Shown here: positions 1 to 64,000 of the stretch, one piece after another
How the letters are laid out: each line of letters starts with the position of its first letter
Position numbering within the stretch: position 1 is the first letter of the stretch
DNA from: Ditylenchus dipsaci
Lineage: Eukaryota > Nematoda > Chromadorea > Rhabditida > Anguinidae
Length of the DNA: 64,000 nt
Assembly: GCA_004194705.1 (NCBI GenBank)
Contig: SADC01000766.1
Span: forward strand, 1-64,000
Direction of reading: 5' to 3'
Translations under genes and position numbers: made by a program
Notes under the pieces: model-generated
What the model was told of the DNA's origin: nothing
The model's database searches: none
The model's input: only the letters and a program-made list of their open reading frames with translations

Positions 1-110
1 ATAATCCGCTGTTGAATTATTCGTCTTTTGAATACGCGGGTGTTGAATTTTCCTCTGTTGAATTATCCGGTTTTGAATTTTCCGGTTGTCGAATAAAGCC
101 CCCGCCGTTT
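1..110. repeat. Minisatellite arm with TTGAAT-type units
   Basis: The window opens inside a degenerate tandem array whose units read roughly TTGAATTWTCCG (TTGAATTATTCG, TTGAATTTTCC, TTGAATTATCCG). The style matches the minisatellite arms of the foldback elements found later, so this may be one arm of another such element whose partner lies outside the window. That is inference, because no partner or target duplication is visible. Confidence 0.5.
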
Positions 111-760
111 TTTTCCTTTTCCATTTCGATTTTTCAGGGAATTTTTGAAGAAATATTGAAATTCTATATATAAATAATATCCAACTTCTTTTTCCTGCTC
201 TGCACAAGTTTGTCCATCATTGCAACACCGAATTGACGACAAAATATGAACTAAAAATCACATTTAAAAAGAACACAGAACTTTGATCAATCCTTTCGTG
301 TAGTATACTATCTCCTTTAATAGCTTGCAAACAACCGCCCCCCTCCACCCCCCTCCTTTAAGGGCGGTTGTCAGGGGGTCCGGTGCTCAAATGCAAAAAA
401 CAAGAGGTCGAAATCCATTTAATTTCGAAAAAGCGTTCTATGCATTTAAGCACGGGTCTATAAAACTGACTCTCGATAAAATGGACCCTTATGGCGATGG
501 TCCGAGGTATCCATTATAACTAGAGCCCGACTGTATTGTCAATAGCTATTGTATTGAGTAGGGCATAGTTTTCAGCACCGCAGCAATGTTTTACATTATT
601 ATTGAACCAGATAGAATGTATGCCATTTCTTGTTTGGGTTTAGACGATCTAACTCATTTCTAAAACAGCATTTTTATTCATAATATTTGTTTCTCAACAT
701 TATTTCCAGTACTCGTGTTTCGAAAATTGACCATTAATTTTCAGCCGCTAATTATAAGAT
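111..760. other. Non-coding stretch upstream of the EFL1-like gene
   Basis: No gene is recognisable here. A short hairpin lies at about 330-372, with ACAACCGCCC at one end and GGGCGGTTGT at the other around a C-rich loop. The rest is AT-rich and could include the promoter and 5' UTR of the downstream EFL1-like locus. Confidence 0.4.
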
Positions 761-3700
761 ATGACCTCCGCAGGAGCAAACTTTGCCTTAGAAAAGGTGT
801 TTCAAGAGGTAATTTTTTGTTCACGGGCTATCTCACATTTCAACAATCCATTTAGTTACCTACCTCGCAGATAAGCAATGTTTGCATAATCGCTGCTTGT
901 GGATCATGGGAAGACAACTCTTGCCGATCACCTCATTTCTTCAAGTAGTATTATTCCGGTAAACTTTCTTGATAACACTTGGTTTTCGTACCATAATGAT
1001 ATTTTGATTTAGCTGGACTGGCCGGAACTGTGTGCCTACATGGACAGTAGAGAAGACAAAAAGCTGAGAAATTAACTATGAAAGCTAGCGCCATTACTCT
1101 CTACTATAATTCTCTGTTGGTGAATTTGATCGATAGCCCCGGACATGAAGAATTTGGCTCAGAAGTTTGGTTGGCCGCTTAATTTGGCGGATACTGCTGT
1201 TCTGGTTGTGGATGTGGTGAGATTTCATTGATCATTAAAATTTTGATAGAGATTGATATATTTTTTTTGAGGTGAGGGCCCGTGCTCGCGAACAGAATCA
1301 CTTCTTCGAACAGCTATGAGTCCGCAAACTAGATGTAATCTTAGTGGTCAACAACTAAGATCGGATGATTCTGGAACTGAAACTGAAGCAGGCAGAAGCT
1401 TTTCAACACATTTGGCGTCTGATCGAGCACATTACAGTTGCGTGTCACAAATTCTCCATATGCAATTATCGAATGAAGATCGACAGAAAGCTGAAATAGC
1501 CCAAAGTTCATTCCATTTTGATCCAACTAAGGGAAATGTATGATTAGAAATGGTTAAGTACTTTGCTTGACGATTCATGAACTGTGGTTCAGGTTCTTTT
1601 CGCTTCTGCCTTTTATGGATACGCTTTCTCGCTGGATGACTTTGCTCTTTTGTGGTCCGAAAAGTTGGGAGTTGACAAGGATGGATTGGGCAAGCATCTT
1701 TCTCCTCTGATCACTTTTTCTCGCTGAAAAACAAGCAAGTTTGCCAGAAGCTGAAGCAAAAGGGAAAAAAAAGCCGTTGTTTGAACATCTTGTGCTCGAT
1801 CCTCTCTTTGAATTGCACGAATGCGCTTTGGTAAAAAAAACTTGTTCGGTTAAAACTCTAGCTGCAAAGCTCGGAATTAGCTCAACTCTGTGGTCATAAT
1901 GTGAATGAAGCATTTAAAGAGATGATGAGTCAGTGGATGCCATTAACCGTACGTGTTTTTCTATGCTTTATCCTTGTTTACTCTAATCTTTAGAATGCCC
2001 TAGTGAAATCTTTTCGTCAAGTGAAGCCTGCTGCCAGTGCATTTGCCCATGAGATCGTCTGCTTCAAATGTGCTCAACTCAGACCAATCCACTGTGGCAA
2101 CAAATACGCAATTGTGATTCCAGCCGAAAATGAGGCTTTGGTTTATGCTGCGAAATTTTTGAGGCTGTATGGCAAGAACGTTGCTTTATGTAGGATAATA
2201 GTGGACAGTCAGGCAGGGTAAGACTTATAAAAATACAGGTTTTATCTATTTGGAGACTCTTTTTCAGGTCAAAGCTAAATATTTTGAATGCCACCAGAGA
2301 GCAAGTCTAGTGGTTTTCTTGCAAATACAGTAGTCATCCGGAGCATCTATATTTTCGCCGGGCGAGAACTGCTCCGTGTACAAACTGCCACCCGCAGGAA
2401 GAATTTGCGCAGTGGAGTCAGAAGATGGGTCTTGTTCAATGGTCATTAACTATGCTCTAGATTGATTTCCGATGGTGGTGGTGGACGCTTGCTGAAATTC
2501 ATGCGTTTCGAAGAAGCTGAGCCATTGCTGCGAGTAACCATTCGTCCAAATCTTACTGGGGGACGACTATCTTAAAGAATTAAAAGCCTGTCTTAGACAG
2601 CTGAGTGTGCTAGACAGAGGAGGTATCAATTTTTTCGGCTACATTTTGCGGTTTTTCAAACCTTTTTATTTAGTCCGGGTTTTCGAACGAGAAATTGGTG
2701 ACTTGGTTCTAATCACAGCTGGGAAGGTGCATTTGCGAAAATGCTTGAAGGTAAAAATTTCTGCGTTATTCCAGGCTGTCTTAACTATTTTTTGTTGCAG
2801 GATCTCAGTGACTTTGGTCAGACCAACATTTATGTTTCCGAGTCAAACGTTCTGTCCCTTAATTCTGAAGTGGTCGATCTTTTCTCGCAAAGTCACCATG
2901 CGTCGGCTGATATCTTGCTTGATGTGGCTGAAAACTGCCGTCAAATTTTCAGCAAGATGAACTTCAGCGTGAATTGAAGCGCCTGCTAGGACAACTAAAA
3001 TATCAAAGCCCAGTTTGATAAATTGTTGAAGAAGAAGGTGATTTACATTCAATGTTTTATCAAAAAATTTGATGACCTGATAAGATCACCAATTTTTATG
3101 AGTGAAATTTTCATGCTGTTAAACCACTTTGTAATTGGTCACAAAATGGCACCTAAACTTCCCAATTGAAGTGTTGAGCGATATTGTCCTATTTTTTGAC
3201 AAGCAAAGCTGTGTACCAGTACTTTTATCGTCGAGAAATTTGACTAGCCTTACACTTCGTCATCTTGAGTTTCTTCTAGCCAGTGTTGTATGAATACTCA
3301 TAATTTTTACCTTTTGTTGTTTTGCTAACTCCACAAATTTCAGGAAAAAGCATATTTGCTTTCAAGAGTGACAGTAAAAATGAATGATCTATTGATGAAC
3401 CCGCTCATTGGATCCAGACAGTTTTGTGCTATTTGGAAAATGGTATGTTTTCTTGTTTGCATCTTTAGTTCTCACTATCTTTTTTTTGATAGATCGATTT
3501 GCTGAATCAAATTCTGTCGAGAAAAACAATCGAGGTGAGGGAAAAGCTCAGTTACGAAGGGACCGTGGTCGCGTTTGAAAGAAGCTGTCGTTTGCTGTAT
3601 CTCGGAAGACAGTTCTATCCAATGCCAGATCGACTGAATGCTTTTGGGGGTGCATCCCAAGCAATGGGCCGTCTGAATGCAAGTCGGACAACAGAAGGAA

Positions 3701-4005
3701 AGCATATGTGGATGCTCAAAGACCTTGTTGTGTTAATGCCGTCTAAACCTGTTTTAATGCATCATTTCAGCTAGAGAGAGCGTTTGGTTCCAACGCAACT
3801 ATGCAGGTGGACTACTTCCATTTGTCATTTATCAGCAACCATCCTAAAGTAACGATTTTAGGAGAGTGACGAAGAGGAGCCTGGAAGTGGTTGAGCAGGT
3901 GAAATTTTTAATCTCTATATTAGTACAACTTATCTATTTGCTTACAGGCCGAGCGACAATTGACTGAAGAAGAGCTGAAAATCTATGTATCCGATTGCTA
4001 GAAAA
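761..4005 (+). pseudogene. EFL1: EFL1-like (elongation factor-like GTPase 1) gene, multiply frameshifted
   Basis: EFL1 is the EF-2-like cytoplasmic GTPase that works with SBDS to release eIF6 from maturing 60S subunits. The sequence shows the P-loop region VDHGKTTLADHLISS, then MDSRED, TMKASAITLYY and the G3 motif LINLIDSPGHEEF (spelled here VNLIDSPGHEEF). Further downstream are ITAGKVHLRKCLKDLSDFG and SESNV, which match EFL1 domain IV surroundings. Short introns ending TTTCAG or TTTAG are retained, so this is not a processed copy. The frame changes repeatedly: before VDHGK, before MDSRED, between MDSRED and TMKAS, after RPNLTGG, and near the C-terminus. The region between G3 and domain IV aligns poorly. 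As written it cannot encode a full-length protein. Either the gene is dead or the assembly carries many indels. Confidence 0.75.
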
Positions 4006-6900
4006 AGCCTCCATATATAAATTGTATTCGTTGACTCTGAGTAATTTTGTTGTGCGTGCGTGATAAAAATTTCATCCATTTTTTGATTAGTCGTTGAACT
4101 TTGATCTTGGTTGTGTGGTATGTGTGACTTTTGGCGTTAACATCTAATAAGAGGAGGGTATCCACGCGTTCGGGCCTCCGCATTTAAGCCTCATTTCAAA
4201 TTTTTTTATTTATCCTTAGCAAATCCTCGGGTTGCAGACGTTTTTCTTGACTACTTTTAATAGTGAAGCATTTTTTTAAAGGATTAGTGAAGTTTAGGGT
4301 GAGTACGAAAACCGCCAATATCCAGCCTTAAAGGGTATGAAAGGATAAGGAAACCACTTGTATTTCATATAGAAGGGTTATTTCTACCGCATTTTGGTTA
4401 CTAGAGTGCGCGCATCTCTAACTCAAGTCAACAAACACCACCCCCCACCACCCTAGAAGAGTAGCGCATAAGATGTTGCACAGCTTCACGGGCAATTCTG
4501 GCTCTTCATCGTCCTCCATCACGTCCGTGTCACTGGTTTTTGACCACTCTAGAGTGGGTTCTCAGCAATTCTCAAAAGGGAAATTAAGGCGAAAACAAGT
4601 AATTTTTCAGAGTCCTTCTTGTTTTCACTCATTTTAACTCAAATCTGAAATTTATGACTTTATTCTACTTTTAAAAGGTAGGTTATAAAAACAAAAAGGA
4701 AAGATAAAAAATAAACAAAAAACAAAAACCAAAATGCAACAAAAAGACAAAGAAAAAGTAAAAAAGTGTTTAAAATTTTCGAGTTTTTTCCTGTTGAGAA
4801 ACAAAAATTAAGAAATCAAAACAATTTTTTGAAACATCTTTATCATCAAAATATTTACCTCAGCTCTAGAGCCACAATCAGCCATGGCATCCAGACTATT
4901 TACTAGTTCCGATCCAAATATTCAGCGGCGAACCCGTCTAAACTAATAATGACCAATAGAGGAATAGTCACACTAAAGTTTTCGGCTTGGTCAATTGTCA
5001 GTTTAAAATAAGACTTATTTTTATTATTTATGATTATTATTTAATAAGTAAGTGTAGGGCACCATTATGTTGAAATTTCAAGCTTATAAACAATGGTGTT
5101 TTTTATTATAAAAAGGTTAATCGTTTTTTGTTGCAAAAATACCTTTTTTGTGGCAAATTTACTCTTTTTTTGTGGCAAATTTTCACTATGCCTGATTTTA
5201 TTGATTTTTTTGTCTTTTCACAAAAGTGATAACACCATCATGTAGCCTTACTCTTCTAGTTCTAATGAGGTATCGTTACATCAAACGCCTTTTTTTGAAA
5301 TTTAGGAAATTTAGGTCTTTGAAATTTAGGTCCAAAATTGCGATTTTACCCATCTAACTTCAATATTTAGGGTGGGTACCTCCAGGTTAGGTGGATATCC
5401 ACCTAACCTGGACCTCGTCCACTTAGAATTCTTTTAAAGTTTCCAGGCTCCAAAACATGTTTTCTGCACTAATTTGAGCACGCTGAAGACGGTTTGACAG
5501 TACTGAAATCACGTTTTTTCGAGAAATTCTTGAGTCACTGTGAATTATTGATGTATCAAAATCAATAATTTACGATAACTTAAAAATTTCTCGATAAATC
5601 ACTATTTAACCACTGTCAAACCATCTTCAGCATTCTGGAATTAGTCCAGAAAAATTGTTTTGGAACCCCAAAACCTTCAAAAATTTTTTTTTATCAAAGT
5701 GGACGACCACTTGGTTTGGTGCATGGATCATCCAGTAGGACTGAGGTTTGATTATAGAAAACCTTTAAAATGATAGGAGTTCTTTGCAATACAAATAAGT
5801 TAATTCAGAAATTCAAAACCAGAAAAGGCGCGAATTCAAAAAGTGGTAAAAAGGGGACAAACGAATTAGGTAATTCGTTTGTCCCTTCTTTCCATAAATG
5901 GAAAAAAAGAGGACAAAAGCTACGACCCAAAAATGTCCGCAAATTCACTGAAAAATGTCCGCAATTTTGCTGAAAAATATCCGCAATATTCTGACATCTG
6001 TCCCAAAATTTGTTTTTTTTATTAGCTCGACCAAAATTTTCACACCAAAGTTTTCAAAAATCATGCTTAGCACACAAAACTACACTCTGAGGTAATAATC
6101 CTATTTGCGGACACATTTCAGCAATTTGCGGATAAATTAATTATCACCCAATAAAGAAAACAAATTTTTTTTATAAAATCACTCTTTCTAATTAATAATG
6201 CCGAAAACCAATACAGTCAACCGGTTTGACTCAAACCTCAATAAGCCGGCACCCCCAAAAGTTCGTTCCAGCCTTGGGTCCAGCCCAATTTTTCTGATTT
6301 TGGTCATTTTTTCAAGAAATTGATTTTTTCCAAAAGGCCATATCTCAACACTTAGATTTTCAAAAATCATTCTGTAATATGGTTTTGTAGCTCTTTGAGC
6401 TGCGCTACAACATGGTGATAAAATTTTGTCGTGACGCTCAAAATTCAATAAAACATTTGACCAGTTAAAGTGATTAAAACGCGGGTAACCTTCTCAAAAT
6501 GACAGACAAGTGTTTGGACCCAAATGGTGAGTTATCCAGATAATCAAGCTAAGTTAAATATGCCATTTGAAAGAGGAGATTCAGGGCTACAAAACTGTAT
6601 ATTTGGAATTTTTTTATTGCATAATTTTCATTTCAAAAAATAAGCTTAAAAGTCCGCTCCGAACTTTTTGGACACCAGTTACTATTTTAAAATAATTTTG
6701 GTCCTGTCAAAGTTAAGAAAAGTGAATATTTAGTGCTTGCTTTTTGCTTGACTAATCATTTGCAAACATCATCTAAACTTTTGTGTAGCGTTCAGTTCAT
6801 AATTGATTACTGAACATTGAATGAATTTTATTAGTTTATGTTCATAAAAGTGTACTATTTTCAAGTTTCTATCTCGCGTTAAAGCTTTCGACATCAATCA
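4006..6900. other. Repeat-rich intergenic region
   Basis: I see no gene in this 2.9 kb. It holds homopolymer-rich AT sequence, a diverged foldback MITE copy at about 5388-5725, and a perfect small palindrome around GGGACAAACGAATTAGG at about 5855-5885. At about 6190-6480 lies a repeat with CAGTCAACC and GTTCGTTCCAGCC that is also present near 33350-33590. Confidence 0.5.
5388..5725. repeat. Foldback MITE (GTGGTCGTCCACTTGG family), diverged copy
   Basis: This is a palindromic element of about 340 bp. The left half has CGTCCACTT and ACGGTTTGACAGT, the centre is an inverted pair around ATCAATAATT, and the right half has CACTGTCAAACC and AAGTGGACGACCACTTGG. It is the same family as the copies at 10775, 41249, 51121 and 56733, but more diverged. 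Confidence 0.7.
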
Positions 6901-6910
6901 AAGAGTAAAA

Positions 6911-8110
<1,200 letters not shown>

Positions 8111-8219
8111 TTGCACATCACCAAAGCACTGGTCAATATGCTGTTAGAGAGTCAACGAGTCTCTGCAGGCGATTTTAAATCTTTGCTTAGAGCTTTTCTC
8201 AGTTTCAGTTTGCGATGAA

Positions 8220-9008
8220 TGGATGAGATGAAGTTCATATGTTTGGCGAATATGGATACATTTATCCCGGATTTGTTCATTTTGAAGGCAGTCCTTGCAC
8301 GGCCCCTTAAAAACTGCATTTTAGTGCATTTAAAAATAAACAAAACGCCAAGAATTTCAAAAAAACTTTTTCTGCGCTTTCTAAACAATTTTTAGCTTTC
8401 AGATACTTTGCTTGAATTTAGACAAATTTATTGCAAACCTGGACAATTACAAATCAAAAACTTTCACATCAAACAAAATGTTTCTCACAAAAGAGTCTTT
8501 TTCAAAATTTATTGGTTTCTTTCGTTTTTGCCTTATCCATGTAATTTTTTTTAGCAAAAAAACTTATTTTAACAAAATTACGACACATTGATCGTCTCTA
8601 ACGCATATCACACCGATCCCAATAGCGTTACATCTTCAAATCCTGCTATAAGTTACCTTCTTTGCGTTGTCAGTATCAAATGAAAGCAATCATCACAAAA
8701 AAGTCAAATTCAAGAGTTAAAAGAAGGATTTATTACGAATCTGAATCTTCTAGATCTACATTTTCATCAAAACACCTTACTTGGCCATCATATAACACAT
8801 TCCGTACATATAAATATTTATGACTAACCAATAAACAGCAACTCTCAACCGATGAATGCAAAGAAAACCCGGAAATGAATTAACCGATCAACAACTTTAT
8901 TTACACCTTTTCTCAAAGGCACATAAATTTACGACGAACATCAACAGCAATAAACAAAAACACTTGATATGGTAATGAAATAGTATGACTCGACCTCTCA
9001 TAGCCGAA
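8220..9008. other. AT-rich intergenic region
   Basis: No gene is recognised between the decayed actin and RPS4. The stretch is AT-rich with no strong palindrome. It probably includes the 3' flank of both genes. Confidence 0.4.
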
Positions 9009-9842
9009 TTAAAGACCTTTCTGCTTCTGGGCAAGACGCTTATCACGCTCCTCAGCAATGTGCAACTTGATACCTTTGTCGGCTGGAAGAGCAACCAATG
9101 CAGCACTGCCTCTGCCGATGATGAAGACATTGTTCAACCTAAGAACAGCTCGTTAACCTAAGCACTTAATTAAACTGATCACGGCTAAGCTACCTACCAA
9201 CCTCAGCCGGTATTTATGGCACCACAGCCCCCGACTCTCACTTCGATTTTACTTACCTAGTGACGAAGGTGTGACCGGCGGCATCTTTGATGAGGACAAT
9301 GTCGAAGGACCCCGGATGGCGCTTGCGATGGCCAACGATTCCAACTCTTCCCATGTTGCGTCCGCCAGTTATCATGCACAAGTTGCCAGAGTCGAAGTTG
9401 ACGTAGTCGGTGATCTTGCCAGTCTCAATGTCGATGACCATGGTATCGTCCACCTAAAAGTTATAAATTGGAATAATACTAATGAGTAACGAAATTAGGA
9501 AACACAACTTGAGATGAGGATCCGGTAACGGATTGTACGAGCTTCATGGGTCACGATATATGGCACACTCTTGGACCAATGGACTGCTTGACGATCTTAG
9601 CCAATTTGAAACCACCCTCCTGCTCGGAGATTCTGTGAGTAGCAAAGCGACCCTTGATGTCGTAGAGAAGGTGGAAAGTCTTGTCACTTTTCTCAATTAG
9701 GATCACGCCTAAAGAGAGTTTTTGAAATAAGACTTTGAAAATTGGAAATATGAACATACCAATGAAACCGGCAGGAAATCGAAATTTTGTTCGCACTTTT
9801 CCATACACTTTGATAGCACGCTGTTCGCCATCAAGCTGCAGT
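9009..9842 (-). pseudogene. RPS4: Ribosomal protein S4 (eS4), 5'-truncated and frameshifted
   Basis: eS4 is a structural protein of the 40S subunit. Four minus-strand exon segments are visible. The first, at about 9760-9842, encodes IKVYGKVRT and PAGFIG. The second, at about 9506-9708, encodes GVILIEKSDKTFHLLYD, IKGRFATHRI and VTHEARTIRY. The third, 9257-9453, encodes [17 protein letters not shown] and [13 protein letters not shown]. The last, 9009-9138, encodes NNVFIIGRG, then [12 protein letters not shown] and a stop. Introns 9139-9256 and 9709-9759 join in frame. Two frame changes interrupt the second segment: one before VTHEAR, and one where Pro codon CCG after RY has lost a C. The roughly 65 N-terminal residues, with MARGPKKHLKR-type sequence, are not found upstream. 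It is a truncated copy or an assembly-damaged gene. Confidence 0.8.
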
Positions 9843-10095
9843 TGTTTGTTTTGACTGCTCTTCTTTCCGTTCGGCCAGTTTCGCTAAAACAAAAAACTTA
9901 TAAGCACTACCAAAGAGTAAAATAAAACAGCTTACAAAGACGAATTCTTGTAGCAGCCTTAGCTCGCTCACAAAAATTTTTCTTAGCCTGCTTCGTGCGC
10001 TTATTCTTCTCCCATCTTTTCTTGGATGCCGCTGCACGAATTTCAGATAAAGACGAACCATCTGACTCGGAGCACATTCTTCTGGTGGCGACCAT
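9831..10095 (-). CDS. Small Lys/Arg-rich hypothetical protein (70 aa, two exons)
   Basis: Exons 10095-9936 and 9883-9831 join across a 52-base GT...TTTTAG intron to give an uninterrupted 70-residue frame. It starts MVATRRMCSESDGSS and ends EEQSKQTTAA, with about a third basic residues. Its second exon overlaps, in another frame, the first recognisable exon of the RPS4 fragment. It may therefore be a misread of a damaged RPS4 5' region rather than a gene. I do not recognise a family; the basic composition would fit a ribosomal or nucleolar protein. Confidence 0.3.
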
Positions 10096-10774
10096 CTTTA
10101 GCTCTAAAAACGAAGAATTTATTTTGCATGAGATGCTCCAAATTTGCATTTTTAGAGCTTTTCTATACACCAAAACGTAGCCCATACATTCAGCTACTCA
10201 AAAAGTTGAGCCGAATTTCGTGAAGATGTTATTTTAGAAACTAGAGACCGTTTGAAGCGAACAACTGGCATTTTTCGAGTAAAATTAGGGGTTTTTGCGT
10301 TTTCCCATCTAACTTTTGTATAAGACACCCGAAATTTGTATTTTTTGTATATGTCCTTGGTACCAAAATGTAGCAAATTCACTCATCTATCACGTCTAGT
10401 CTTGCTTCAGCAATTTATTGTCAAAAAAATCGGCGTTGATATCAATCAAGTCAAATAAATCGAATAAAATTTTCAGAAATATTTACGAAAATCTCTTCTA
10501 GTTTTGAAATTCGTTGAGTTTATCGGGCACGTGATAGCTTGTTCGAAAGCGCTGAATGTGGTGAGTTTTTGACAATAAACTTACATGAGGTACAGCGGAA
10601 AAAGTAAAAGCAGAAGAGCTGGATAAAATAAATTGAAAAACAGCGGTTTTTCAAAATTTTTGATTTGGCGCCAAATTTCGCTAATGCACTAGAATGCAGT
10701 TTTTGAGGGGCCGTGACCACCCGAAACCATCCAAAACTACACTAAACAAAAATTTTGCGGGAATTTGAATTTTT

Positions 10775-11126
10775 AGTCTGAACCAACCAAACAAGTGGTC
10801 GTCCACTTGGATCAAAATTTTTTTTACGTTTTTGGGTTCTAAAACCAGTTTTCTAGACTAATTCCTGCACGCTGAACATGGTTTGACAGTGGCAAAATGC
10901 CGTTTTCTCAGTTATTTTTTGAGTTTTGGCAAATAATTGATTTTACCAAAATCAATTATTCCCCAAAACTCAAAAATTTCTTCATAAAACGTGATTTTAC
11001 CACTGTCAAACCATGTTCAGCGTGCACGAATGAATCCAGAAAACAGGTTTCGGAACATGAAAAACGTAAAAAAATTTTGATCCAAGTCGACGACCACTTG
11101 GTTTGGTTGGTTCAGACTAAAATTTA
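10775..11126. repeat. Foldback MITE (GTGGTCGTCCACTTGG family)
   Basis: This near-perfect palindrome is about 350 bp long. It begins TAGTCTGAACCAACCAAAC and ends GGTTTGGTTGGTTCAGACTA. Inner arms carry GGTTTGACAGTGGCAAAA and its complement, and the centre is AATTGATTTTACCAAAATCAATT. It can form one long hairpin. Copies lie at 41249-41610, 48929-51466 (interrupted), 56733-57037 and 62918-63175. No coding capacity is seen. Confidence 0.8.
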
Positions 11127-11149
11127 AATTAAATTTTAAAATTTAAATT

Positions 11150-11505
11150 TTTGTTTGGTGAATTTTCGAATGATTTCTGGTGATTTTTGGTGTTCTGGGT
11201 GGTTTTGTGTGATTTTGAGTGGTTTTGGGTGATTTTGGATGATTTTCGCTGGTTTGGGGTGGTTTTAGGTGGTTAGGACAGTTAGGACACAATTTCGAAA
11301 ATTTTGAAAAAAAACGTAAAAACTGCCTTGGTCCCCCCTGTTGTTCGTTGGCCAAATTTCGTTCCGGCATATTTCGTTTTGGCGCATTTCGATTTGGCAA
11401 ATTTCGTTTTGGCAAATTTCGTTTTGGCAAATTTCGTTTTGGCAATTTCGTTCTGGCAAAACATACGTTTGGCAAATTTCGTTTTTGGCAAGTTTCCCCT
11501 AGCCG
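11150..11505. mobile_element. Truncated foldback element, one minisatellite arm
   Basis: After a GGTTTTGGGTG-rich spacer comes CCTTGGTCCCCCCTG, then a tandem array of about ten GTTTTGGCAAATTTC units, ending GGCAAGTTTCCCCTAGCC. This is the same structure as the right arm of the element at 40853-41946. The matching left arm is missing here, because the sequence left of the MITE at 10775 does not carry it. Confidence 0.65.
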
Positions 11506-13000
11506 TTTTAATAAAATGTTAGATTGAGTCATTTTTGAGATTATAGCCAAAAAACTGCGGTTAGAGGCTAAAATTAGCAAAAACCGGAAAAACCGGGTCG
11601 GTTAACCGCGTACTGGTAATAAACCGTAACCGAAAACCGGGTACCCCAAAACCGGTTAACCGAAAACTGGGTAGGGCCAAATTAACCGTAACCGTACCAC
11701 CCTACTTAAAACGATAAAAAAGTTAATTTCTAACATTTTTCACACAAAAAATGGTATTTTTGAAAAAAATTTGACTTTTTGCCTTCGGGGACCAAGGCAA
11801 ATTACCTTGTATTAAAGTATTCTACCCCGTTTTGGTCACTGGAGCTGGGCAAAAAGAGTCTCTTTATGCATTTTTAATCAAAAGTCTTACTCGGAATTAT
11901 GTCTAAGGTAAGTGAGTGAGTAAGGTAAGTGAGGTATGTGGGTGTGCGCATCTCAACTGCAAGCCCCCAAGCCCCCTGCGCCCCTTGAGAGTTAGAGATG
12001 CGCGCACGCACTTACCTTAGACATGATTCGAGAAGCTCTCTTGATCATAAAATGTATATAAAGTTGATTTGACCTCACTTACCTTAGACATAATTCGAGT
12101 AAGTGACTCTGGATGCATAAAAATGTATGCATACCAGAGTTTCTTTATGCGGTAGGCCCCAGTCAACAAAACTATGTTCAAATTCCAAACTATGTTCAAA
12201 TTCCTATCTCCTCCACCTGATCCTTCCCCGTGGGGGATTCGAAACTGCAACCGGAACATCTCACAAGTTTAGAATGGGTGGCAAGAAATAAATTGCAGAT
12301 TTAGAGAGAGCAGACAATTCTGAGTATGATTGGCGAAAAATATGATGTAAAAAGTGGGGCATTAAAATTCTGGAGTATAAAGAATAAAAGAGTTTGACTA
12401 ATGTACTTATGCACAGTGTTTACGTGAGCTCACTCAAAGTGTGAATCTCTGAGAGTGAGAATGAGCTCACTCACTTTCACTCTCAATTTTTGATTTTTAT
12501 TATCACTCACTCTAATATTTTTAATCTCACCATCACTCTCACTTAGTTATTTTTTCATTCTCAGTAAGAATAAAGTTCGAATTGTTCTTTTCTGCCTAAC
12601 AAGTAAGGCCAATATCAACACAGTTTTGTTAAAATAAAAGGCAATGCGCACATAAATGAAAAAATTAAGCCCTTGATCTGTGTAATAAGGCATCATCGAT
12701 GTACTTATGACAGTTCAAAGTAACTTTTAATATAAAGTCTTAGTGCAAAGAAATAATTGCACTCTTTTCAAAAACATTGTCGATTCTTAAAGGCAGTTCA
12801 CATAAAGTGTCGACCAAGGCGTGTTTTAACGTGGGAAGGGCTGTAGTTTTTGACAAGTATGTTGACAAGTGTAAAAATCTAGTTAATTGTAAAAGGTTTT
12901 TTTTCGACATGTCAAATTGTCCTTTTTTGGTGCCAAAACCTTTTATTCTGTAGGAAATGTTCTTTTTTGGTGCCAAAACCCTTCATTTTGTAGGTAATGT
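11506..13000. other. Repeat-rich intergenic region with AACCGG-type and AAGGTAAGTGAG repeats
   Basis: At about 11585-11700 there are degenerate AACCGTAACCGAAAACCGG repeats. At about 11790-12260 lies a repeat shared in part with 25130-25570. It has ATTATGTCTAAGGTAAGTG, a GCGCATCTC inverted pair, and CCAGAGTTTCTTTATGC followed by GTAGGCCCCAGT. A CACTCTCAC-rich stretch lies at 12430-12550. A GTCCTTTTTTGGTGCCAAAACC repeat occurs twice near 12920-12985. I see no gene. Confidence 0.5.
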
Positions 13001-13212
13001 CCTTTTTGAAAAAAAATTATTTTCATACCTGCTCAAACCTTACTCTTTTTTGCTGGCATGCGAATAATCCTGAGAGCAAAATAGCTAGGACCGCATGGAA
13101 TACTAGCGGAACGACAACTGCAGGTCTCACTAACAGCAAAAATACAAAACAGTCCAATATTCGCATTTATTAACAACAACAAAAGTACAGATCTACATTT
13201 CATTCCTTTAAA

Positions 13213-14943
13213 TCATCGCCCTGCGTTTTTATAAAGCTTGAGAGTATTATTGCTCGGCTTTACCTTTAGCCTTTCCATCATCTTGAGCACTCTTTTCGGG
13301 TTGAAGCGGTGATTGTTTTTATAGTAATCCCTCGCGCTTAAAGAAATCCCGCGTTTTAGAAGCAAATTGAATACCTCTTCGTGCGGCACAAAACCCTTAC
13401 TAAGCATTACCTATGATAACAATCATAAATTTCCAAAAATCATTGGAAAGATACATACTTTCAGTAATTTTGGGCTCGAAATATAGAGCTGGTACATTCG
13501 TCCGCTTCATTACGTAAAAACTTCAAGAGATGACAGATCATGGTGGAATAGACTTCTTCCGTTTTTTCCAGCTCTTCGAAGAGTAGATCCACTATTCCCC
13601 CTGAAAAGTTAGCTTGTAAACAGTAAGATAAAACTTGGAAAGCAAGCAAACACCTCCTGTCTTTTCTGCTTTTGTTTATGATATGAAGCACGGGCAGCAG
13701 GCCTTTCCTTCTGTTCATGAAGCGGAACTTTTTGAGCATTGTAGTAAGCCAATAAACGGAATAAATCGAGCTAAAATAAAACTAAACACACACAAAACCA
13801 TTGAAGGCTTTGATCACCTGAACTTCCTTGGAGATAGGTTTGTTCATCTCACACATTCTTTCATATAGTTTAGCAGCTTGCTCTACTTGTTTTTCGGATA
13901 TCAGCTTGATGAGATTTTTCTGATCGGCTTTGATAACTGAAATATCGGCTCTTATAATAGTTATTCTTCACGCTAGGCACAGCCAGTGATATGAATACAA
14001 CAGGAAAGTGGTTCGAAAGTTGGGAGAAGTGTCCGACAATTCTGTCAAGAGTCTCCAACTTCTGAACTATGAGGCATCACCGATACAGCTGGTTTCGTTC
14101 AGTTGTCAGGTACAAAATTTCCAAACTTACTTGATGCATCTACCGGTTTCATCGGCCTGCAATTTGGAAGCTTTAATATAAATTTCTTCTAGGAAGATAT
14201 GAACACCTGAAAGCAGGCAATCTCGGCTGATCCCGATCAAACATGAAAAGAGTAGGCCATTCCTCCACCAGTTTGCGAGCCGCTAGTTTGCCATACTCCT
14301 GCAATAACAGGATACACCAAAAAAAAATTAAGAAAAAAAGTTAGAGAATAACAAGACAAAGCACATCTTAGTAACCTAGAAACAGTTACAAGCCGTACCC
14401 TGGTCAGAAAATGCTTTTCTTGCCGAACCCCAAATTCCTGAAAATGACCATGTTTTATTGGGAAGAGCTCCCACCAGAATAAACCATACGCTAATAAAGA
14501 CAGGATCATCATGGATACCATATCGAGGCGCTGTAGGATCTTCTCGCACTTTTCTGGCAAGTTCTTTAAGCAAATCAGTTGGAGATCGCTAAATAACAAC
14601 TATGATTATTTAATGGCCAATTGTAAGTAACAAATTACCGTAAATGTTCTAATAGAGCCCCCGCCCCTATTTTTTACTTAGATTTCAGAGTTAAGGCCAT
14701 TTTCGATTGACAATTTCAAGATTTTCGGGGAATCGAAAAATAAAGCCCCGGGGTCTCTATTAGAGCATTTACGGTATTTAAATTTATCGGTTAACAACCT
14801 CGATTGGCTCTGGGATCTTGAACGGAAGCGCAAATACAGAATACTGCTTCATGCACTTAACACGGACTAACGAAATTTTTTGCAGCAATGACGATTTCAT
14901 ATATGACATCTGAACTCTTCTATCATAGTCAAGAACTGATTGC
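13213..14943 (-). CDS. LRPPRC-like pentatricopeptide repeat protein, C-terminal part
   Basis: PPR proteins of the LRPPRC type bind mitochondrial mRNA. About nine minus-strand exons with introns of about 50 bp can be joined, reading from 14943 to the stop near 13213. Segments in order include YDRRVQMSYMKSSLL, VFALPFKIPEPIEVV, LLKELARKVREDPTAPRY, EFGVRQEKHFLT, EYGKLAARKLVEEWPTLF, ADETGRCIK, KLISEKQVEQAAKLYERM, LFRLLAYYNAQKVPLHEQ, GIVDLLFEELEKTEEVY, SKGFVPHEEVFNLLLKRG and RVLKMMERLKVKPSNN. The helical repeat style (EQAAKLYERM, GFVPHEEVFNLL, ERLKVKPSNNTLKLY) is typical of PPRs. One frameshift lies after RNEADE, where AAATG appears to have become AATG. The N-terminal part is not visible. Assignment to LRPPRC rather than another animal PPR protein is tentative. 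Confidence 0.55.
14638..14776. repeat. TACCGTA-family MITE inside the PPR gene intron
   Basis: The inverted termini are TACCGTAAATGTTCTAATAG on the left and its near-complement ending ATTTACGGTA on the right. The interior holds AGCCCC blocks of the same family as 16068, 25846, 32675 and 55764. It sits between two exons of the minus-strand PPR gene, so it lengthens that intron. Confidence 0.7.
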
Positions 14944-14949
14944 TTTATT

Positions 14950-16065
14950 ATAAAAATTAGTATGAATCACTCAGTATTAGTATGTTATTAATATGAATCA
15001 CCAAACAAAAGACCAACAAACTGCGGTTAGGAGAGATTTGGCAAAGACGAGATTTTGTAAAACCAGATGCGTAGCTAAAAATAGCTAAAGCTTAGGGCTT
15101 GAAGGGGCATACCAGCGCGTTACACGGTCAATTTCAAATTTGCAAAAGGCGGGGGGAGGGGGGGACCAGCCATATTTAAACGAGAATTCTTTTTAAATGC
15201 AAATTTGTTATTTGTTAAAGGAGGACAGACAATAGGGGAGCAATTTTGACTAGAAAATGGGATTTTGCTACCTTAATAAAATTGAAAAAGGTTGCCAGTT
15301 GATAGTTGCCAGATGAATTGGTTGCCAGTTGATAGTTGCCAGTTGAATCGGGTTGCCAGTTGATAGTTGCCAGTTAAATTGGTTGCCAGTCGATATTTTA
15401 CCCTTGATATGGTATGATATCATTATGATATCACGGTAATTCGATGATGATATGATGTGATATCAGCAGTTTGTTTTTGAATATTGTAAAAATAAGTACT
15501 CAAGTAACTTGACAATAAGTACTTGTAGTAAAATATGTCCCTTCCAATAGTAATCCCGGTGCTGCAGACACCAAAATACTTCTTAGGGATCTCCTCAGAG
15601 GGGGTGAATCCAACCCTTATGTTTGTAGAAAGGGAATAAGAGAAGTAGGTTTATTAAGCTTAAACGGGAGCACTACAATTTACAGCTAGCTCGTAAGAAC
15701 ACAATGACTATCAAAATGGGAAAATGGCTAATGCCATTTCAACTACAAACTACAACAATACAATACATATATCTCCGGGAGATCAAGCAATGGGTGGGTG
15801 GCAATAGGCAATAGGGGACACACAAGCAAATAGGTGGTGATAATCTGGTTGGGGTGATTTCTGGCCAGGAAATACACAGGGGCAATATGCACAATAGGGG
15901 GGATAAGCTGGCACTGGGGAATGTGGTTGGGGTGGGCAAATTGCCCTTCGAGGCTTCTCCTCGGAAGAAACTGGCATCATAAATGTAGCAGATAATATCA
16001 ATAAAAATCCTGGACTTAGCAGACTTCAAGGAGAGACACACGTTCAATAAGTGAGCTTGTTGTAG
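14950..16065. repeat. Simple and tandem repeats, no gene
   Basis: A tandem array of GGTTGCCAGTTGATA units (about four copies) lies at 15295-15395. It is followed by a GATATGATATCA-rich stretch to about 15465. The remainder to 16065, including a GGGGTGGG-rich part at 15790-15960, shows no recognisable gene. Confidence 0.55.
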
Positions 16066-16067
16066 GT

Positions 16068-16294
16068 ATACGGTATTTACTGTATTAAGTCCCCATGGGG
16101 AGTTATTTTCCGCCTCTAAAAATCGAGGTACTTCGGGTACTCAACCAAAATCTTAAAGTGTAATCAGGTAAACTCGCGGCAACTAAGAATCGCAAAAAAC
16201 AGATTTGCGAAATGTTCGCTCTAGGCTGAGATATAAGGTCCGTAGGGTGGGGACTATTAGAGGGTGGGGAGTAATACAGTAAAATACGGTAATC
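16068..16294. repeat. TACCGTA-family MITE
   Basis: The left end is ATACGGTATTTACTGTATTA and the right end is its complement, TAATACAGTAAAATACGGTA. The interior carries AAGTCCCC and the family's CTCAACCAAAATCTTAAAG segment. It is non-coding. Confidence 0.7.
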
Positions 16295-16989
16295 AGAAAA
16301 TTCAAGTGCTGAAGTAGCGATCTTTTCGATATTCATAATCCAGAAATCCCAGTGACGTTTAGTCTATTTTTTATCATATTTTACGGTTATCCATAGAAAA
16401 GGACCAAAACCAGGTCAGGGCCAAGCAAAAATAGTATTTTTGACATTATATTCCGAATCAATTCCAGATCAAGGAAGCCGAAAGCAAAAAAAACTGTCAG
16501 TCAAAATTGCGTCAGAACAAAAAGTTACGGCCGTTTAAAGTCGGGGCATTTTTTGAGCCACCCTGCATTAGGGTGACTGCCACACGATTCGATACAAATA
16601 CTGATTCGATACGACGATTCGATACACCGACGGTTCGATACACCGATTCGATACATCGACGATTCGATACACCGATTCGATACATGGACGATTCGATACA
16701 CCGATTCGATACATTTATATAAAAATTCAATATTCTCACTATTTTAAACATTTTGACGTTAAAACATGCAACTCTTAATCCGTATACAGGTAAATTTTTG
16801 TTCCTGCTATTTGAGCTGGGATAATGAACTACCTTCAAACAGTAATTTGCTTGTGAAATTTTATTGAACTCAGAGTAGTCAACACAATATTTTCGAACAG
16901 AGTTAGTAACATATCATAACATGTAATTAGAACAATTGAATCCCATCTGGATTTTCTTCTATGACACCCACCAGGGCTTCTTGCGGTAC

Positions 16990-18922
16990 TTAAATATGAT
17001 TTTCATCCGCCAGCTGGTTAGCTTCGACCTCATCATTAGCAAGTATCTCTCTAAGAACCAACAAGTAAATAAATAATTTCAGTACCACAAAAATTACCTG
17101 TAATCCGCTGCGTTAATGCCCATCAGTCGACCAACTCTTTTGAGGTATTTTGACAATTTGCGCATGTATAGGTCACCAAGAAGGACTCCATCATCCGATG
17201 AAAGAAATCGGAGCAACTTATCCTGAAAATAACAAGAACAAATTCATAGAAGGAAAAAGGGTATAATGGCATTATATGACCCTATTAAATTGGTGGCAAA
17301 TATTTTTTTCTGGACTGGTCGCATTATAGCAAAATAGGGTACTTATACGGTTCCTCCCCGTATCGAAATTTTTTCAAAAATAGATTTAAACCATTTCTAA
17401 GCGATTCTTACACGCTAAAACCGATAAAAAACGTTGTTTCCAACGACTTTCCATCAAACAATTTGACTTTTTTAGATTTTCTACCTGCCTGCCTTCGGCA
17501 GGCAACCTAATTCAATAGGAAGCCCCTTTGGGGGTACATGGTCCGGGATAAGGGCTGACCCTTCGTATATCAAGAAATATATCAAGGAAATTTTCACCTG
17601 TTACAGTTACCACCAAGAGATATAGATATACAGTTGACGCTCGATATAACAAACCCCCGATATAACGAACTCTCAATATAAAGAACTATTTTTTCGGTTT
17701 GGTTGGATTTCTTTAAAAAACTAGTCAAACAAACGCTGTATAAAGCGAACGCTCGATACAACCAACGCTCGATATAACGAACACTTGGACCGGAACTTTT
17801 CCAAAGAGATTTCAGGACATCGGGACCGGGACTTTAGACCAAATTTTCCGGGACCAGGACTGGTTCCGATCCCGGTCCCGTCCTCATCACTAGTAGGCAG
17901 CCATGTTTTGCAATCTCAATTGGAAAAGCTGAAGTTTTCGAGATTTGGAGGCAGATGACCTCTCAGAATACGTACTTACCTGGTACGGGTGTTGTGACTA
18001 ATAAAATCACTATTTTGGTCATAATTTTGAATCGGGAGCGAAATGTCCCGGGGAGCGAAATGTCCCGGGAGCGAAATGTCCCGGGAGCGAAATGTCTCGG
18101 GAGCAAAATGTCCCGGGAGCGAAGTGTCCCGGGAGCGAAATGTCCCGGGAGCGAAATGTCCCGGGAGCGAAACGTCCGTGTACCTAAAAAAATCATACCA
18201 CCATGAAGAAGCAGTTTTTCACCAGCATGTGGATTCCCGATCATTGCTTCTGATCCTCGCAATGTTAGACGCATAGCCTGGTTTTCCGCTGCTAGGAATT
18301 CTTCAAAGGTAGTGATTCTCGGATACTTCTTACGTTTCGCTCGATTGAGGGCTCTTTCCGTTGCGATAACACTCCCGACGGCTGCAGCGCGAATAACGTT
18401 AAAGTCTGAAAAAAGTAAACAGCTTTGGTGAAAATGTAATTTGTTACTTACCTTCTTCAGGCAGTCGACTATACTCGCGCACTAGCTTTTGATCGATTCT
18501 TACTCTTGATGCAGCTGATTTTCCATTAACCCAGCCGCCAGCTCTGCTTGAATGCTTCGACGAACATTTATTCCAGTAACCTGATAGAAAAAATCTATAA
18601 CATAAAATTTGGAAAATTTACAGAACTTACCATGTTGACGTTTTTCGGTTCACAAAAATGGGGATACCCTTTTTACGTCACCAATCCATTCCATTGCAGT
18701 AAGGTTGAACTTGACCAAAGAGACCGTTGATTGCTGGGCTTGGCCGACGTCCTTCATCGTTTGACACCCGGAACATCGAAAGTAGGCTTGTTCCGCATGA
18801 TCCTTAATAGCTGTTCGGCCTGTTTTCGTCCAAATGTAGCAGCCGACTCCATCTTCAGTGTATGTCATAGGCGATGTTCTTGCTCCAATACGCTTCGAAT
18901 GTACCAGTTTCGCGTTAGCCAT
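16990..18922 (-). CDS. Gene carried by the foldback element, possibly FLYWCH-like N-terminus
   Basis: Minus-strand exons are about 18922-18652, 18580-18452, 18404-18189, then 17222-17098 and 17050-16990. The first begins MANAKLVHSKRIG and holds an aromatic/Cys segment, YFRCSGCQTMK, that loosely resembles the end of a FLYWCH zinc finger. Later segments include RVRIDQKLVREYSRLPEE, then ATERALNRAKRKKYPRITTF and EEFLAAENQAMRL, which resemble the linker before MULE transposase cores. The final exons give RFLSSDDGVLLGDLYMRKL and end EVEANQLADENHI before TAA. The 18452/18404 and 17098/17050 junctions keep frame. The join across 17223-18188 does not, because repeats fill it and an exon may be lost there. 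No DDE triad is seen. A MULE-related or accessory protein is the best guess. Confidence 0.5.
18036..18172. repeat. GGGAGCGAAATGTCCC minisatellite
   Basis: Nine or so direct copies of a 16-bp, partly palindromic unit GGGAGCGAAATGTCCC lie here. The last unit changes to GGGAGCGAAACGTCCGTG followed by TACC. That terminal AAACGTCCGTG is the complement of the CACGGACGTTT motif ending other foldback elements here. This may be a solo arm of another family, sitting inside the element at 16566-19240. No partner arm was found. Confidence 0.65.
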
Positions 18923-19769
18923 TTAATTATAACCTGTGATGAGAAATATATATCAAAAAATAGGGAGTTTGGTCAGACATCAAATATTTGGACTTTACAT
19001 TATTTCTAAATAAAATAATGACTAGCTAAGTGAGTGTATCGAATCGGTGTATCGAATCGTCGATGTATCGAATCGGTGTATCGAATCGTCGGTGTATCGA
19101 ATCGGTGTATCGAATCGTCGATGTATCGAATCGGTGTATCGAACCGTCGATGTATCGAATCGGTGTATCGAACCGTCGGTGTATCGAATCGTCGTATCGA
19201 ATCAGTATTTGTATCGAATCGTCAGTATACCCATTAGGGTTGTCAAATGAGAACATCCTTGACTATATATTGGGACAGCATCTAGATTTTTGTCACTAAC
19301 ATAGAACTGGCACAAAATATTTTGCATATTTTTGCGAAAACTGACTTTTGCTGTCAAATTTCCTGTTTGCCTCCCGACCGAGAGAATTATTGTCCCGTCA
19401 CGGAATTTTACTTGGTCCTGGATTCGTGTCTCAATTTTTTTTTGTCATAATTTTCGTACCGTCCGTCCGAAATAGGCCGTCCTCAATCCTCATTTAATAC
19501 CGGTCTTAATAATATTGGCCAACCCTAGGACACACTTGTTCAAGTATTGATCCAAGCCTGCCAAATATAACTTTGCTATCCAACAGTACAAAAAAATTCA
19601 ATTGCATACGTTGTCATATTTTTAAGAATCAAGATATGAAAGAAGCTAAACTTGGGGTAAAAGAGACCACCATGAAGAGAAGTATCTAAGATGCTCTTTT
19701 CACTTTTATATGTAAAGTATTAGGCATTCTAAACATTTTCATATGTTTTTTCCTTCTTTAGATATCTAA

Positions 19770-20555
19770 ATGGGTTCAGTAAAATCAAAGCTCGATTTCC
19801 GAAAGCTTCGAAATGACAAGTTGGAATCGAGTCAAACCGTCTATTGTTCCACCGACACAAGTCTGAGCACCTTTTCTGCCGAACAAAGTGCGGAATTATC
19901 AAACTATTGTGAAAATTCAGCGCCTGCATCCAGCGTCATTTCTTCAAATTCTGGCAATGGTTTCACTACAACTTCTAGTTCAAGGGATCTCGAGAGCACC
20001 AGTGATGATGACTCACAGAAACTTATTTTGCATCGGTTAAAATTTCTCTTTTGTAGTAAAAACTTTTTGACCACCCTTTTTCAGGACATTTGCAACTAAG
20101 CGCAATAGTTCGGGCGGTTGTGAAGGAGAAAGTCTTCCATCAACTTCGGACAGCCAGAATAATAACGCGGACATCTCTTCTAGTGAGTCTTCCACTCAAA
20201 GCATGTCTTCCATAGAGCCTTCAGATGCGGAGAAAACAGCTCAGTCAAGTGATAGCACACAAGATACCTCGGACAGCATTAGCAGCTTTTCCACTCTGGT
20301 TGGTAGTGAATGTAATACGTCATTGTTTCAGCCTATTTTGCCAAAGCAGTAGGTCTTGCACTCTTTTATATTTGAATTGAATGATGCCTTAATGAAATAA
20401 TATTCAGGTCAGATTTGGTATGGCAGGAAGCAGTCAACAAGTACCACCAAGAAGAATGTGGCTATGTGATTCCCAAACTTTTGTCTGATTCTGCAGCTGC
20501 TTCTACAATGGTGGTCGACGACTGTACTGAAAGGGCTCAGGAAAAAGTTGACTGA
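19770..20555 (+). CDS. Serine-rich hypothetical protein, possible N-myristoylation, 225 aa
   Basis: Three exons (19770-20035, 20085-20348, 20408-20555) join in frame to give 225 residues with no defects. A TTCTTTAG acceptor lies just before the ATG, which suggests a 5' UTR intron. The protein starts MGSVKSKLDF, and Gly2 with Ser6 and nearby Lys fits an N-myristoylation site. Residues 20-160 are strongly Ser/Thr/Asp-rich and look disordered (for example STQSMSSIEPSDAEKTAQSS). The C-terminal 50 residues, with WQEAVNKYHQEECGYVIP, look folded. I recognise no family. It lies between two foldback elements (ending 19240, starting 20693). Because it is intact while many neighbours are broken, it may be under selection. 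Confidence 0.6.
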
Positions 20556-20692
20556 ATGACTAGCACATTTATGTGAATGGCTAGGAAAAAGATCTATTTG
20601 TGTGCGTGATTGTACTCTGTCGCAGTAATAAAGCAGTTGACCCTGGTACAGAACCTAGAAAAAAGTGCGTAACACAGTTATTAGTCACAGCT

Positions 20693-21265
20693 TTCGTACG
20701 CGTTACCACGCATTTGGGCACACCGCATTTGGGCACACCGCATTTGGGCCCCCGCATTTGGGCCCCCGCATTTGGGCACCGCATTTGGGCCCCGATTTTA
20801 AAATTCTATATTTTTAAATTATAAATTGAAATTTGTCAATTTTTCGGGCCACGGACGTTTGACCTTAAGCCGCTTCGTTGACACGCATTTGGGCCGCATC
20901 CCATACCATGTACCCCAAAGGGTCAGCCCTTATCCCGTACCATGTACCCCCAAAGGGTCAGCCTTTATCCCGGACCATGTACCCCCAAAGGGGCTTCCTA
21001 TTGAATTAGGTTGCCTGCCGAAGGCAGGCAGGTAAAAAATCTAGAAAAGTCAAAATTTTCGAAGGAAAGTACTCGGACCTGAAATGAATACAAATTTTAT
21101 TACAAAACAGTAACATATTGATACATTTCAATTTATAATTTCAAAATATGGAACTTTAAAATCGGGGCCCAAATGCGGTGCCCAAATGCGGTGTGCCCAA
21201 ATGCGGGTGCCCAAATGCGGGTGCCCAAATGCGATGTGCCCAAATGCGTAGTAACCTTCGTACGC
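20693..21265. mobile_element. Foldback element with GCATTTGGGCACACC minisatellite arms
   Basis: The direct repeat TTCGTACGC lies at 20693-20701 and 21257-21265, a perfect 9-bp duplication. The left arm starts GTTACCACGCATTTGGGC and repeats GCATTTGGGCACACC about six times. The right arm is the complement, ending GCCCAAATGCGTAGTAAC. The core (about 20840-21060) starts with the terminal sequence of another family, GGGCCACGGACGTTTGACC. It then carries CATGTACCCCCAAAGGG copies and the hairpin GCCTGCCGAAGGCAGGC, which are also in the element at 61519-62290. No protein is encoded. Confidence 0.8.
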
Positions 21266-21780
21266 TGGCCTACCCCAAGCCTAAACTTGTTGTTTGCAAG
21301 GGTAGTTACAGCGATTTTGAAACGGCTGATTTTGGGGGCGGGGGGGGGGGTATTCTATACTAGCGCCAAGCAGTTTATATGGTTTTGTGGTGCGATAATT
21401 TTTTTATACGGCGATATTCATGAGGAACAAGATAAAAGTGTTTACACACCAAAATGATTTCAGAAAAATCAGGTAGCGAGCAAAGGTTTAGCCCGGGAAG
21501 AAATGAGCACTATTAAGGGCACGGTCCCTTAGAATTCGAAAATGTAATCATCATACGATTTTCGCGCCAAATTAAAAAAATTAAATTTTTTTCTGAAATT
21601 CTGATAAATTGGACTCAAGCTTGGGTGAGACTTGTAACGGATTTTTTCAATTCTTTTTTTGGGCAAACTTTATAGCAAACGCTTTATCACACCCAGGGCC
21701 TTACAATAAGCTACCACTTGCCTCTAAAACATGCAAATTTTTGGAATTTCAATCACTAAAATATTAGGACAAACACAGAC

Positions 21781-22056
21781 ATGCGAAGTCGTTCTGCCAG
21801 CAAATTCATCCAGGTGTTGGCATTGAGTGTATGTGCAATGCACAGCTGTGACTCTGGCCTAGATCATCCGAAATTTTTAGCAACAATTGACAGGGTGTTG
21901 TTCCGCCCTCTGCAGCTTTACAGTCCTCCACTTCTTGACGTTGTTCTTCCAGATGTATGTGGAATGCCATATTTTGCTGGTTGTCCCATGTCCGCAGATT
22001 TTGAGCGGCAGAGATATGAACAGCTCGAAGAGAATGGGCTAAAAATGATTTGTTAA
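21781..22056 (+). CDS. Small cysteine-containing protein, possible signal peptide
   Basis: This 91-codon open frame starts MRSRSASKFIQVLALSVCAM, a basic stretch plus hydrophobic run that fits a signal peptide. About 70 residues follow with cysteines in CDSG, DVCGM, AGCPM and a final C. I recognise no family. It has no visible splice partners and lies among repeats, so it could be a chance frame, but the signal-peptide form and even composition make it worth listing. Confidence 0.3.
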   Translation: MRSRSASKFIQVLALSVCAMHSCDSGLDHPKFLATIDRVLFRPLQLYSPPLLDVVLPDVCGMPYFAGCPMSADFERQRYEQLEENGLKMIC

Positions 22057-22149
22057 TTCACAAACATGAATCAAAATTTTTTCCAGCCACAGCGATTGAC
22101 ACTACAAATTTTCCAATCAGTTGCTTTAAAAGGGATTACAGATACTTCA

Positions 22150-22420
22150 TCAATTTCAATTTCAAAAGCCTCAATTATAACACCGGATTCGTGTTCAGCG
22201 TGGTCGATTCGCAAATGAAAATGCTCTTAAAATTGAAAAGTCCTTGTCAAATTTAGTTTTCCGCTCAAGACAATAAACATTTGAATTTCAAATTTGAATA
22301 TTTTTTGTCTCGAGAAGAATTGAAAATTTCACTGTTACTTTTTATTTTAAGACTGGTTTTATATGCAAATCGACCACGCTGAACACGAATCCGGTGTTAT
22401 AATTGAGGCTTTTACTAGAG
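22150..22420. repeat. Palindromic repeat (CCTCAATTATAACACCGGATTC)
   Basis: The left half has CCTCAATTATAACACCGG followed by TTCGTGTTCAGCGTGGTCGA. The right half has the complement, TCGACCACGCTGAACACGAA then CCGGTGTTATAATTGAGG. The two halves pair to form a MITE-like hairpin with an AT-rich centre. Confidence 0.6.
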
Positions 22421-23084
22421 AGTACGAAGTTGTAGTAAAGTTGCGTTACAACTTATATACTGCTTTCACATAATTTGTCCTAATTTTATGATAAACTATT
22501 TCTTTATTTAGTGTCAAAATAATCGCGAGATTTTGTTCTTTCATTTTTATTTGACTATTTAGCTAGAAGTGATTTGTATGCAGAGTTATGCCCATTTTAT
22601 TGTCAAAAACAAGAATATCCACAAAATGTATATTTGAGGGAAAATAAAAAATTCTCCGTGAATTTATAATCACTCTGTGGCAAGTTTGGGCGCAAAAGAT
22701 AGCTCTGATCTGGCTCACCATTTTAAGATGTTATTTGCTTTGTTGGAATAGGAATATAGGAGAGAAGCACCTGAAAGAAGCTGAAAATTCAATAATCTGG
22801 AAGGTCACATTTTCGACAATTTTAAATTGCTCGGATCTCAAAAATTTCAATTAGAAGTGCAAAAACAAATTGCACCATCGTGTTCAGCGTGAAATTCTGA
22901 GTCAGAATCGACAGAAATCACAACCAACTGTTGTCGTGTTAAGTAAGAAAAGTGGAGCGAGTATTGGTCCGGTGTAGCAGAGGGAACTAGATGCCCCGTC
23001 AGGGGCATCTATAGGAGTTTTAAAAAAGTAACAATTTTGCCAACATGCATAGAATAACAATGTGAAGCCAATCAAGAGAACATA

Positions 23085-23712
23085 CTACTCCTTTACTTTA
23101 AAGTCCCAGCCTTTGATTTTCTCCAAACAATCTCGAGCAAGATGAACGTCTTCGAAATCTAGTATGATTGTACCACCGTCACATGGCAGATGAATTTCAC
23201 TAGGCTCCCGAGCTGGCACCTGAAACAATAAAAAGCTAGACCTTAGTGAAGTTATATGAAGTTTCCCGCCCTTTTAATAGACATCTTAATTTGTTTTGTG
23301 TTAGAAAGCTGGTGTCCACTGTCGCAAGAATAAAAATTAAAACTAGCCTGCATTTCTGTCCTGAGGTAGGCGCTGACTGGATCGACGAATTTGGGCTCCT
23401 CGCCACGGAAACGAGAAGTGTTAAGCAAATTCTTCAAACGCATCTGAACTGCCTGATACTGACGAGTCGAGGACCAATTAGGCAGATTGCGCAGATACTC
23501 AAGAGCCGCTTCAGATTACTGCTTGCTAGTAAATCCAGACTTCCAAAGCTCTAATTCATTCATCTCAGCCCATTTCTAGAGCACATCTTCATGCTCTCCC
23601 ATCCAGCGGTCATATCCTTTTATTAAGACACTGTCTCCGTAATAGCTGGCTGAATATTTCGACCAACGGGGGTTTTCTTTACGCGCTTAAAGGTAGTTGG
23701 CTTCATTCTCAC
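23085..23712 (-). pseudogene. Unrecognised gene with in-frame stops
   Basis: A minus-strand frame reads from about 23712 to 23350, then an exon 23219-23085 follows a TTTCAG acceptor. Segments include RWSKYSASYYGDSVLIKGYD, KWAEMNELELWKSGFTSK, LEYLRNLPNWSSTRQYQAVQ, RFRGEEPKFVDPVSAYL and, in the last exon, CDGGTIILDFEDVHLARDC and EKIKGWDFKVKE before TAG. The first part contains TAG before KWAEMNE and TAA before SEAALEY in an otherwise protein-like frame, and no clean donor follows MQA. I recognise no family. The two stops look like CAG/CAA to TAG/TAA changes, so it is probably a decaying gene. Confidence 0.45.
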
Positions 23713-24299
23713 TGGAAAATAATGGGGTTTCAGGCAAAAATCCTCGATGTCAAAACAACATAAATTTTCGCTGTTCTCCATCTATTTTATTATTATCCTG
23801 ATCGATGAGGGCTAACAAGTGCGGATTTTTAAAAATCTTCTAATTGTCAATCGAACATGGCCTTATCTCTGAAATCTTAGTCAAAAAAAGGGGGTGGGAT
23901 TCTATTAGAGAGTGAGCTTCTATTAGAGAAAATGCGGTAATTTTCAAAATTTTATCATTACCGGTAAGCATAAAAAAATATCACTGAGAAGGAAACCACC
24001 CGTGTTGTGAATGTAAACTCCTAAAAGTTATATTCGCTTTTAAAAATTCCGCTGTTAGAAGAATTCGCTTTTAGAAATAGTTTCTATTTTTGCTCTATTT
24101 TGGTTGGTTTAAAATATTTAGGGGTGACTTTAAATATTTTAGTTTTAGAAAATATTTGATCAGATGAGTTTATTACAGAAATTTTAGTCTTTCAATAAAG
24201 AACAAGAAATTACAGCTCTGGCCAAAGCAAAAACATTCACTAACTACGTTTAGAGAGAGAAAAAGCGAGTCTGATTTCAGCTACAGTCAAACCTCGATA

Positions 24300-24610
24300 T
24301 AACGGCTCACCCCGAAAAGGATACAAATTATTATGGAAACAATCGATTAGGAAACAAATTCATTAGAAAACAAATTCAAATGAGAACAAATTTGTTCTGG
24401 CACGATTTGTTTTGGAATTATCGTTTTGACATTTAAATCTTTTTAGAAATATTTTTTTTTGGAAAAAACGAATTGAGAACAATTTATTCACAATGGAGGT
24501 GTGAGGTGCGAGGTGCGAGGTGTGAGGGTGTCCAGTAAAAAGGCTTACAGTGCAAAGGCCTACGCAAAAAGGCCTACACAAAAAGGCCTACAGTAAAAAG
24601 GCCTACAAAA
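24300..24610. repeat. Short tandem arrays (AACAAATTC and AAAAAGGCCTAC)
   Basis: At 24340-24400 there are GAAACAAATTCATTAGAAAA units. At 24495-24530 there is a GAGGTGCGAGGTGTGAG run. At 24535-24607 there are five AAAAAGGCCTACAGT-type units. They resemble solo minisatellite arms. Confidence 0.5.
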
Positions 24611-25129
24611 TGCTTTCAGAAAAAACTAAAACTTTTTAAACCTCAGATTGGATATAGGGACCTCGTGATACGTACCCGAACCGAGCGTCCACATTCAGAA
24701 TCCAAAAATTTAGATTTAGCTAAAATTAATTAAAAATCATAGTACCTTATCCACAACCATCTAAATCAATTCGTCCACAGGTCATTTCGTCTACAAAATT
24801 TTTATCATCTGTAAGAGCTAAAAACCCAAATGATTCAATTCAAAATTGTGTTCTGAAAACGGTTAAATTTGAACCGGAGTCCTCTACTCGGGACTGATTG
24901 CACACAAAAAAAGAGATTCGAAACAGTAACCTTGGTGATGAATATATGGAGCTATACACCACTCAAACACTCAAAGTTATAATGAAAATAAGGTATGCAG
25001 CCCGGTGGATTCGAACCAGCATCCTCGGCGGTGGCTATCCATGTGGTCGTCCACTTGGATCAAAAATTTTTTTTTGTCGTGTTTTCAGGCATTTTCTGAC
25101 CTAAAAAGTTGATTTTTTGAAAAAAAAAT

Positions 25130-25570
25130 TTTGACCAAAATTCGACTTTTTGCCTTGGTGGACCAAGGTATTCTACCTCGTTATGTCACTGGAGCTAGGC
25201 AAAATGAGTCTCCATATGCATTTTATGATCAAGAGTCCTGCTCGGAATTATGTCTAAGGTAAATGAGTGCGCGCATCTCTAACCAACCAAACCCCCTGCG
25301 CCAGAGTGGGCGCAGGGGGCTTGGTTGCTTGGGGTTGAGATGCGCACACCCACATACCTTAGACACAAATCACTCGAAAGTGACTCTGGATGCATGGAAA
25401 AAACATGCATGCCAGAGTTTATTCATGCAGTAGGCCCCAGTATTCAAAACTATGTTCACATCCCATCTTTTTAGGACTCTAGGTACCATTTTCAGGTGGT
25501 TTACCTTGGTCCCCAAGGCAAAAAGTCGAACTTTGGTCAAAAAAATTTTTCCCAAAAATCAACTTTTTAG
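25130..25570. repeat. Palindromic repeat shared with 11790-12260
   Basis: The outer arms TTGACCAAAATTCGACTTTT and its complement lie at both ends. Inner features are ATTATGTCTAAGGTAAATG, GCGCATCTC, a GGGGGCTTGGTTG inverted pair and GTAGGCCCCAGT. The family also occurs at 11790-12260. No gene is seen. Confidence 0.6.
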
Positions 25571-25845
25571 GTCAGAAAATGCCCGAAAACACCCTCTTTA
25601 TCGTTTTCAGCGCATATGGATTACTTAGAAATGGTTAAAACCTGATTTTGAAAAAAAATTTCTTGGGGGGGGGGGGGTATTCGCTGCTAGCGCCAATTTT
25701 TGAAATCGTAAATCAAAAATGGTCTTAACTCTGAAATCCTAGTCAAAAAATCGGGAGTGGGGGATTATTAGAGGTTTTACGGTATGTGTTATTCGGCATT
25801 ATCATGGCGGCATTTGCAGATATAACATTTGCAGATGCGATATAC

Positions 25846-26096
25846 CGTATTTTCTGTATTAAGTCCCCGGGGAGTTATTGTTCAACCTCAAAAAGTGGGA
25901 AATTTTTGAGGTCGATTTTGAGATTTTTGGGTGCTCAACCAAAACCTGAAAAGTGGAATCAGGAAAACTCGTGGTAATTAAGAAAACGCAAACAACAGAA
26001 TTGCAAAATATTTTCTCTAGGCTGAGATATGAGGTCCATATAGGGGGGAGTTATTAGAGAGGGGGGACTTATTACAGAAAATACGGTATGTGTTCC
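25846..26096. repeat. TACCGTA-family MITE
   Basis: The inverted termini are TACCGTATTTTCTGTATTAA and TTATTACAGAAAATACGGTA, with TA at the edges. The interior carries GGTGCTCAACCAAAACC, shared with 16068, 32675 and 57855-57953. It is non-coding. Confidence 0.75.
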
Positions 26097-26109
26097 GAAA
26101 TTTGCGACT

Positions 26110-26280
26110 TAAAATTCTCATCACGACATTTACGGTGCGACACTAACAGACGTAACCATTTCACAGCTTAACATTTGTGGATTGTAATCTACAGACTGTA
26201 CATTTGCAAAAGTTTAATTTGCATGTTGACATTTACAAATGCGACTTTTGCAGACGCCACATCTGCAGAACGAATTATTA
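26110..26280. repeat. Degenerate ACATTTGCAGATGCGAC tandem repeat
   Basis: Units of about 17-20 bases related to ACATTTGCAGATGCGAC recur with many changes. The same type of array is seen at 53120-53345 (GCGGATACAACATTTACGG) and in a few units at 25797-25850. The spacing is irregular, and I see no partner arm close by. Confidence 0.5.
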
Positions 26281-26569
26281 TTATTATTATATTATCGTCA
26301 CTTCACCCGCACTTGGGGCATACATTTCCAGAATATATAGTGATGATACTGTTGTCATGCTGGTATTTACCATTTTTATACCATTAAAAGAGAAAAGCAA
26401 GAGTGAAATTAAGGCAACAGTCATATATAAAATCATAAAATTAAATTCTAAGCCAATAATAATTGGAGACGCAACAATCCAGACCTACAAACCGATAAAA
26501 ATTAATCTTCAAAAATTTAAGTGCATATTTACCTGACCGCGTGCTACCAACCTCAGGTGAGTGGGTAGA

Positions 26570-27660
26570 ATCTCAGTTTTAGTCCTAAAAACAGCGGTCT
26601 TACTCGTCTTCGTCCTCGTAGTACGAGGCTAAAACTAGCTCTTACTCGTTTTCCTCCTCGTATTTTTCTCGTCTTTTGTGTTTCTACTCGTACTTTGTAT
26701 TAAAAAGCAAATTTTCATTAAAAGTTTACACACTTTTGCCTAAATGCTCATACATTTTTTTGTAAAATGATAACAGAATCCGACAACAAAAGCATTCCTC
26801 AAGGTGATTACGAATATTTGACTTTTTGTGAACTGATTACAAAAATAGGTATATTGAAAAACATTTCTGGTCTACTGTGTAGTAAGATGTGTGGAATAGC
26901 TAAAAATCAAATTTGTGTCTTTGCTTAGCATTTCTGTTGCTGCTGACTAAACAGTCGATGCTTTTTCAGGGATGACAATAAAGTGTCTCAATGAGTTGTT
27001 AATGATTACTAGAAGAGAATAGTCGAAGAATTAGCAAAGGAAGAAAAAATTCCAAACAAATCATTAAATAAGCAAAGGACGATACGTAAAAATGCCACGT
27101 TTTGGAGAAAAAGTGCCACGTTTTTTCGATTTTAGTCAAGAAGGCGAAAAATTGCCATGTTTTAGTGAAAAAGTGCCACGTTTTTTTTAAATTTGCCTAA
27201 TTTTGCACAGATATGCCTGGTTTCTATGTGTCGCATTGTTTCCAAGGACATATCTATATTAAGCTAATGGTAATCTTCAAAATTTCAGGTGTAAATCATT
27301 GATTTGTCTAAGAAATCTTATTGTCAGAAAACGTGGCAGATTTTCACTAAAACGTGGCACTTTTTCGCCTTCTTGACTAGAATCGAAAAAACGTGGCCCT
27401 TTTTTCACAAAAACGTGGCACTTTTTCTCCAGAACGTGGCATATTTCCGTTTCATCCAATAAGCAAATTAAAACGAGTCGTCCTTATCCTTTGTCTTCCG
27501 TCCTCGTCCTTGCCTCTTCGTCCTCTTCCTCGTCCTCGTACTTGTAATTTTTAAGACTCGTACTTCGTCTTCGTACCTGGTTTTGGAGCTGCTCGTACTT
27601 CGTCTTCGTAGTACGAGGAGGAGGACGAAAACGAAAGACGAGGACGAGTTTGCAGTGGTA
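26570..27660. repeat. Inverted CTCGTC-rich arms enclosing a GCCACGTTTT palindrome
   Basis: The left arm, 26590-26700, is rich in CTCGTCTTCGTCCTCG and contains GTAGTACGAGG. The right arm, 27470-27655, has the inverted type, GTAGTACGAGGAGGAGGACG. Inside, 27095-27448 is a second palindrome built from GTGCCACGTTTT units around GATTTTAGTCAAGAAGGCG. The whole has the form of a foldback element with another inside it. Target duplications were not clear. Confidence 0.55.
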
Positions 27661-27679
27661 CGCACTCTTAGTTAAGGGA

Positions 27680-27830
27680 TTTAAAAGGGGTAAATTCGGA
27701 ATTTGGGTGTTAACAAACCTAATTCCTTACACGATTTTGCAAATGATAGCACGGTTTGTTTTAAAATTTGACTAAATTTTTTTCAGGCCATCTAGGTGGA
27801 TGTACACCTGACCAGGAGGTACCCAGTAGA
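27680..27830. repeat. Single monomer of the GCCATCCAGGTGGATATCC satellite
   Basis: The segment with AACAAACCTAATTCC, ACACGATTTTGCAAATGATA, GGTTTGTTTTAAAATTTGAC and CAGGCCATCTAGGTGGATG matches the roughly 150-bp monomer that is tandem at 51535-52080 and 63240-64000. Confidence 0.6.
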
Positions 27831-28599
27831 GTTGTCCCGGAAATTTTTTGTGTCAAAACCTGAATCACCGAATATTTTTGTGATTCTTCCCATTTTTTCT
27901 AAAAATTTTGGTTTCATTCAGCACACTATTGAATTCTGCGTTAGATGCACTTTTTGACCAATTGTACTTTATTTTACCAAAATGTCGTTTATTTTAAAAT
28001 TTTGATTTCCGAGCCCTGTTAGAACCCCATTTTCTCCAAAGCCGGAAAGCTCGTAACGTTTTCACGTGACGAGATACAGTCGACGGACTACAACAGTCTA
28101 ATGGTCAAATTCCAGAAGCAACAGTATCAACTGCTAAAAAAAATCTTTAAATGACTTGTCTGCCTTTTTAGCCCTCATTTATCACCAGGCTGAAAAAATC
28201 CGAGCCATCTCTAGTAGAAACCAATGTAAAAAATAGCCGTAAATGTCTAATGCAACACCCCCTTCCCACTCTTTAAAACTCTTGTCTTTTAACTAAAACA
28301 TTTTTTACGTGTTATACACCATTCAACGCAAAATTTCCTGGAGATTCTCCCTTCTCGAAACCCGAAATCCGGTTTTTAAAATGTTACATCTAGTTACGGG
28401 CCTTAGCACTAAACAAAGTCTTTCTAAAAAACTTTTTTTGACGAAAATTTTAAATCTTTGCTGTACGCAGTCAGACGTTCAATAAAAGCCCACATTGGGA
28501 AACAGCCAAAAGTGGCCTGAAGCGTTACCTTATATCTGTGTGGCCTTATATCGAAGTTTGACTGTAATCCGTATACTACTCCGAAAATTCGAAATCACC

Positions 28600-30700
28600 T
28601 TTAACAACCCAGAAACACACCAAATATTATAAACTGTCGTGTAAATCTTAAGCAATCTTAAAACTACTCAAACTATTTTAACACATCTTCGAGCGTGACT
28701 TTTGCCTCTCTGAATACAAAATTTCATGGCGAACACGATGGCTTTTTCAGATTTTTTTTCAAATCTAAAAGGTGGTTCAAATCGGCATTTGAAGTATGTG
28801 ACCCATACGCCGGGTACTACAAAGTTAGATATGGCTGTAACTTTTTCCCCAGATATAATTTTGATCTGTTTTAAAAACTGTAAATTTTTCTTATGAGCTT
28901 CTTTATCTTCTTTTAGTTGCATAAATATTCCTTCGACCAAAAATAAAATTTAAATTAATCAAAGATCCCTAATATTTTAGTTTTTAAAATCACAGTTATT
29001 TCATATAAACACCCATAACTTTCTTTATATCAATTTTTTGAAAAATTTCTTCACAGCTTCTTGAAGACCACATTCTGCGCTACAAAATGATACGTTATTT
29101 TATTATACATGCCGTTCAGACCGACTTACAAAACAATGTTGAAAGCCACTGTGGTAGATACAAGGATTTCAAGGATTTTGTTTTGAATAGCATATTTGTA
29201 GGCGCTGCACACCCTGTTATGTCCATTGAGTATTCCGTGTTTTATAAAGCATTTAGAATCGTTTTGCACTACTTTCTTCCGTATTTGCTCGAAAAAAATT
29301 TGAAAGGCGCGCACTTTAATTTTTGATCAAAAATTTTAGTGATGTTTTGTATTTTTGTTTATATCTTTTGGCAGTTTAATGAAAGAGCATCGATATATAG
29401 CTTATTTTGTAGCTACATAAACAGGCTTTCTTCTGCATGTTAACGTATCTTCATAGATAAAAATTTCAAGACCAAAAGACCATTTAAAAACTACTTCACA
29501 TTTTTTGAAATATACAATTTCGTTATAAACTTCTATAACTATCTGTTTTCTGTATTTTTTTTTCGATTTTTTGATTCACGCTCGAGGATCGGAGTGTTAA
29601 GCAATTTGGAATAACTCCGAACCACTCCAAAGTCTCCGTTAACTACTTTATGATGCTCTGAATTAAAAAAAACTTAAAAAAAACAAGGATTCTAATTTGA
29701 GGGACAAGTATAGAATTTTTAAGATAAGATCTCGACTTCGAGCATTGGCTTTTTTGCTGTTTTCACTTCGCTTTTTTTGAACCGTGGGTTTGAATTCTTG
29801 AGGTTCGAGTCGAGGGTTGAAAAATGCCAAGTTTTGAGAAGAATTTAGGGTCTTTCTCCGGCTGATACCACCCATTTCAATTTTTGATTTTTTCTCTCGA
29901 AAACTGCCTAGGTCCCTACTGTTGCTTTAAAGATGATCATGTTAACTAAAATCACTTTGAGTACCATAATCACAGTATTAACATAAGGATAATAGACAGG
30001 AGGGACCAAGGCTTTTTTCGCTAGACAAAAACCAGAAAATAAAAGGTGTGGTGTCAGCCGAAGAAGCACCGAATTCGAAGCTGGAAAAGTAAAAACTATC
30101 GAATGAGTCTAAAATAGAATAATTCAAAATTTCTTTGTTAAAGGGGCCAACTTATACTAGAATTGTGATTCTTGACCACTGATCGACTAATGAAGTTTTT
30201 ATTTCCAAAAATAGAATTTTTTCTGTTTAGATGGTAATTTTTTTTCAATTTTAACATCACCATGGAAAAAAGAGGCTTCAAAATGGAAAATGGCACCCTA
30301 ACTACATTGGAATTAAAAAAGATGCATGTTAAAAGAAATTTTTAATAAGTTGGATTTTTTTTATTTTAGACGAATCTTCAGTAGCATTAGTGATTTTTTT
30401 GTGGGTGATACAATAATTGGCATATTGCTTCTGTAAAAGGCGCTTGTAAAGCGCCACTCCACCTTGTAAAAAATAACAGAGACACAACAATAAAGACAAT
30501 TAAAATTGAAAATAGCGGCAAATAAAATTAGCCGGCAAATTCGAATTTGAATTTTACAAATCCACTGCTGGTAAGCTTTGATTGGAAGTGCTTCGTTTTT
30601 GTGCGAGTGCTAGAGCTCACAGTCAAGAAAGCTGCGTCGAGAAATTTTGGTATTTTTTATATTTTTACGCTAGCTCATAACTAACTTTTCTTTTCAGCCT
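28600..30700. other. AT-rich intergenic region upstream of the NuSAP1-like gene
   Basis: No gene is recognised in 2.1 kb. Open frames here are short and low-complexity. The last few hundred bases before 30716 include an acceptor-like CTTTTCAG at 30690-30697, so a 5' UTR intron of the next gene is possible. Confidence 0.4.
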
Positions 30701-30715
30701 TCTATCCCGGACACC

Positions 30716-33700
30716 ATGGAGGAGTTGAGAGAAAAGTTAAATGCTCTGTCTTGGAATGATCTGAGACACGAGGCCAAGAAGCATTCCGTCAAAGCCAAAG
30801 GAAAGGTAAAGTTTACTCAATTTTCATTAACTATACGATTATTCAATTATACTATTCGACCAGGGCTCGTATATGTCCTTTTTTAAAAGATTTGTCCTTT
30901 TTTCGGAACCTAAAATCTTTTTTATTTTTGAAGTTTTTAGTCAAAGTCTTTTTTTTTCGCTCCAAAAGAGCAATAAGCATTGGATAAAATGACTAAATGT
31001 CCTTTTTTTTACCCAAATGTCCTTTTTTAAAAATTTTGAGTTACTTGCCCTGTATTCGACCCTACTAACGAATATTCAACCAGCCCCCCCCCCACAGTTT
31101 TTCTTTCTAAACCCATATTAAAAAGTACCCAATTATTAGTCTCACAGCCCAGAAAAAGTGCGTAAGACATTACTTACAAGGGAGGGACCCTGACTGTGAT
31201 TTGGGGTTTTTTCGATGAATTTTTCATGCGCATTTTCTTGTAGAGCGTATCCACATCCCATATGAATTTGGCTCCCCACCTCTGAAAGTTAACAAAATTT
31301 TAGGAGTTACCCATGGCCTGCGGGACAGTTATAAAAAACCATGATGGGGGTATCTAGGTGTTTTAAGAACTTTAATTTACCCTTGTACCAGGTTTTGTGG
31401 ACCTTCAGAGCTCGGGAGCCAGATTTGTCAGGAACTTGGGCACGCTCCACAAGAATGCATGGAAAAAAGGTTATCAAAGTTACCTCCTGTCATAGTCAGG
31501 GCGCCTCTTTTGTTAGTCTCGCCTAACATACGCTAGCCTACCCCTGAGCCTAAGGCCTAAGCGTAAAAAGGGTAGTTAGAGCGTCTTTGGGGTGGTCAAA
31601 TTGTGGGAGGGGTATTTACTAGGAGCGCCAACTACACTTGTTTGTTCAGAAAACCGAGCTCATCGAGTCTATCCTAAAAACTATTGGAGATGCTACTGAA
31701 CCAACCAGTCAACAAACTGACGTGAAAAGAGATGAGCCCAATGAGTTTGAACACAGGCAGACACCCAACGAAGAGCGGTCAACTAAACCAACAGAAGCAA
31801 CAGCAGAAGCAGTCACATCGTCAGGCAAAATAGTTGAAACCATCGAAGCAGAACCAGCAGAAGATAGGTCGCCAGCTGAAACCAATGAAGCAGAACCAGC
31901 AGTAGACAAGTCGCCAGCTGAAACCAGCGAAGCAGAACCAGCAGTAGATAAGTCGCCAGTTGAAATAGCTGAGCCTGTTGAAAAAACAAACCAAGTGGAA
32001 CTGCCGGGTGTTGTTTCCTTGGAAACTATTGAAACAGAAACAGTAGCAGCTGAATCTTTGATCGTGACAAATAAGCTTTCCGAAAAAGAGACACAAGAAG
32101 ATGAGCAGACAGCTAAGTCAGAACCATCCGCATCACCAGCCAAAACCAACGAGTCCATCCTATTGGAACCACTACCAGTATCCCAATCGCCATCGAAGAC
32201 TGATGAGCCTATGGAAGAAGCAGCTCAACAAACAGAGCAGCCAACTGAAAATCAAGTTAGAAGTGAGCCATTTCGAAATCTGGAATCTTCTCAAGCCGGC
32301 TCAGAACCTCAACAAATGGAGCAGCCAATAGAAGTGAAAGAGCAATTTAACGAATCTCCAGCCAAGGTCTCTGAGACAAGTCCAAAAGCAGCGGAAGCAA
32401 TGGACGCATCATCTCCAACTGAACCAGAACCTTCCCTTTCACGTCTAGAATTACAAAAAGAGGCGTCAGAGTGTGTGGTGGTAGCTGAAATGCCAAGTGA
32501 ACAAACCCTTTCTGAAACTAATGGTCCGAAATCCGCTAACCAAAGCCACAATGCAGAGCAGTACTTGAGTGAAGACAATGACAGCAATGGAGCCTTGGAC
32601 ACCACTTACACCAAAGAGGATGTCAACAACAGTCTCCTATCTCAGGGTAATCTTGTTTTTTATATTCTTGAAGATATTTACCGTATTTTCTCTAATAGTT
32701 CCACATGTGGGATTATTTTTCAATCACCCGAAAATCGGAAAATTTTGAATTCGATCTCGAGATTTTCGGGTGCTGAACCAAGATGTAAAAAGTGGAATCT
32801 GTAGAGCCCGTGGGAGTTAAGAAAATGCATCAAACAGCTTAGCGAAATATTTACTCTGCTCCGAGATATAGGTCTTCAAAGTTGGGGGTGTGGGTTTATT
32901 AGAGACTGTGGGATTATTAGAGAAAATACGGTACCAAGTCTTTGGTCTATTTAGACATCTCTTTGCCGCCTGTAGGTGAATCGTTCTTGACCGAAGACAA
33001 CAGCCCCAGGCCAAATATAAGCATGAAAATTCCTGCAATGGAGCAAAGTCAGGATGAACCAATGGATACCATGGATCTAATAGAAGAAGAAACTATCAAC
33101 GCTATGAAAAGTGTAGAAGAGGCGGTTCAGCCCGAAGAAGCAGTGAAATCTGAGGAGCCAATTGAAAATATTAATCAACCAGCAGAAGCGGTGGAACTAG
33201 CAGCAACAGAGGAGATAAACCAGCTTGTGCCTAATCCCGATGCACCCAAGGAATCAACACTGTTGTATACTTCTCCATCTCCTTTTATCACCAAGAAATC
33301 GCCTGCACGTATAATTTATCATTCACAGTCGAACCTGTATTTTAGGACACCCCAAAAGTTCGTTCCAGCCTAGGGTCCAATAGTTTTTAACCCATATTTT
33401 TTATTTTTTTGCCTATTCCATTTCATTTCGATTTCGCTGTCACTTTTGGAAAAAGTATGACGGGAAAAGTTTAATGCTTGAGATTTTTGGTACAAAACTG
33501 TAAAAGCAGAATGTCAAAAATTTCGAAAAGCTAAAAAATTTAGGCGGGAATAAACTTTTGGGTTATTCTTAAATATAGGGTTGACTGTATATATATTTTT
33601 TTAAGTAAATCTTAACCATTTCATTTCAGCCTTTAACCGATTCGCAAAGCAACACCAAAAAGAGTTCAACCTAATGCCTTCAATCTGGGACACAGAGGCT

Positions 33701-36451
33701 AAACTCAAAGAGCTGCATGCCAAAAACAATTCGGCGATTCCCAGCAGAATTAAGGTTAATTTCATAAATTTAAAATGCACTGCCAAATAATTCTAAACTA
33801 TCATGTTCAGCAACTTGCCTCTCCTAAGAAATTAGTTTCACCGAAGAAAGCGTTGGTAGAGCGATCTATCAAGTTAAGGGAGGAAATTCCCCTAGAAGCC
33901 CAGCCCAGATGCAGCGCTATAAAACAGCCAAATGGAAGCAGCCAGGAAAAGATGGAGGAAATTCAGGTATATCTGCCGAATCCTGCTAAAAGTTGTTTGT
34001 TATACAAAACCATTGTATTTAGAATACGCTTTCACCGAAAAAGCAATGCAGCATAACCAATCAAAATATTAAAGACAATGAAGAAAATGTGCAGTTTTCG
34101 TGAGTTTTAAAAAAAATAATGGCATAAATCATCTGCATTTTAGTCCTCCTAAAGACCCGAATGTGATCTCTTTCAAATTTGGCAGTGTAGATGTGAATGA
34201 CATCGCCAAGGTGCAAAAGCCATTTTCCTCTGTGGCTTCATCAACCAAATTTGTCAGTAGATTGAAAATGCCAATGCCTGTTTATTTGGATAAGGTGAGC
34301 ACCTGATTAATTTTTTTATAATTTCTTGGTTAAAGTTTTCTCGCAATGAAAATTCCCATATTTTGTTTTTATTCGAAGAAGTAAAATTATAAAATGAAAT
34401 TATTATTTTTATTTAGAGCTGTGCATAGGAATTTCGGGATTTAACTTCGAATGCGTTTTTGACCTACTTTTTGACGGAAATCGACGGCTGAAAATTTCAA
34501 ACGCTATATGCTACTTTTTATTCCTCCGTCGATTGGTTCTTTTACTTTTTGTATTTCATTCAAAAATTTTCGATCTGCAACCCTAAATCCCGAAATCGAC
34601 AAATCGGGATACTGAAATCCTCAATTTCGGGATTCATGGTTGCAGGTCAGGAATTTTCATACAAAACAGAAAAAGTAAAAAACCGATCGATAGAGGAATA
34701 AAAAGTAGCATATAGCGTCTGTAATTTTCAGCTATGAGTTTCCGTCAAAAAATGGGTTAAAAATTTGTTAGAAGGTAAAATCCCGAAATCCCGATGCACA
34801 GCTCTATTTTTATTTATCAATTTGTTAAAGATACCAGCGCGTTAAACTGCAAATAAAGGCGATGACCACCAATTTTTCGAAAATCGTTCTTGTTTTCACT
34901 TGTTTGGTGTTAAATGTGATATTTATGACCTTAGCCTACTTTGAAAAAGTAAGCAGAAAACTTTTTTCGGATCAGGTAGAACGCTTATCTCTATATAGTA
35001 TTTGACATGGGTGTGTGGGTGACGCTACTTTGGTTTTTTAGCAATTTCTCACCTTTTTTGTATTTTTTCAGAAAATCTCTCTGTGAGATTGTACTACGTG
35101 ATCTTGCGCATATTTTGAAAAAAACATAGCTCGAATTTCACGTGATGTCGCGCGTATTAAAAAAAAACAAGCCAGAGAAGAAGCTTCCCCGCCAAGTTAT
35201 TAAGACTTTCAGGTTGCCGACCACCTAAAAATCTGAGCTAAATGCGGGGTTTTCAGCAAACATACAGTCAAACCTCGATAATCCGCCACCCCGCTAAACC
35301 GCCACCCTCGATAAACCGCCACCCTCGATAAGCCCGACTTGGCTGGCCGTCAGAGAAACTCAACAAAGTTTACCCCCGCTAAACCGCCACCTCGATAATC
35401 CGCCACCCTCGGATCGGTCCCATGGGGTGGCGGATTATCGAGGTTTGACTGTATGGAAAATTTATTTTTTTCTGTTTTTTTTTATTGAAATAGCGCTGTG
35501 TTATGCTGTTCTGCGTGTTCTTGCGCATTAGCTCGAGAAAAGGCACCCATCTGAGTTAAAAGAATTTTTAAGTAATGTACATGGATATTCTATTTTATTC
35601 TGCTGTTTATCGGATTTTTTTGTTGTTTTGCTTAAATCTTTTTTGTTTTGCTTAAATCTTTTTTGTTTTGCTTAAAAAGTTAAAAATATTGTTGGAAAAA
35701 AGTTTTGATTGACAGCAAAACTGATTAACGGGGCAAATATGTCCATAAAAAGTGACAGAAAGGCGCTGATGGGCCGCTTTAGTGCCACCTCCTCGCGGTG
35801 CGGTCTGGGCAACTAATTATCTTTTTGAACAGGCTAACGGCATTTTCTTTAAAAATTTTCAGTTTAAATGATTAGCAACCGGTTTCAGGCGCCGTTAGGC
35901 GCCAACCAACCTTGTAGAAAATAGTCAAAAGAAAAATAAATTGCTGGTCCAGCCTTAATTGCAGTGTAACGCGCTGGTATGCTGCTTTAAGATTTAAATT
36001 TAGCGAGATGTGAAACAAAGGACAATGAGCACTTGTTCACCCAGACTAACTGTGCGAACACCACCTCGTTTCATCCGCTTGGCTACTACACCTGTTATGT
36101 CGCACCGACTAGAGAAACTAGCTACTCCAAAAGGACAAGTTCCAGGCAAGATTTAAAATGAATGAATTGGGCGATTCGCTGTTATCACAATTTTCACGCA
36201 ATGATAAGTCAGGTGTTTATAGTAAATTAGTTGGTTTCAGAATTCGACTCTAATTCTGAAGATGAGTCTGGTAGTTTAGCAAAGCGTTACACCCCGTACA
36301 GTGGTCGTTTTGAGTAATATTTTCTAATGGTTCAATATGTGAACCAAAAAAGTATTTTAGGTATAAGGATACCACAAATATGAACGACAAAGAACTGCAA
36401 GAATACAACATGTCTAAAAGGCAACACCAATATCAAAAACAACCGTATTGA
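30716..36451 (+). CDS. NuSAP1-like SAP-domain protein, 10 exons, 744 aa
   Basis: NuSAP1 binds and bundles spindle microtubules near chromosomes. Exons 30716-30805, 31650-32646, 32976-33308, 33630-33754, 33811-33966, 34023-34099, 34144-34294, 36004-36145, 36241-36313 and 36361-36451 join in frame to 744 residues with no stop or frameshift. Residues 1-45 form a SAP-type helix pair (LRHEAKKHSVKAKGKK then TELIESIL). Residues 50-470 are acidic, Glu/Pro/Thr-rich and disordered, with near-repeats of EAEPAVDKSPAET. Residues 475-520 (FNRFAKQHQKEFNLMPSI) resemble the NuSAP FKKLHEAHFKEM region. Later segments PNVISFKFGSVDVND, LEKLATPKGQVP and RYTPYSGRF are basic and tail-like. Intron 8 begins GC (GC-AG type). 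Introns 1, 3 and 7 are enlarged by transposable elements. The family call rests on SAP plus this motif order. Confidence 0.75.
30861..31052. mobile_element. hAT-type MITE in intron 1 of the NuSAP1-like gene
   Basis: A perfect 8-bp duplication, TATTCGAC, lies at 30853-30860 and 31053-31060. The inverted ends are CAGGGCTCG and TTGCCCTG, and the interior carries GATTTGTCCTTTTTTCGG. The same family occurs at 39718-39936. An 8-bp duplication and CAGGG ends are typical of hAT elements. Confidence 0.75.
32675..32933. repeat. TACCGTA-family MITE filling intron 2 of the NuSAP1-like gene
   Basis: TACCGTATTTTCTCTAATAG and its complement TATTAGAGAAAATACGGTA bound the element. It makes up most of the 329-base intron, whose own GT and TGTAG ends lie just outside it. 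The family interior GGTGCTGAACCAAGATG is present. Confidence 0.75.
33345..33590. repeat. Repeat with GTTCGTTCCAGCC, in intron 3 of the NuSAP1-like gene
   Basis: This starts near GGACACCCCAAAAGTTCG and ends near GGGTTGACTGTA. It shares CCCCAAAAGTTCGTTCCAGC with 6250-6275, and CAGTCAACC-type ends with 6210. A Tc1/mariner-type MITE is likely, but the ends are uneven. Confidence 0.5.
34418..34806. repeat. Palindromic MITE, GAGCTGTGCAT ends
   Basis: The left end is AGAGCTGTGCATAGGAATTTC and the right end is the complement CCCGATGCACAGCTCT. Inner arms around GAATAAAAAGTAGCATATAGCG also pair. It lies in intron 7 of the NuSAP1-like gene. Confidence 0.7.
35265..35451. mobile_element. Pogo/Tc1-type MITE (CAGTCAAACCTCGATAATCC ends)
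   Basis: Perfect inverted ends CAGTCAAACCTCGATAATCC and its complement are flanked by TA (35263-35264, 35452-35453). The interior repeats CCGCCACCCTCGATAA. It is 187 bp, non-coding, and lies in intron 7 of the NuSAP1-like gene. Confidence 0.85.
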
Positions 36452-36659
36452 ATAGCACATTGCATAAGTACAGGGTGAGTCGAATTTGTGTAGCGTTTTG
36501 TTTTGGCCACACCCTTTTTTTATTTTTTTGATCAATCGCCAAGATTTTTTCTCGAAAGAGAGCAGTCTGCCATTTTACTTGACACCAAACTCACATAAAA
36601 TCACTTTATTCCATAACACAAAAAAAGTTCGCCAAACACACACAAATATAAACAACTTG

Positions 36660-36869
36660 TCAAATTTCCTGGTTCCCGTAGGCGCGTTCCACATTTCTTC
36701 TTTCCACTTCATTGCAGCGGCGGAGCCTTCTTTCATACGAGTTCATCGCCCGGCGGATCATGCTCCATGGAATGTTTTCGAACGTTTCCTGGACCCTTTC
36801 CTTCAGTTCCTCCAGATTAGCGGAAATTGATGAAAATAGGATTGGTGAAAATTTAAGGAAATGAACCAA
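36660..36869 (-). pseudogene. Tc1/mariner transposase C-terminal fragment
   Basis: This 69-codon minus-strand frame contains SANLEELKERVQETFENIP and SMIRRAMNSYERRLRRC. That is the typical tail of DDE_3 / mariner-like transposases, where a LK-R--------P pattern precedes a helix with RRL--C. The catalytic domain is absent, apparently deleted, and the frame's 5' end abuts the hAT-type MITE at 36872. It is non-functional as transposase. Confidence 0.7.
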
Positions 36870-36871
36870 TC

Positions 36872-37066
36872 AGGGTTCGCAATTTCAAAGTAATTTTCCC
36901 GCGACTTTAGAAATGCTGGTTAGTGTCACTAGCATTTTTCAAACATTGAAAAATGCTAGTAAAATGTTAGTCATTTTAACTAGGTTTTTACTAGCATTTT
37001 TCAAACTTTTGGAAATGCTAGTAGGGAGGTTCTTGGCGTAACGTACGTTTTCAAAAACTGCGAACC
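36872..37066. mobile_element. hAT-type MITE inside the mariner remnant
   Basis: GAACCAAT occurs immediately on each side (ending about 36871 and starting about 37067) as an 8-bp duplication. The inverted ends are CAGGGTTCGCAATTTC and (complement) CACGGTTCGCAGTTTT. The interior is built of AAATGCTAGTAAAA repeats in both orientations. Confidence 0.7.
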
Positions 37067-38069
37067 GTGGAACCAATAGGTTAATAATCCACAAAAAATC
37101 AAATTTCGAAGAAAAAGTAAAGAGTTTGATATCAAATAAACTGGCAAACTGTTCTGATTTAAATTTGAAGAATCTTGATGACTGGTCAACCAATGAAAAA
37201 GTTTCGGACAAAACAAAACGCTACATCAATTTCACTCACCCTATAGTCATTTAACTTTTTTTAACCGTGCTAACTCTATTTGTAATAAAAACAGTTTTGT
37301 AAAGTGTGTATTGTTTATGTCATACTTGCGCGATCGCCGGCGTTGGCACCAACCTGTTATCTAGTATTTTCCATTTATACGTAGGGATGAGCTTTTCTTC
37401 CTGTTGCTTATTATCATGGGTGAGTTCGAGGGGAAAAAGTTTATTATATACAATTCTGTAGCTAAAGAAAAGGGCTATTTCTTGATATATTTTTTGTTAC
37501 GGTATTGGCTTGAATCAGTGCGGGGCAAATTTTCGATGAAAAATCCTGGAAGCTAAGATAGGTTCTTTTGCATTAAAGTGCTCATAATCCTAATGACTGT
37601 TAATAGTTTTGTTAAAAAATGTAATTCAAAAGGCCCAAATCGAAATTCCCTCTAAATGAGCACATCCATACTCATTGACACGCCCCATATTTAATTGTCG
37701 TTTCTCGCCGATTTTTTGAAAAAAATGAGATTAGGGTTAAACGGCAAAATCTGCAACAAAATTTTCTAGCACACTGAGCTCCGAGATTAGAGACAGAAAC
37801 AGGGTCAGGGCCCCGAACGGGGCCCTGACCAATCAGGGTTCGCAAGATCTTGAAAAAGATTTGGACCAAAATATGACTTTTGCTTAGGGGACTAAGGCAA
37901 ATAAATATTTCATCAAATTTTGGTCGATTTTTTCGGGAATCAATTTTTTATTTACGAAAATGTCAGAAAATAGCTTTTTTATTTTTATATTTTTTTAGCG
38001 TATAAAAATCACTTAGAAGACATTTAAACACTATTCTAAAATCAGTAAAAAATTTCTTTGACCTGTGTG

Positions 38070-38215
38070 TGACTTTGGACTAACAATTTAAAACCCCCGA
38101 AATTTATCTCGGGGCCGCACGGGGCCCGCCCGAAAGATATTAAAAACCCCGACTCCGAACAGTACAAGACAGTAAAACCCCGACCCGAAACTCGCCCCGA
38201 AGGCACTTTTCTGTC
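38070..38215. repeat. CCCCGACCCGAAACTCGCC repeat
   Basis: This block has CAATTTAAAACCCCCGAAAT, GGGCCCGCCCGAAAG and CCCGACCCGAAACTCGCC. The inverted form lies at 52625-52790 with the same order, extended by similar GGGTCGGGG units to about 53010. The family is dispersed and no gene is present. Confidence 0.6.
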
Positions 38216-39149
38216 TCTATCCGAGACTTATATCCTCAAAGAAATAAAATTACAATTTACTCACGTTAACACGCCCAATACGAATATGTAACCCTGTATA
38301 TTCTAACTCAGAGCTTCACGCAGAACACGATGGTGCCGGTCCTTCACGCCTCAATCATTGACGGACTAGCTGAAAAAGGATCGGGAAGGTAACAATGTGG
38401 ATGGTCAAGATACAACTGGATACCCATAGGGTTCGAGTGGTGGGTCGTGATTGTTATACTGCACCCACGCTCATAATACACCAAGGTGACCAGGATTGGT
38501 TAGGCGCCGAGCGTAGAAATGAAAATAGAGCTGTAAATCGTTCTTCGAATTTTCTTCAAACAGTGTCATACATAGAAACAGAGCTGATTAAATTCTGACC
38601 TGATAATATGTGGGTCAAAACAAGCGTTTGATTATAGAAAAAAATTGAGTAAAAGTGCCTTGAACATGCCGGGCGCTCAATTTTTGATTTTTAAGCCGAA
38701 AATTCTAGCGCCGCGGCTGTTCAAAGCACTTTTACTTAGTTTTTCTATAATCAAACGATTGTTTTGACTCACATCTTATCAGGTCAGAATTTAACTGGCT
38801 TTCTTTCTATACATAACTATCTTCAAGGTGAATTTGATCTGAACGATCTACAGCTCTTTTATCATTTCTACTACCCGGCGCCTAGCCCGGCACTTAACCA
38901 AGCATCAAAATGACTGCCACGACCTGTTTTTTTTCGAATGAGTGTACTTGAGCTAAAAAAGATAGACAACCAGGGTCTAACTCACAAAACCACCATTTTC
39001 TCGCCTCACAAATTTTCACTTGAAAACCGCTACCTATAACTCCTCGATGCTTGACCAATACTTGTAGAAAAATTCCAGAGCTACAATATAGGCATACTAG
39101 AAATGCGCCAATCGCATTCGCGGCCTGTCCAAAAACTAAAGTTACCATA

Positions 39150-40850
39150 CATATCAGAATGAAAAAACAAACTACTCACTAAAGAAGCCTGCAAACTTAA
39201 CACTACCTGGGGACCACCACCTAAGTAGCCCCACCTGGGTACCACCACCTGAGTTCTACTAATTGAGTAGATGGGAAAAGTCCATTAGAAGACCACTGAG
39301 TTCGGAGCTTGTCCGGGCCAGTTCGACCTCTTACACTTTTTAAAATCCGCTGTTTGATAGCTCATTTTGTAGCTGAGGTTTTGTAGTTTTCACCATTATA
39401 AAACACCAAGACTGATTTTCTATCAAAAACTGACTCAAAACGGGATTTAAAGCCAAAAAACAATCCGCGTCCCGACAGACGACGAAAATTGCGCTTTAGT
39501 AAATATAGAAAAAAATTTTAAATATTTTTTAAAAATCTTTTTTTTTGTTGGAAAGTTTAGTTTTCACTATTTATTTTGGTCCTTACAGATTGTGCATGTG
39601 ACGTCAAAAATTTAGTTTTCTGAGTCTCAAAAGTTAAGGCCGGTTTTTGGCTAATTTTTAAAATGCGCAAAATTGTTTTCAAACTTTTTTGACATGAATA
39701 CCTGATAACAACAAGAGCAGGGTTCGTAATGAAAATTTTCGAAAAAGGACATTTATGTAAAAAAAGGACACTTTGACTATTTTCGAAGAAAAAAGGGTCA
39801 TTTTAACCAGTGCTTATTGCTATTTTGGAGCGAAAAAAAAGATTGGTATTTGAGTTCGAAAAACTTCAAAAATAAAAAATATTTCGGGTACCGAAAAAAG
39901 GACAAATCTTTTTAAAAAGGACAATTACGAACCCTGAATAAGAGTTATTGTGAAATTTATCGGAGTTCTACGTGTTGGCCTCTATTTTCTGCTGCACTGT
40001 AAAGTTACTGTTCATAGTGCCCAATAGACTTGTCCACCATGTCCTGTGGCATTTCTTAAAAGGCAGTTTTGATTCTTTCCCGGAGACCATCCAACGCGTC
40101 CTGGCCTGTCAACCTAACCCCATAAGAGAAGCATGTAGAGGACGTTGGCGGTAGAAAAGAAACGTTGATAGTGGAGGATTATGATTCTAGAAAAAGCAAA
40201 AGAGACCCGCACTATTGTGTTCAACGAAAAATTATGCGCTAGAAGCAACAAAAATTATGCCTGAGCACCGATACCGAGGTACAACAGGCTGAGCAACATA
40301 CCCTCCAGTACGAAAATCCAAAATTGGGTTCCTAGTACCAGGCGAACCTGTAAGCTCGAAAAGTTTCGCGGGAATTTACCGCCGCCCTATCTATTCATCT
40401 CCAGACAAACCAACTCTCCAGATAAACCACCTGAGCATCGGGTACTACTACATAGTCACTTCCACCTGAGTACCGGTACCTAGGTACTAAAACCTGAGCA
40501 CCACCTGGAGACCCTATGGTACACTATTCCAGAACTGACGTTGTTGCAAGTCAAATCGATGTTTAAAAATTATCAAACCATATTTAGGACACGATTTTAG
40601 ATAAGGTATGATGATTTTTAAATGCTTTCAGCTAAATACAAATTTCGGACTCTAGCGGTGGATATGATTGATAAACTTGCTAAACTTCCTGCTAAAACTA
40701 TACTTTGGAAAATGACTTATTTAGCTCAGCTGACACTCTTAAAAAGACATGGAATATTAATCATTTGAAACGTTGTGTTTGTAAAATTAAGCGTCCGGAA
40801 AAATTTTCTTTGGAGAATTTCTCGTTTCGAGAATTTCTCGTTTGGAAAAT
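39150..40850. repeat. Interior of the large element: GGTACCACCACCTGAG repeats
   Basis: Degenerate CCTGGGTACCACCACCTGAG units occur at 39200-39270 and again at 40410-40515. They are related to 62640-62900. No gene is seen. Short GAATTTCTCGTTTGGA units begin at 40810. Confidence 0.45.
39718..39936. mobile_element. hAT-type MITE (CAGGGTTCGTAA ends)
   Basis: Inverted ends CAGGGTTCGTAAT and ATTACGAACCCTG are flanked by AACAAGAG and AATAAGAG, an 8-bp duplication with one change. The interior AAAAGGACAAATCTTTTT matches the copy at 30861-31052. Confidence 0.75.
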
Positions 40851-40852
40851 TC

Positions 40853-41946
40853 GGCTAGGGAAACTTGCCAAAAACGAAATTTGCCGAACGTATGTTTTGC
40901 CAAAACGAAATTTGCCAAAACGAAATTTGCCAAAACGAAATTTGCCAAAACGAAATTTGCCAAATCGAAATGCGCCAAAACGAAATATGCCAATAGGAAA
41001 TTTGCCGAAACGAAATTTGGCCAACGAACCAACAGGGGGACCAAGGCAGTTTTTACGTATTTTTTCAAAATTTTCGAAATTGTGTCCTAACTGTCCTAAC
41101 CACCTAAAATCACCCCAAACCAGCGAAAACCATCCAAAATCACCCAAAACCATTCAAAATCACACAAAACCACCCAGAAGACCAAAAACCACCAAAAACC
41201 ATTCAAAACTTCACCAAACAAAAATTTAAATTTATAAATTTAATTTAAATTTTTAGTCTGAACCAACCAAACCAAGTGGTCGTCGACTTGGATCGAATTT
41301 TTTTTTACGTTTTTGGGTTCCAAAACCTATTTTCTGGACTTATTCGTGCACGCTGAACACGGTTTGACAGTGGTAAAATCACGTTTTATGAAGAAATTTT
41401 TGAGTTTTTGGGGAATAATTGATTTTGGTAAAATCAATTATTTGCCAAAACGCAAAAAATAACTGAGAAAACGGCATTTTGCCACTGTCAAACCATGTTA
41501 AGCGTGCACGAATAAGTCTAGAAAACTGGTTTGGAACCCAAAAACGTAAAAAAAAATTTTTGATCCAAGTGGACGACCAGTTGGTTTGGTTGGTTCAGAC
41601 TAAAAATTCAAATTCCCGCAAAATTTTGTTTAGTGTAGTTTTGGATGGTTTCGGGTGGTTTGGGGTGTTTTGGTTTGTTTAGTGTGATTTTGGGTGGTTT
41701 TTGCTGTTTTAGGTGGTTTTTGGTTGTTTGGGGTGGTTTTAGGTGGTTAGGACACAGTTTCGAAAAAAACGTAAAAACTGCCTTGGTCCCCCCTGTTGGT
41801 TCGTTGGCCAAATTTTGTTTCGGCAAATTTCGTTTTGGCATATTTTGTTTTGGCGCATTTCGATTTGGCAAATTTCGTTTTAGCAAATTTCGTTTTTGCA
41901 AATTTCGTATTTGGCAAATTTCGTTTTTGGCAAGTTTCCCCTAGCC
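40853..41946. mobile_element. Foldback element with CCAAAACGAAATTTG minisatellite arms
   Basis: The ends are GGCTAGGGAAACTTGCC and the complement GGCAAGTTTCCCCTAGCC, flanked by GAAAATTC at 40845-40852 and 41947-41954. That is an 8-bp duplication, or 9 bp with one mismatch. The left arm has about eight CCAAAACGAAATTTG units and the right arm the complement. Inside each are GGGGGACCAAGGCAG and CACCCAAAACCA-rich spacers, and the centre is the 350-bp foldback MITE (41249-41610). The whole 1.1 kb is one long palindrome. It was inserted between direct units GAATTTCTCGTTTGGA. Confidence 0.8.
41249..41610. repeat. Foldback MITE (GTGGTCGTCCACTTGG family) at the centre of the element
   Basis: This palindrome starts TAGTCTGAACCAACCAAACC and ends GGTTGGTTCAGACTA, with central AATTGATTTTGGTAAAATCA. 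It is very close to the copy at 10775-11126, which has the same flanking spacers. The MITE is therefore part of the foldback element's structure, not a random later insertion. Confidence 0.8.
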
Positions 41947-43910
41947 GAAAATTCCTCGTATGGATAATTCCTCGTTTGGCGAAGTGCTCATTCGGGAATT
42001 TCTCTATTGGAGAAAAATGTTTGGAGAATTACTCGTTTGGAACTTTTTCTTTGGAATTTGTGTGCAACCCTTAAAACCAGCTGTTTCCCTGGTATCGAAA
42101 TTTGAAAGGTATTTTGGCTTATTGCTGACCGAATTTCTATAGAAAATTGAGAATGTAATATAGCAAAATTATCAGCGTGAAAAATGTAACAGAATTAATA
42201 CAAAGACTCACAAGACAACAAGCAAATATAACAATATCCAAGCCAAAAAAATTTGACCCTAAACCCCACGAAAAACCAGGGGCTTTTGGACGAAAATTCA
42301 CGTGGTTGTTACTTGCTTTTACAATTTTTTAAAAAATTTTTAGAGCATTTTCAGAAAATAAAATTATCAAGTGATAGAGCGCAAAAAACTGCATCAGAAA
42401 TGATGATTAGATAACAACTGAGACTTTGTTTCTTTATCTTTTAGAGGTTTGAAGAACCATGCTGGCACCCTGGTCATAGATGGACATTTCTGGGTTTTTT
42501 TACTACGGTCTGAAACTAACACATTTCTTGTAAAATTTAGATAATATAAGCGGAAAAGACTCATCGATGTCTTGGCTAGATTTTAGTATACAATTTGCAA
42601 GAATATTGTGTTAAAAAAACTGACTCCAAAGTTCATTAAAAATAAACCAGAAATGTCCATCTATGACCAGGCTGCCAGCATGGTTTTTTATGCCTTTCTT
42701 GTAGCTCTTGAATTTCTCTACATGGATTGACCAAGCATCGAAGAGTTATACGCAGCTATGACATACTCTTGAGCGGTTTTAAGTGAAATTTGTGAGGCGA
42801 GAAAATGGTGGTTTTGTGAGTTAGACCCTGGTTGTCTATCTTTTTTAGCTCAAGTACACTCATTCGAAAAAAAACAGGTCGTGGCAGTCATTTTGATGCT
42901 TGGTTAAGTGCCGGGCTAGGCGCCGGGTAGTAGAAATGATAAAAGAGCTGTAGATCGTTCAGATCAAATTCACCTTGAAGATAGTTATGTATAGAAAGAA
43001 AGCCAGTTAAATTCTGACCTGATAAGATGTGAGTCAAAACAATCGTTTGATTATAGAAAAACTAAGTAAAAGTGCTTTGAACAGCCGCGGCGCTAGAATT
43101 TTCGGCTTAAAAATCAAAAATTGAGCGCCCGCATGTTCAAGGCACTTTTACTCAATTTTTTCTATAATCAAACGCTTGTTTTGACCCACATATTATCAGG
43201 TCAGAATTTAATCAGCTCTGTTTCTATGTATGACACTGTTTGAAGAAAATTCGAAGAACGATTTACAGCTCTATTTTCATTTCTACGCTCGGCGCCTAAC
43301 CAATCCTGGTCACCTTGGTGTATTATGAGCGTGGGTGCAGTATAACAATCACGACCCACCACTCGAAACCCTATGGGTATCCAGTTGTATCTTGACCATC
43401 CACATTGTTACCTTCCCGATCCTTTTTCAGCTAGTCCGTCAATGATTGAGGCGTGAAGGACCGGCACCATCGTGTTCTGCGTGAAGCTCTGAGTTAGAAT
43501 ATACAGGGTTACATATTCGTATTAGGCGTATTAGCCCAAAAATTAAAACCGAAAATAGCACTTGTGATTAAAGGGGGCTCCTTTTCATATGTGTTGTATC
43601 GGTAATAGATAGAATAATAGTAGTGCCTAGAGCAGTACCGACAACAAGAATAGTTTTAAGCTTTATAACAGAACAGACTATACAGCAATACGACACAAAC
43701 AATAACTTAATAGAAGCTGTGATACAACCACAGCACAATATATTTCCGCTCGAGACAAAAGAGCAATTCAAATACGAGGTCATCACAACAATATGTCAAT
43801 ACCATTTTAACGTCTTGTGATAGTCAATTTTTAGAATGAAAAGAAAAAATCCTTTCCTTAGTTATTCGCGTATAAAATTATTTCGGATACGTTACAGCAC
43901 CATTGACAGT

Positions 43911-44092
43911 CGAAGGACCATACTTGTTGATGCAAATGAGAATTTGACAAATTCAAATGGGCACGGGACTCTACTCTTTGGAGTTATTTCGAGTAGCTCA
44001 AAAAGTACAGTGAGAGACGAAAGAGAAGTGTCCCGCGCGAATTTGAATTTGTCGAATTCTCATTTGCATTAATAAGTATGGTTCTTTAATAG
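43911..44092. repeat. Palindromic MITE, AAGGACCATACTTGTTGATG ends
   Basis: The left end is AAGGACCATACTTGTTGATG, then CAAATGAGAATTTGACAAAT. The right half is the complement with AATTCTCATTTGCATTAATA and AAGTATGGTTCTTT. The centre holds GGGCACGGGAC and GTCCCGCGCG. It is non-coding. Confidence 0.7.
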
Positions 44093-44099
44093 AAAATGT

Positions 44100-44375
44100 G
44101 TACAAGTCCTCCAAAAATATTCTCGAAACCGAAATCCAAAGACACCACACCAATTCAATTTTTTTCTTTATCGTTGGATTTACGTACGAATTTTTCAACT
44201 TGGTTTCTAACAAAACTACACCTAAAATTAAATTCTAGGTCTTGTTTTGTTAGAAACCAACCTGAAAAATCCGTACAGAAGTTCAATGATTAGGCAAAAA
44301 TTTTGAATTGACGGGGGACAATTCGAAACAGGTGGCAATGGCCCTTCAAAGAACCATGCTTTTTGCGCGCAGCTG
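44100..44375. repeat. Palindromic MITE of the 57955 family
   Basis: TTGGTTTCTAACAAAACTAC, AAATTCTAGGTCTTGTTTTG and the complement TAGAAACCAACCTGAAAAA form the centre. The right end has AGAACCATGCTTTTTGCGCG. The element at 57955-58203 has the same centre and ends. Confidence 0.6.
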
Positions 44376-44646
44376 TTGTCCCGTGAACTAATTGCCCGTT
44401 CCGTGCCGTGAACTAGAAAATGATTAGAATCAGTGGGTCGTAAAATTAAGAGATGACCGTCTCTCTAACTTTGAACTTAAACAATACTAGCCCTTTTAGT
44501 CATTCATAATATTGATAAAAAATTTGTAGACATAGAGGCTTGACCGTGTATATAAGCTAAAACCAAGTCCTAGTCTGATTCTTAGCACCGAAAAAATAAG
44601 AACTTCCTCTGTAAATAGACATGTAGATAGACTTCATACAATATGT

Positions 44647-45149
44647 AGGGTGTATCAAGAAATTATTAATTATTAAAAGTAGCCGTAACTTTTTGTAAAT
44701 AGCCATTTTTAAAATTCTGTTTTTGCCAATCAACTTTTCTCGCCGACAATATATTTTCGGTATATAGTGTCAGAAACCCCGATTTTCGGTCGGTCCCCTT
44801 GTGGTTGGTTCCTACACATCCAAAGTCCATCTCAAGATGGCAACAGGACATTTTGTGAAATTTGTGCGATTTGTCGGCGGACATTTGATAAAAATTTTCG
44901 GTATCAGTCGGTTGTTCCGCCTGATTTATACCGAAAAATTTTACAAAATGTCCGCGGACAAATTGCATAAAATCACAAAATGTCTAGTTGCCTCAAGACC
45001 AGGGCCCAAATCACAGGAGGAACTAAGCGAAAATCGTGTCTTTGACATTATGCACCAAAAAAATATCGGCGAAAACAGAAGTTCGAAAATGACTTTTTAC
45101 AAAAAGTTACGGCCATTTTAAAAAGCTAAAATTTTTTGATACACTCCGT
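44647..45149. repeat. Palindromic MITE, AGGGTGTATCAA ends
   Basis: The ends AGGGTGTATCAAGAAAT and TTTTTTGATACACTCC are inverted. Inner pairs are GTAGCCGTAACTTTTTGTAA with its complement, and GGACATTTTGTGAAATTTGT with its complement. It is about 500 bp with no coding potential beyond mirrored frames. Confidence 0.7.
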
Positions 45150-45233
45150 GCTTTACATAATTTAAACAAGACAATTTTCCAACAAGGCTTCATACAATTG
45201 CAAGAAATCATACAGGCATTACTAATGGTATTC

Positions 45234-47414
45234 TTAATCATCGATTGTCTTCCCGTCCACTAGCAGAACTTGTTCGCCAATAATAAGAGCTATACCCATA
45301 TCCTCAGCCATTTGCATTAGCTCCAGCTGCTGCTCAATGCCTACCCAGAGAACCCAATATTGTGCGGAATTAGCTCAGGAGCGATCGAGAACATTTGAGA
45401 AAGCTTAAATCAGATTATTTTATTTTTCAGTTGCTTCAAGGATACCTACTTGCAATTTCTTACTCAGAACCCTTTCCAAGTCAGAAGCTCTAAGACTCAG
45501 GGAGACTTCGATGATAATATATGGTTCACAGACCAGAATGTCAATTTCGCCTTCCTAAATTAACAATCTATTCACGAGAATAATTCTCAAAAAGATACAA
45601 ATATTTGCATATAGATTAAAATTTCACGAGACTTCCAATTTTTACAAAAAATATATGATTTTGTATCGGAGTGCAAATAAATCGTGGTAGGAACTCTTGT
45701 CAAAATGCGATTTGAGAAAGACAAAAGGCACACTGAAAAATAAGAATACACATGGCAGCAGCAAAAAGTTTGTGAAAATACATAAGAAAGTCGACAATAG
45801 CTTACTGAATGAAAATCGGAAACTCGAAAACGTTCGCAGAAAGATGTAACGAATCGTACATCTGTATCCTTACGATTTTTGACTTGGAGTTATCAATAGC
45901 AGAATGCGCAAAAATAATCAAAATATTTGTAAAAATAGGTAGACCCAAACTTGTCAACTTTAGACTTGAGAACTTCGTGCGAAGCAGTTGCGTTTGCTAA
46001 TATTTAGTATCCTATGTCGCTAATCCAATGATTACTTGCAAATGTCGATGAGCAATCGTCGATTTTTATTAATCGGCGTTCAGATGTCAAGTTCCCCATG
46101 CCCCTAATAAAATGTAAGATCCGCGAAAAAATCATTTATTTTTCGCGCTCGCAAATTGTATCTTGCAAAAGTCGCCACTCACCAAAACTTTTAAAATTTC
46201 TGGGATTTTTAGAATTAATACAGAGCTGCTATCTGAAAAATTTCAAAAGGTCATTTGATAAAAAAAGACGTTTTGAATCATTTTTAAGGAAGAGGGTCAT
46301 TATATCCATTGCTTGTCGCCATTTCGATACAAAAACATTGACAAAAATTTGGAAAAAAGATTTGAGCTTCTGAAAAGAGGACAAATCTTTTTAAAACTAG
46401 GAGATGGATTGATAGTTAATAGATTTATTAATAGATTAATGTGTCGTGAAATATTAAAAAATCCCTATTATAGATTAAAGTATATTTTGTTCACTTACAA
46501 GGGAACATTGCAAACTGTATACTGTTAACCCCTGAAATTCTTATGCACTTTTAACATTTTCCATGTTTTTCGGTTCGCTGAATACGGAAATCATACGTAT
46601 TGCCATACCTGGAATTTACCGTAAAAATTTCGATTTTTGGATGCCTCGGTCCCCAAGCTGATTTTTTTAGATATTTGGAAGCTAAAAAATCAGCTTGAGG
46701 ACCAAGGCAGCCGAAAATCGAAATTTTAGGGTAAATTCCAGGAGTGGCTATACGTATGATTTTCGTATTCAGCGCATCCAAAACCATGGAAAAATGCTGA
46801 AAGTGCGTGAGAATTTCAGGGGTTAACAGTATAGAGTTTGGAATGTTCCCTTGTTAGTTATCGAAAATCGCAAAACCTATAAAAAAATATACCCGTAGTT
46901 GCTTGATGACACCATCTTTGCTTATATAAGGTTTTGTCAATATTACGTTTCGTCGGATCTCGCTGCTAGGAAATAGAAAACGTGTTCTTTTGTGCATCAA
47001 GTCCTCAAAACCAGCGGAAATGTTGTCTCTATAGCTCCCATCTTTCGATCTTCCAAAGATCCCATCCAAGCGGTGGCTAAAATAAAAGATACTTTAAATT
47101 TTTGCACAAAACAGCTAATATTAAACACTTACTTCACGCTTTCACGCAGACTTTCAAACGAAATTTCCAATCGGTTAAGCACTTCTTCTGAATCTTTTAT
47201 TGTTGAGCCCAGCCAAAGCAAGCTGCCCTTCAATTCGTTGCTTAAAAGTTACAGGGTAATATGCGGAAAAAGAAAAAAATGATTTTTACCTGTTTGCGAT
47301 TTGCTTCATTTTTCCCTCGAAGTTATTCCAATCAGCGTAGTGAGCACTTATCTTTCTCCCGCTCTTTCTAGACAACATACGAGCAAAAAATTCTGCATTG
47401 AAGACGCGAGGCAT
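45234..47414 (-). CDS. PD-(D/E)XK nuclease-fold protein resembling prokaryotic DUF3782 proteins
   Basis: Minus-strand exons 47414-47290, 47240-47133, 47076-46893 and 45554-45450 join in frame; 45403-45234 follows with one frameshift. The product starts MPRVFNAEFFARML. A helical region follows (SNELKGSLLWLGSTIKDSE, then VLNRLEISFESLRESV), then GFEDLMHKRTRFLF, EGEIDILVCEPYIIIEVSL and MQMAEDMGIALIIGEQVLL. The order coiled-coil, G-x-E, E-I-D, I-I-E-V, helix, A-x-x-x-GI is that of PD-(D/E)XK proteins such as archaeal and bacterial DUF3782. The usual Lys of E-x-K is Ser here (EVS), so activity is doubtful. The GT/TTTTAG introns show it is a resident eukaryotic gene. The 1.3-kb fourth intron contains a MITE. 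The family call is from motif order only. Confidence 0.55.
46518..46833. repeat. Palindromic TA-flanked MITE in the nuclease-like gene intron
   Basis: TACTGTTAACCCCTGAAATT and its complement AATTTCAGGGGTTAACAGTA bound the element, with TA outside. Inner arms pair through CGATTTTTGGATGCCTCGGT and its complement. The flanks GGGAACATTGCAAACTG and GTTTGGAATGTTCCC pair too, so it sits at the centre of a larger palindrome. Confidence 0.7.
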
Positions 47415-47419
47415 TCTTT

Positions 47420-48600
47420 AAGGCCGGAGGAGACTAAAAATTTTTGTGGTTGCTTAATGAAAATTAAAGATAATGCATAGAAAAAAGCAAAAACAAAGGT
47501 TGTAATTAAATTGTGTCCGACCTGCCCAAAAGCCAGCGCGTAGGCAGGAACCATGGACTTTGCACTATTATTGTAAAAAAATTTGAGAGCATTTTTGAAC
47601 CTTGAAAAGGGAGGAAACTTTATATACGCATCGCTGAGTAACCGATTCGACTACCACTGAGTGCAAACCTTATTTTTTAACCTTCTTTTATTCACAAGTT
47701 TGGTGTGAGAATGATCCTCGCACTCTTAGCTATCTAACAAGATCACCAACGCAGGGTTTCATACCTACTGGAACTTATTTATAGGCTAAATTGACAGCAG
47801 CCCAAAAAGTGCACCGCCATCGCCCCGTACCCCCCCCCCTGCAAAGAGTATTTTTCTCTAAGCTAATTTTTTTCCCTTTTTACCTATTTTACACTGTTGC
47901 GCTGATGAAACCAAGGGTATTTGGCCGCTTCGCGGTCAAAGATCACTACACTCCACATTGCAATAAATTAAGGTTAAAAAAATCAAGGGATACGAAAATA
48001 GTAAGCTTAGAGAAAAATGTTCTTTGGATAGGGGTGCACTTGGGCTTTTATGGCTAAATTAGGCTAAATTTCCGAAAATCGATGGTTTTTGGAGTTTTTC
48101 TTTGACTGCTTTGATTGATATTTTCTGACTTTTCTCCACAAGTCACATGTTTCATACACTAAAATCTAGCCAAGACCCTAAGCTTTCTTTTGAGCTATCA
48201 AACAGAGAAAAAAGTAATATTTAGTTAGAGTTAGGATTCAAAAAACATCCAACTATGTCCGATTGGAGGGCATTCTACACAGGGCTGTTATGTCCATGAA
48301 ATCCCAAAATTAGGCCATTTGCTGGCAGTTAAGCAGTGCTGGAAAAATTCCAAAAAATTCCACGATAGTTTTGGCCCTAAAAGTCAGTGAACTTGATAAA
48401 AAAATAAAAAATAAATAAGTGTGCACCTGTGTTTTGAACATTCGACCCTAGACGATGCGTGTATAATGTTTCCTACTCCTTTAAACAGATCCGCATAAAA
48501 AAACTGGCCCTATATGAGAATCGGTCCCATTTTTTGGCCTTGGTCCCCCTGTTGATTTTTTGTGCATTTTCAGGCTTAGGCAAGGGTAGGCCAGCAGGTT
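47420..48600. other. Intergenic region, no gene seen
   Basis: AT-rich sequence with a C run at 47828-47840 and scattered short repeats. It may hold the promoter of the minus-strand nuclease-like gene just to its left. No coding sequence is recognisable. Confidence 0.4.
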
Positions 48601-49196
48601 GTACACCGAAATATAAGCGCCAATTTGGTAAGAAGTCGTTTTGGTAAGAAAATTTTTAGTAAGAATTGTCTTGATAAGAAACTTTCTGGTAAGAAATTTT
48701 TTGGTAAGAGGTCGTTTTGGTAAGAAATTTTTTGAAATTTTTTTTAAAGTTTTTAAATTTTAAAAACAAACCATCCTGTCATATGCAAGACCTTCTGGTC
48801 CAGGTGGATATCCTTTCACGGGCGTTAAGCGAACTGATCCACACCTAATTGGTCCACACATGAATTGGTCCACACTTTTCAAATAATTTGAATTTTTCAA
48901 ATTTGAAAAATGCTGCGGGAATTTAAATTTTTTAGTCTGAACCAACTAGGGTGGGGAACTCCGAATATTCGGGCGAATATTCGCGCGAATATTCGCGAAT
49001 ATTCGCGAATATTCGCAAGCAATGTTCGCGATAAAAGAAATTTTGCGAACATTCAAACAGCTGTAGTCAGTCAATAGTAGTTGATGTCTTTTTAACAAAT
49101 TTTTAAGCCCATATTTTTTCTTCGCAAACACTTGTGTTGATTATTTTTTAACCACGTTTTACACTGTTTTCCTGACGTTTCTGGTATGTATTTTCA

Positions 49197-49860
49197 GGCA
49201 AGCATGGTGAAACCAAAACACTGGAGTCGTCAATTTTCGTCGAAGATGATAACAAATTTGAGTGCAGGTTTTGCGGGATGAAATATCGAGAAAATGCTAC
49301 CAGTATGGACTATCATCTTACGGTACAATTTCTATTTTACTAAGGTTGTTCATGCGTATTTTGATACTTAATTCAAGAACCAGTGCACGAAAATTGGAGT
49401 GGAAGCAATCAAAGTGATCGACGAATTATCTGGCATTAAGCGCAAATTGGAAGCAAATGGAGAGATTCCAAAGAAAATTGTCAAGGAATCCGAGGAGAAC
49501 AGCGGTCGACCGAACACACCAAGGATCAATAGCTATTTCGATAAGATCGGCAAAGAAGATCAGGATGAGGCCGACATTCTTCTTACTAGGGTTTCTGAGG
49601 AGGAGCTATGCTTGGGAAACTGTGAAAACGATGAATGCTCTAACTTGGTGGAAAGCCTGGTTCTCGGATACATTGCTATGCAAAGTCGTTGAAATGCTTC
49701 ACAATGTGCCAATCTCTGCCGCCTCGACCGAAAGAAACTGGTCCCTTCGAGGTGGGATCCACACAAAGCTTCGAAATAGGTTGGTTATTTTATCTGTTTG
49801 CATGAATTTCTAGTGAGCGTTGTTTATTTTCTTCTTTAGAATAAAGCTGGACACCGCCAA
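49197..49860 (+). pseudogene. hAT transposase remnant: BED finger joined to C-terminal domain
   Basis: The first exon (to about 49323) ends FECRFCGMKYRENATSMDYH. The next starts with NQCTK, completing a C-x2-C ... H-x4-C BED zinc finger for DNA binding. A linker with RINSYFDKI follows, a usual hAT motif. After DECS the frame shifts to ALTWWKAWFSD, then VPISAASTERNWSLRGGIH and TKLRNRL, the hATC dimerisation signature. The RNase H-like catalytic core of several hundred residues is missing, so this copy cannot transpose itself. Confidence 0.85.
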
Positions 49861-49899
49861 CGAAATAGTCTTTATAAAGCATAACGTCCAATTGGAATA

Positions 49900-50804
49900 C
49901 AGTCGAGTCCCGCTATAGTGCGACTCTGGGGACCGGAATGTAGTCGCACTATAGCGGGATCGCACTATAGCGGGTTTTTTCACCAAACTTTTGTGTTATA
50001 CGCACTATAGAAGGATCTTGCATAAAAACATTCTGAGCCCAGCCATAAATAACTAAACTTCATCCATAGATCAAACATAATAATTAAAATACAATCAAAC
50101 AATCGGAAAAAATGCTGTAAGTTGGCTTTATTTTTGTTTCTTCTGGCGCACCCTATACAAATATTCGTCTAATTGGTCATTGCAGCTGAGGATGATCGGA
50201 TCATCCGTGTTCTTCTCCACAAATCGGCGAACGAGATTTAGGCGGACTGAGCTTGCTGTCGGCTGATTACTGGCTCTTCGGCTTCCGCTTCTTCGGTGTC
50301 CATCGCTTCGCTTTCTTCGTCTTCTTCCACTTTCACCAGTGAGACTTCCGCCACGATTTCAGCTAGAGTAAAAGCTCCATCTGGAATAGTGAAAGTGAGG
50401 AAAGAACAAAAGACAAAAAGAACCTGTCACCACATCCGCATCCACCTCCGTAAAGCCCGTCATCGCCGTTTGTTTGTAAATAACCGAATAAAAGCACGAA
50501 AAAAGAAACGAGATGGCAAAAACAAGCGGAGAAGCCGCGGAAAATAAATTTAAACTGCTCCAAAACAAATAAATAACTTCTTCCGTTGCAAGACATTGAA
50601 TTTCAAATATTTTTTTTTAAAATTCGCATTAAACCGGGATGAAATTTCTTACAGTCCGGCCACAGTGTCGCACTATAGCGGGTGTCGCACTGTAGCGGGT
50701 CGCACTATATTGGGAGTAAATTTTGTGGGGTTTCTTTGCTGGCCAAACAAATCAGTCTCAGGGTCGCACTATAGCGGGAGTCGCACTATAGTGGGACTCG
50801 ACTG
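49900..50804. mobile_element. Pogo/Tigger-type element nested in the hAT element
   Basis: Inverted ends CAGTCGAGTCCCGCTATAGT and the complement ACTATAGTGGGACTCGACTG are flanked by TA (49898-49899, 50805-50806). Subterminal GTCGCACTATAGCGGG units repeat at both ends. It is 905 bp with a transposase C-terminal remnant on the minus strand. Confidence 0.85.
50128..50470 (-). pseudogene. Pogo/Tigger transposase C-terminal remnant
   Basis: The minus-strand exon near 50470 gives TGFTEVDADVVTG and splices through TATTCCAG to an exon at 50380. That exon encodes AEIVAEVSLVKVEEDEESEA, an acidic run, PVISRQQAQ, and then, one frame over, RRFVEKNTDDPIILSCNDQL before a stop. An acidic stretch followed by a short helical tail is usual for Tigger/jerky-like transposases. 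The HTH and DDE parts are absent. Confidence 0.6.
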
Positions 50805-51120
50805 TATGCCGGTCTATTCAAAAAAGTGCATCAATCCGAAGAAGAGCGGGAATCAGAATTCGAAGAAGAACAAACTATTGAGAATGATACATTGTTTTTG
50901 AATGTTGATTGAATTTATTTTATTGTCAATGAAGCTAATTGGAATATGTTTTAGTGCCGGTTGTGATTACTTAAGCATTTAATTTACTGTTTTTCTTTTT
51001 CATTTGTTTATAAGACGACAGTTCGAATGTTCGCGAATATTCGCGAACATTCCGAATATTCGCGCGAATATTCGCGAATATTCGGGCTATTTCAATATTC
51101 GCGCGAATTTCCCCACCCTA

Positions 51121-51466
51121 GAACCAACCAAACCAAGTGGTCGTCCACTCGGAGCAAATTTTTTTTTACTTTTTTAGGTTCCAAACCCTATTTTTGGACT
51201 AATTCTGGCATACTGAAGATGGTTTGACAGTAGTAAAATGCCGTTTTGTAGGGTATTTTTTGAGTTGTGGTGCGATCGAGTTTTCGTAAAATCAATTATC
51301 TCTCGATACTCAAAAAATATTATACAAAACCTTATTTTACTATTATCAAACCATCTTCACCGTGCCTGAATTAGTCCAGAAAACAGGATTCGAAATATGA
51401 AAAACGAAAAAAAAATTTTTGATCCAAGTGGACGACCACTTGGTTTAGTCGGTTCAGACTAAAAAT
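51121..51466. repeat. Foldback MITE, right part of the copy split by the hAT element
   Basis: Starting in the duplicated GAACCAAC it runs through CCAAGTGGTCGTCCACT, a hairpin centre and GACGACCACTTGGTTTAGTC to GGTTCAGACTA. The first 18 bases of the MITE lie left of the hAT element at 48929-48946. Confidence 0.75.
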
Positions 51467-51534
51467 TCAAATTCCCGCGAAATTTTCTCAAAACCGAGGT
51501 TGATGGTTCGAATTTATGTGGCTGCAAAGAATAC

Positions 51535-52080
51535 CATCCAGGTGGTTTGGATACTGTTCGGTATGGACCGATCCGGTATGGATCAATTTGGTGTCGATCA
51601 ATTCGCTTAACGCCCGTAAATGGATATCCACCTGGACCAGGGGCACCTACCCCTAATTTTGGGGGCGGGTATGTGAAATCGTGATTTTGGTCTTATCAAA
51701 CCTACTTTCCCGCAAGATTTTACATACGATAGCATTGTTTATCATTAATTTCACAAATTTTCATTTTACAGGTCCTCCAGGTGGAACCCACTCCAGGTAT
51801 TGGGATTTCGGTCGGTGAAATCAAGATTTCCACCTTAACAAACCTAATTCCCCACACTTTTTTACATACGATCGCATGGTTTGTTTTTGAAATTCGGGAA
51901 GTTTTAATTTTAAGGCCATCCATGTCGACCTGGTCAGGTGGTACCTACCCAGATTTTGGGGTTTTCGTTTGGAAAATCGGGAATTTTGTCTTGAAAAACA
52001 CAATTTCTCACACTGTATTGCATATGACAGGATGGTTTGCTTTTAAAATTTAAAAACTTTTAATTTTCAGGCCATCCTAT
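51535..52080. repeat. About 155-bp tandem satellite, three to four monomers
   Basis: Monomers begin near CAGGCCATCCAGGTGGA and carry ACCTACCC, TTTGGGGTTTTCG, AACAAACCTAATTCCCCACA and a CATACGATCGCATGGTTTG-like segment. Period is about 150-160 bases with roughly 75-80% similarity by eye. Related arrays are at 61330-61510 and 63240-64000. Confidence 0.7.
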
Positions 52081-52329
52081 AAGCGCGTACCAAAAAGTTT
52101 CTTACCAAATAAACCACGTACCAAAAAGTTTGTTACCAAATTAGCCGCATACCAAAAAGTTTCTTACCAAAACGACTTCTTACAAAAACGACCTCTTACC
52201 AAATTGGCGCTTATATTTCGGTGTACATCCGACATAGTGGTTTTAGAAGCAAATCGACTATGCTGAACATGAATCCGACGTGTAATCGAACAGTTTTGCA
52301 TATAAATGACTGAAAACGTACCAAAAAAA

Positions 52330-52480
52330 CATTCCCTTAGGGAAAATTGCCCTTTTTGCGCAATTCGCCCTTAAAAGGCTTGCCCTTTGGGCAAATTGCC
52401 TTTTCAAATTGCCTTAATTGCCTTTTTTGCCCAAAGGGCAAATTGCCTTTTTAGGCAAAAAAGGGCGTTAGGCGAATTCA
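52330..52480. repeat. GCCCTTTGGGCAAATTGCC palindromic repeats
   Basis: Units GGGCAAATTGCCTTTT and their complements alternate, so several small hairpins are possible. This resembles a collapsed pair of minisatellite arms. No gene is present. Confidence 0.5.
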
Positions 52481-52619
52481 TCAACAAACGAATTCATCAT
52501 ATAAGGTCTTACAGGGTATTTTTCGAGTATTGGGAGATAATTGATTTTACCAAAACTGGATTTCACCGAAACTCAAAAAATACCCTATAAAGCGGCATTT
52601 CACCATTATCAATTCATCT

Positions 52620-53345
52620 TCAGTAGTGACAGAAAAGTACCTTCGGGCGGGTTTCGGGTCGGGGTTTTACTGTCTTGTACTGTTCGGTGTCAAGGTCGGG
52701 GTTTTGAATATCTTTCGGGCGGGCCCGTGCGGCCCCGAGATAAATTTCGGGGGTTTTAAATTGTTAGTCCAAAGTCTCACACAGGTCCGAGAAGTTTTAT
52801 ATTGATTTCAGAATAGCGTATGAATGAACTTGAAAAAAACGGCGAAAACGGTGTTATTTTCAGCTTTAATTTGGATAAATCGAGGCCCCGAAAATTCGGG
52901 TCTTTCCGGGTCGGGATTTTAAGAAAATTTCGGTCGGGGTTTCAGGTCGGGGTTTTATCCCAAAATCGGCTCGGGTGGGTCGGGGCACTGACCCGTTTAT
53001 ATCTCTGATCTTCAGCATGCAGAATTCCTTATAAAAGGGCTTAAAATGCCATTTTTCCTAAAAGTCCGAGAAAGAGTTGACTATTCAACAACCCTAGGTA
53101 TTTCTTACAACGCGCTAAAACGGCATGGCGAGATCTGCGGATAAATATTTACGGATACCACTTTTGCGGAGCGATTTTTGCGGATACAACATTTACGGAC
53201 CTACATTTGCGGCAAAATTATTGCGGAACGACATTTTTAGGCCGACATTTGCAGAGAGACTTGAGCGGAGGTATACAAGCGGAATGACTTTTGCGCCGCA
53301 ACATTTGCGAATGCGACATCTGCGGAAATAACATTTGCGGAACAA
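52620..53345. repeat. GGGTCGGGG repeat block and ACATTTGCGG tandem repeat
   Basis: The part from 52620 to 53010 is the inverted counterpart of 38070-38215, with added TTTCGGGTCGGGG units. The part from 53120 to 53345 is an irregular array of GCGGATACAACATTTACGG-like units, matching in type the array at 26110-26280. Confidence 0.5.
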
Positions 53346-53439
53346 ATTTACCAGGATTTAAACCTGTAACCAAAATAAAATGTGTCGATGAATTTCGCTG
53401 TCGATGAATTCGGTGCCACCCAAAAAAAGGGCAATACTT

Positions 53440-54480
53440 TTTTCAGTCATAGATTCACTTTTTTTCTGTCACAGATTCACTTTTTTTGTCACAGATTTCC
53501 TCTTTTCTTTCACAGATTTGCCCCTGGCCACACTACTTGGTCTTGGTCGATGTCGACTTTTTTGAACTTTTTTTGTGGCCAGAGATGATTTTTTCTAGTA
53601 CCATTTTTATGTTTTTTATACCAAACAACAGCTCAGGATCTAAGCTTTTTCGCGTATCAAAAATATTTTAAAAAATATAACAAAAATACATATGATGGTC
53701 TAAAAGTTGTAGGTTAGTCGATGTCACGGTCGAGGTACATCGACCTCGACATCGACTAACCTACAACTTTTGTATTATTACACGAACTTTTGTCATTTAG
53801 ATCAAAAATTGTTTGGTGTAAAAGAAAGCTTAGTTCCTCAGCTATTGTTTGGTATAAAAAACATAAACATGATACAAGAAAAAATCATCTCTGGCTACAA
53901 AAGAAGTTCCAAAAAGTCGACCTTGACATCGACCAAGACCAAGGAGTGTGACCATAGCCTTGATTCTTGACATGAAATCCACAATTTTTAAATTTTTTTG
54001 TGTGAAATTCAGGGGTGGGCAAAGACCAGATGGCTCAGGACTCACTCCGGAATGGCCAAAAGGCCGAAATAATTGGTTTTTCGGGGTATGCTAAAGGGGG
54101 AGTAAACTTTTTAAGAAAAACCGATTGAGTGGATCAGATTTCGGTTCCGATGGGCTTAATCGCCCACAACTCCACCCTGAACCACCAAAAACCTGGAATT
54201 CTGAGCGATTAAGCCCATTGGACCCGAAATATGATCCGCTCAATCGATTTTTCCTAAAAAGTTTACTCCCCCTTGGTAAACCCCCGAAAAACCAATTATT
54301 TTGGCCTTTTGGCCATTCCGGAGTGGGTCTCCAGCCATCTGGTCTTTGCCCGCCCCTGAATTTCACACAAAAATTTTTAAAAATGGTTGATTTCGTGTCG
54401 AGAATCAAATTTGTGACAGAAAAGAGGAAATCTGTGACAGAAAAAAGCTCTGCCCCCCCCCCCAGAAATGGCAAGTTTTT
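53440..54480. repeat. Three nested or adjacent palindromes
   Basis: The outer arms are TTTCTGTCACAGATTCAC and (54410-54450) GTGACAGAAAAGAGGAAATC. A first inner palindrome at 53535-53960 has TTGGTCTTGGTCGATGTCGA and its complement. Its own core hairpin is AGTTGTAGGTTAGTCGATGT (53705-53770). A second inner palindrome at 54000-54365 has GGGCAAAGACCAGATGG and its complement, centred on CCTGAACCACC. No coding content is visible beyond mirrored frames. Confidence 0.7.
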
Positions 54481-54489
54481 TGCCCTTTA

Positions 54490-55110
54490 TAATTTACAAA
54501 TAGGCAAAATGTATCCCTCAGGGACATCCGTTGTCGGAGACGGTAAAGGCCCTTTAAAAATCGTCAGTCTCGACACTAAGTGTTTTAGTGCCATAAAATA
54601 TTTTAAACACATTTTAAATTTTTCATAAAATCTGAATAAATGAAAAATTAAGCCACATAGAAATCGCCCTGAAAAGAGCAGGAGATTTCGATTTTGGCAA
54701 CGACTTTCGTGGATCAATAAGTTTTCGAAATTTTTTGTAGTTTCGGCTGTCACATGGAGTAGCGGTGAAAATAAAAACATTTGAAAATTTTGGCTGAAAT
54801 CTCAGAAAAAAATGCTTTCAAGGGCGATCTATAGAATCGATCTGTAGAAGTGCACGTTAAAGGGCATGCACGTGCGTTAAGGCGCGAACTAGCAGTTTTT
54901 TTCGATTTTTTCGAATGGTCCCATTTTAATATAGATGACCTTATACTGCTTTTAAAATTTAGACAGAAAACTTAAAAAATCTAGACGAGAACGAATGTAA
55001 AAATTTATCGAGAAAGAAAAGAACTGCTGGTTCGCGCCTTTTCTCCCCATCGGCACGATCATGCCCCTTTAAAAATGTCCGAAATCTTCGTATATGTAAA
55101 AAGCCGATCT
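54490..55110. other. Non-coding interval
   Basis: AT-rich sequence without a recognisable gene. It separates two nested palindromic clusters. Confidence 0.35.
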
Positions 55111-55763
55111 AAATACCGTATTTTTCTTAGGCTTGGCAGCGGGACGGGAATCCCACGGGAATCCCGGTTTGGGAATCCCAAAAATAATCACTTTCCCGTT
55201 CCCGTTTCCCGCCGTTCACTTTTCGAAAATTCCGAAATTTTCCCCAAATCCAAATTCAAATTTATTTAATGTCAAAACAAAAAAAGTTTGCTACTAAGAA
55301 ATTTTGCTGGTCATTTCTTTTGTCATTTCTCGTGGAACGTCTTCTTCAACAGAATAACGGCTGAGAATTTAGGAATCTACTTACTGTGAGAGCAAGCTTT
55401 TTTCATTTCTGAAACCAAGACCGTACCAATTGTTTGTTCCGGCGAAGATTTTTAAAATTAAAGATCACTCTCTACATACTATAACTATATTTACACACTA
55501 TATTTTCATACTGACATCTGTCACAGTGTATTTTTTTATCGTCTTGTAGCGAAAAAAATAGGATCTCGATCGAAAACAACATGAAAAAATGTGAAACAAA
55601 TGATTGCAGTAGTTTTACAGTGATATTTTGGAAGATATTTTGCATGACAAAACTGGGTTGACTTCGGAACTCATGCTGACTCCGGAGTCATCTATCTGAC
55701 TCCAAAGTCATCGATTTGACTCCGGAGTCATCGATTTTAAAGCGTGACTTCGGGAAGTCTGAG

Positions 55764-56012
55764 TACCGTATATTCTCTATTAGAAGGCCCCTCTCTAATA
55801 GAAGGCCTCCCTTGAGGACCTATATATCAGCCTAGAAAAAAAATTCGCAAATCTGTTTTTCCCGTTTTCTTAGTTAGCACGAGCTTACCTGATTCCACTT
55901 TTTAAAATTTTGGTTGAGCACGCGAAAATCTCAAAATCGATTCAAATTTTTTCCGACTTTTTTAGGGTTGAAAAATAGAAGGCCGGGCCTTCTAATAGAG
56001 AATATACGGTAG
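55764..56012. repeat. TACCGTA-family MITE
   Basis: TACCGTATATTCTCTATTAG and the complement CTAATAGAGAATATACGGTA bound the element, with AAGGCCCC interior blocks in place of the usual TCCCC. It lies within the nested cluster. Confidence 0.75.
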
Positions 56013-56293
56013 GCCTTTATTGATTTGTTTGTTTTGATTTGTTTGGAGAAAAAAGGCATAATATGATTTGGTTTGCGAAAAAGCTGAAATAGGTCACGAA
56101 AAAGATTATTTATCCCACAAAAAATTAGAACTTAAATATTTCTAAGTTTTTATTATAACTTTTTGTTGACTTTTTTAGTATTGTGTAGCCCAGGATCTCA
56201 GCTTTCTAACAAGCTATCAACTGACCAAATTGATGTTTCAAAAAGATGGAAGAAAAGGTCTTTGAATAGAGCAAATTTTTCCAAAATTTGGTC

Positions 56294-57475
56294 CATTTGA
56301 AGAAGTACACCCCGTTTGTGTCTAAAACCGTTTGTGTCTAAGGCCGTTTGTGTCTAAACCGTTTGTGTCTACGCCGTTTGTGTCTAAACCGTTTGTGTCT
56401 AAACCGTTTGTGTCTAAGGCCGTTTGTGTCTAATTTTTTAGATAACCTAATTTATTTTTATTGACTTTTTTCATCATTAAACCACAGTCAACCCCTAACA
56501 TAGTGACACTTTGCGACACCTTTAATATAGTCACACCTTATTGTCGGCTAGCACACAGGTGTTGGTACTCAGATAATGGTCCTCAGGCAGCTATTTCCGA
56601 ATGGTCCCACTTTGGTGCTGGTACTCATGTAATGGTATTCTGGGGCGTTAAGCGAATCAATCCACATCCCGTATTGGTCCATACACGAATTGATCCATAC
56701 TTTTAAAATTCGTGCATTAAGAAATTTTTTTTGTCTGAACCAAATTTTTGGGTATTAAAACCTGTTTTCTGGATTAACTCGGGCATGCTGAGAATGGTTT
56801 GATAGTGGTAAAATGGCGTTCCGTCAGGTATTTTTTTGGTATTAGGAGATAATTGATTTTACAAAAACTCGATTATACCAAAACTCAAAAAATATCCTAC
56901 AAAACGGCATTCTACCAATATCAAACGACATTCAGCATGCCCGAATTAGTCCAGAAAATAAAGTTTGGGACTTGAAAAGCGAAAGAAAATTTTGATCCAA
57001 GTGGACGACCACTTGGCTTAGTTAGTTAAGACTTGAAAAATAAATTCCCACAAAATTTTGTTTGGAGTAGTTTTGGATGATTTCGGGTTGTTTTTTTGTT
57101 GGTTTCAAGTGTGTTGGGTACTTTTAGTTGTGTTTGGAGGTTTTGGGGGTCTTGAGGTGGTTTTGAGTGGTTTAAGGTGGTTCAGACACATTCTAAAATT
57201 TTTCGAAAAAAACAACAGGGGGACCAAAGCAACTTTTGAATAAAAAAAATTGACGAAAAGTCTATTTACCGTAATTCACATTGCAAGGGTGAGGGTAGGA
57301 GTGCACAATACAAATGGATTAGGTTATGTAAAAACTTAGACACAAACGGCCTTAGACACAAACGGTTTAGACACAAACGGCTTAGACACAAACGGTTTAG
57401 ACACAAACGGTTTAGACACAAACGGCTTTAGACACAAACGGTTTTAGACACAAACGTCCGTGTCCCCATTTGAAG
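56294..57475. mobile_element. Foldback element with CGTTTGTGTCTAAAC minisatellite arms
   Basis: The 9-bp direct repeat CATTTGAAG lies at 56294-56302 and 57467-57475. The left arm, 56310-56435, repeats CGTTTGTGTCTAAACC about eight times. The right arm, 57335-57460, is its complement, ending CACAAACGTCCGTGTCCCC, whose complement starts GGGGACACGGACGTTTG. The core carries a GGCGTTAAGCGAATCAATCC piece and a foldback MITE (56733-57037) with the same spacer (GTAGTTTTGGATGATTTCGG) as at 41640. No protein is encoded. Confidence 0.8.
56733..57037. repeat. Foldback MITE at the core of the foldback element
   Basis: The palindrome has GGTTTGATAGTGGTAAAATG and its complement around AATTGATTTTACAAAAACTC. 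The right end is GACGACCACTTGGCTTAG. The left end is shortened to TTTGTCTGAACC. Confidence 0.7.
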
Positions 57476-57954
57476 ACCTTTTACACCAACTATTTGAAAT
57501 ATCATTTAGTCAGTTGATAGCTTGTTAGAAAGCTGAGATTCTGGGCTACAAGCTATTGAAAAAATTTTGGAAATTTCGAAAAAATTTAGAAAAAATGCCA
57601 ATTTAATGTCAATTTTGCTTTTTCGTGAGATAAACAATCTTTTTCGTGACCTATTTCAGCTTTTTCGCAAACCAAATCAGTATAAGCCAAGAAAAATCGC
57701 AGAATTGTGGATTTTCTCTCTTATTTCACAAATTCCCGTTTCCCGTCGGGATTCCCGAAATTTTGGAATTCCCATTCCCGTTTCCCGCAGGAGCAATTTT
57801 TTACAAATTTCCATTCCCGTTTCCCGCCCGGACCCCAAACTGCCAAGCCTAATTTTTCTGATTCTGCCACAGGACGAAATTTTCGACCTTTCCGAAAATC
57901 GGAAAGAATCTGGGTCGATTTTGAGATCTTCGGTTGCTCAACCAAAATTTAAAA

Positions 57955-58203
57955 GACCATGGTTTTTGCGCGCAGCGGTTGTCCCCGCCAATTTAAATTT
58001 TTTCCCTATTCATTAAACTTTTGTACGGAATTTTCAACTTAGTTTCTAATAAAACTACACCTAAAATCAAATTCTAGGTCTTGTTTTGTTAGAAACCAAG
58101 TTGAAAATTCCGTACATAAGTTTAATCATTGAACTTTAATGATCAGGAAAAAATTTAAATCGGCGGGGGACAACCACTGCGCGCAAAAACCATGGTCCTT
58201 AAA
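57955..58203. repeat. Palindromic MITE, AGACCATGGTTTTTGCGCGC ends
   Basis: The left end is ACCATGGTTTTTGCGCGCAG, then GGTTGTCCCC. The right end is its complement through GGGGACAACC to CCATGGTCCTT. The centre is AAATTCTAGGTCTTGTTTTG. It is the same family as 44100-44375. Confidence 0.8.
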
Positions 58204-58389
58204 AAGCGGTATCGGTAAGGTTCGTGATAGTTAAAAGAGCGTGGTAGTCACATTTACTTAATTTAATGTAAGAGCTCTTACACCGGGTATTTACGAATTC
58301 TCCCTTATCTGTTTTACCTTCCAGGTGATTAGCTTGTAAAAAAAGTTTGATCAATTGTCAAAAGTAAAATGCAATCATGGACCAAATTG

Positions 58390-60961
58390 ATGTATGTGAA
58401 CTCCAACAGATCTAGCTCGGTGAAAATCATTAAGTTGAGAAATTACTGGTAAGGAGCGATATTTAGTTAAACAAATTTTCGCTAGCTAGTATTAAATTTT
58501 AGCAATTCGAATAAAAGCGTTCCTCCTGTGGTAACTCGTCTGTTGGATAGATGTACAAAACCGTTCATACAAAAGCAACCTCTAGAATTGGCGAAGAAGT
58601 TGGCAAACGATGTGCTTTCTCATAATAATTCGGGTAAATCATCTTTCTCCGTGCTACAAACTGACTTATGTTCTGCTTTTTCCAAATAAAATTATTTGCA
58701 GCTGCTTTAACCGGTATCGAGCGACCGAAAATTGAAGAGATCTTCAAAAGCAATCAGAATTCCTATGATTCCAATACGCAATTTGAGAGATGCAAGTCAG
58801 TGATCTACAGACTTCAATAATTTTTAGTAATTAGTTGTCTAATTTAGTCTTGAACTGGTGGAGTCTATACCGACAGGATTGGAGTTTCCGGGGAAAGAGT
58901 GCCACACTAGCACCTATGATGCATGGCTCAGTTTATTGAAGAGCGCTGAAAAATCGATTGGTTAGTGGTCGTAAAATTTCTGCTAATTTAAAATTTTCTC
59001 AGATATTGTCGCATTTTACTGGAGTTTGACGGATAAGACAGGCTATGAAACATCTTGGCAGGTCAGGAAAATGCACCATTAGATGCATAAATGGCTTGAA
59101 TCTTTATTTCAGGGGAAAGAAATTCTCGATGCTATCGAGGCTGCAGCTCAAAGGGGTGTGAAGGTGCCTTGAAACTTCTATAAAATTTTTGAGCCAATTT
59201 TCGTTTAGATAAGGATAGCTCAACATGTTCCTGGTAAGATCTTTCAACAGGAGGAGTCTGCTGATTTGGCTGCGCGTGGTAGTCTTTTTCTTATGCGTTT
59301 ATTGATCCGGTTTTATAAACCTATTTTTAGGTCTGGCGGAGGTCCGAAACCTTAATTTTGCTGCTTACGGAGCCGGCGTATTGCATACAAAAATGCAAGT
59401 GTATCTATTTTCTTTTTCAATTCTGCATAGGTTTTAACTCTCAGGTGGGTGGTAGACAACAAACACATTTTCCTTGGATCTGCAAATATGGATTGGCGGT
59501 CGCTGACTGAAGTCATGCGTTTTCTTGCATTTGGTCTTCTCAAGGTTGGGTTTAGGTCAAAGAGCTGGGAGTCGTCGTAAGGAACAATTCTTCTGTGGCT
59601 TTGGACATGGGGAAGATATTTTCTGTATATTGGGAAATGGTAATGACTTTCCTGATTTAGTTTAGTACATGGCATTTTTAAGGGTGATCGTAGGACGCCT
59701 CCGCACAAGTGGTCACGGGAAATGGAGACCAATTACAATGAAGTAAACTCTGTCTATTTACCCGAAAACAACTCAATTTATGTGTTTTTTTAGGATAATC
59801 CCCTTCGCCTTCAATGTGTTTTGGACGATGGCAAGAATGGTGCTAAAGGCGAAAATGTGGAGGTTGAAAATGTTTTTCAAAAAGTTTCCAAATTCTTTCA
59901 TTATCAGTCTGAAGATCCTATTTCGACATATTGTAAAGCCAATATCTTTCTCTCGGTAATATTGCATGTTGAAGCATCTCATTGAGGAATAATTTTTAGA
60001 GCTGTCCTAGAGAATTCAATCCCAGGGGCAGAGAACACGATCTAGGTACGCATCTATTTTGGTCATATGTAGTGTCAAGTCATACATTAGTGTCTTTTTA
60101 TTTTATTTTATTTAGAATTTATTTTATTTAGAAGCAGTCATGTTTGGTAATCTTTGCTGTTTGTTTTAAATTCGAAGTGGACTCCTAATTACAAATGTTA
60201 AGCCATCGAAAACGCTGCCAAATACATCAGGTAAATTTTTAAAGTATATTTTGGAAAATACAATTTTTAGAATATCCGTTATGGAATACTTACCTGCAAC
60301 TTTCTTTATGCGACGAAACAATCGGTTAGACTTTTCAATTCTTTGCTTTTTTCACCATGTTGTTTAGTTATTGGCCGAACATAGATAACGCACTTCGTGC
60401 TGCTGCATTCCGTGGGGTCAAAGTGGATCTTTTAGTAAGCAAGTGGAAGCATACGAAGAAGGAGATGGTTCCTTATCTAAAATCGCTTCTTCAAATCAAC
60501 CCGGCTTTAAGATCTGGTCAAATTTCCGTGGTTAGTTGATGTGGTCAGTAATCCTTCGTTTTAAGCAGCACTGTTTTCAGAAAGTCTTTACTGTTCCATC
60601 GGATGATAAGCAAAGTCAAATCGATCATGCCAGAGTGAATCATGCAAAGTATTTGGTCACTGATAAGGTCGCATACATCGGTGAGTGAGTAGCCCTTCAT
60701 AGAAATTAGGCATTTTCAAGTCTTGCCCTAACCTTACTCATTTCTATAGGAACCTCCAATTGGGCAGGAGACTACTTTATTACAACTGCAGGTCAGTTTC
60801 GTGGAAGAACGTCCTACCATCTTCGTGTAAATTTGTTTGTCTATTTTTCAGGTGTTAGCATGGTCATTGAAAGTGTAGATTCTCGCGAGATTGTTGAAAA
60901 GTTCAATCAGGTCTTCTTGCGCGACTGGAATTCTGAATATGCGAAGTCATTGGATTTGTGA
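58390..60961 (+). CDS. PLD3/PLD4-like phospholipase D family protein, with frame defects
   Basis: PLD3 and PLD4 are lysosomal single-strand exonucleases of the phospholipase D fold. More than a dozen short exons are visible. They encode [58 protein letters not shown] and GAGVLHTKM. The first HKD motif continues as [20 protein letters not shown]. Then come [56 protein letters not shown], and the second [23 protein letters not shown]. It ends [13 protein letters not shown]. The N-terminal membrane anchor is not seen. Defects are a one-base phase change inside the first HKD (HTKM to WVVD), and two one-base losses near 60185-60202 that place TAA in frame. Both losses look like homopolymer shortenings. 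Everything else splices in frame, so it may be functional in the real genome. Confidence 0.8.
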
Positions 60962-60999
60962 GTAGCCAGTCCCACTGATCTCTATGTTCTAGAGTATGT

Positions 61000-61325
61000 A
61001 ATAGTATGGTGTGTAAATCTTGTTGTTGTTGTTATTGTTACTTCTTGTTGGTTTAAAATAAATTTTATGGTCTGCTTAGTAATTATTTATATTGTGATAT
61101 TTTTCTTTGAATCAAGGGCTGGTCTGAGTGGGTTTTCTTTGGGTCGGAATAGTTTCCCAATTGAACCTGCAAATGTTCTTTTAAGGAACCTTATTTACGG
61201 CTCACCCACATTGTGATTAAACTTTTATGTAAATTCATCATTAGAACAGTCTTTTGGCCAATAATTAAAATGTCAAGAAAACGTTTCATGACATAAATTG
61301 TGCTGGAATTAAACATGTTTACAGA
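61000..61325. other. 3' flank of the PLD3/4-like gene
   Basis: No gene is seen. A GTTGTTGTTGTTATTG microsatellite lies near 61020, and AATAAA-like signals near 61060 could serve polyadenylation of the upstream gene. Confidence 0.4.
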
Positions 61326-61329
61326 AAAT

Positions 61330-61510
61330 TGTTATACAGTCAGGTGGATATCCACCCGTCCAGCTGGCACCCATTCCACATTTTGTCACCCGGATGAGTA
61401 AATAGCTATTTTGGTATTACCAAACCGGTTTGACCAGGCTATTTTAGGGTAGTAAAAACGATTTCTTTTCATGTTGGCTCAGTTTTATTTTTACCGGGCA
61501 GCCAGGTGGA
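61330..61510. repeat. Satellite monomers (CAGGTGGATATCCACC family)
   Basis: CAGTCAGGTGGATATCCACC, CACCCATTCC, TTTTGGTATTACCAAACCG and GGGCAGCCAGGTGGACATTC fit the monomer tandem at 63240-64000. The foldback element at 61519 is inserted in this array. Confidence 0.6.
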
Positions 61511-62299
61511 CATTCACGGGGCCACGGACGTTTGACCTTAAAGCCGTTTGACCTTAAAGCCGTTTGACCTTAAGCCGTTTGACCTTAAGCCGTTTGACCT
61601 TAAGCCGTTTGACCTTAAGCCGTTTGACCTTAAAGCCGTCTAACTCTAAAAATTTGCAATTTTTGCATTTCGAATCCGTGCTTTCTCTACTCCGTTTCTT
61701 GAAGTCAAGGTTTTTTGATTACATATATTGCTGTCATTTCATTGACCACACATTCGCGACGGTCGTTGAATTCTTTTTGGTCATAGAATACTTGCTTCGT
61801 TGACACGCATTTGGGCCCCAATTATAAAAATTTTATATTTTTCAACGCAGATGTGTTGTACGTATTAGAACTGGTGCTGCACTAAGAAAAAGCTATGTGG
61901 GTCATCAAAGGGTCAGCCATTATCCCGTACCATGTACCCCCAAAGGGTCAGCCCTTATCCCGGACCATGTACCCCCAAAGGGGCTTCCTATTGAATTAGG
62001 TTGCCTGCCGAAGGCAGGCAGGTAGAAAATCTAGAAAAGTCAAAGGAAAATTTTCGATGGAAAGTATTCGGAAACAACGTCTTTATCGGTTTCAGCGTTG
62101 AATTAGACAAAGCACGGATTCAAAATGCAAAAATTGCAAATTTTTAGGGTTAGACGGCTTTAAGGTCAAACGGCTTTAAGGTCAAACGGCTTAAGGTCAA
62201 ACGGCTTAAGGTCAAACGGCTTAAGGTCAAACGGCTTAAGGTCAAAGGGCTTTAAGGTCAAACGGTTTTAAGGTCAAACGTCGCGTACCCACATTCACG
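61510..62299. mobile_element. Foldback element with AAGCCGTTTGACCTT minisatellite arms
   Basis: The 9-bp direct repeat ACATTCACG lies at 61510-61518 and 62291-62299. The left arm starts GGGCCACGGACGTTTGACC and has about seven TTAAGCCGTTTGACC units. The right arm (about 62150-62290) is its complement, ending GGTCAAACGTCGCGTACCC. The core contains TTGACACGCATTTGGGCCCC, which is the end sequence of the 20702 family. It also has two CATGTACCCCCAAAGGG copies and the hairpin GCCTGCCGAAGGCAGGC. No protein is encoded. Confidence 0.85.
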
Positions 62300-62394
62300 C
62301 AACCAGCAGGTACTTAATCGAGACTCTCAAGTTGGAGCGGGTAAAATCACAATTCGATACTAACAGACCGAATTCGTCACACAACTTTGAGTTA

Positions 62395-62465
62395 AACGGC
62401 TCTAGGTAAATTCACCCACGGTAAATTCGCCCACAGGTAAATTCGCCCACAAAATTTGTCCCGAC
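62395..62465. repeat. Short GGTAAATTCGCCCACA array
   Basis: Three units of GGTAAATTCGCCCACA occur in a row after GGCTCTA. This may be a solo minisatellite arm. No inverted partner was found. Confidence 0.5.
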
Positions 62466-62639
62466 ACGAAATGTTTTGCTACTGCTTGGTCCACACTTTT
62501 AAAGCTCATCCATTTTAAAAAATTTTGCGGGAATTTTTATTTTTTAGCCTGAATCAACCAAACCAAGTGGACGACCACTTGGTTTAGTTGGTACATGGGT
62601 TACCCAGTTAGCCTTAAATTGTATTATAGAAAAAATCAA

Positions 62640-62905
62640 AAAACCTACAGGAACCCTATTTTGATAGTAGTTTCGTATCCCGTAAGGTACCCAGGTGTAT
62701 GGAGGTGGTAGTAACAAGAAAGTAGTTATCAGGTGGTAGTACCAAGAAAATGGTATCCAGGTGGTCATACCTTGGCAAGTCATTGACGAGCTATCGGTAC
62801 TCAGGTGGAAGTGCTTAGGAAGTGGTACTTGGGTGGTGGTGGAATACAGTTTCTAGGCAGTGGTATCTTAGTGGTAGTACTCAGTTGGCAGTACCGAAGT
62901 TGTAT
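62640..62905. repeat. GGTGGTAGTACCAAGAAA tandem repeat
   Basis: Irregular units of about 20-25 bases (CAGGTGGTAGTACCAAGAAA, GGTATCCAGGTGGTCATACC) run through this stretch. They are related to the GGTACCACCACCTGAG units at 39200 and 40410 in the opposite orientation. Confidence 0.55.
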
Positions 62906-62917
62906 TTTAGACCATTG

Positions 62918-63175
62918 AAACCAAGTGGTCGTCCACTTGGTGCGAATTTTTCTTTTACGTTTTTCACAGTCTAAAACCTGTTTTATGGACTAACTCAGGT
63001 ATATACTGAAGACGGTTTGATAATAGTAAAATGTAGTTTTCTCGGGTATTTTTTGAGTCTTAAGAAATAATTGTTTTTGGTGAAATCAATTATTGCCCAA
63101 AACTCCAAAAATACTAAAGAAAACTGCATTTTGCCACTGTCACACCATATAATAACCACAATGTGATTATAAACA
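62918..63175. repeat. Foldback MITE, partial copy
   Basis: CCAAGTGGTCGTCCACTTGG, then ACGGTTTGATAATAGTAAAA, a centre around AATTGTTTTTGGTGAAATCA, and TTTTGCCACTGTCACACCAT. The right end is lost. The following GGGGGACCAAGGCA repeats twice at 63180-63225. Confidence 0.65.
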
Positions 63176-63234
63176 ACAGGGGGACCAAGGCATTAAAAAA
63201 AAAACAGCAGGGGGACCAAGGCAAAAATTTGAGT

Positions 63235-64000
63235 GAGGATCTCATATAGGGCCGTATATCCACCTGGTCAGTTACCAACTCTAGGTTCAGAGTTGAGTTG
63301 GCAAAATCGCACTTTTGGTCTTAATGAACCCAATTCCCTACACGATTTCACATATGATAAAAATTTATGTTTGTTGATTTGACTATTTTTCCCCAGGCTA
63401 CCAAAGCATATTTCCATCTGACCAGTTGGTACCTACTCAAGGTTTCGGGGTTAGAGTGGCTAAAATTGCAATTTCGGTCCTATCACAATTTTCCCGATTT
63501 TCCATAGAATTTGAGGTTAGAAAAAGATGTTTGTTTTAGTATTGGCCGATTTAGTTTTTTTTCAGGGGAGCCACTTGGATATCCACCTGAACCAGGGGTA
63601 CCCATTCAAGGTTTTGGGACTTCGGTGGGTAAGATCGCAATTTTAGTTTTATCAAACCCAATTTCTCATAATTTTATAGGTTAGAAAAAATAAGGTTTGT
63701 TTTTTATTCAGGTTCATTGTCTTACCATTGCTTTCAGTTGGATATCCATCTGGGTAGGTGATATCCGAGCCAGGTTTCGGCCTTATATTGCAAAGTCGTA
63801 CTTTTGGTCCTAACAAACCTAATTCACCACGCAATTTTGGGTTGCAAAAATGGTGTTTTATTTATTTTTATGAAATTTTCACTTTCAAGGCTATCCAGGT
63901 AAATATATCACCCAGACCATGAGGTCACTACCCGAGTTAATATAGTTAGCGTAGGTCAATTACAGAATCCTATGCTATGTCTAATACCAAATATATACAC
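63235..64000. repeat. About 155-bp tandem satellite reaching the window end
   Basis: At least four monomers are visible. Each carries CCACCTGGTCAG- or CCATCTGACCAG-type sequence, ACCTACTCAAGGTTT, a GGGTAAGATCGCAATTTTAG-like segment, AACCCAATTTC and GGTTTGTTTT. The array continues past the window. Confidence 0.7.

Follow-up and report, generated by a model that had tools for sequence, protein, structure and literature searches.

Foldback elements of Ditylenchus dipsaci and a FLYWCH-MULE radiation in which arm repeats and the FLYWCH domain appear to diversify together

The window, the whole stretch of 64,000 nucleotides analysed here (contig SADC01000766.1 of Ditylenchus dipsaci), holds five elements with inverted arms built of 13-16 bp tandem units. 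We find all five (E1 to E5) where a sequence-only reading of this DNA had placed them (Table 1). Having long inverted arms of tandem units, they fall in the Foldback structural class, and the E1 arms are 98% alike in their best stretch. The perfect 9-bp target duplications claimed for E1, E2, E3 and E4 are indeed exact, with CATTAGGGT on both sides of E1, and the 8-bp duplication of E5 is also present. The tandem unit was further said to differ completely from element to element. This holds for E1, E2 and E5, but the E3 and E4 units have a common frame, CCGTTTG....TAA.

The ends are less uniform than had been thought. The terminal motif CACGGACGTTT, described as shared, is terminal on the right of E3, on the left of E4 and in the one-armed array, whereas E1, E2 and E5 end otherwise, and we rejected ends common to all five elements. 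The other ends are AAGTACACCCCG (E3 left), GGTATACTGACG (E1 right), GGTTACTACGC (E2 right) and GGCTAGGGGAAAC (E5). As an E4-type left end, CACGGACGTTT also lies embedded within E2 at 20846-20875. A scrap of the E4 arm sits inside E2, and one of the E2 arm inside E4. Since arm scraps are exchanged in this way, and since cores are common to elements with unlike arms, arms and cores evidently recombine or nest.

Table 1. Elements and other features of the window
Feature	Position	Strand	Remarks
E1, foldback element, 2657 bp	16575..19231		arms 16584-16714 and 19034-19222, CGATTCGATACAC units
E1 left target duplication, CATTAGGGT	16566..16574		right copy 19232-19240 (9/9)
E2, 555 bp	20702..21256		CGCATTTGGGCAC arms; flanks TTCGTACGC at 20693-20701 and 21257-21265 (9/9)
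E3, GTGTCT-type element, 1164 bp	56303..57466		unit CCGTTTGTGTCTAAA; flanks CATTTGAAG (9/9); right end GGGACACGGACG
E4, GACCTT-type element, 772 bp	61519..62290		unit CCGTTTGACCTTAAG; flanks ACATTCACG (9/9); left end GGGCCACGGACG, right end GGGTACGCGACG
E5, 1094 bp	40853..41946		GAAATTTGCCAAAAC arms; 8-bp flanks GAAAATTC
One-armed array	18032..18183	-	within E1; CGCTCCCGGGACATTT units, terminus GTACACGGACG
ORF with WRKY-like zinc DNA-binding domain	18653..18922	-	within E1; PF03106, E 2e-4, 21.9 bits against a cut-off of 21
Core common to E1, E2 and E4	17412..17563	-	E2 20916-21077, E4 61906-62072; about 120-170 bp, 90-94% alike, arms unlike
Core common to E3 and E5	56745..57212	+	E5 41060-41748; about 450-490 bp, 72-75% alike, arms unlike

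Searching the genome (226,978,389 bases in 1359 contigs), we found 284 matches (150 + 134) to the end pattern GGGNCACGGACGTTT against 1 (1 + 0) to the reversed pattern. Thus, the motif is commoner than by chance, in line with the sequence-only reading. The opposite end, GGGTACG[CT]GACGTTT + N11 + CGTTT, gave 147 matches, and its control gave 0. The conserved end is about 11 bp long, occurs in two unequal forms, one per end (GGG[AC]CACGGAC and GGGTACG[CT]GAC), and lies outside the inverted arrays of 13-17 bp units. Among 100 right ends listed of the 147, GTTT was followed by the hexamers CCCTGT (22), CGTCCC (13), CGTCCT (13), GACCTT (11), GATCGA (11), CCCGCC (9), CGTCGT (5), GACCCT (4) and rarer ones. 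Comparing these 100 with 100 left ends listed of the 284, we could pair 29 left ends with a listed right end, inverted and at most 6 kb away, while 1 was wrongly oriented. Across units the ends stay alike, with a GGG start in most and GAC or GTC directly before the first unit.

Eighteen elements had both ends in the fetched locus. The 9-bp duplication was perfect in 14 of them, so genome-wide copies do not lack it, and had one mismatch in 1; another 2 matched over at least 8 bp with a 1-base shift, and 1 was without duplication. Strictly 9-bp duplications were nevertheless rejected on the coding-type elements. There, 18 elements with recognisable ends showed exact duplications of 8 bp in 8 cases, 9 bp in 5 and 10 bp in 1, and none in 4, so that 14 of 18 have the 8-10 bp duplication of Phantom.

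The genome has at least 115 matches to PF10551 (MULE) and at least 144 to PF04500 (FLYWCH). Among these listed matches, at least 30 FLYWCH-MULE pairs lie on the same strand not more than 2.5 kb apart. PF10551 scored 46.4 bits at L057 and 39.1 bits at L077 (cut-off 27.6), and PF04500 was found in 3/3 upstream exons scanned (L057, L062, L078). Pieces of L062 (74 residues) and L072 (98 residues) are 100% identical to database proteins of Ditylenchus dipsaci. The FLYWCH model has its best match in the solved FLYWCH 2rpr, followed by WRKY domains. The MULE and FLYWCH matches sit inside elements that bear the conserved ends. Fetching the best 30 of the 115 MULE matches, we observed a 13-17 bp array at all 30 loci; at 20 of them, the sequence retrieved contained two arrays in inverted orientation. 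The unit types at these loci were GATCGA, GTTCGA, GTGTCT, GACCTT, CCCGCC, GAGTCC and CCCCGA; more distant units at MULE loci include CGATTCACCCCC, GACATTTCTGTCCCG and CCTTTCACCCTGCATAT. Among 11 additional FLYWCH-MULE loci, 8 had an array and L096 had just two units; of 16 additional FLYWCH loci, 12 had an array. We therefore rejected one unit per genome, as the unit differs among coding loci.

Where such arms flank a transposase gene, the element is of the FLYWCH-MULE type, an already known kind (Phantom/Tm1). Elements with a coding copy carry the MULE domain and the N-terminal FLYWCH of the Phantom subclass of the Mutator superfamily. The E3 unit recurs in transposase-bearing copies at L060, L062, L063 and L069, and the E4 unit in one at L077; E3 and E4 almost certainly belong with these elements. 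For E1, E2 and E5, we searched the genome with 31 bp at the array start (31 matches), the right end (304) and the end (359), respectively, allowing up to 2 mismatches. No MULE or FLYWCH match, in domain lists that are lower bounds, was found within 3.4 kb of the 31/31 E1 ends, of the 73 E2 ends compared among 100 listed of 304, or of the 70 E5 ends compared among 100 listed of 359. These genome matches thus gave no transposase-bearing relative of E1, E2 or E5, and their link to the FLYWCH-MULE machinery rests on architecture.

Because Tm1 and the mosquito Muta families share this anatomy, we do not consider it a new kind of element. Tm1 of Meloidogyne resembles the present elements in its 9-bp duplications, FLYWCH-MULE transposase, non-autonomous majority and plant-parasitic nematode host, and has unequal 7-bp outer end motifs, one of them CCTACCC, with tandem units of about 14 bp, CGATTCAGTATCGC (PMC3169594). 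Our elements differ from the published Tm1 consensus in ends (7-bp motifs A1/A2) and units (Motif C, CGATTCAGTATCGC) and stand outside the Tm1 family proper, the architecture being the same. Tm1 has one unit consensus per species (PMC3169594), whereas here at least 24 units occur with coding copies in one genome and covary with FLYWCH. In Muta of Aedes aegypti, FLYWCH occurs in 13 of 14 families, duplications are 8-9 bp, subterminal tandem repeats occur in 10 of 12 long-TIR families, and Muta1 transposes in yeast; in Muta1 and Muta5, a terminal motif of 8-10 bp is accompanied by a subterminal repeat that is 12 or 15 bp long and present 9 times (PMC5225508). In the accessible part of that paper, repeat sequence is not linked to FLYWCH sequence, unlike here (PMC5225508). 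The Phantom subclass comprises a MULE domain with FLYWCH, a SWIM finger or neither, 8-10 bp TSD and TIR of variable length, and its accessible description, unlike ours, does not cover unit diversity; Rehavkus has a PHD finger, a minisatellite and a 9-bp duplication (PMC6446971). Galileo, of the P superfamily, has foldback-like arms with tandem sites bound by the zinc domain of its transposase, and its subfamilies cross-bind poorly, but this transposase is of another superfamily and has a THAP domain (PMC3688188). In 2013, binding of transposase by the tandem repeats of Foldback and Phantom was stated as untested (PMC3688188). The literature searched, which reached few subscription papers, gave no report of unit-domain covariation.

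Reading the unit strings ourselves from the TRF consensus, we obtained 44 FLYWCH sequences representing 24 array units with readable FLYWCH. The FLYWCH of L060, L070 and L078 (frame shifts) and of L075 (broken half way) were dropped before counting, and L064, L065 and L073 yielded none. Outside the unit table are L092, L097, L099, L107 and L108, which have no 13-17 bp array of at least 2 clean units, and L110, which has a 20-30 bp repeat only; L096 was retained on two units only, and L098, L101 and L105 on about three. The ends of pieces were trimmed for L069 and L096 (FLYWCH) and for L088 and L091 (MULE). In the FLYWCH tree, 14/14 units with at least 2 sequences are monophyletic, and in the MULE tree, 8/8. 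Each array type examined thus accompanies its own version of FLYWCH, which suggests that the enzyme and its putative binding sites diversify together.

Of 261 non-independent comparisons between different units, 260 show FLYWCH to be less conserved than the catalytic core. In the trio L057, L062 and L077, identity is 47-50% in FLYWCH (55% for L057/L077 on pairwise realignment) and 76-83% in the catalytic part; in L066/L067, also of different units, it is 37% and 78%. The pair L075/L083 (FLYWCH 0.54, MULE 0.93) looked striking but was rejected for the broken L075 domain. FLYWCH distance correlates with unit distance over 23 units (Mantel r 0.39, p 0.0002), and the partial correlation after MULE is 0.18 (n=18). 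Much of the unit-FLYWCH correlation is shared descent. Few same-unit pairs reach some depth of divergence.

An alternative account, which we regard as unlikely, is drift on both sides: the arrays would not be specific binding sites, slippage and gene conversion alone would replace their units, and FLYWCH would simply be under the weakest constraint in the protein. The weakness of the partial correlations fits this account. So does the higher dN of FLYWCH than of MULE in some same-unit pairs (ratios 3.3 for L066/L088 and 3.9 for L071/L081). L066/L088 also points this way by identity (FLYWCH 0.75, MULE 0.93). In most different-unit pairs dS is saturated. Other pairs that kept their unit speak against drift, as FLYWCH is conserved about as well as MULE in L066/L091 (0.83 and 0.85) and better in L093/L096 (0.97 and 0.88).

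The location of the changes within FLYWCH bears on the same question. A segment that starts one residue ahead of the first zinc cysteine and runs to the second cysteine was first spotted by eye. Different-unit pairs with FLYWCH identity of at least 0.70 form three (L059/L085, L089/L090 and L095/L104, plus close copies). In these three closest pairs, changes fall at 12 of 26 segment sites against 14 of 136 elsewhere in FLYWCH. The 13 same-unit pairs, L085 and L089 being used in both sets, have changes at 4 of 104 segment sites against 31 of 583 elsewhere, and such an absence of the excess is not what drift would predict. A permutation of the best-window rate ratio was dominated by noise and not significant (118/538); a hypergeometric version of the clustering test was applied after it. 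With the window position left free and one same-unit pair exchanged, 9 of 2000 site shuffles reached the observed clustering, and among triples of pairs, again with free position, only the observed triple did so (1/560). Near-minimal pairs are at hand, the units of L059/L085 being one base apart and L095/L104 having five residue differences in 44.

Over all units the picture is broader. Segment distance correlates with unit distance given the rest of the domain (0.17, p 0.005), and the rest of the domain does so given the segment (0.29, p 0.0002). Both carry unit signal, which would also be expected from shared descent alone. The pair L066/L111 is telling: with nearly identical units (CCCCGAAAAGTT, CCCCTAAAAGTT), it is more alike in the segment (0.62) than in the rest (0.44), whereas L066/L067, of different units, has 0.12 in the segment against 0.40 in the rest.

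It is quite improbable that the arrays are targets of a host repressor, be it small RNAs or a DNA-binding protein of the host, which the units escape by changing, with the transposase following. The arrays would offer large uniform targets and do change faster than the conserved ends, but the clustering within the transposase's own DNA-binding domain can be explained without a host factor. Finally, the sequence-only reading had proposed a single machinery, on which view one transposase would read only the short end and mobilise every family, with the arrays as passengers; the short conserved end, nearly constant over many units, the array turnover, the Mutator-type duplications and the abundant non-autonomous units seen without a transposase of their own all stand, but this has become very improbable, as at least 24 units accompany separate FLYWCH-MULE lineages that have diverged most in the DNA-binding domain.

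The reading that we somewhat favour is that the window carries non-autonomous members of a large Phantom/Tm1-like FLYWCH-MULE radiation, in which the arrays are putative sites of FLYWCH binding and diversify jointly with the domain. The MULE (DDE) core would cut at the conserved ends, and the FLYWCH domain would bind the tandem units. Gene conversion or unequal exchange may keep both arms on the same unit. An altered FLYWCH specificity, with a matching change of the unit, would then give rise to a new family that recognises itself, and non-autonomous elements could enter it by acquiring its arms.

More tentatively, one genome might serve as a natural library of at least 24 FLYWCH variants, each adjoining an array of its own putative site. 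From sequence comparison, the pairs would point to the zinc-cysteine segment and the WRKYGQK-like strand as the places where FLYWCH reads bases, and families might arise by paired changes of domain and site, as in lock-and-key speciation. The FLYWCH domain is used by animal regulators. At least 24 matched domain-site pairs make the binding of arrays by the transposase directly testable and may yield sequence rules for FLYWCH. If true, the paired change would explain the rise of many non-cross-reacting families in one genome.

We find that two of the foldback elements, E2 and E4, have mixed contents. E2 carries inside it a left end of the GACCTT type, the array-unit type of E4, and E4 holds a single CATTTGGGC unit. 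E2 and E4 are nested or hybrid elements. The E2-type join, in which CAATTTTTC precedes the terminal motif, was present in 9 of the 30 fetched motif loci.

Features within and around the foldback elements
Feature	Position	Strand	Remarks
E5 relative	10789-11504		one-sided; 92% alike; one end is GGCTAGGGG
WRKY-type zinc DNA-binding domain ORF	18653-18922	-	within E1; PF03106, barely above cut-off
GACCTT-type left end	20846-20875		inside E2
Long inverted repeat	38267-39015 and 42786-43533		arms 99-100% alike; spacer ~3.8 kb, E5 within
ORF presumably resembling the hAT dimerisation region	49418-49813	+	
Single CATTTGGGC unit	61794-61845		inside E4

For the relative of the foldback element E5, a second arm was not seen.

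Two GTGTCT-type coding elements on separate contigs (L062 and L063) have identical right flanks and differing left flanks; this pattern may reflect recombination or an assembly join.

Checking the 31 listed genome matches of the foldback element E1, we noticed no match to the MULE or FLYWCH domain within 5 kb, the domain lists being lower bounds. The WRKY-type ORF of E1 possibly encodes a separate DNA-binding or accessory protein.
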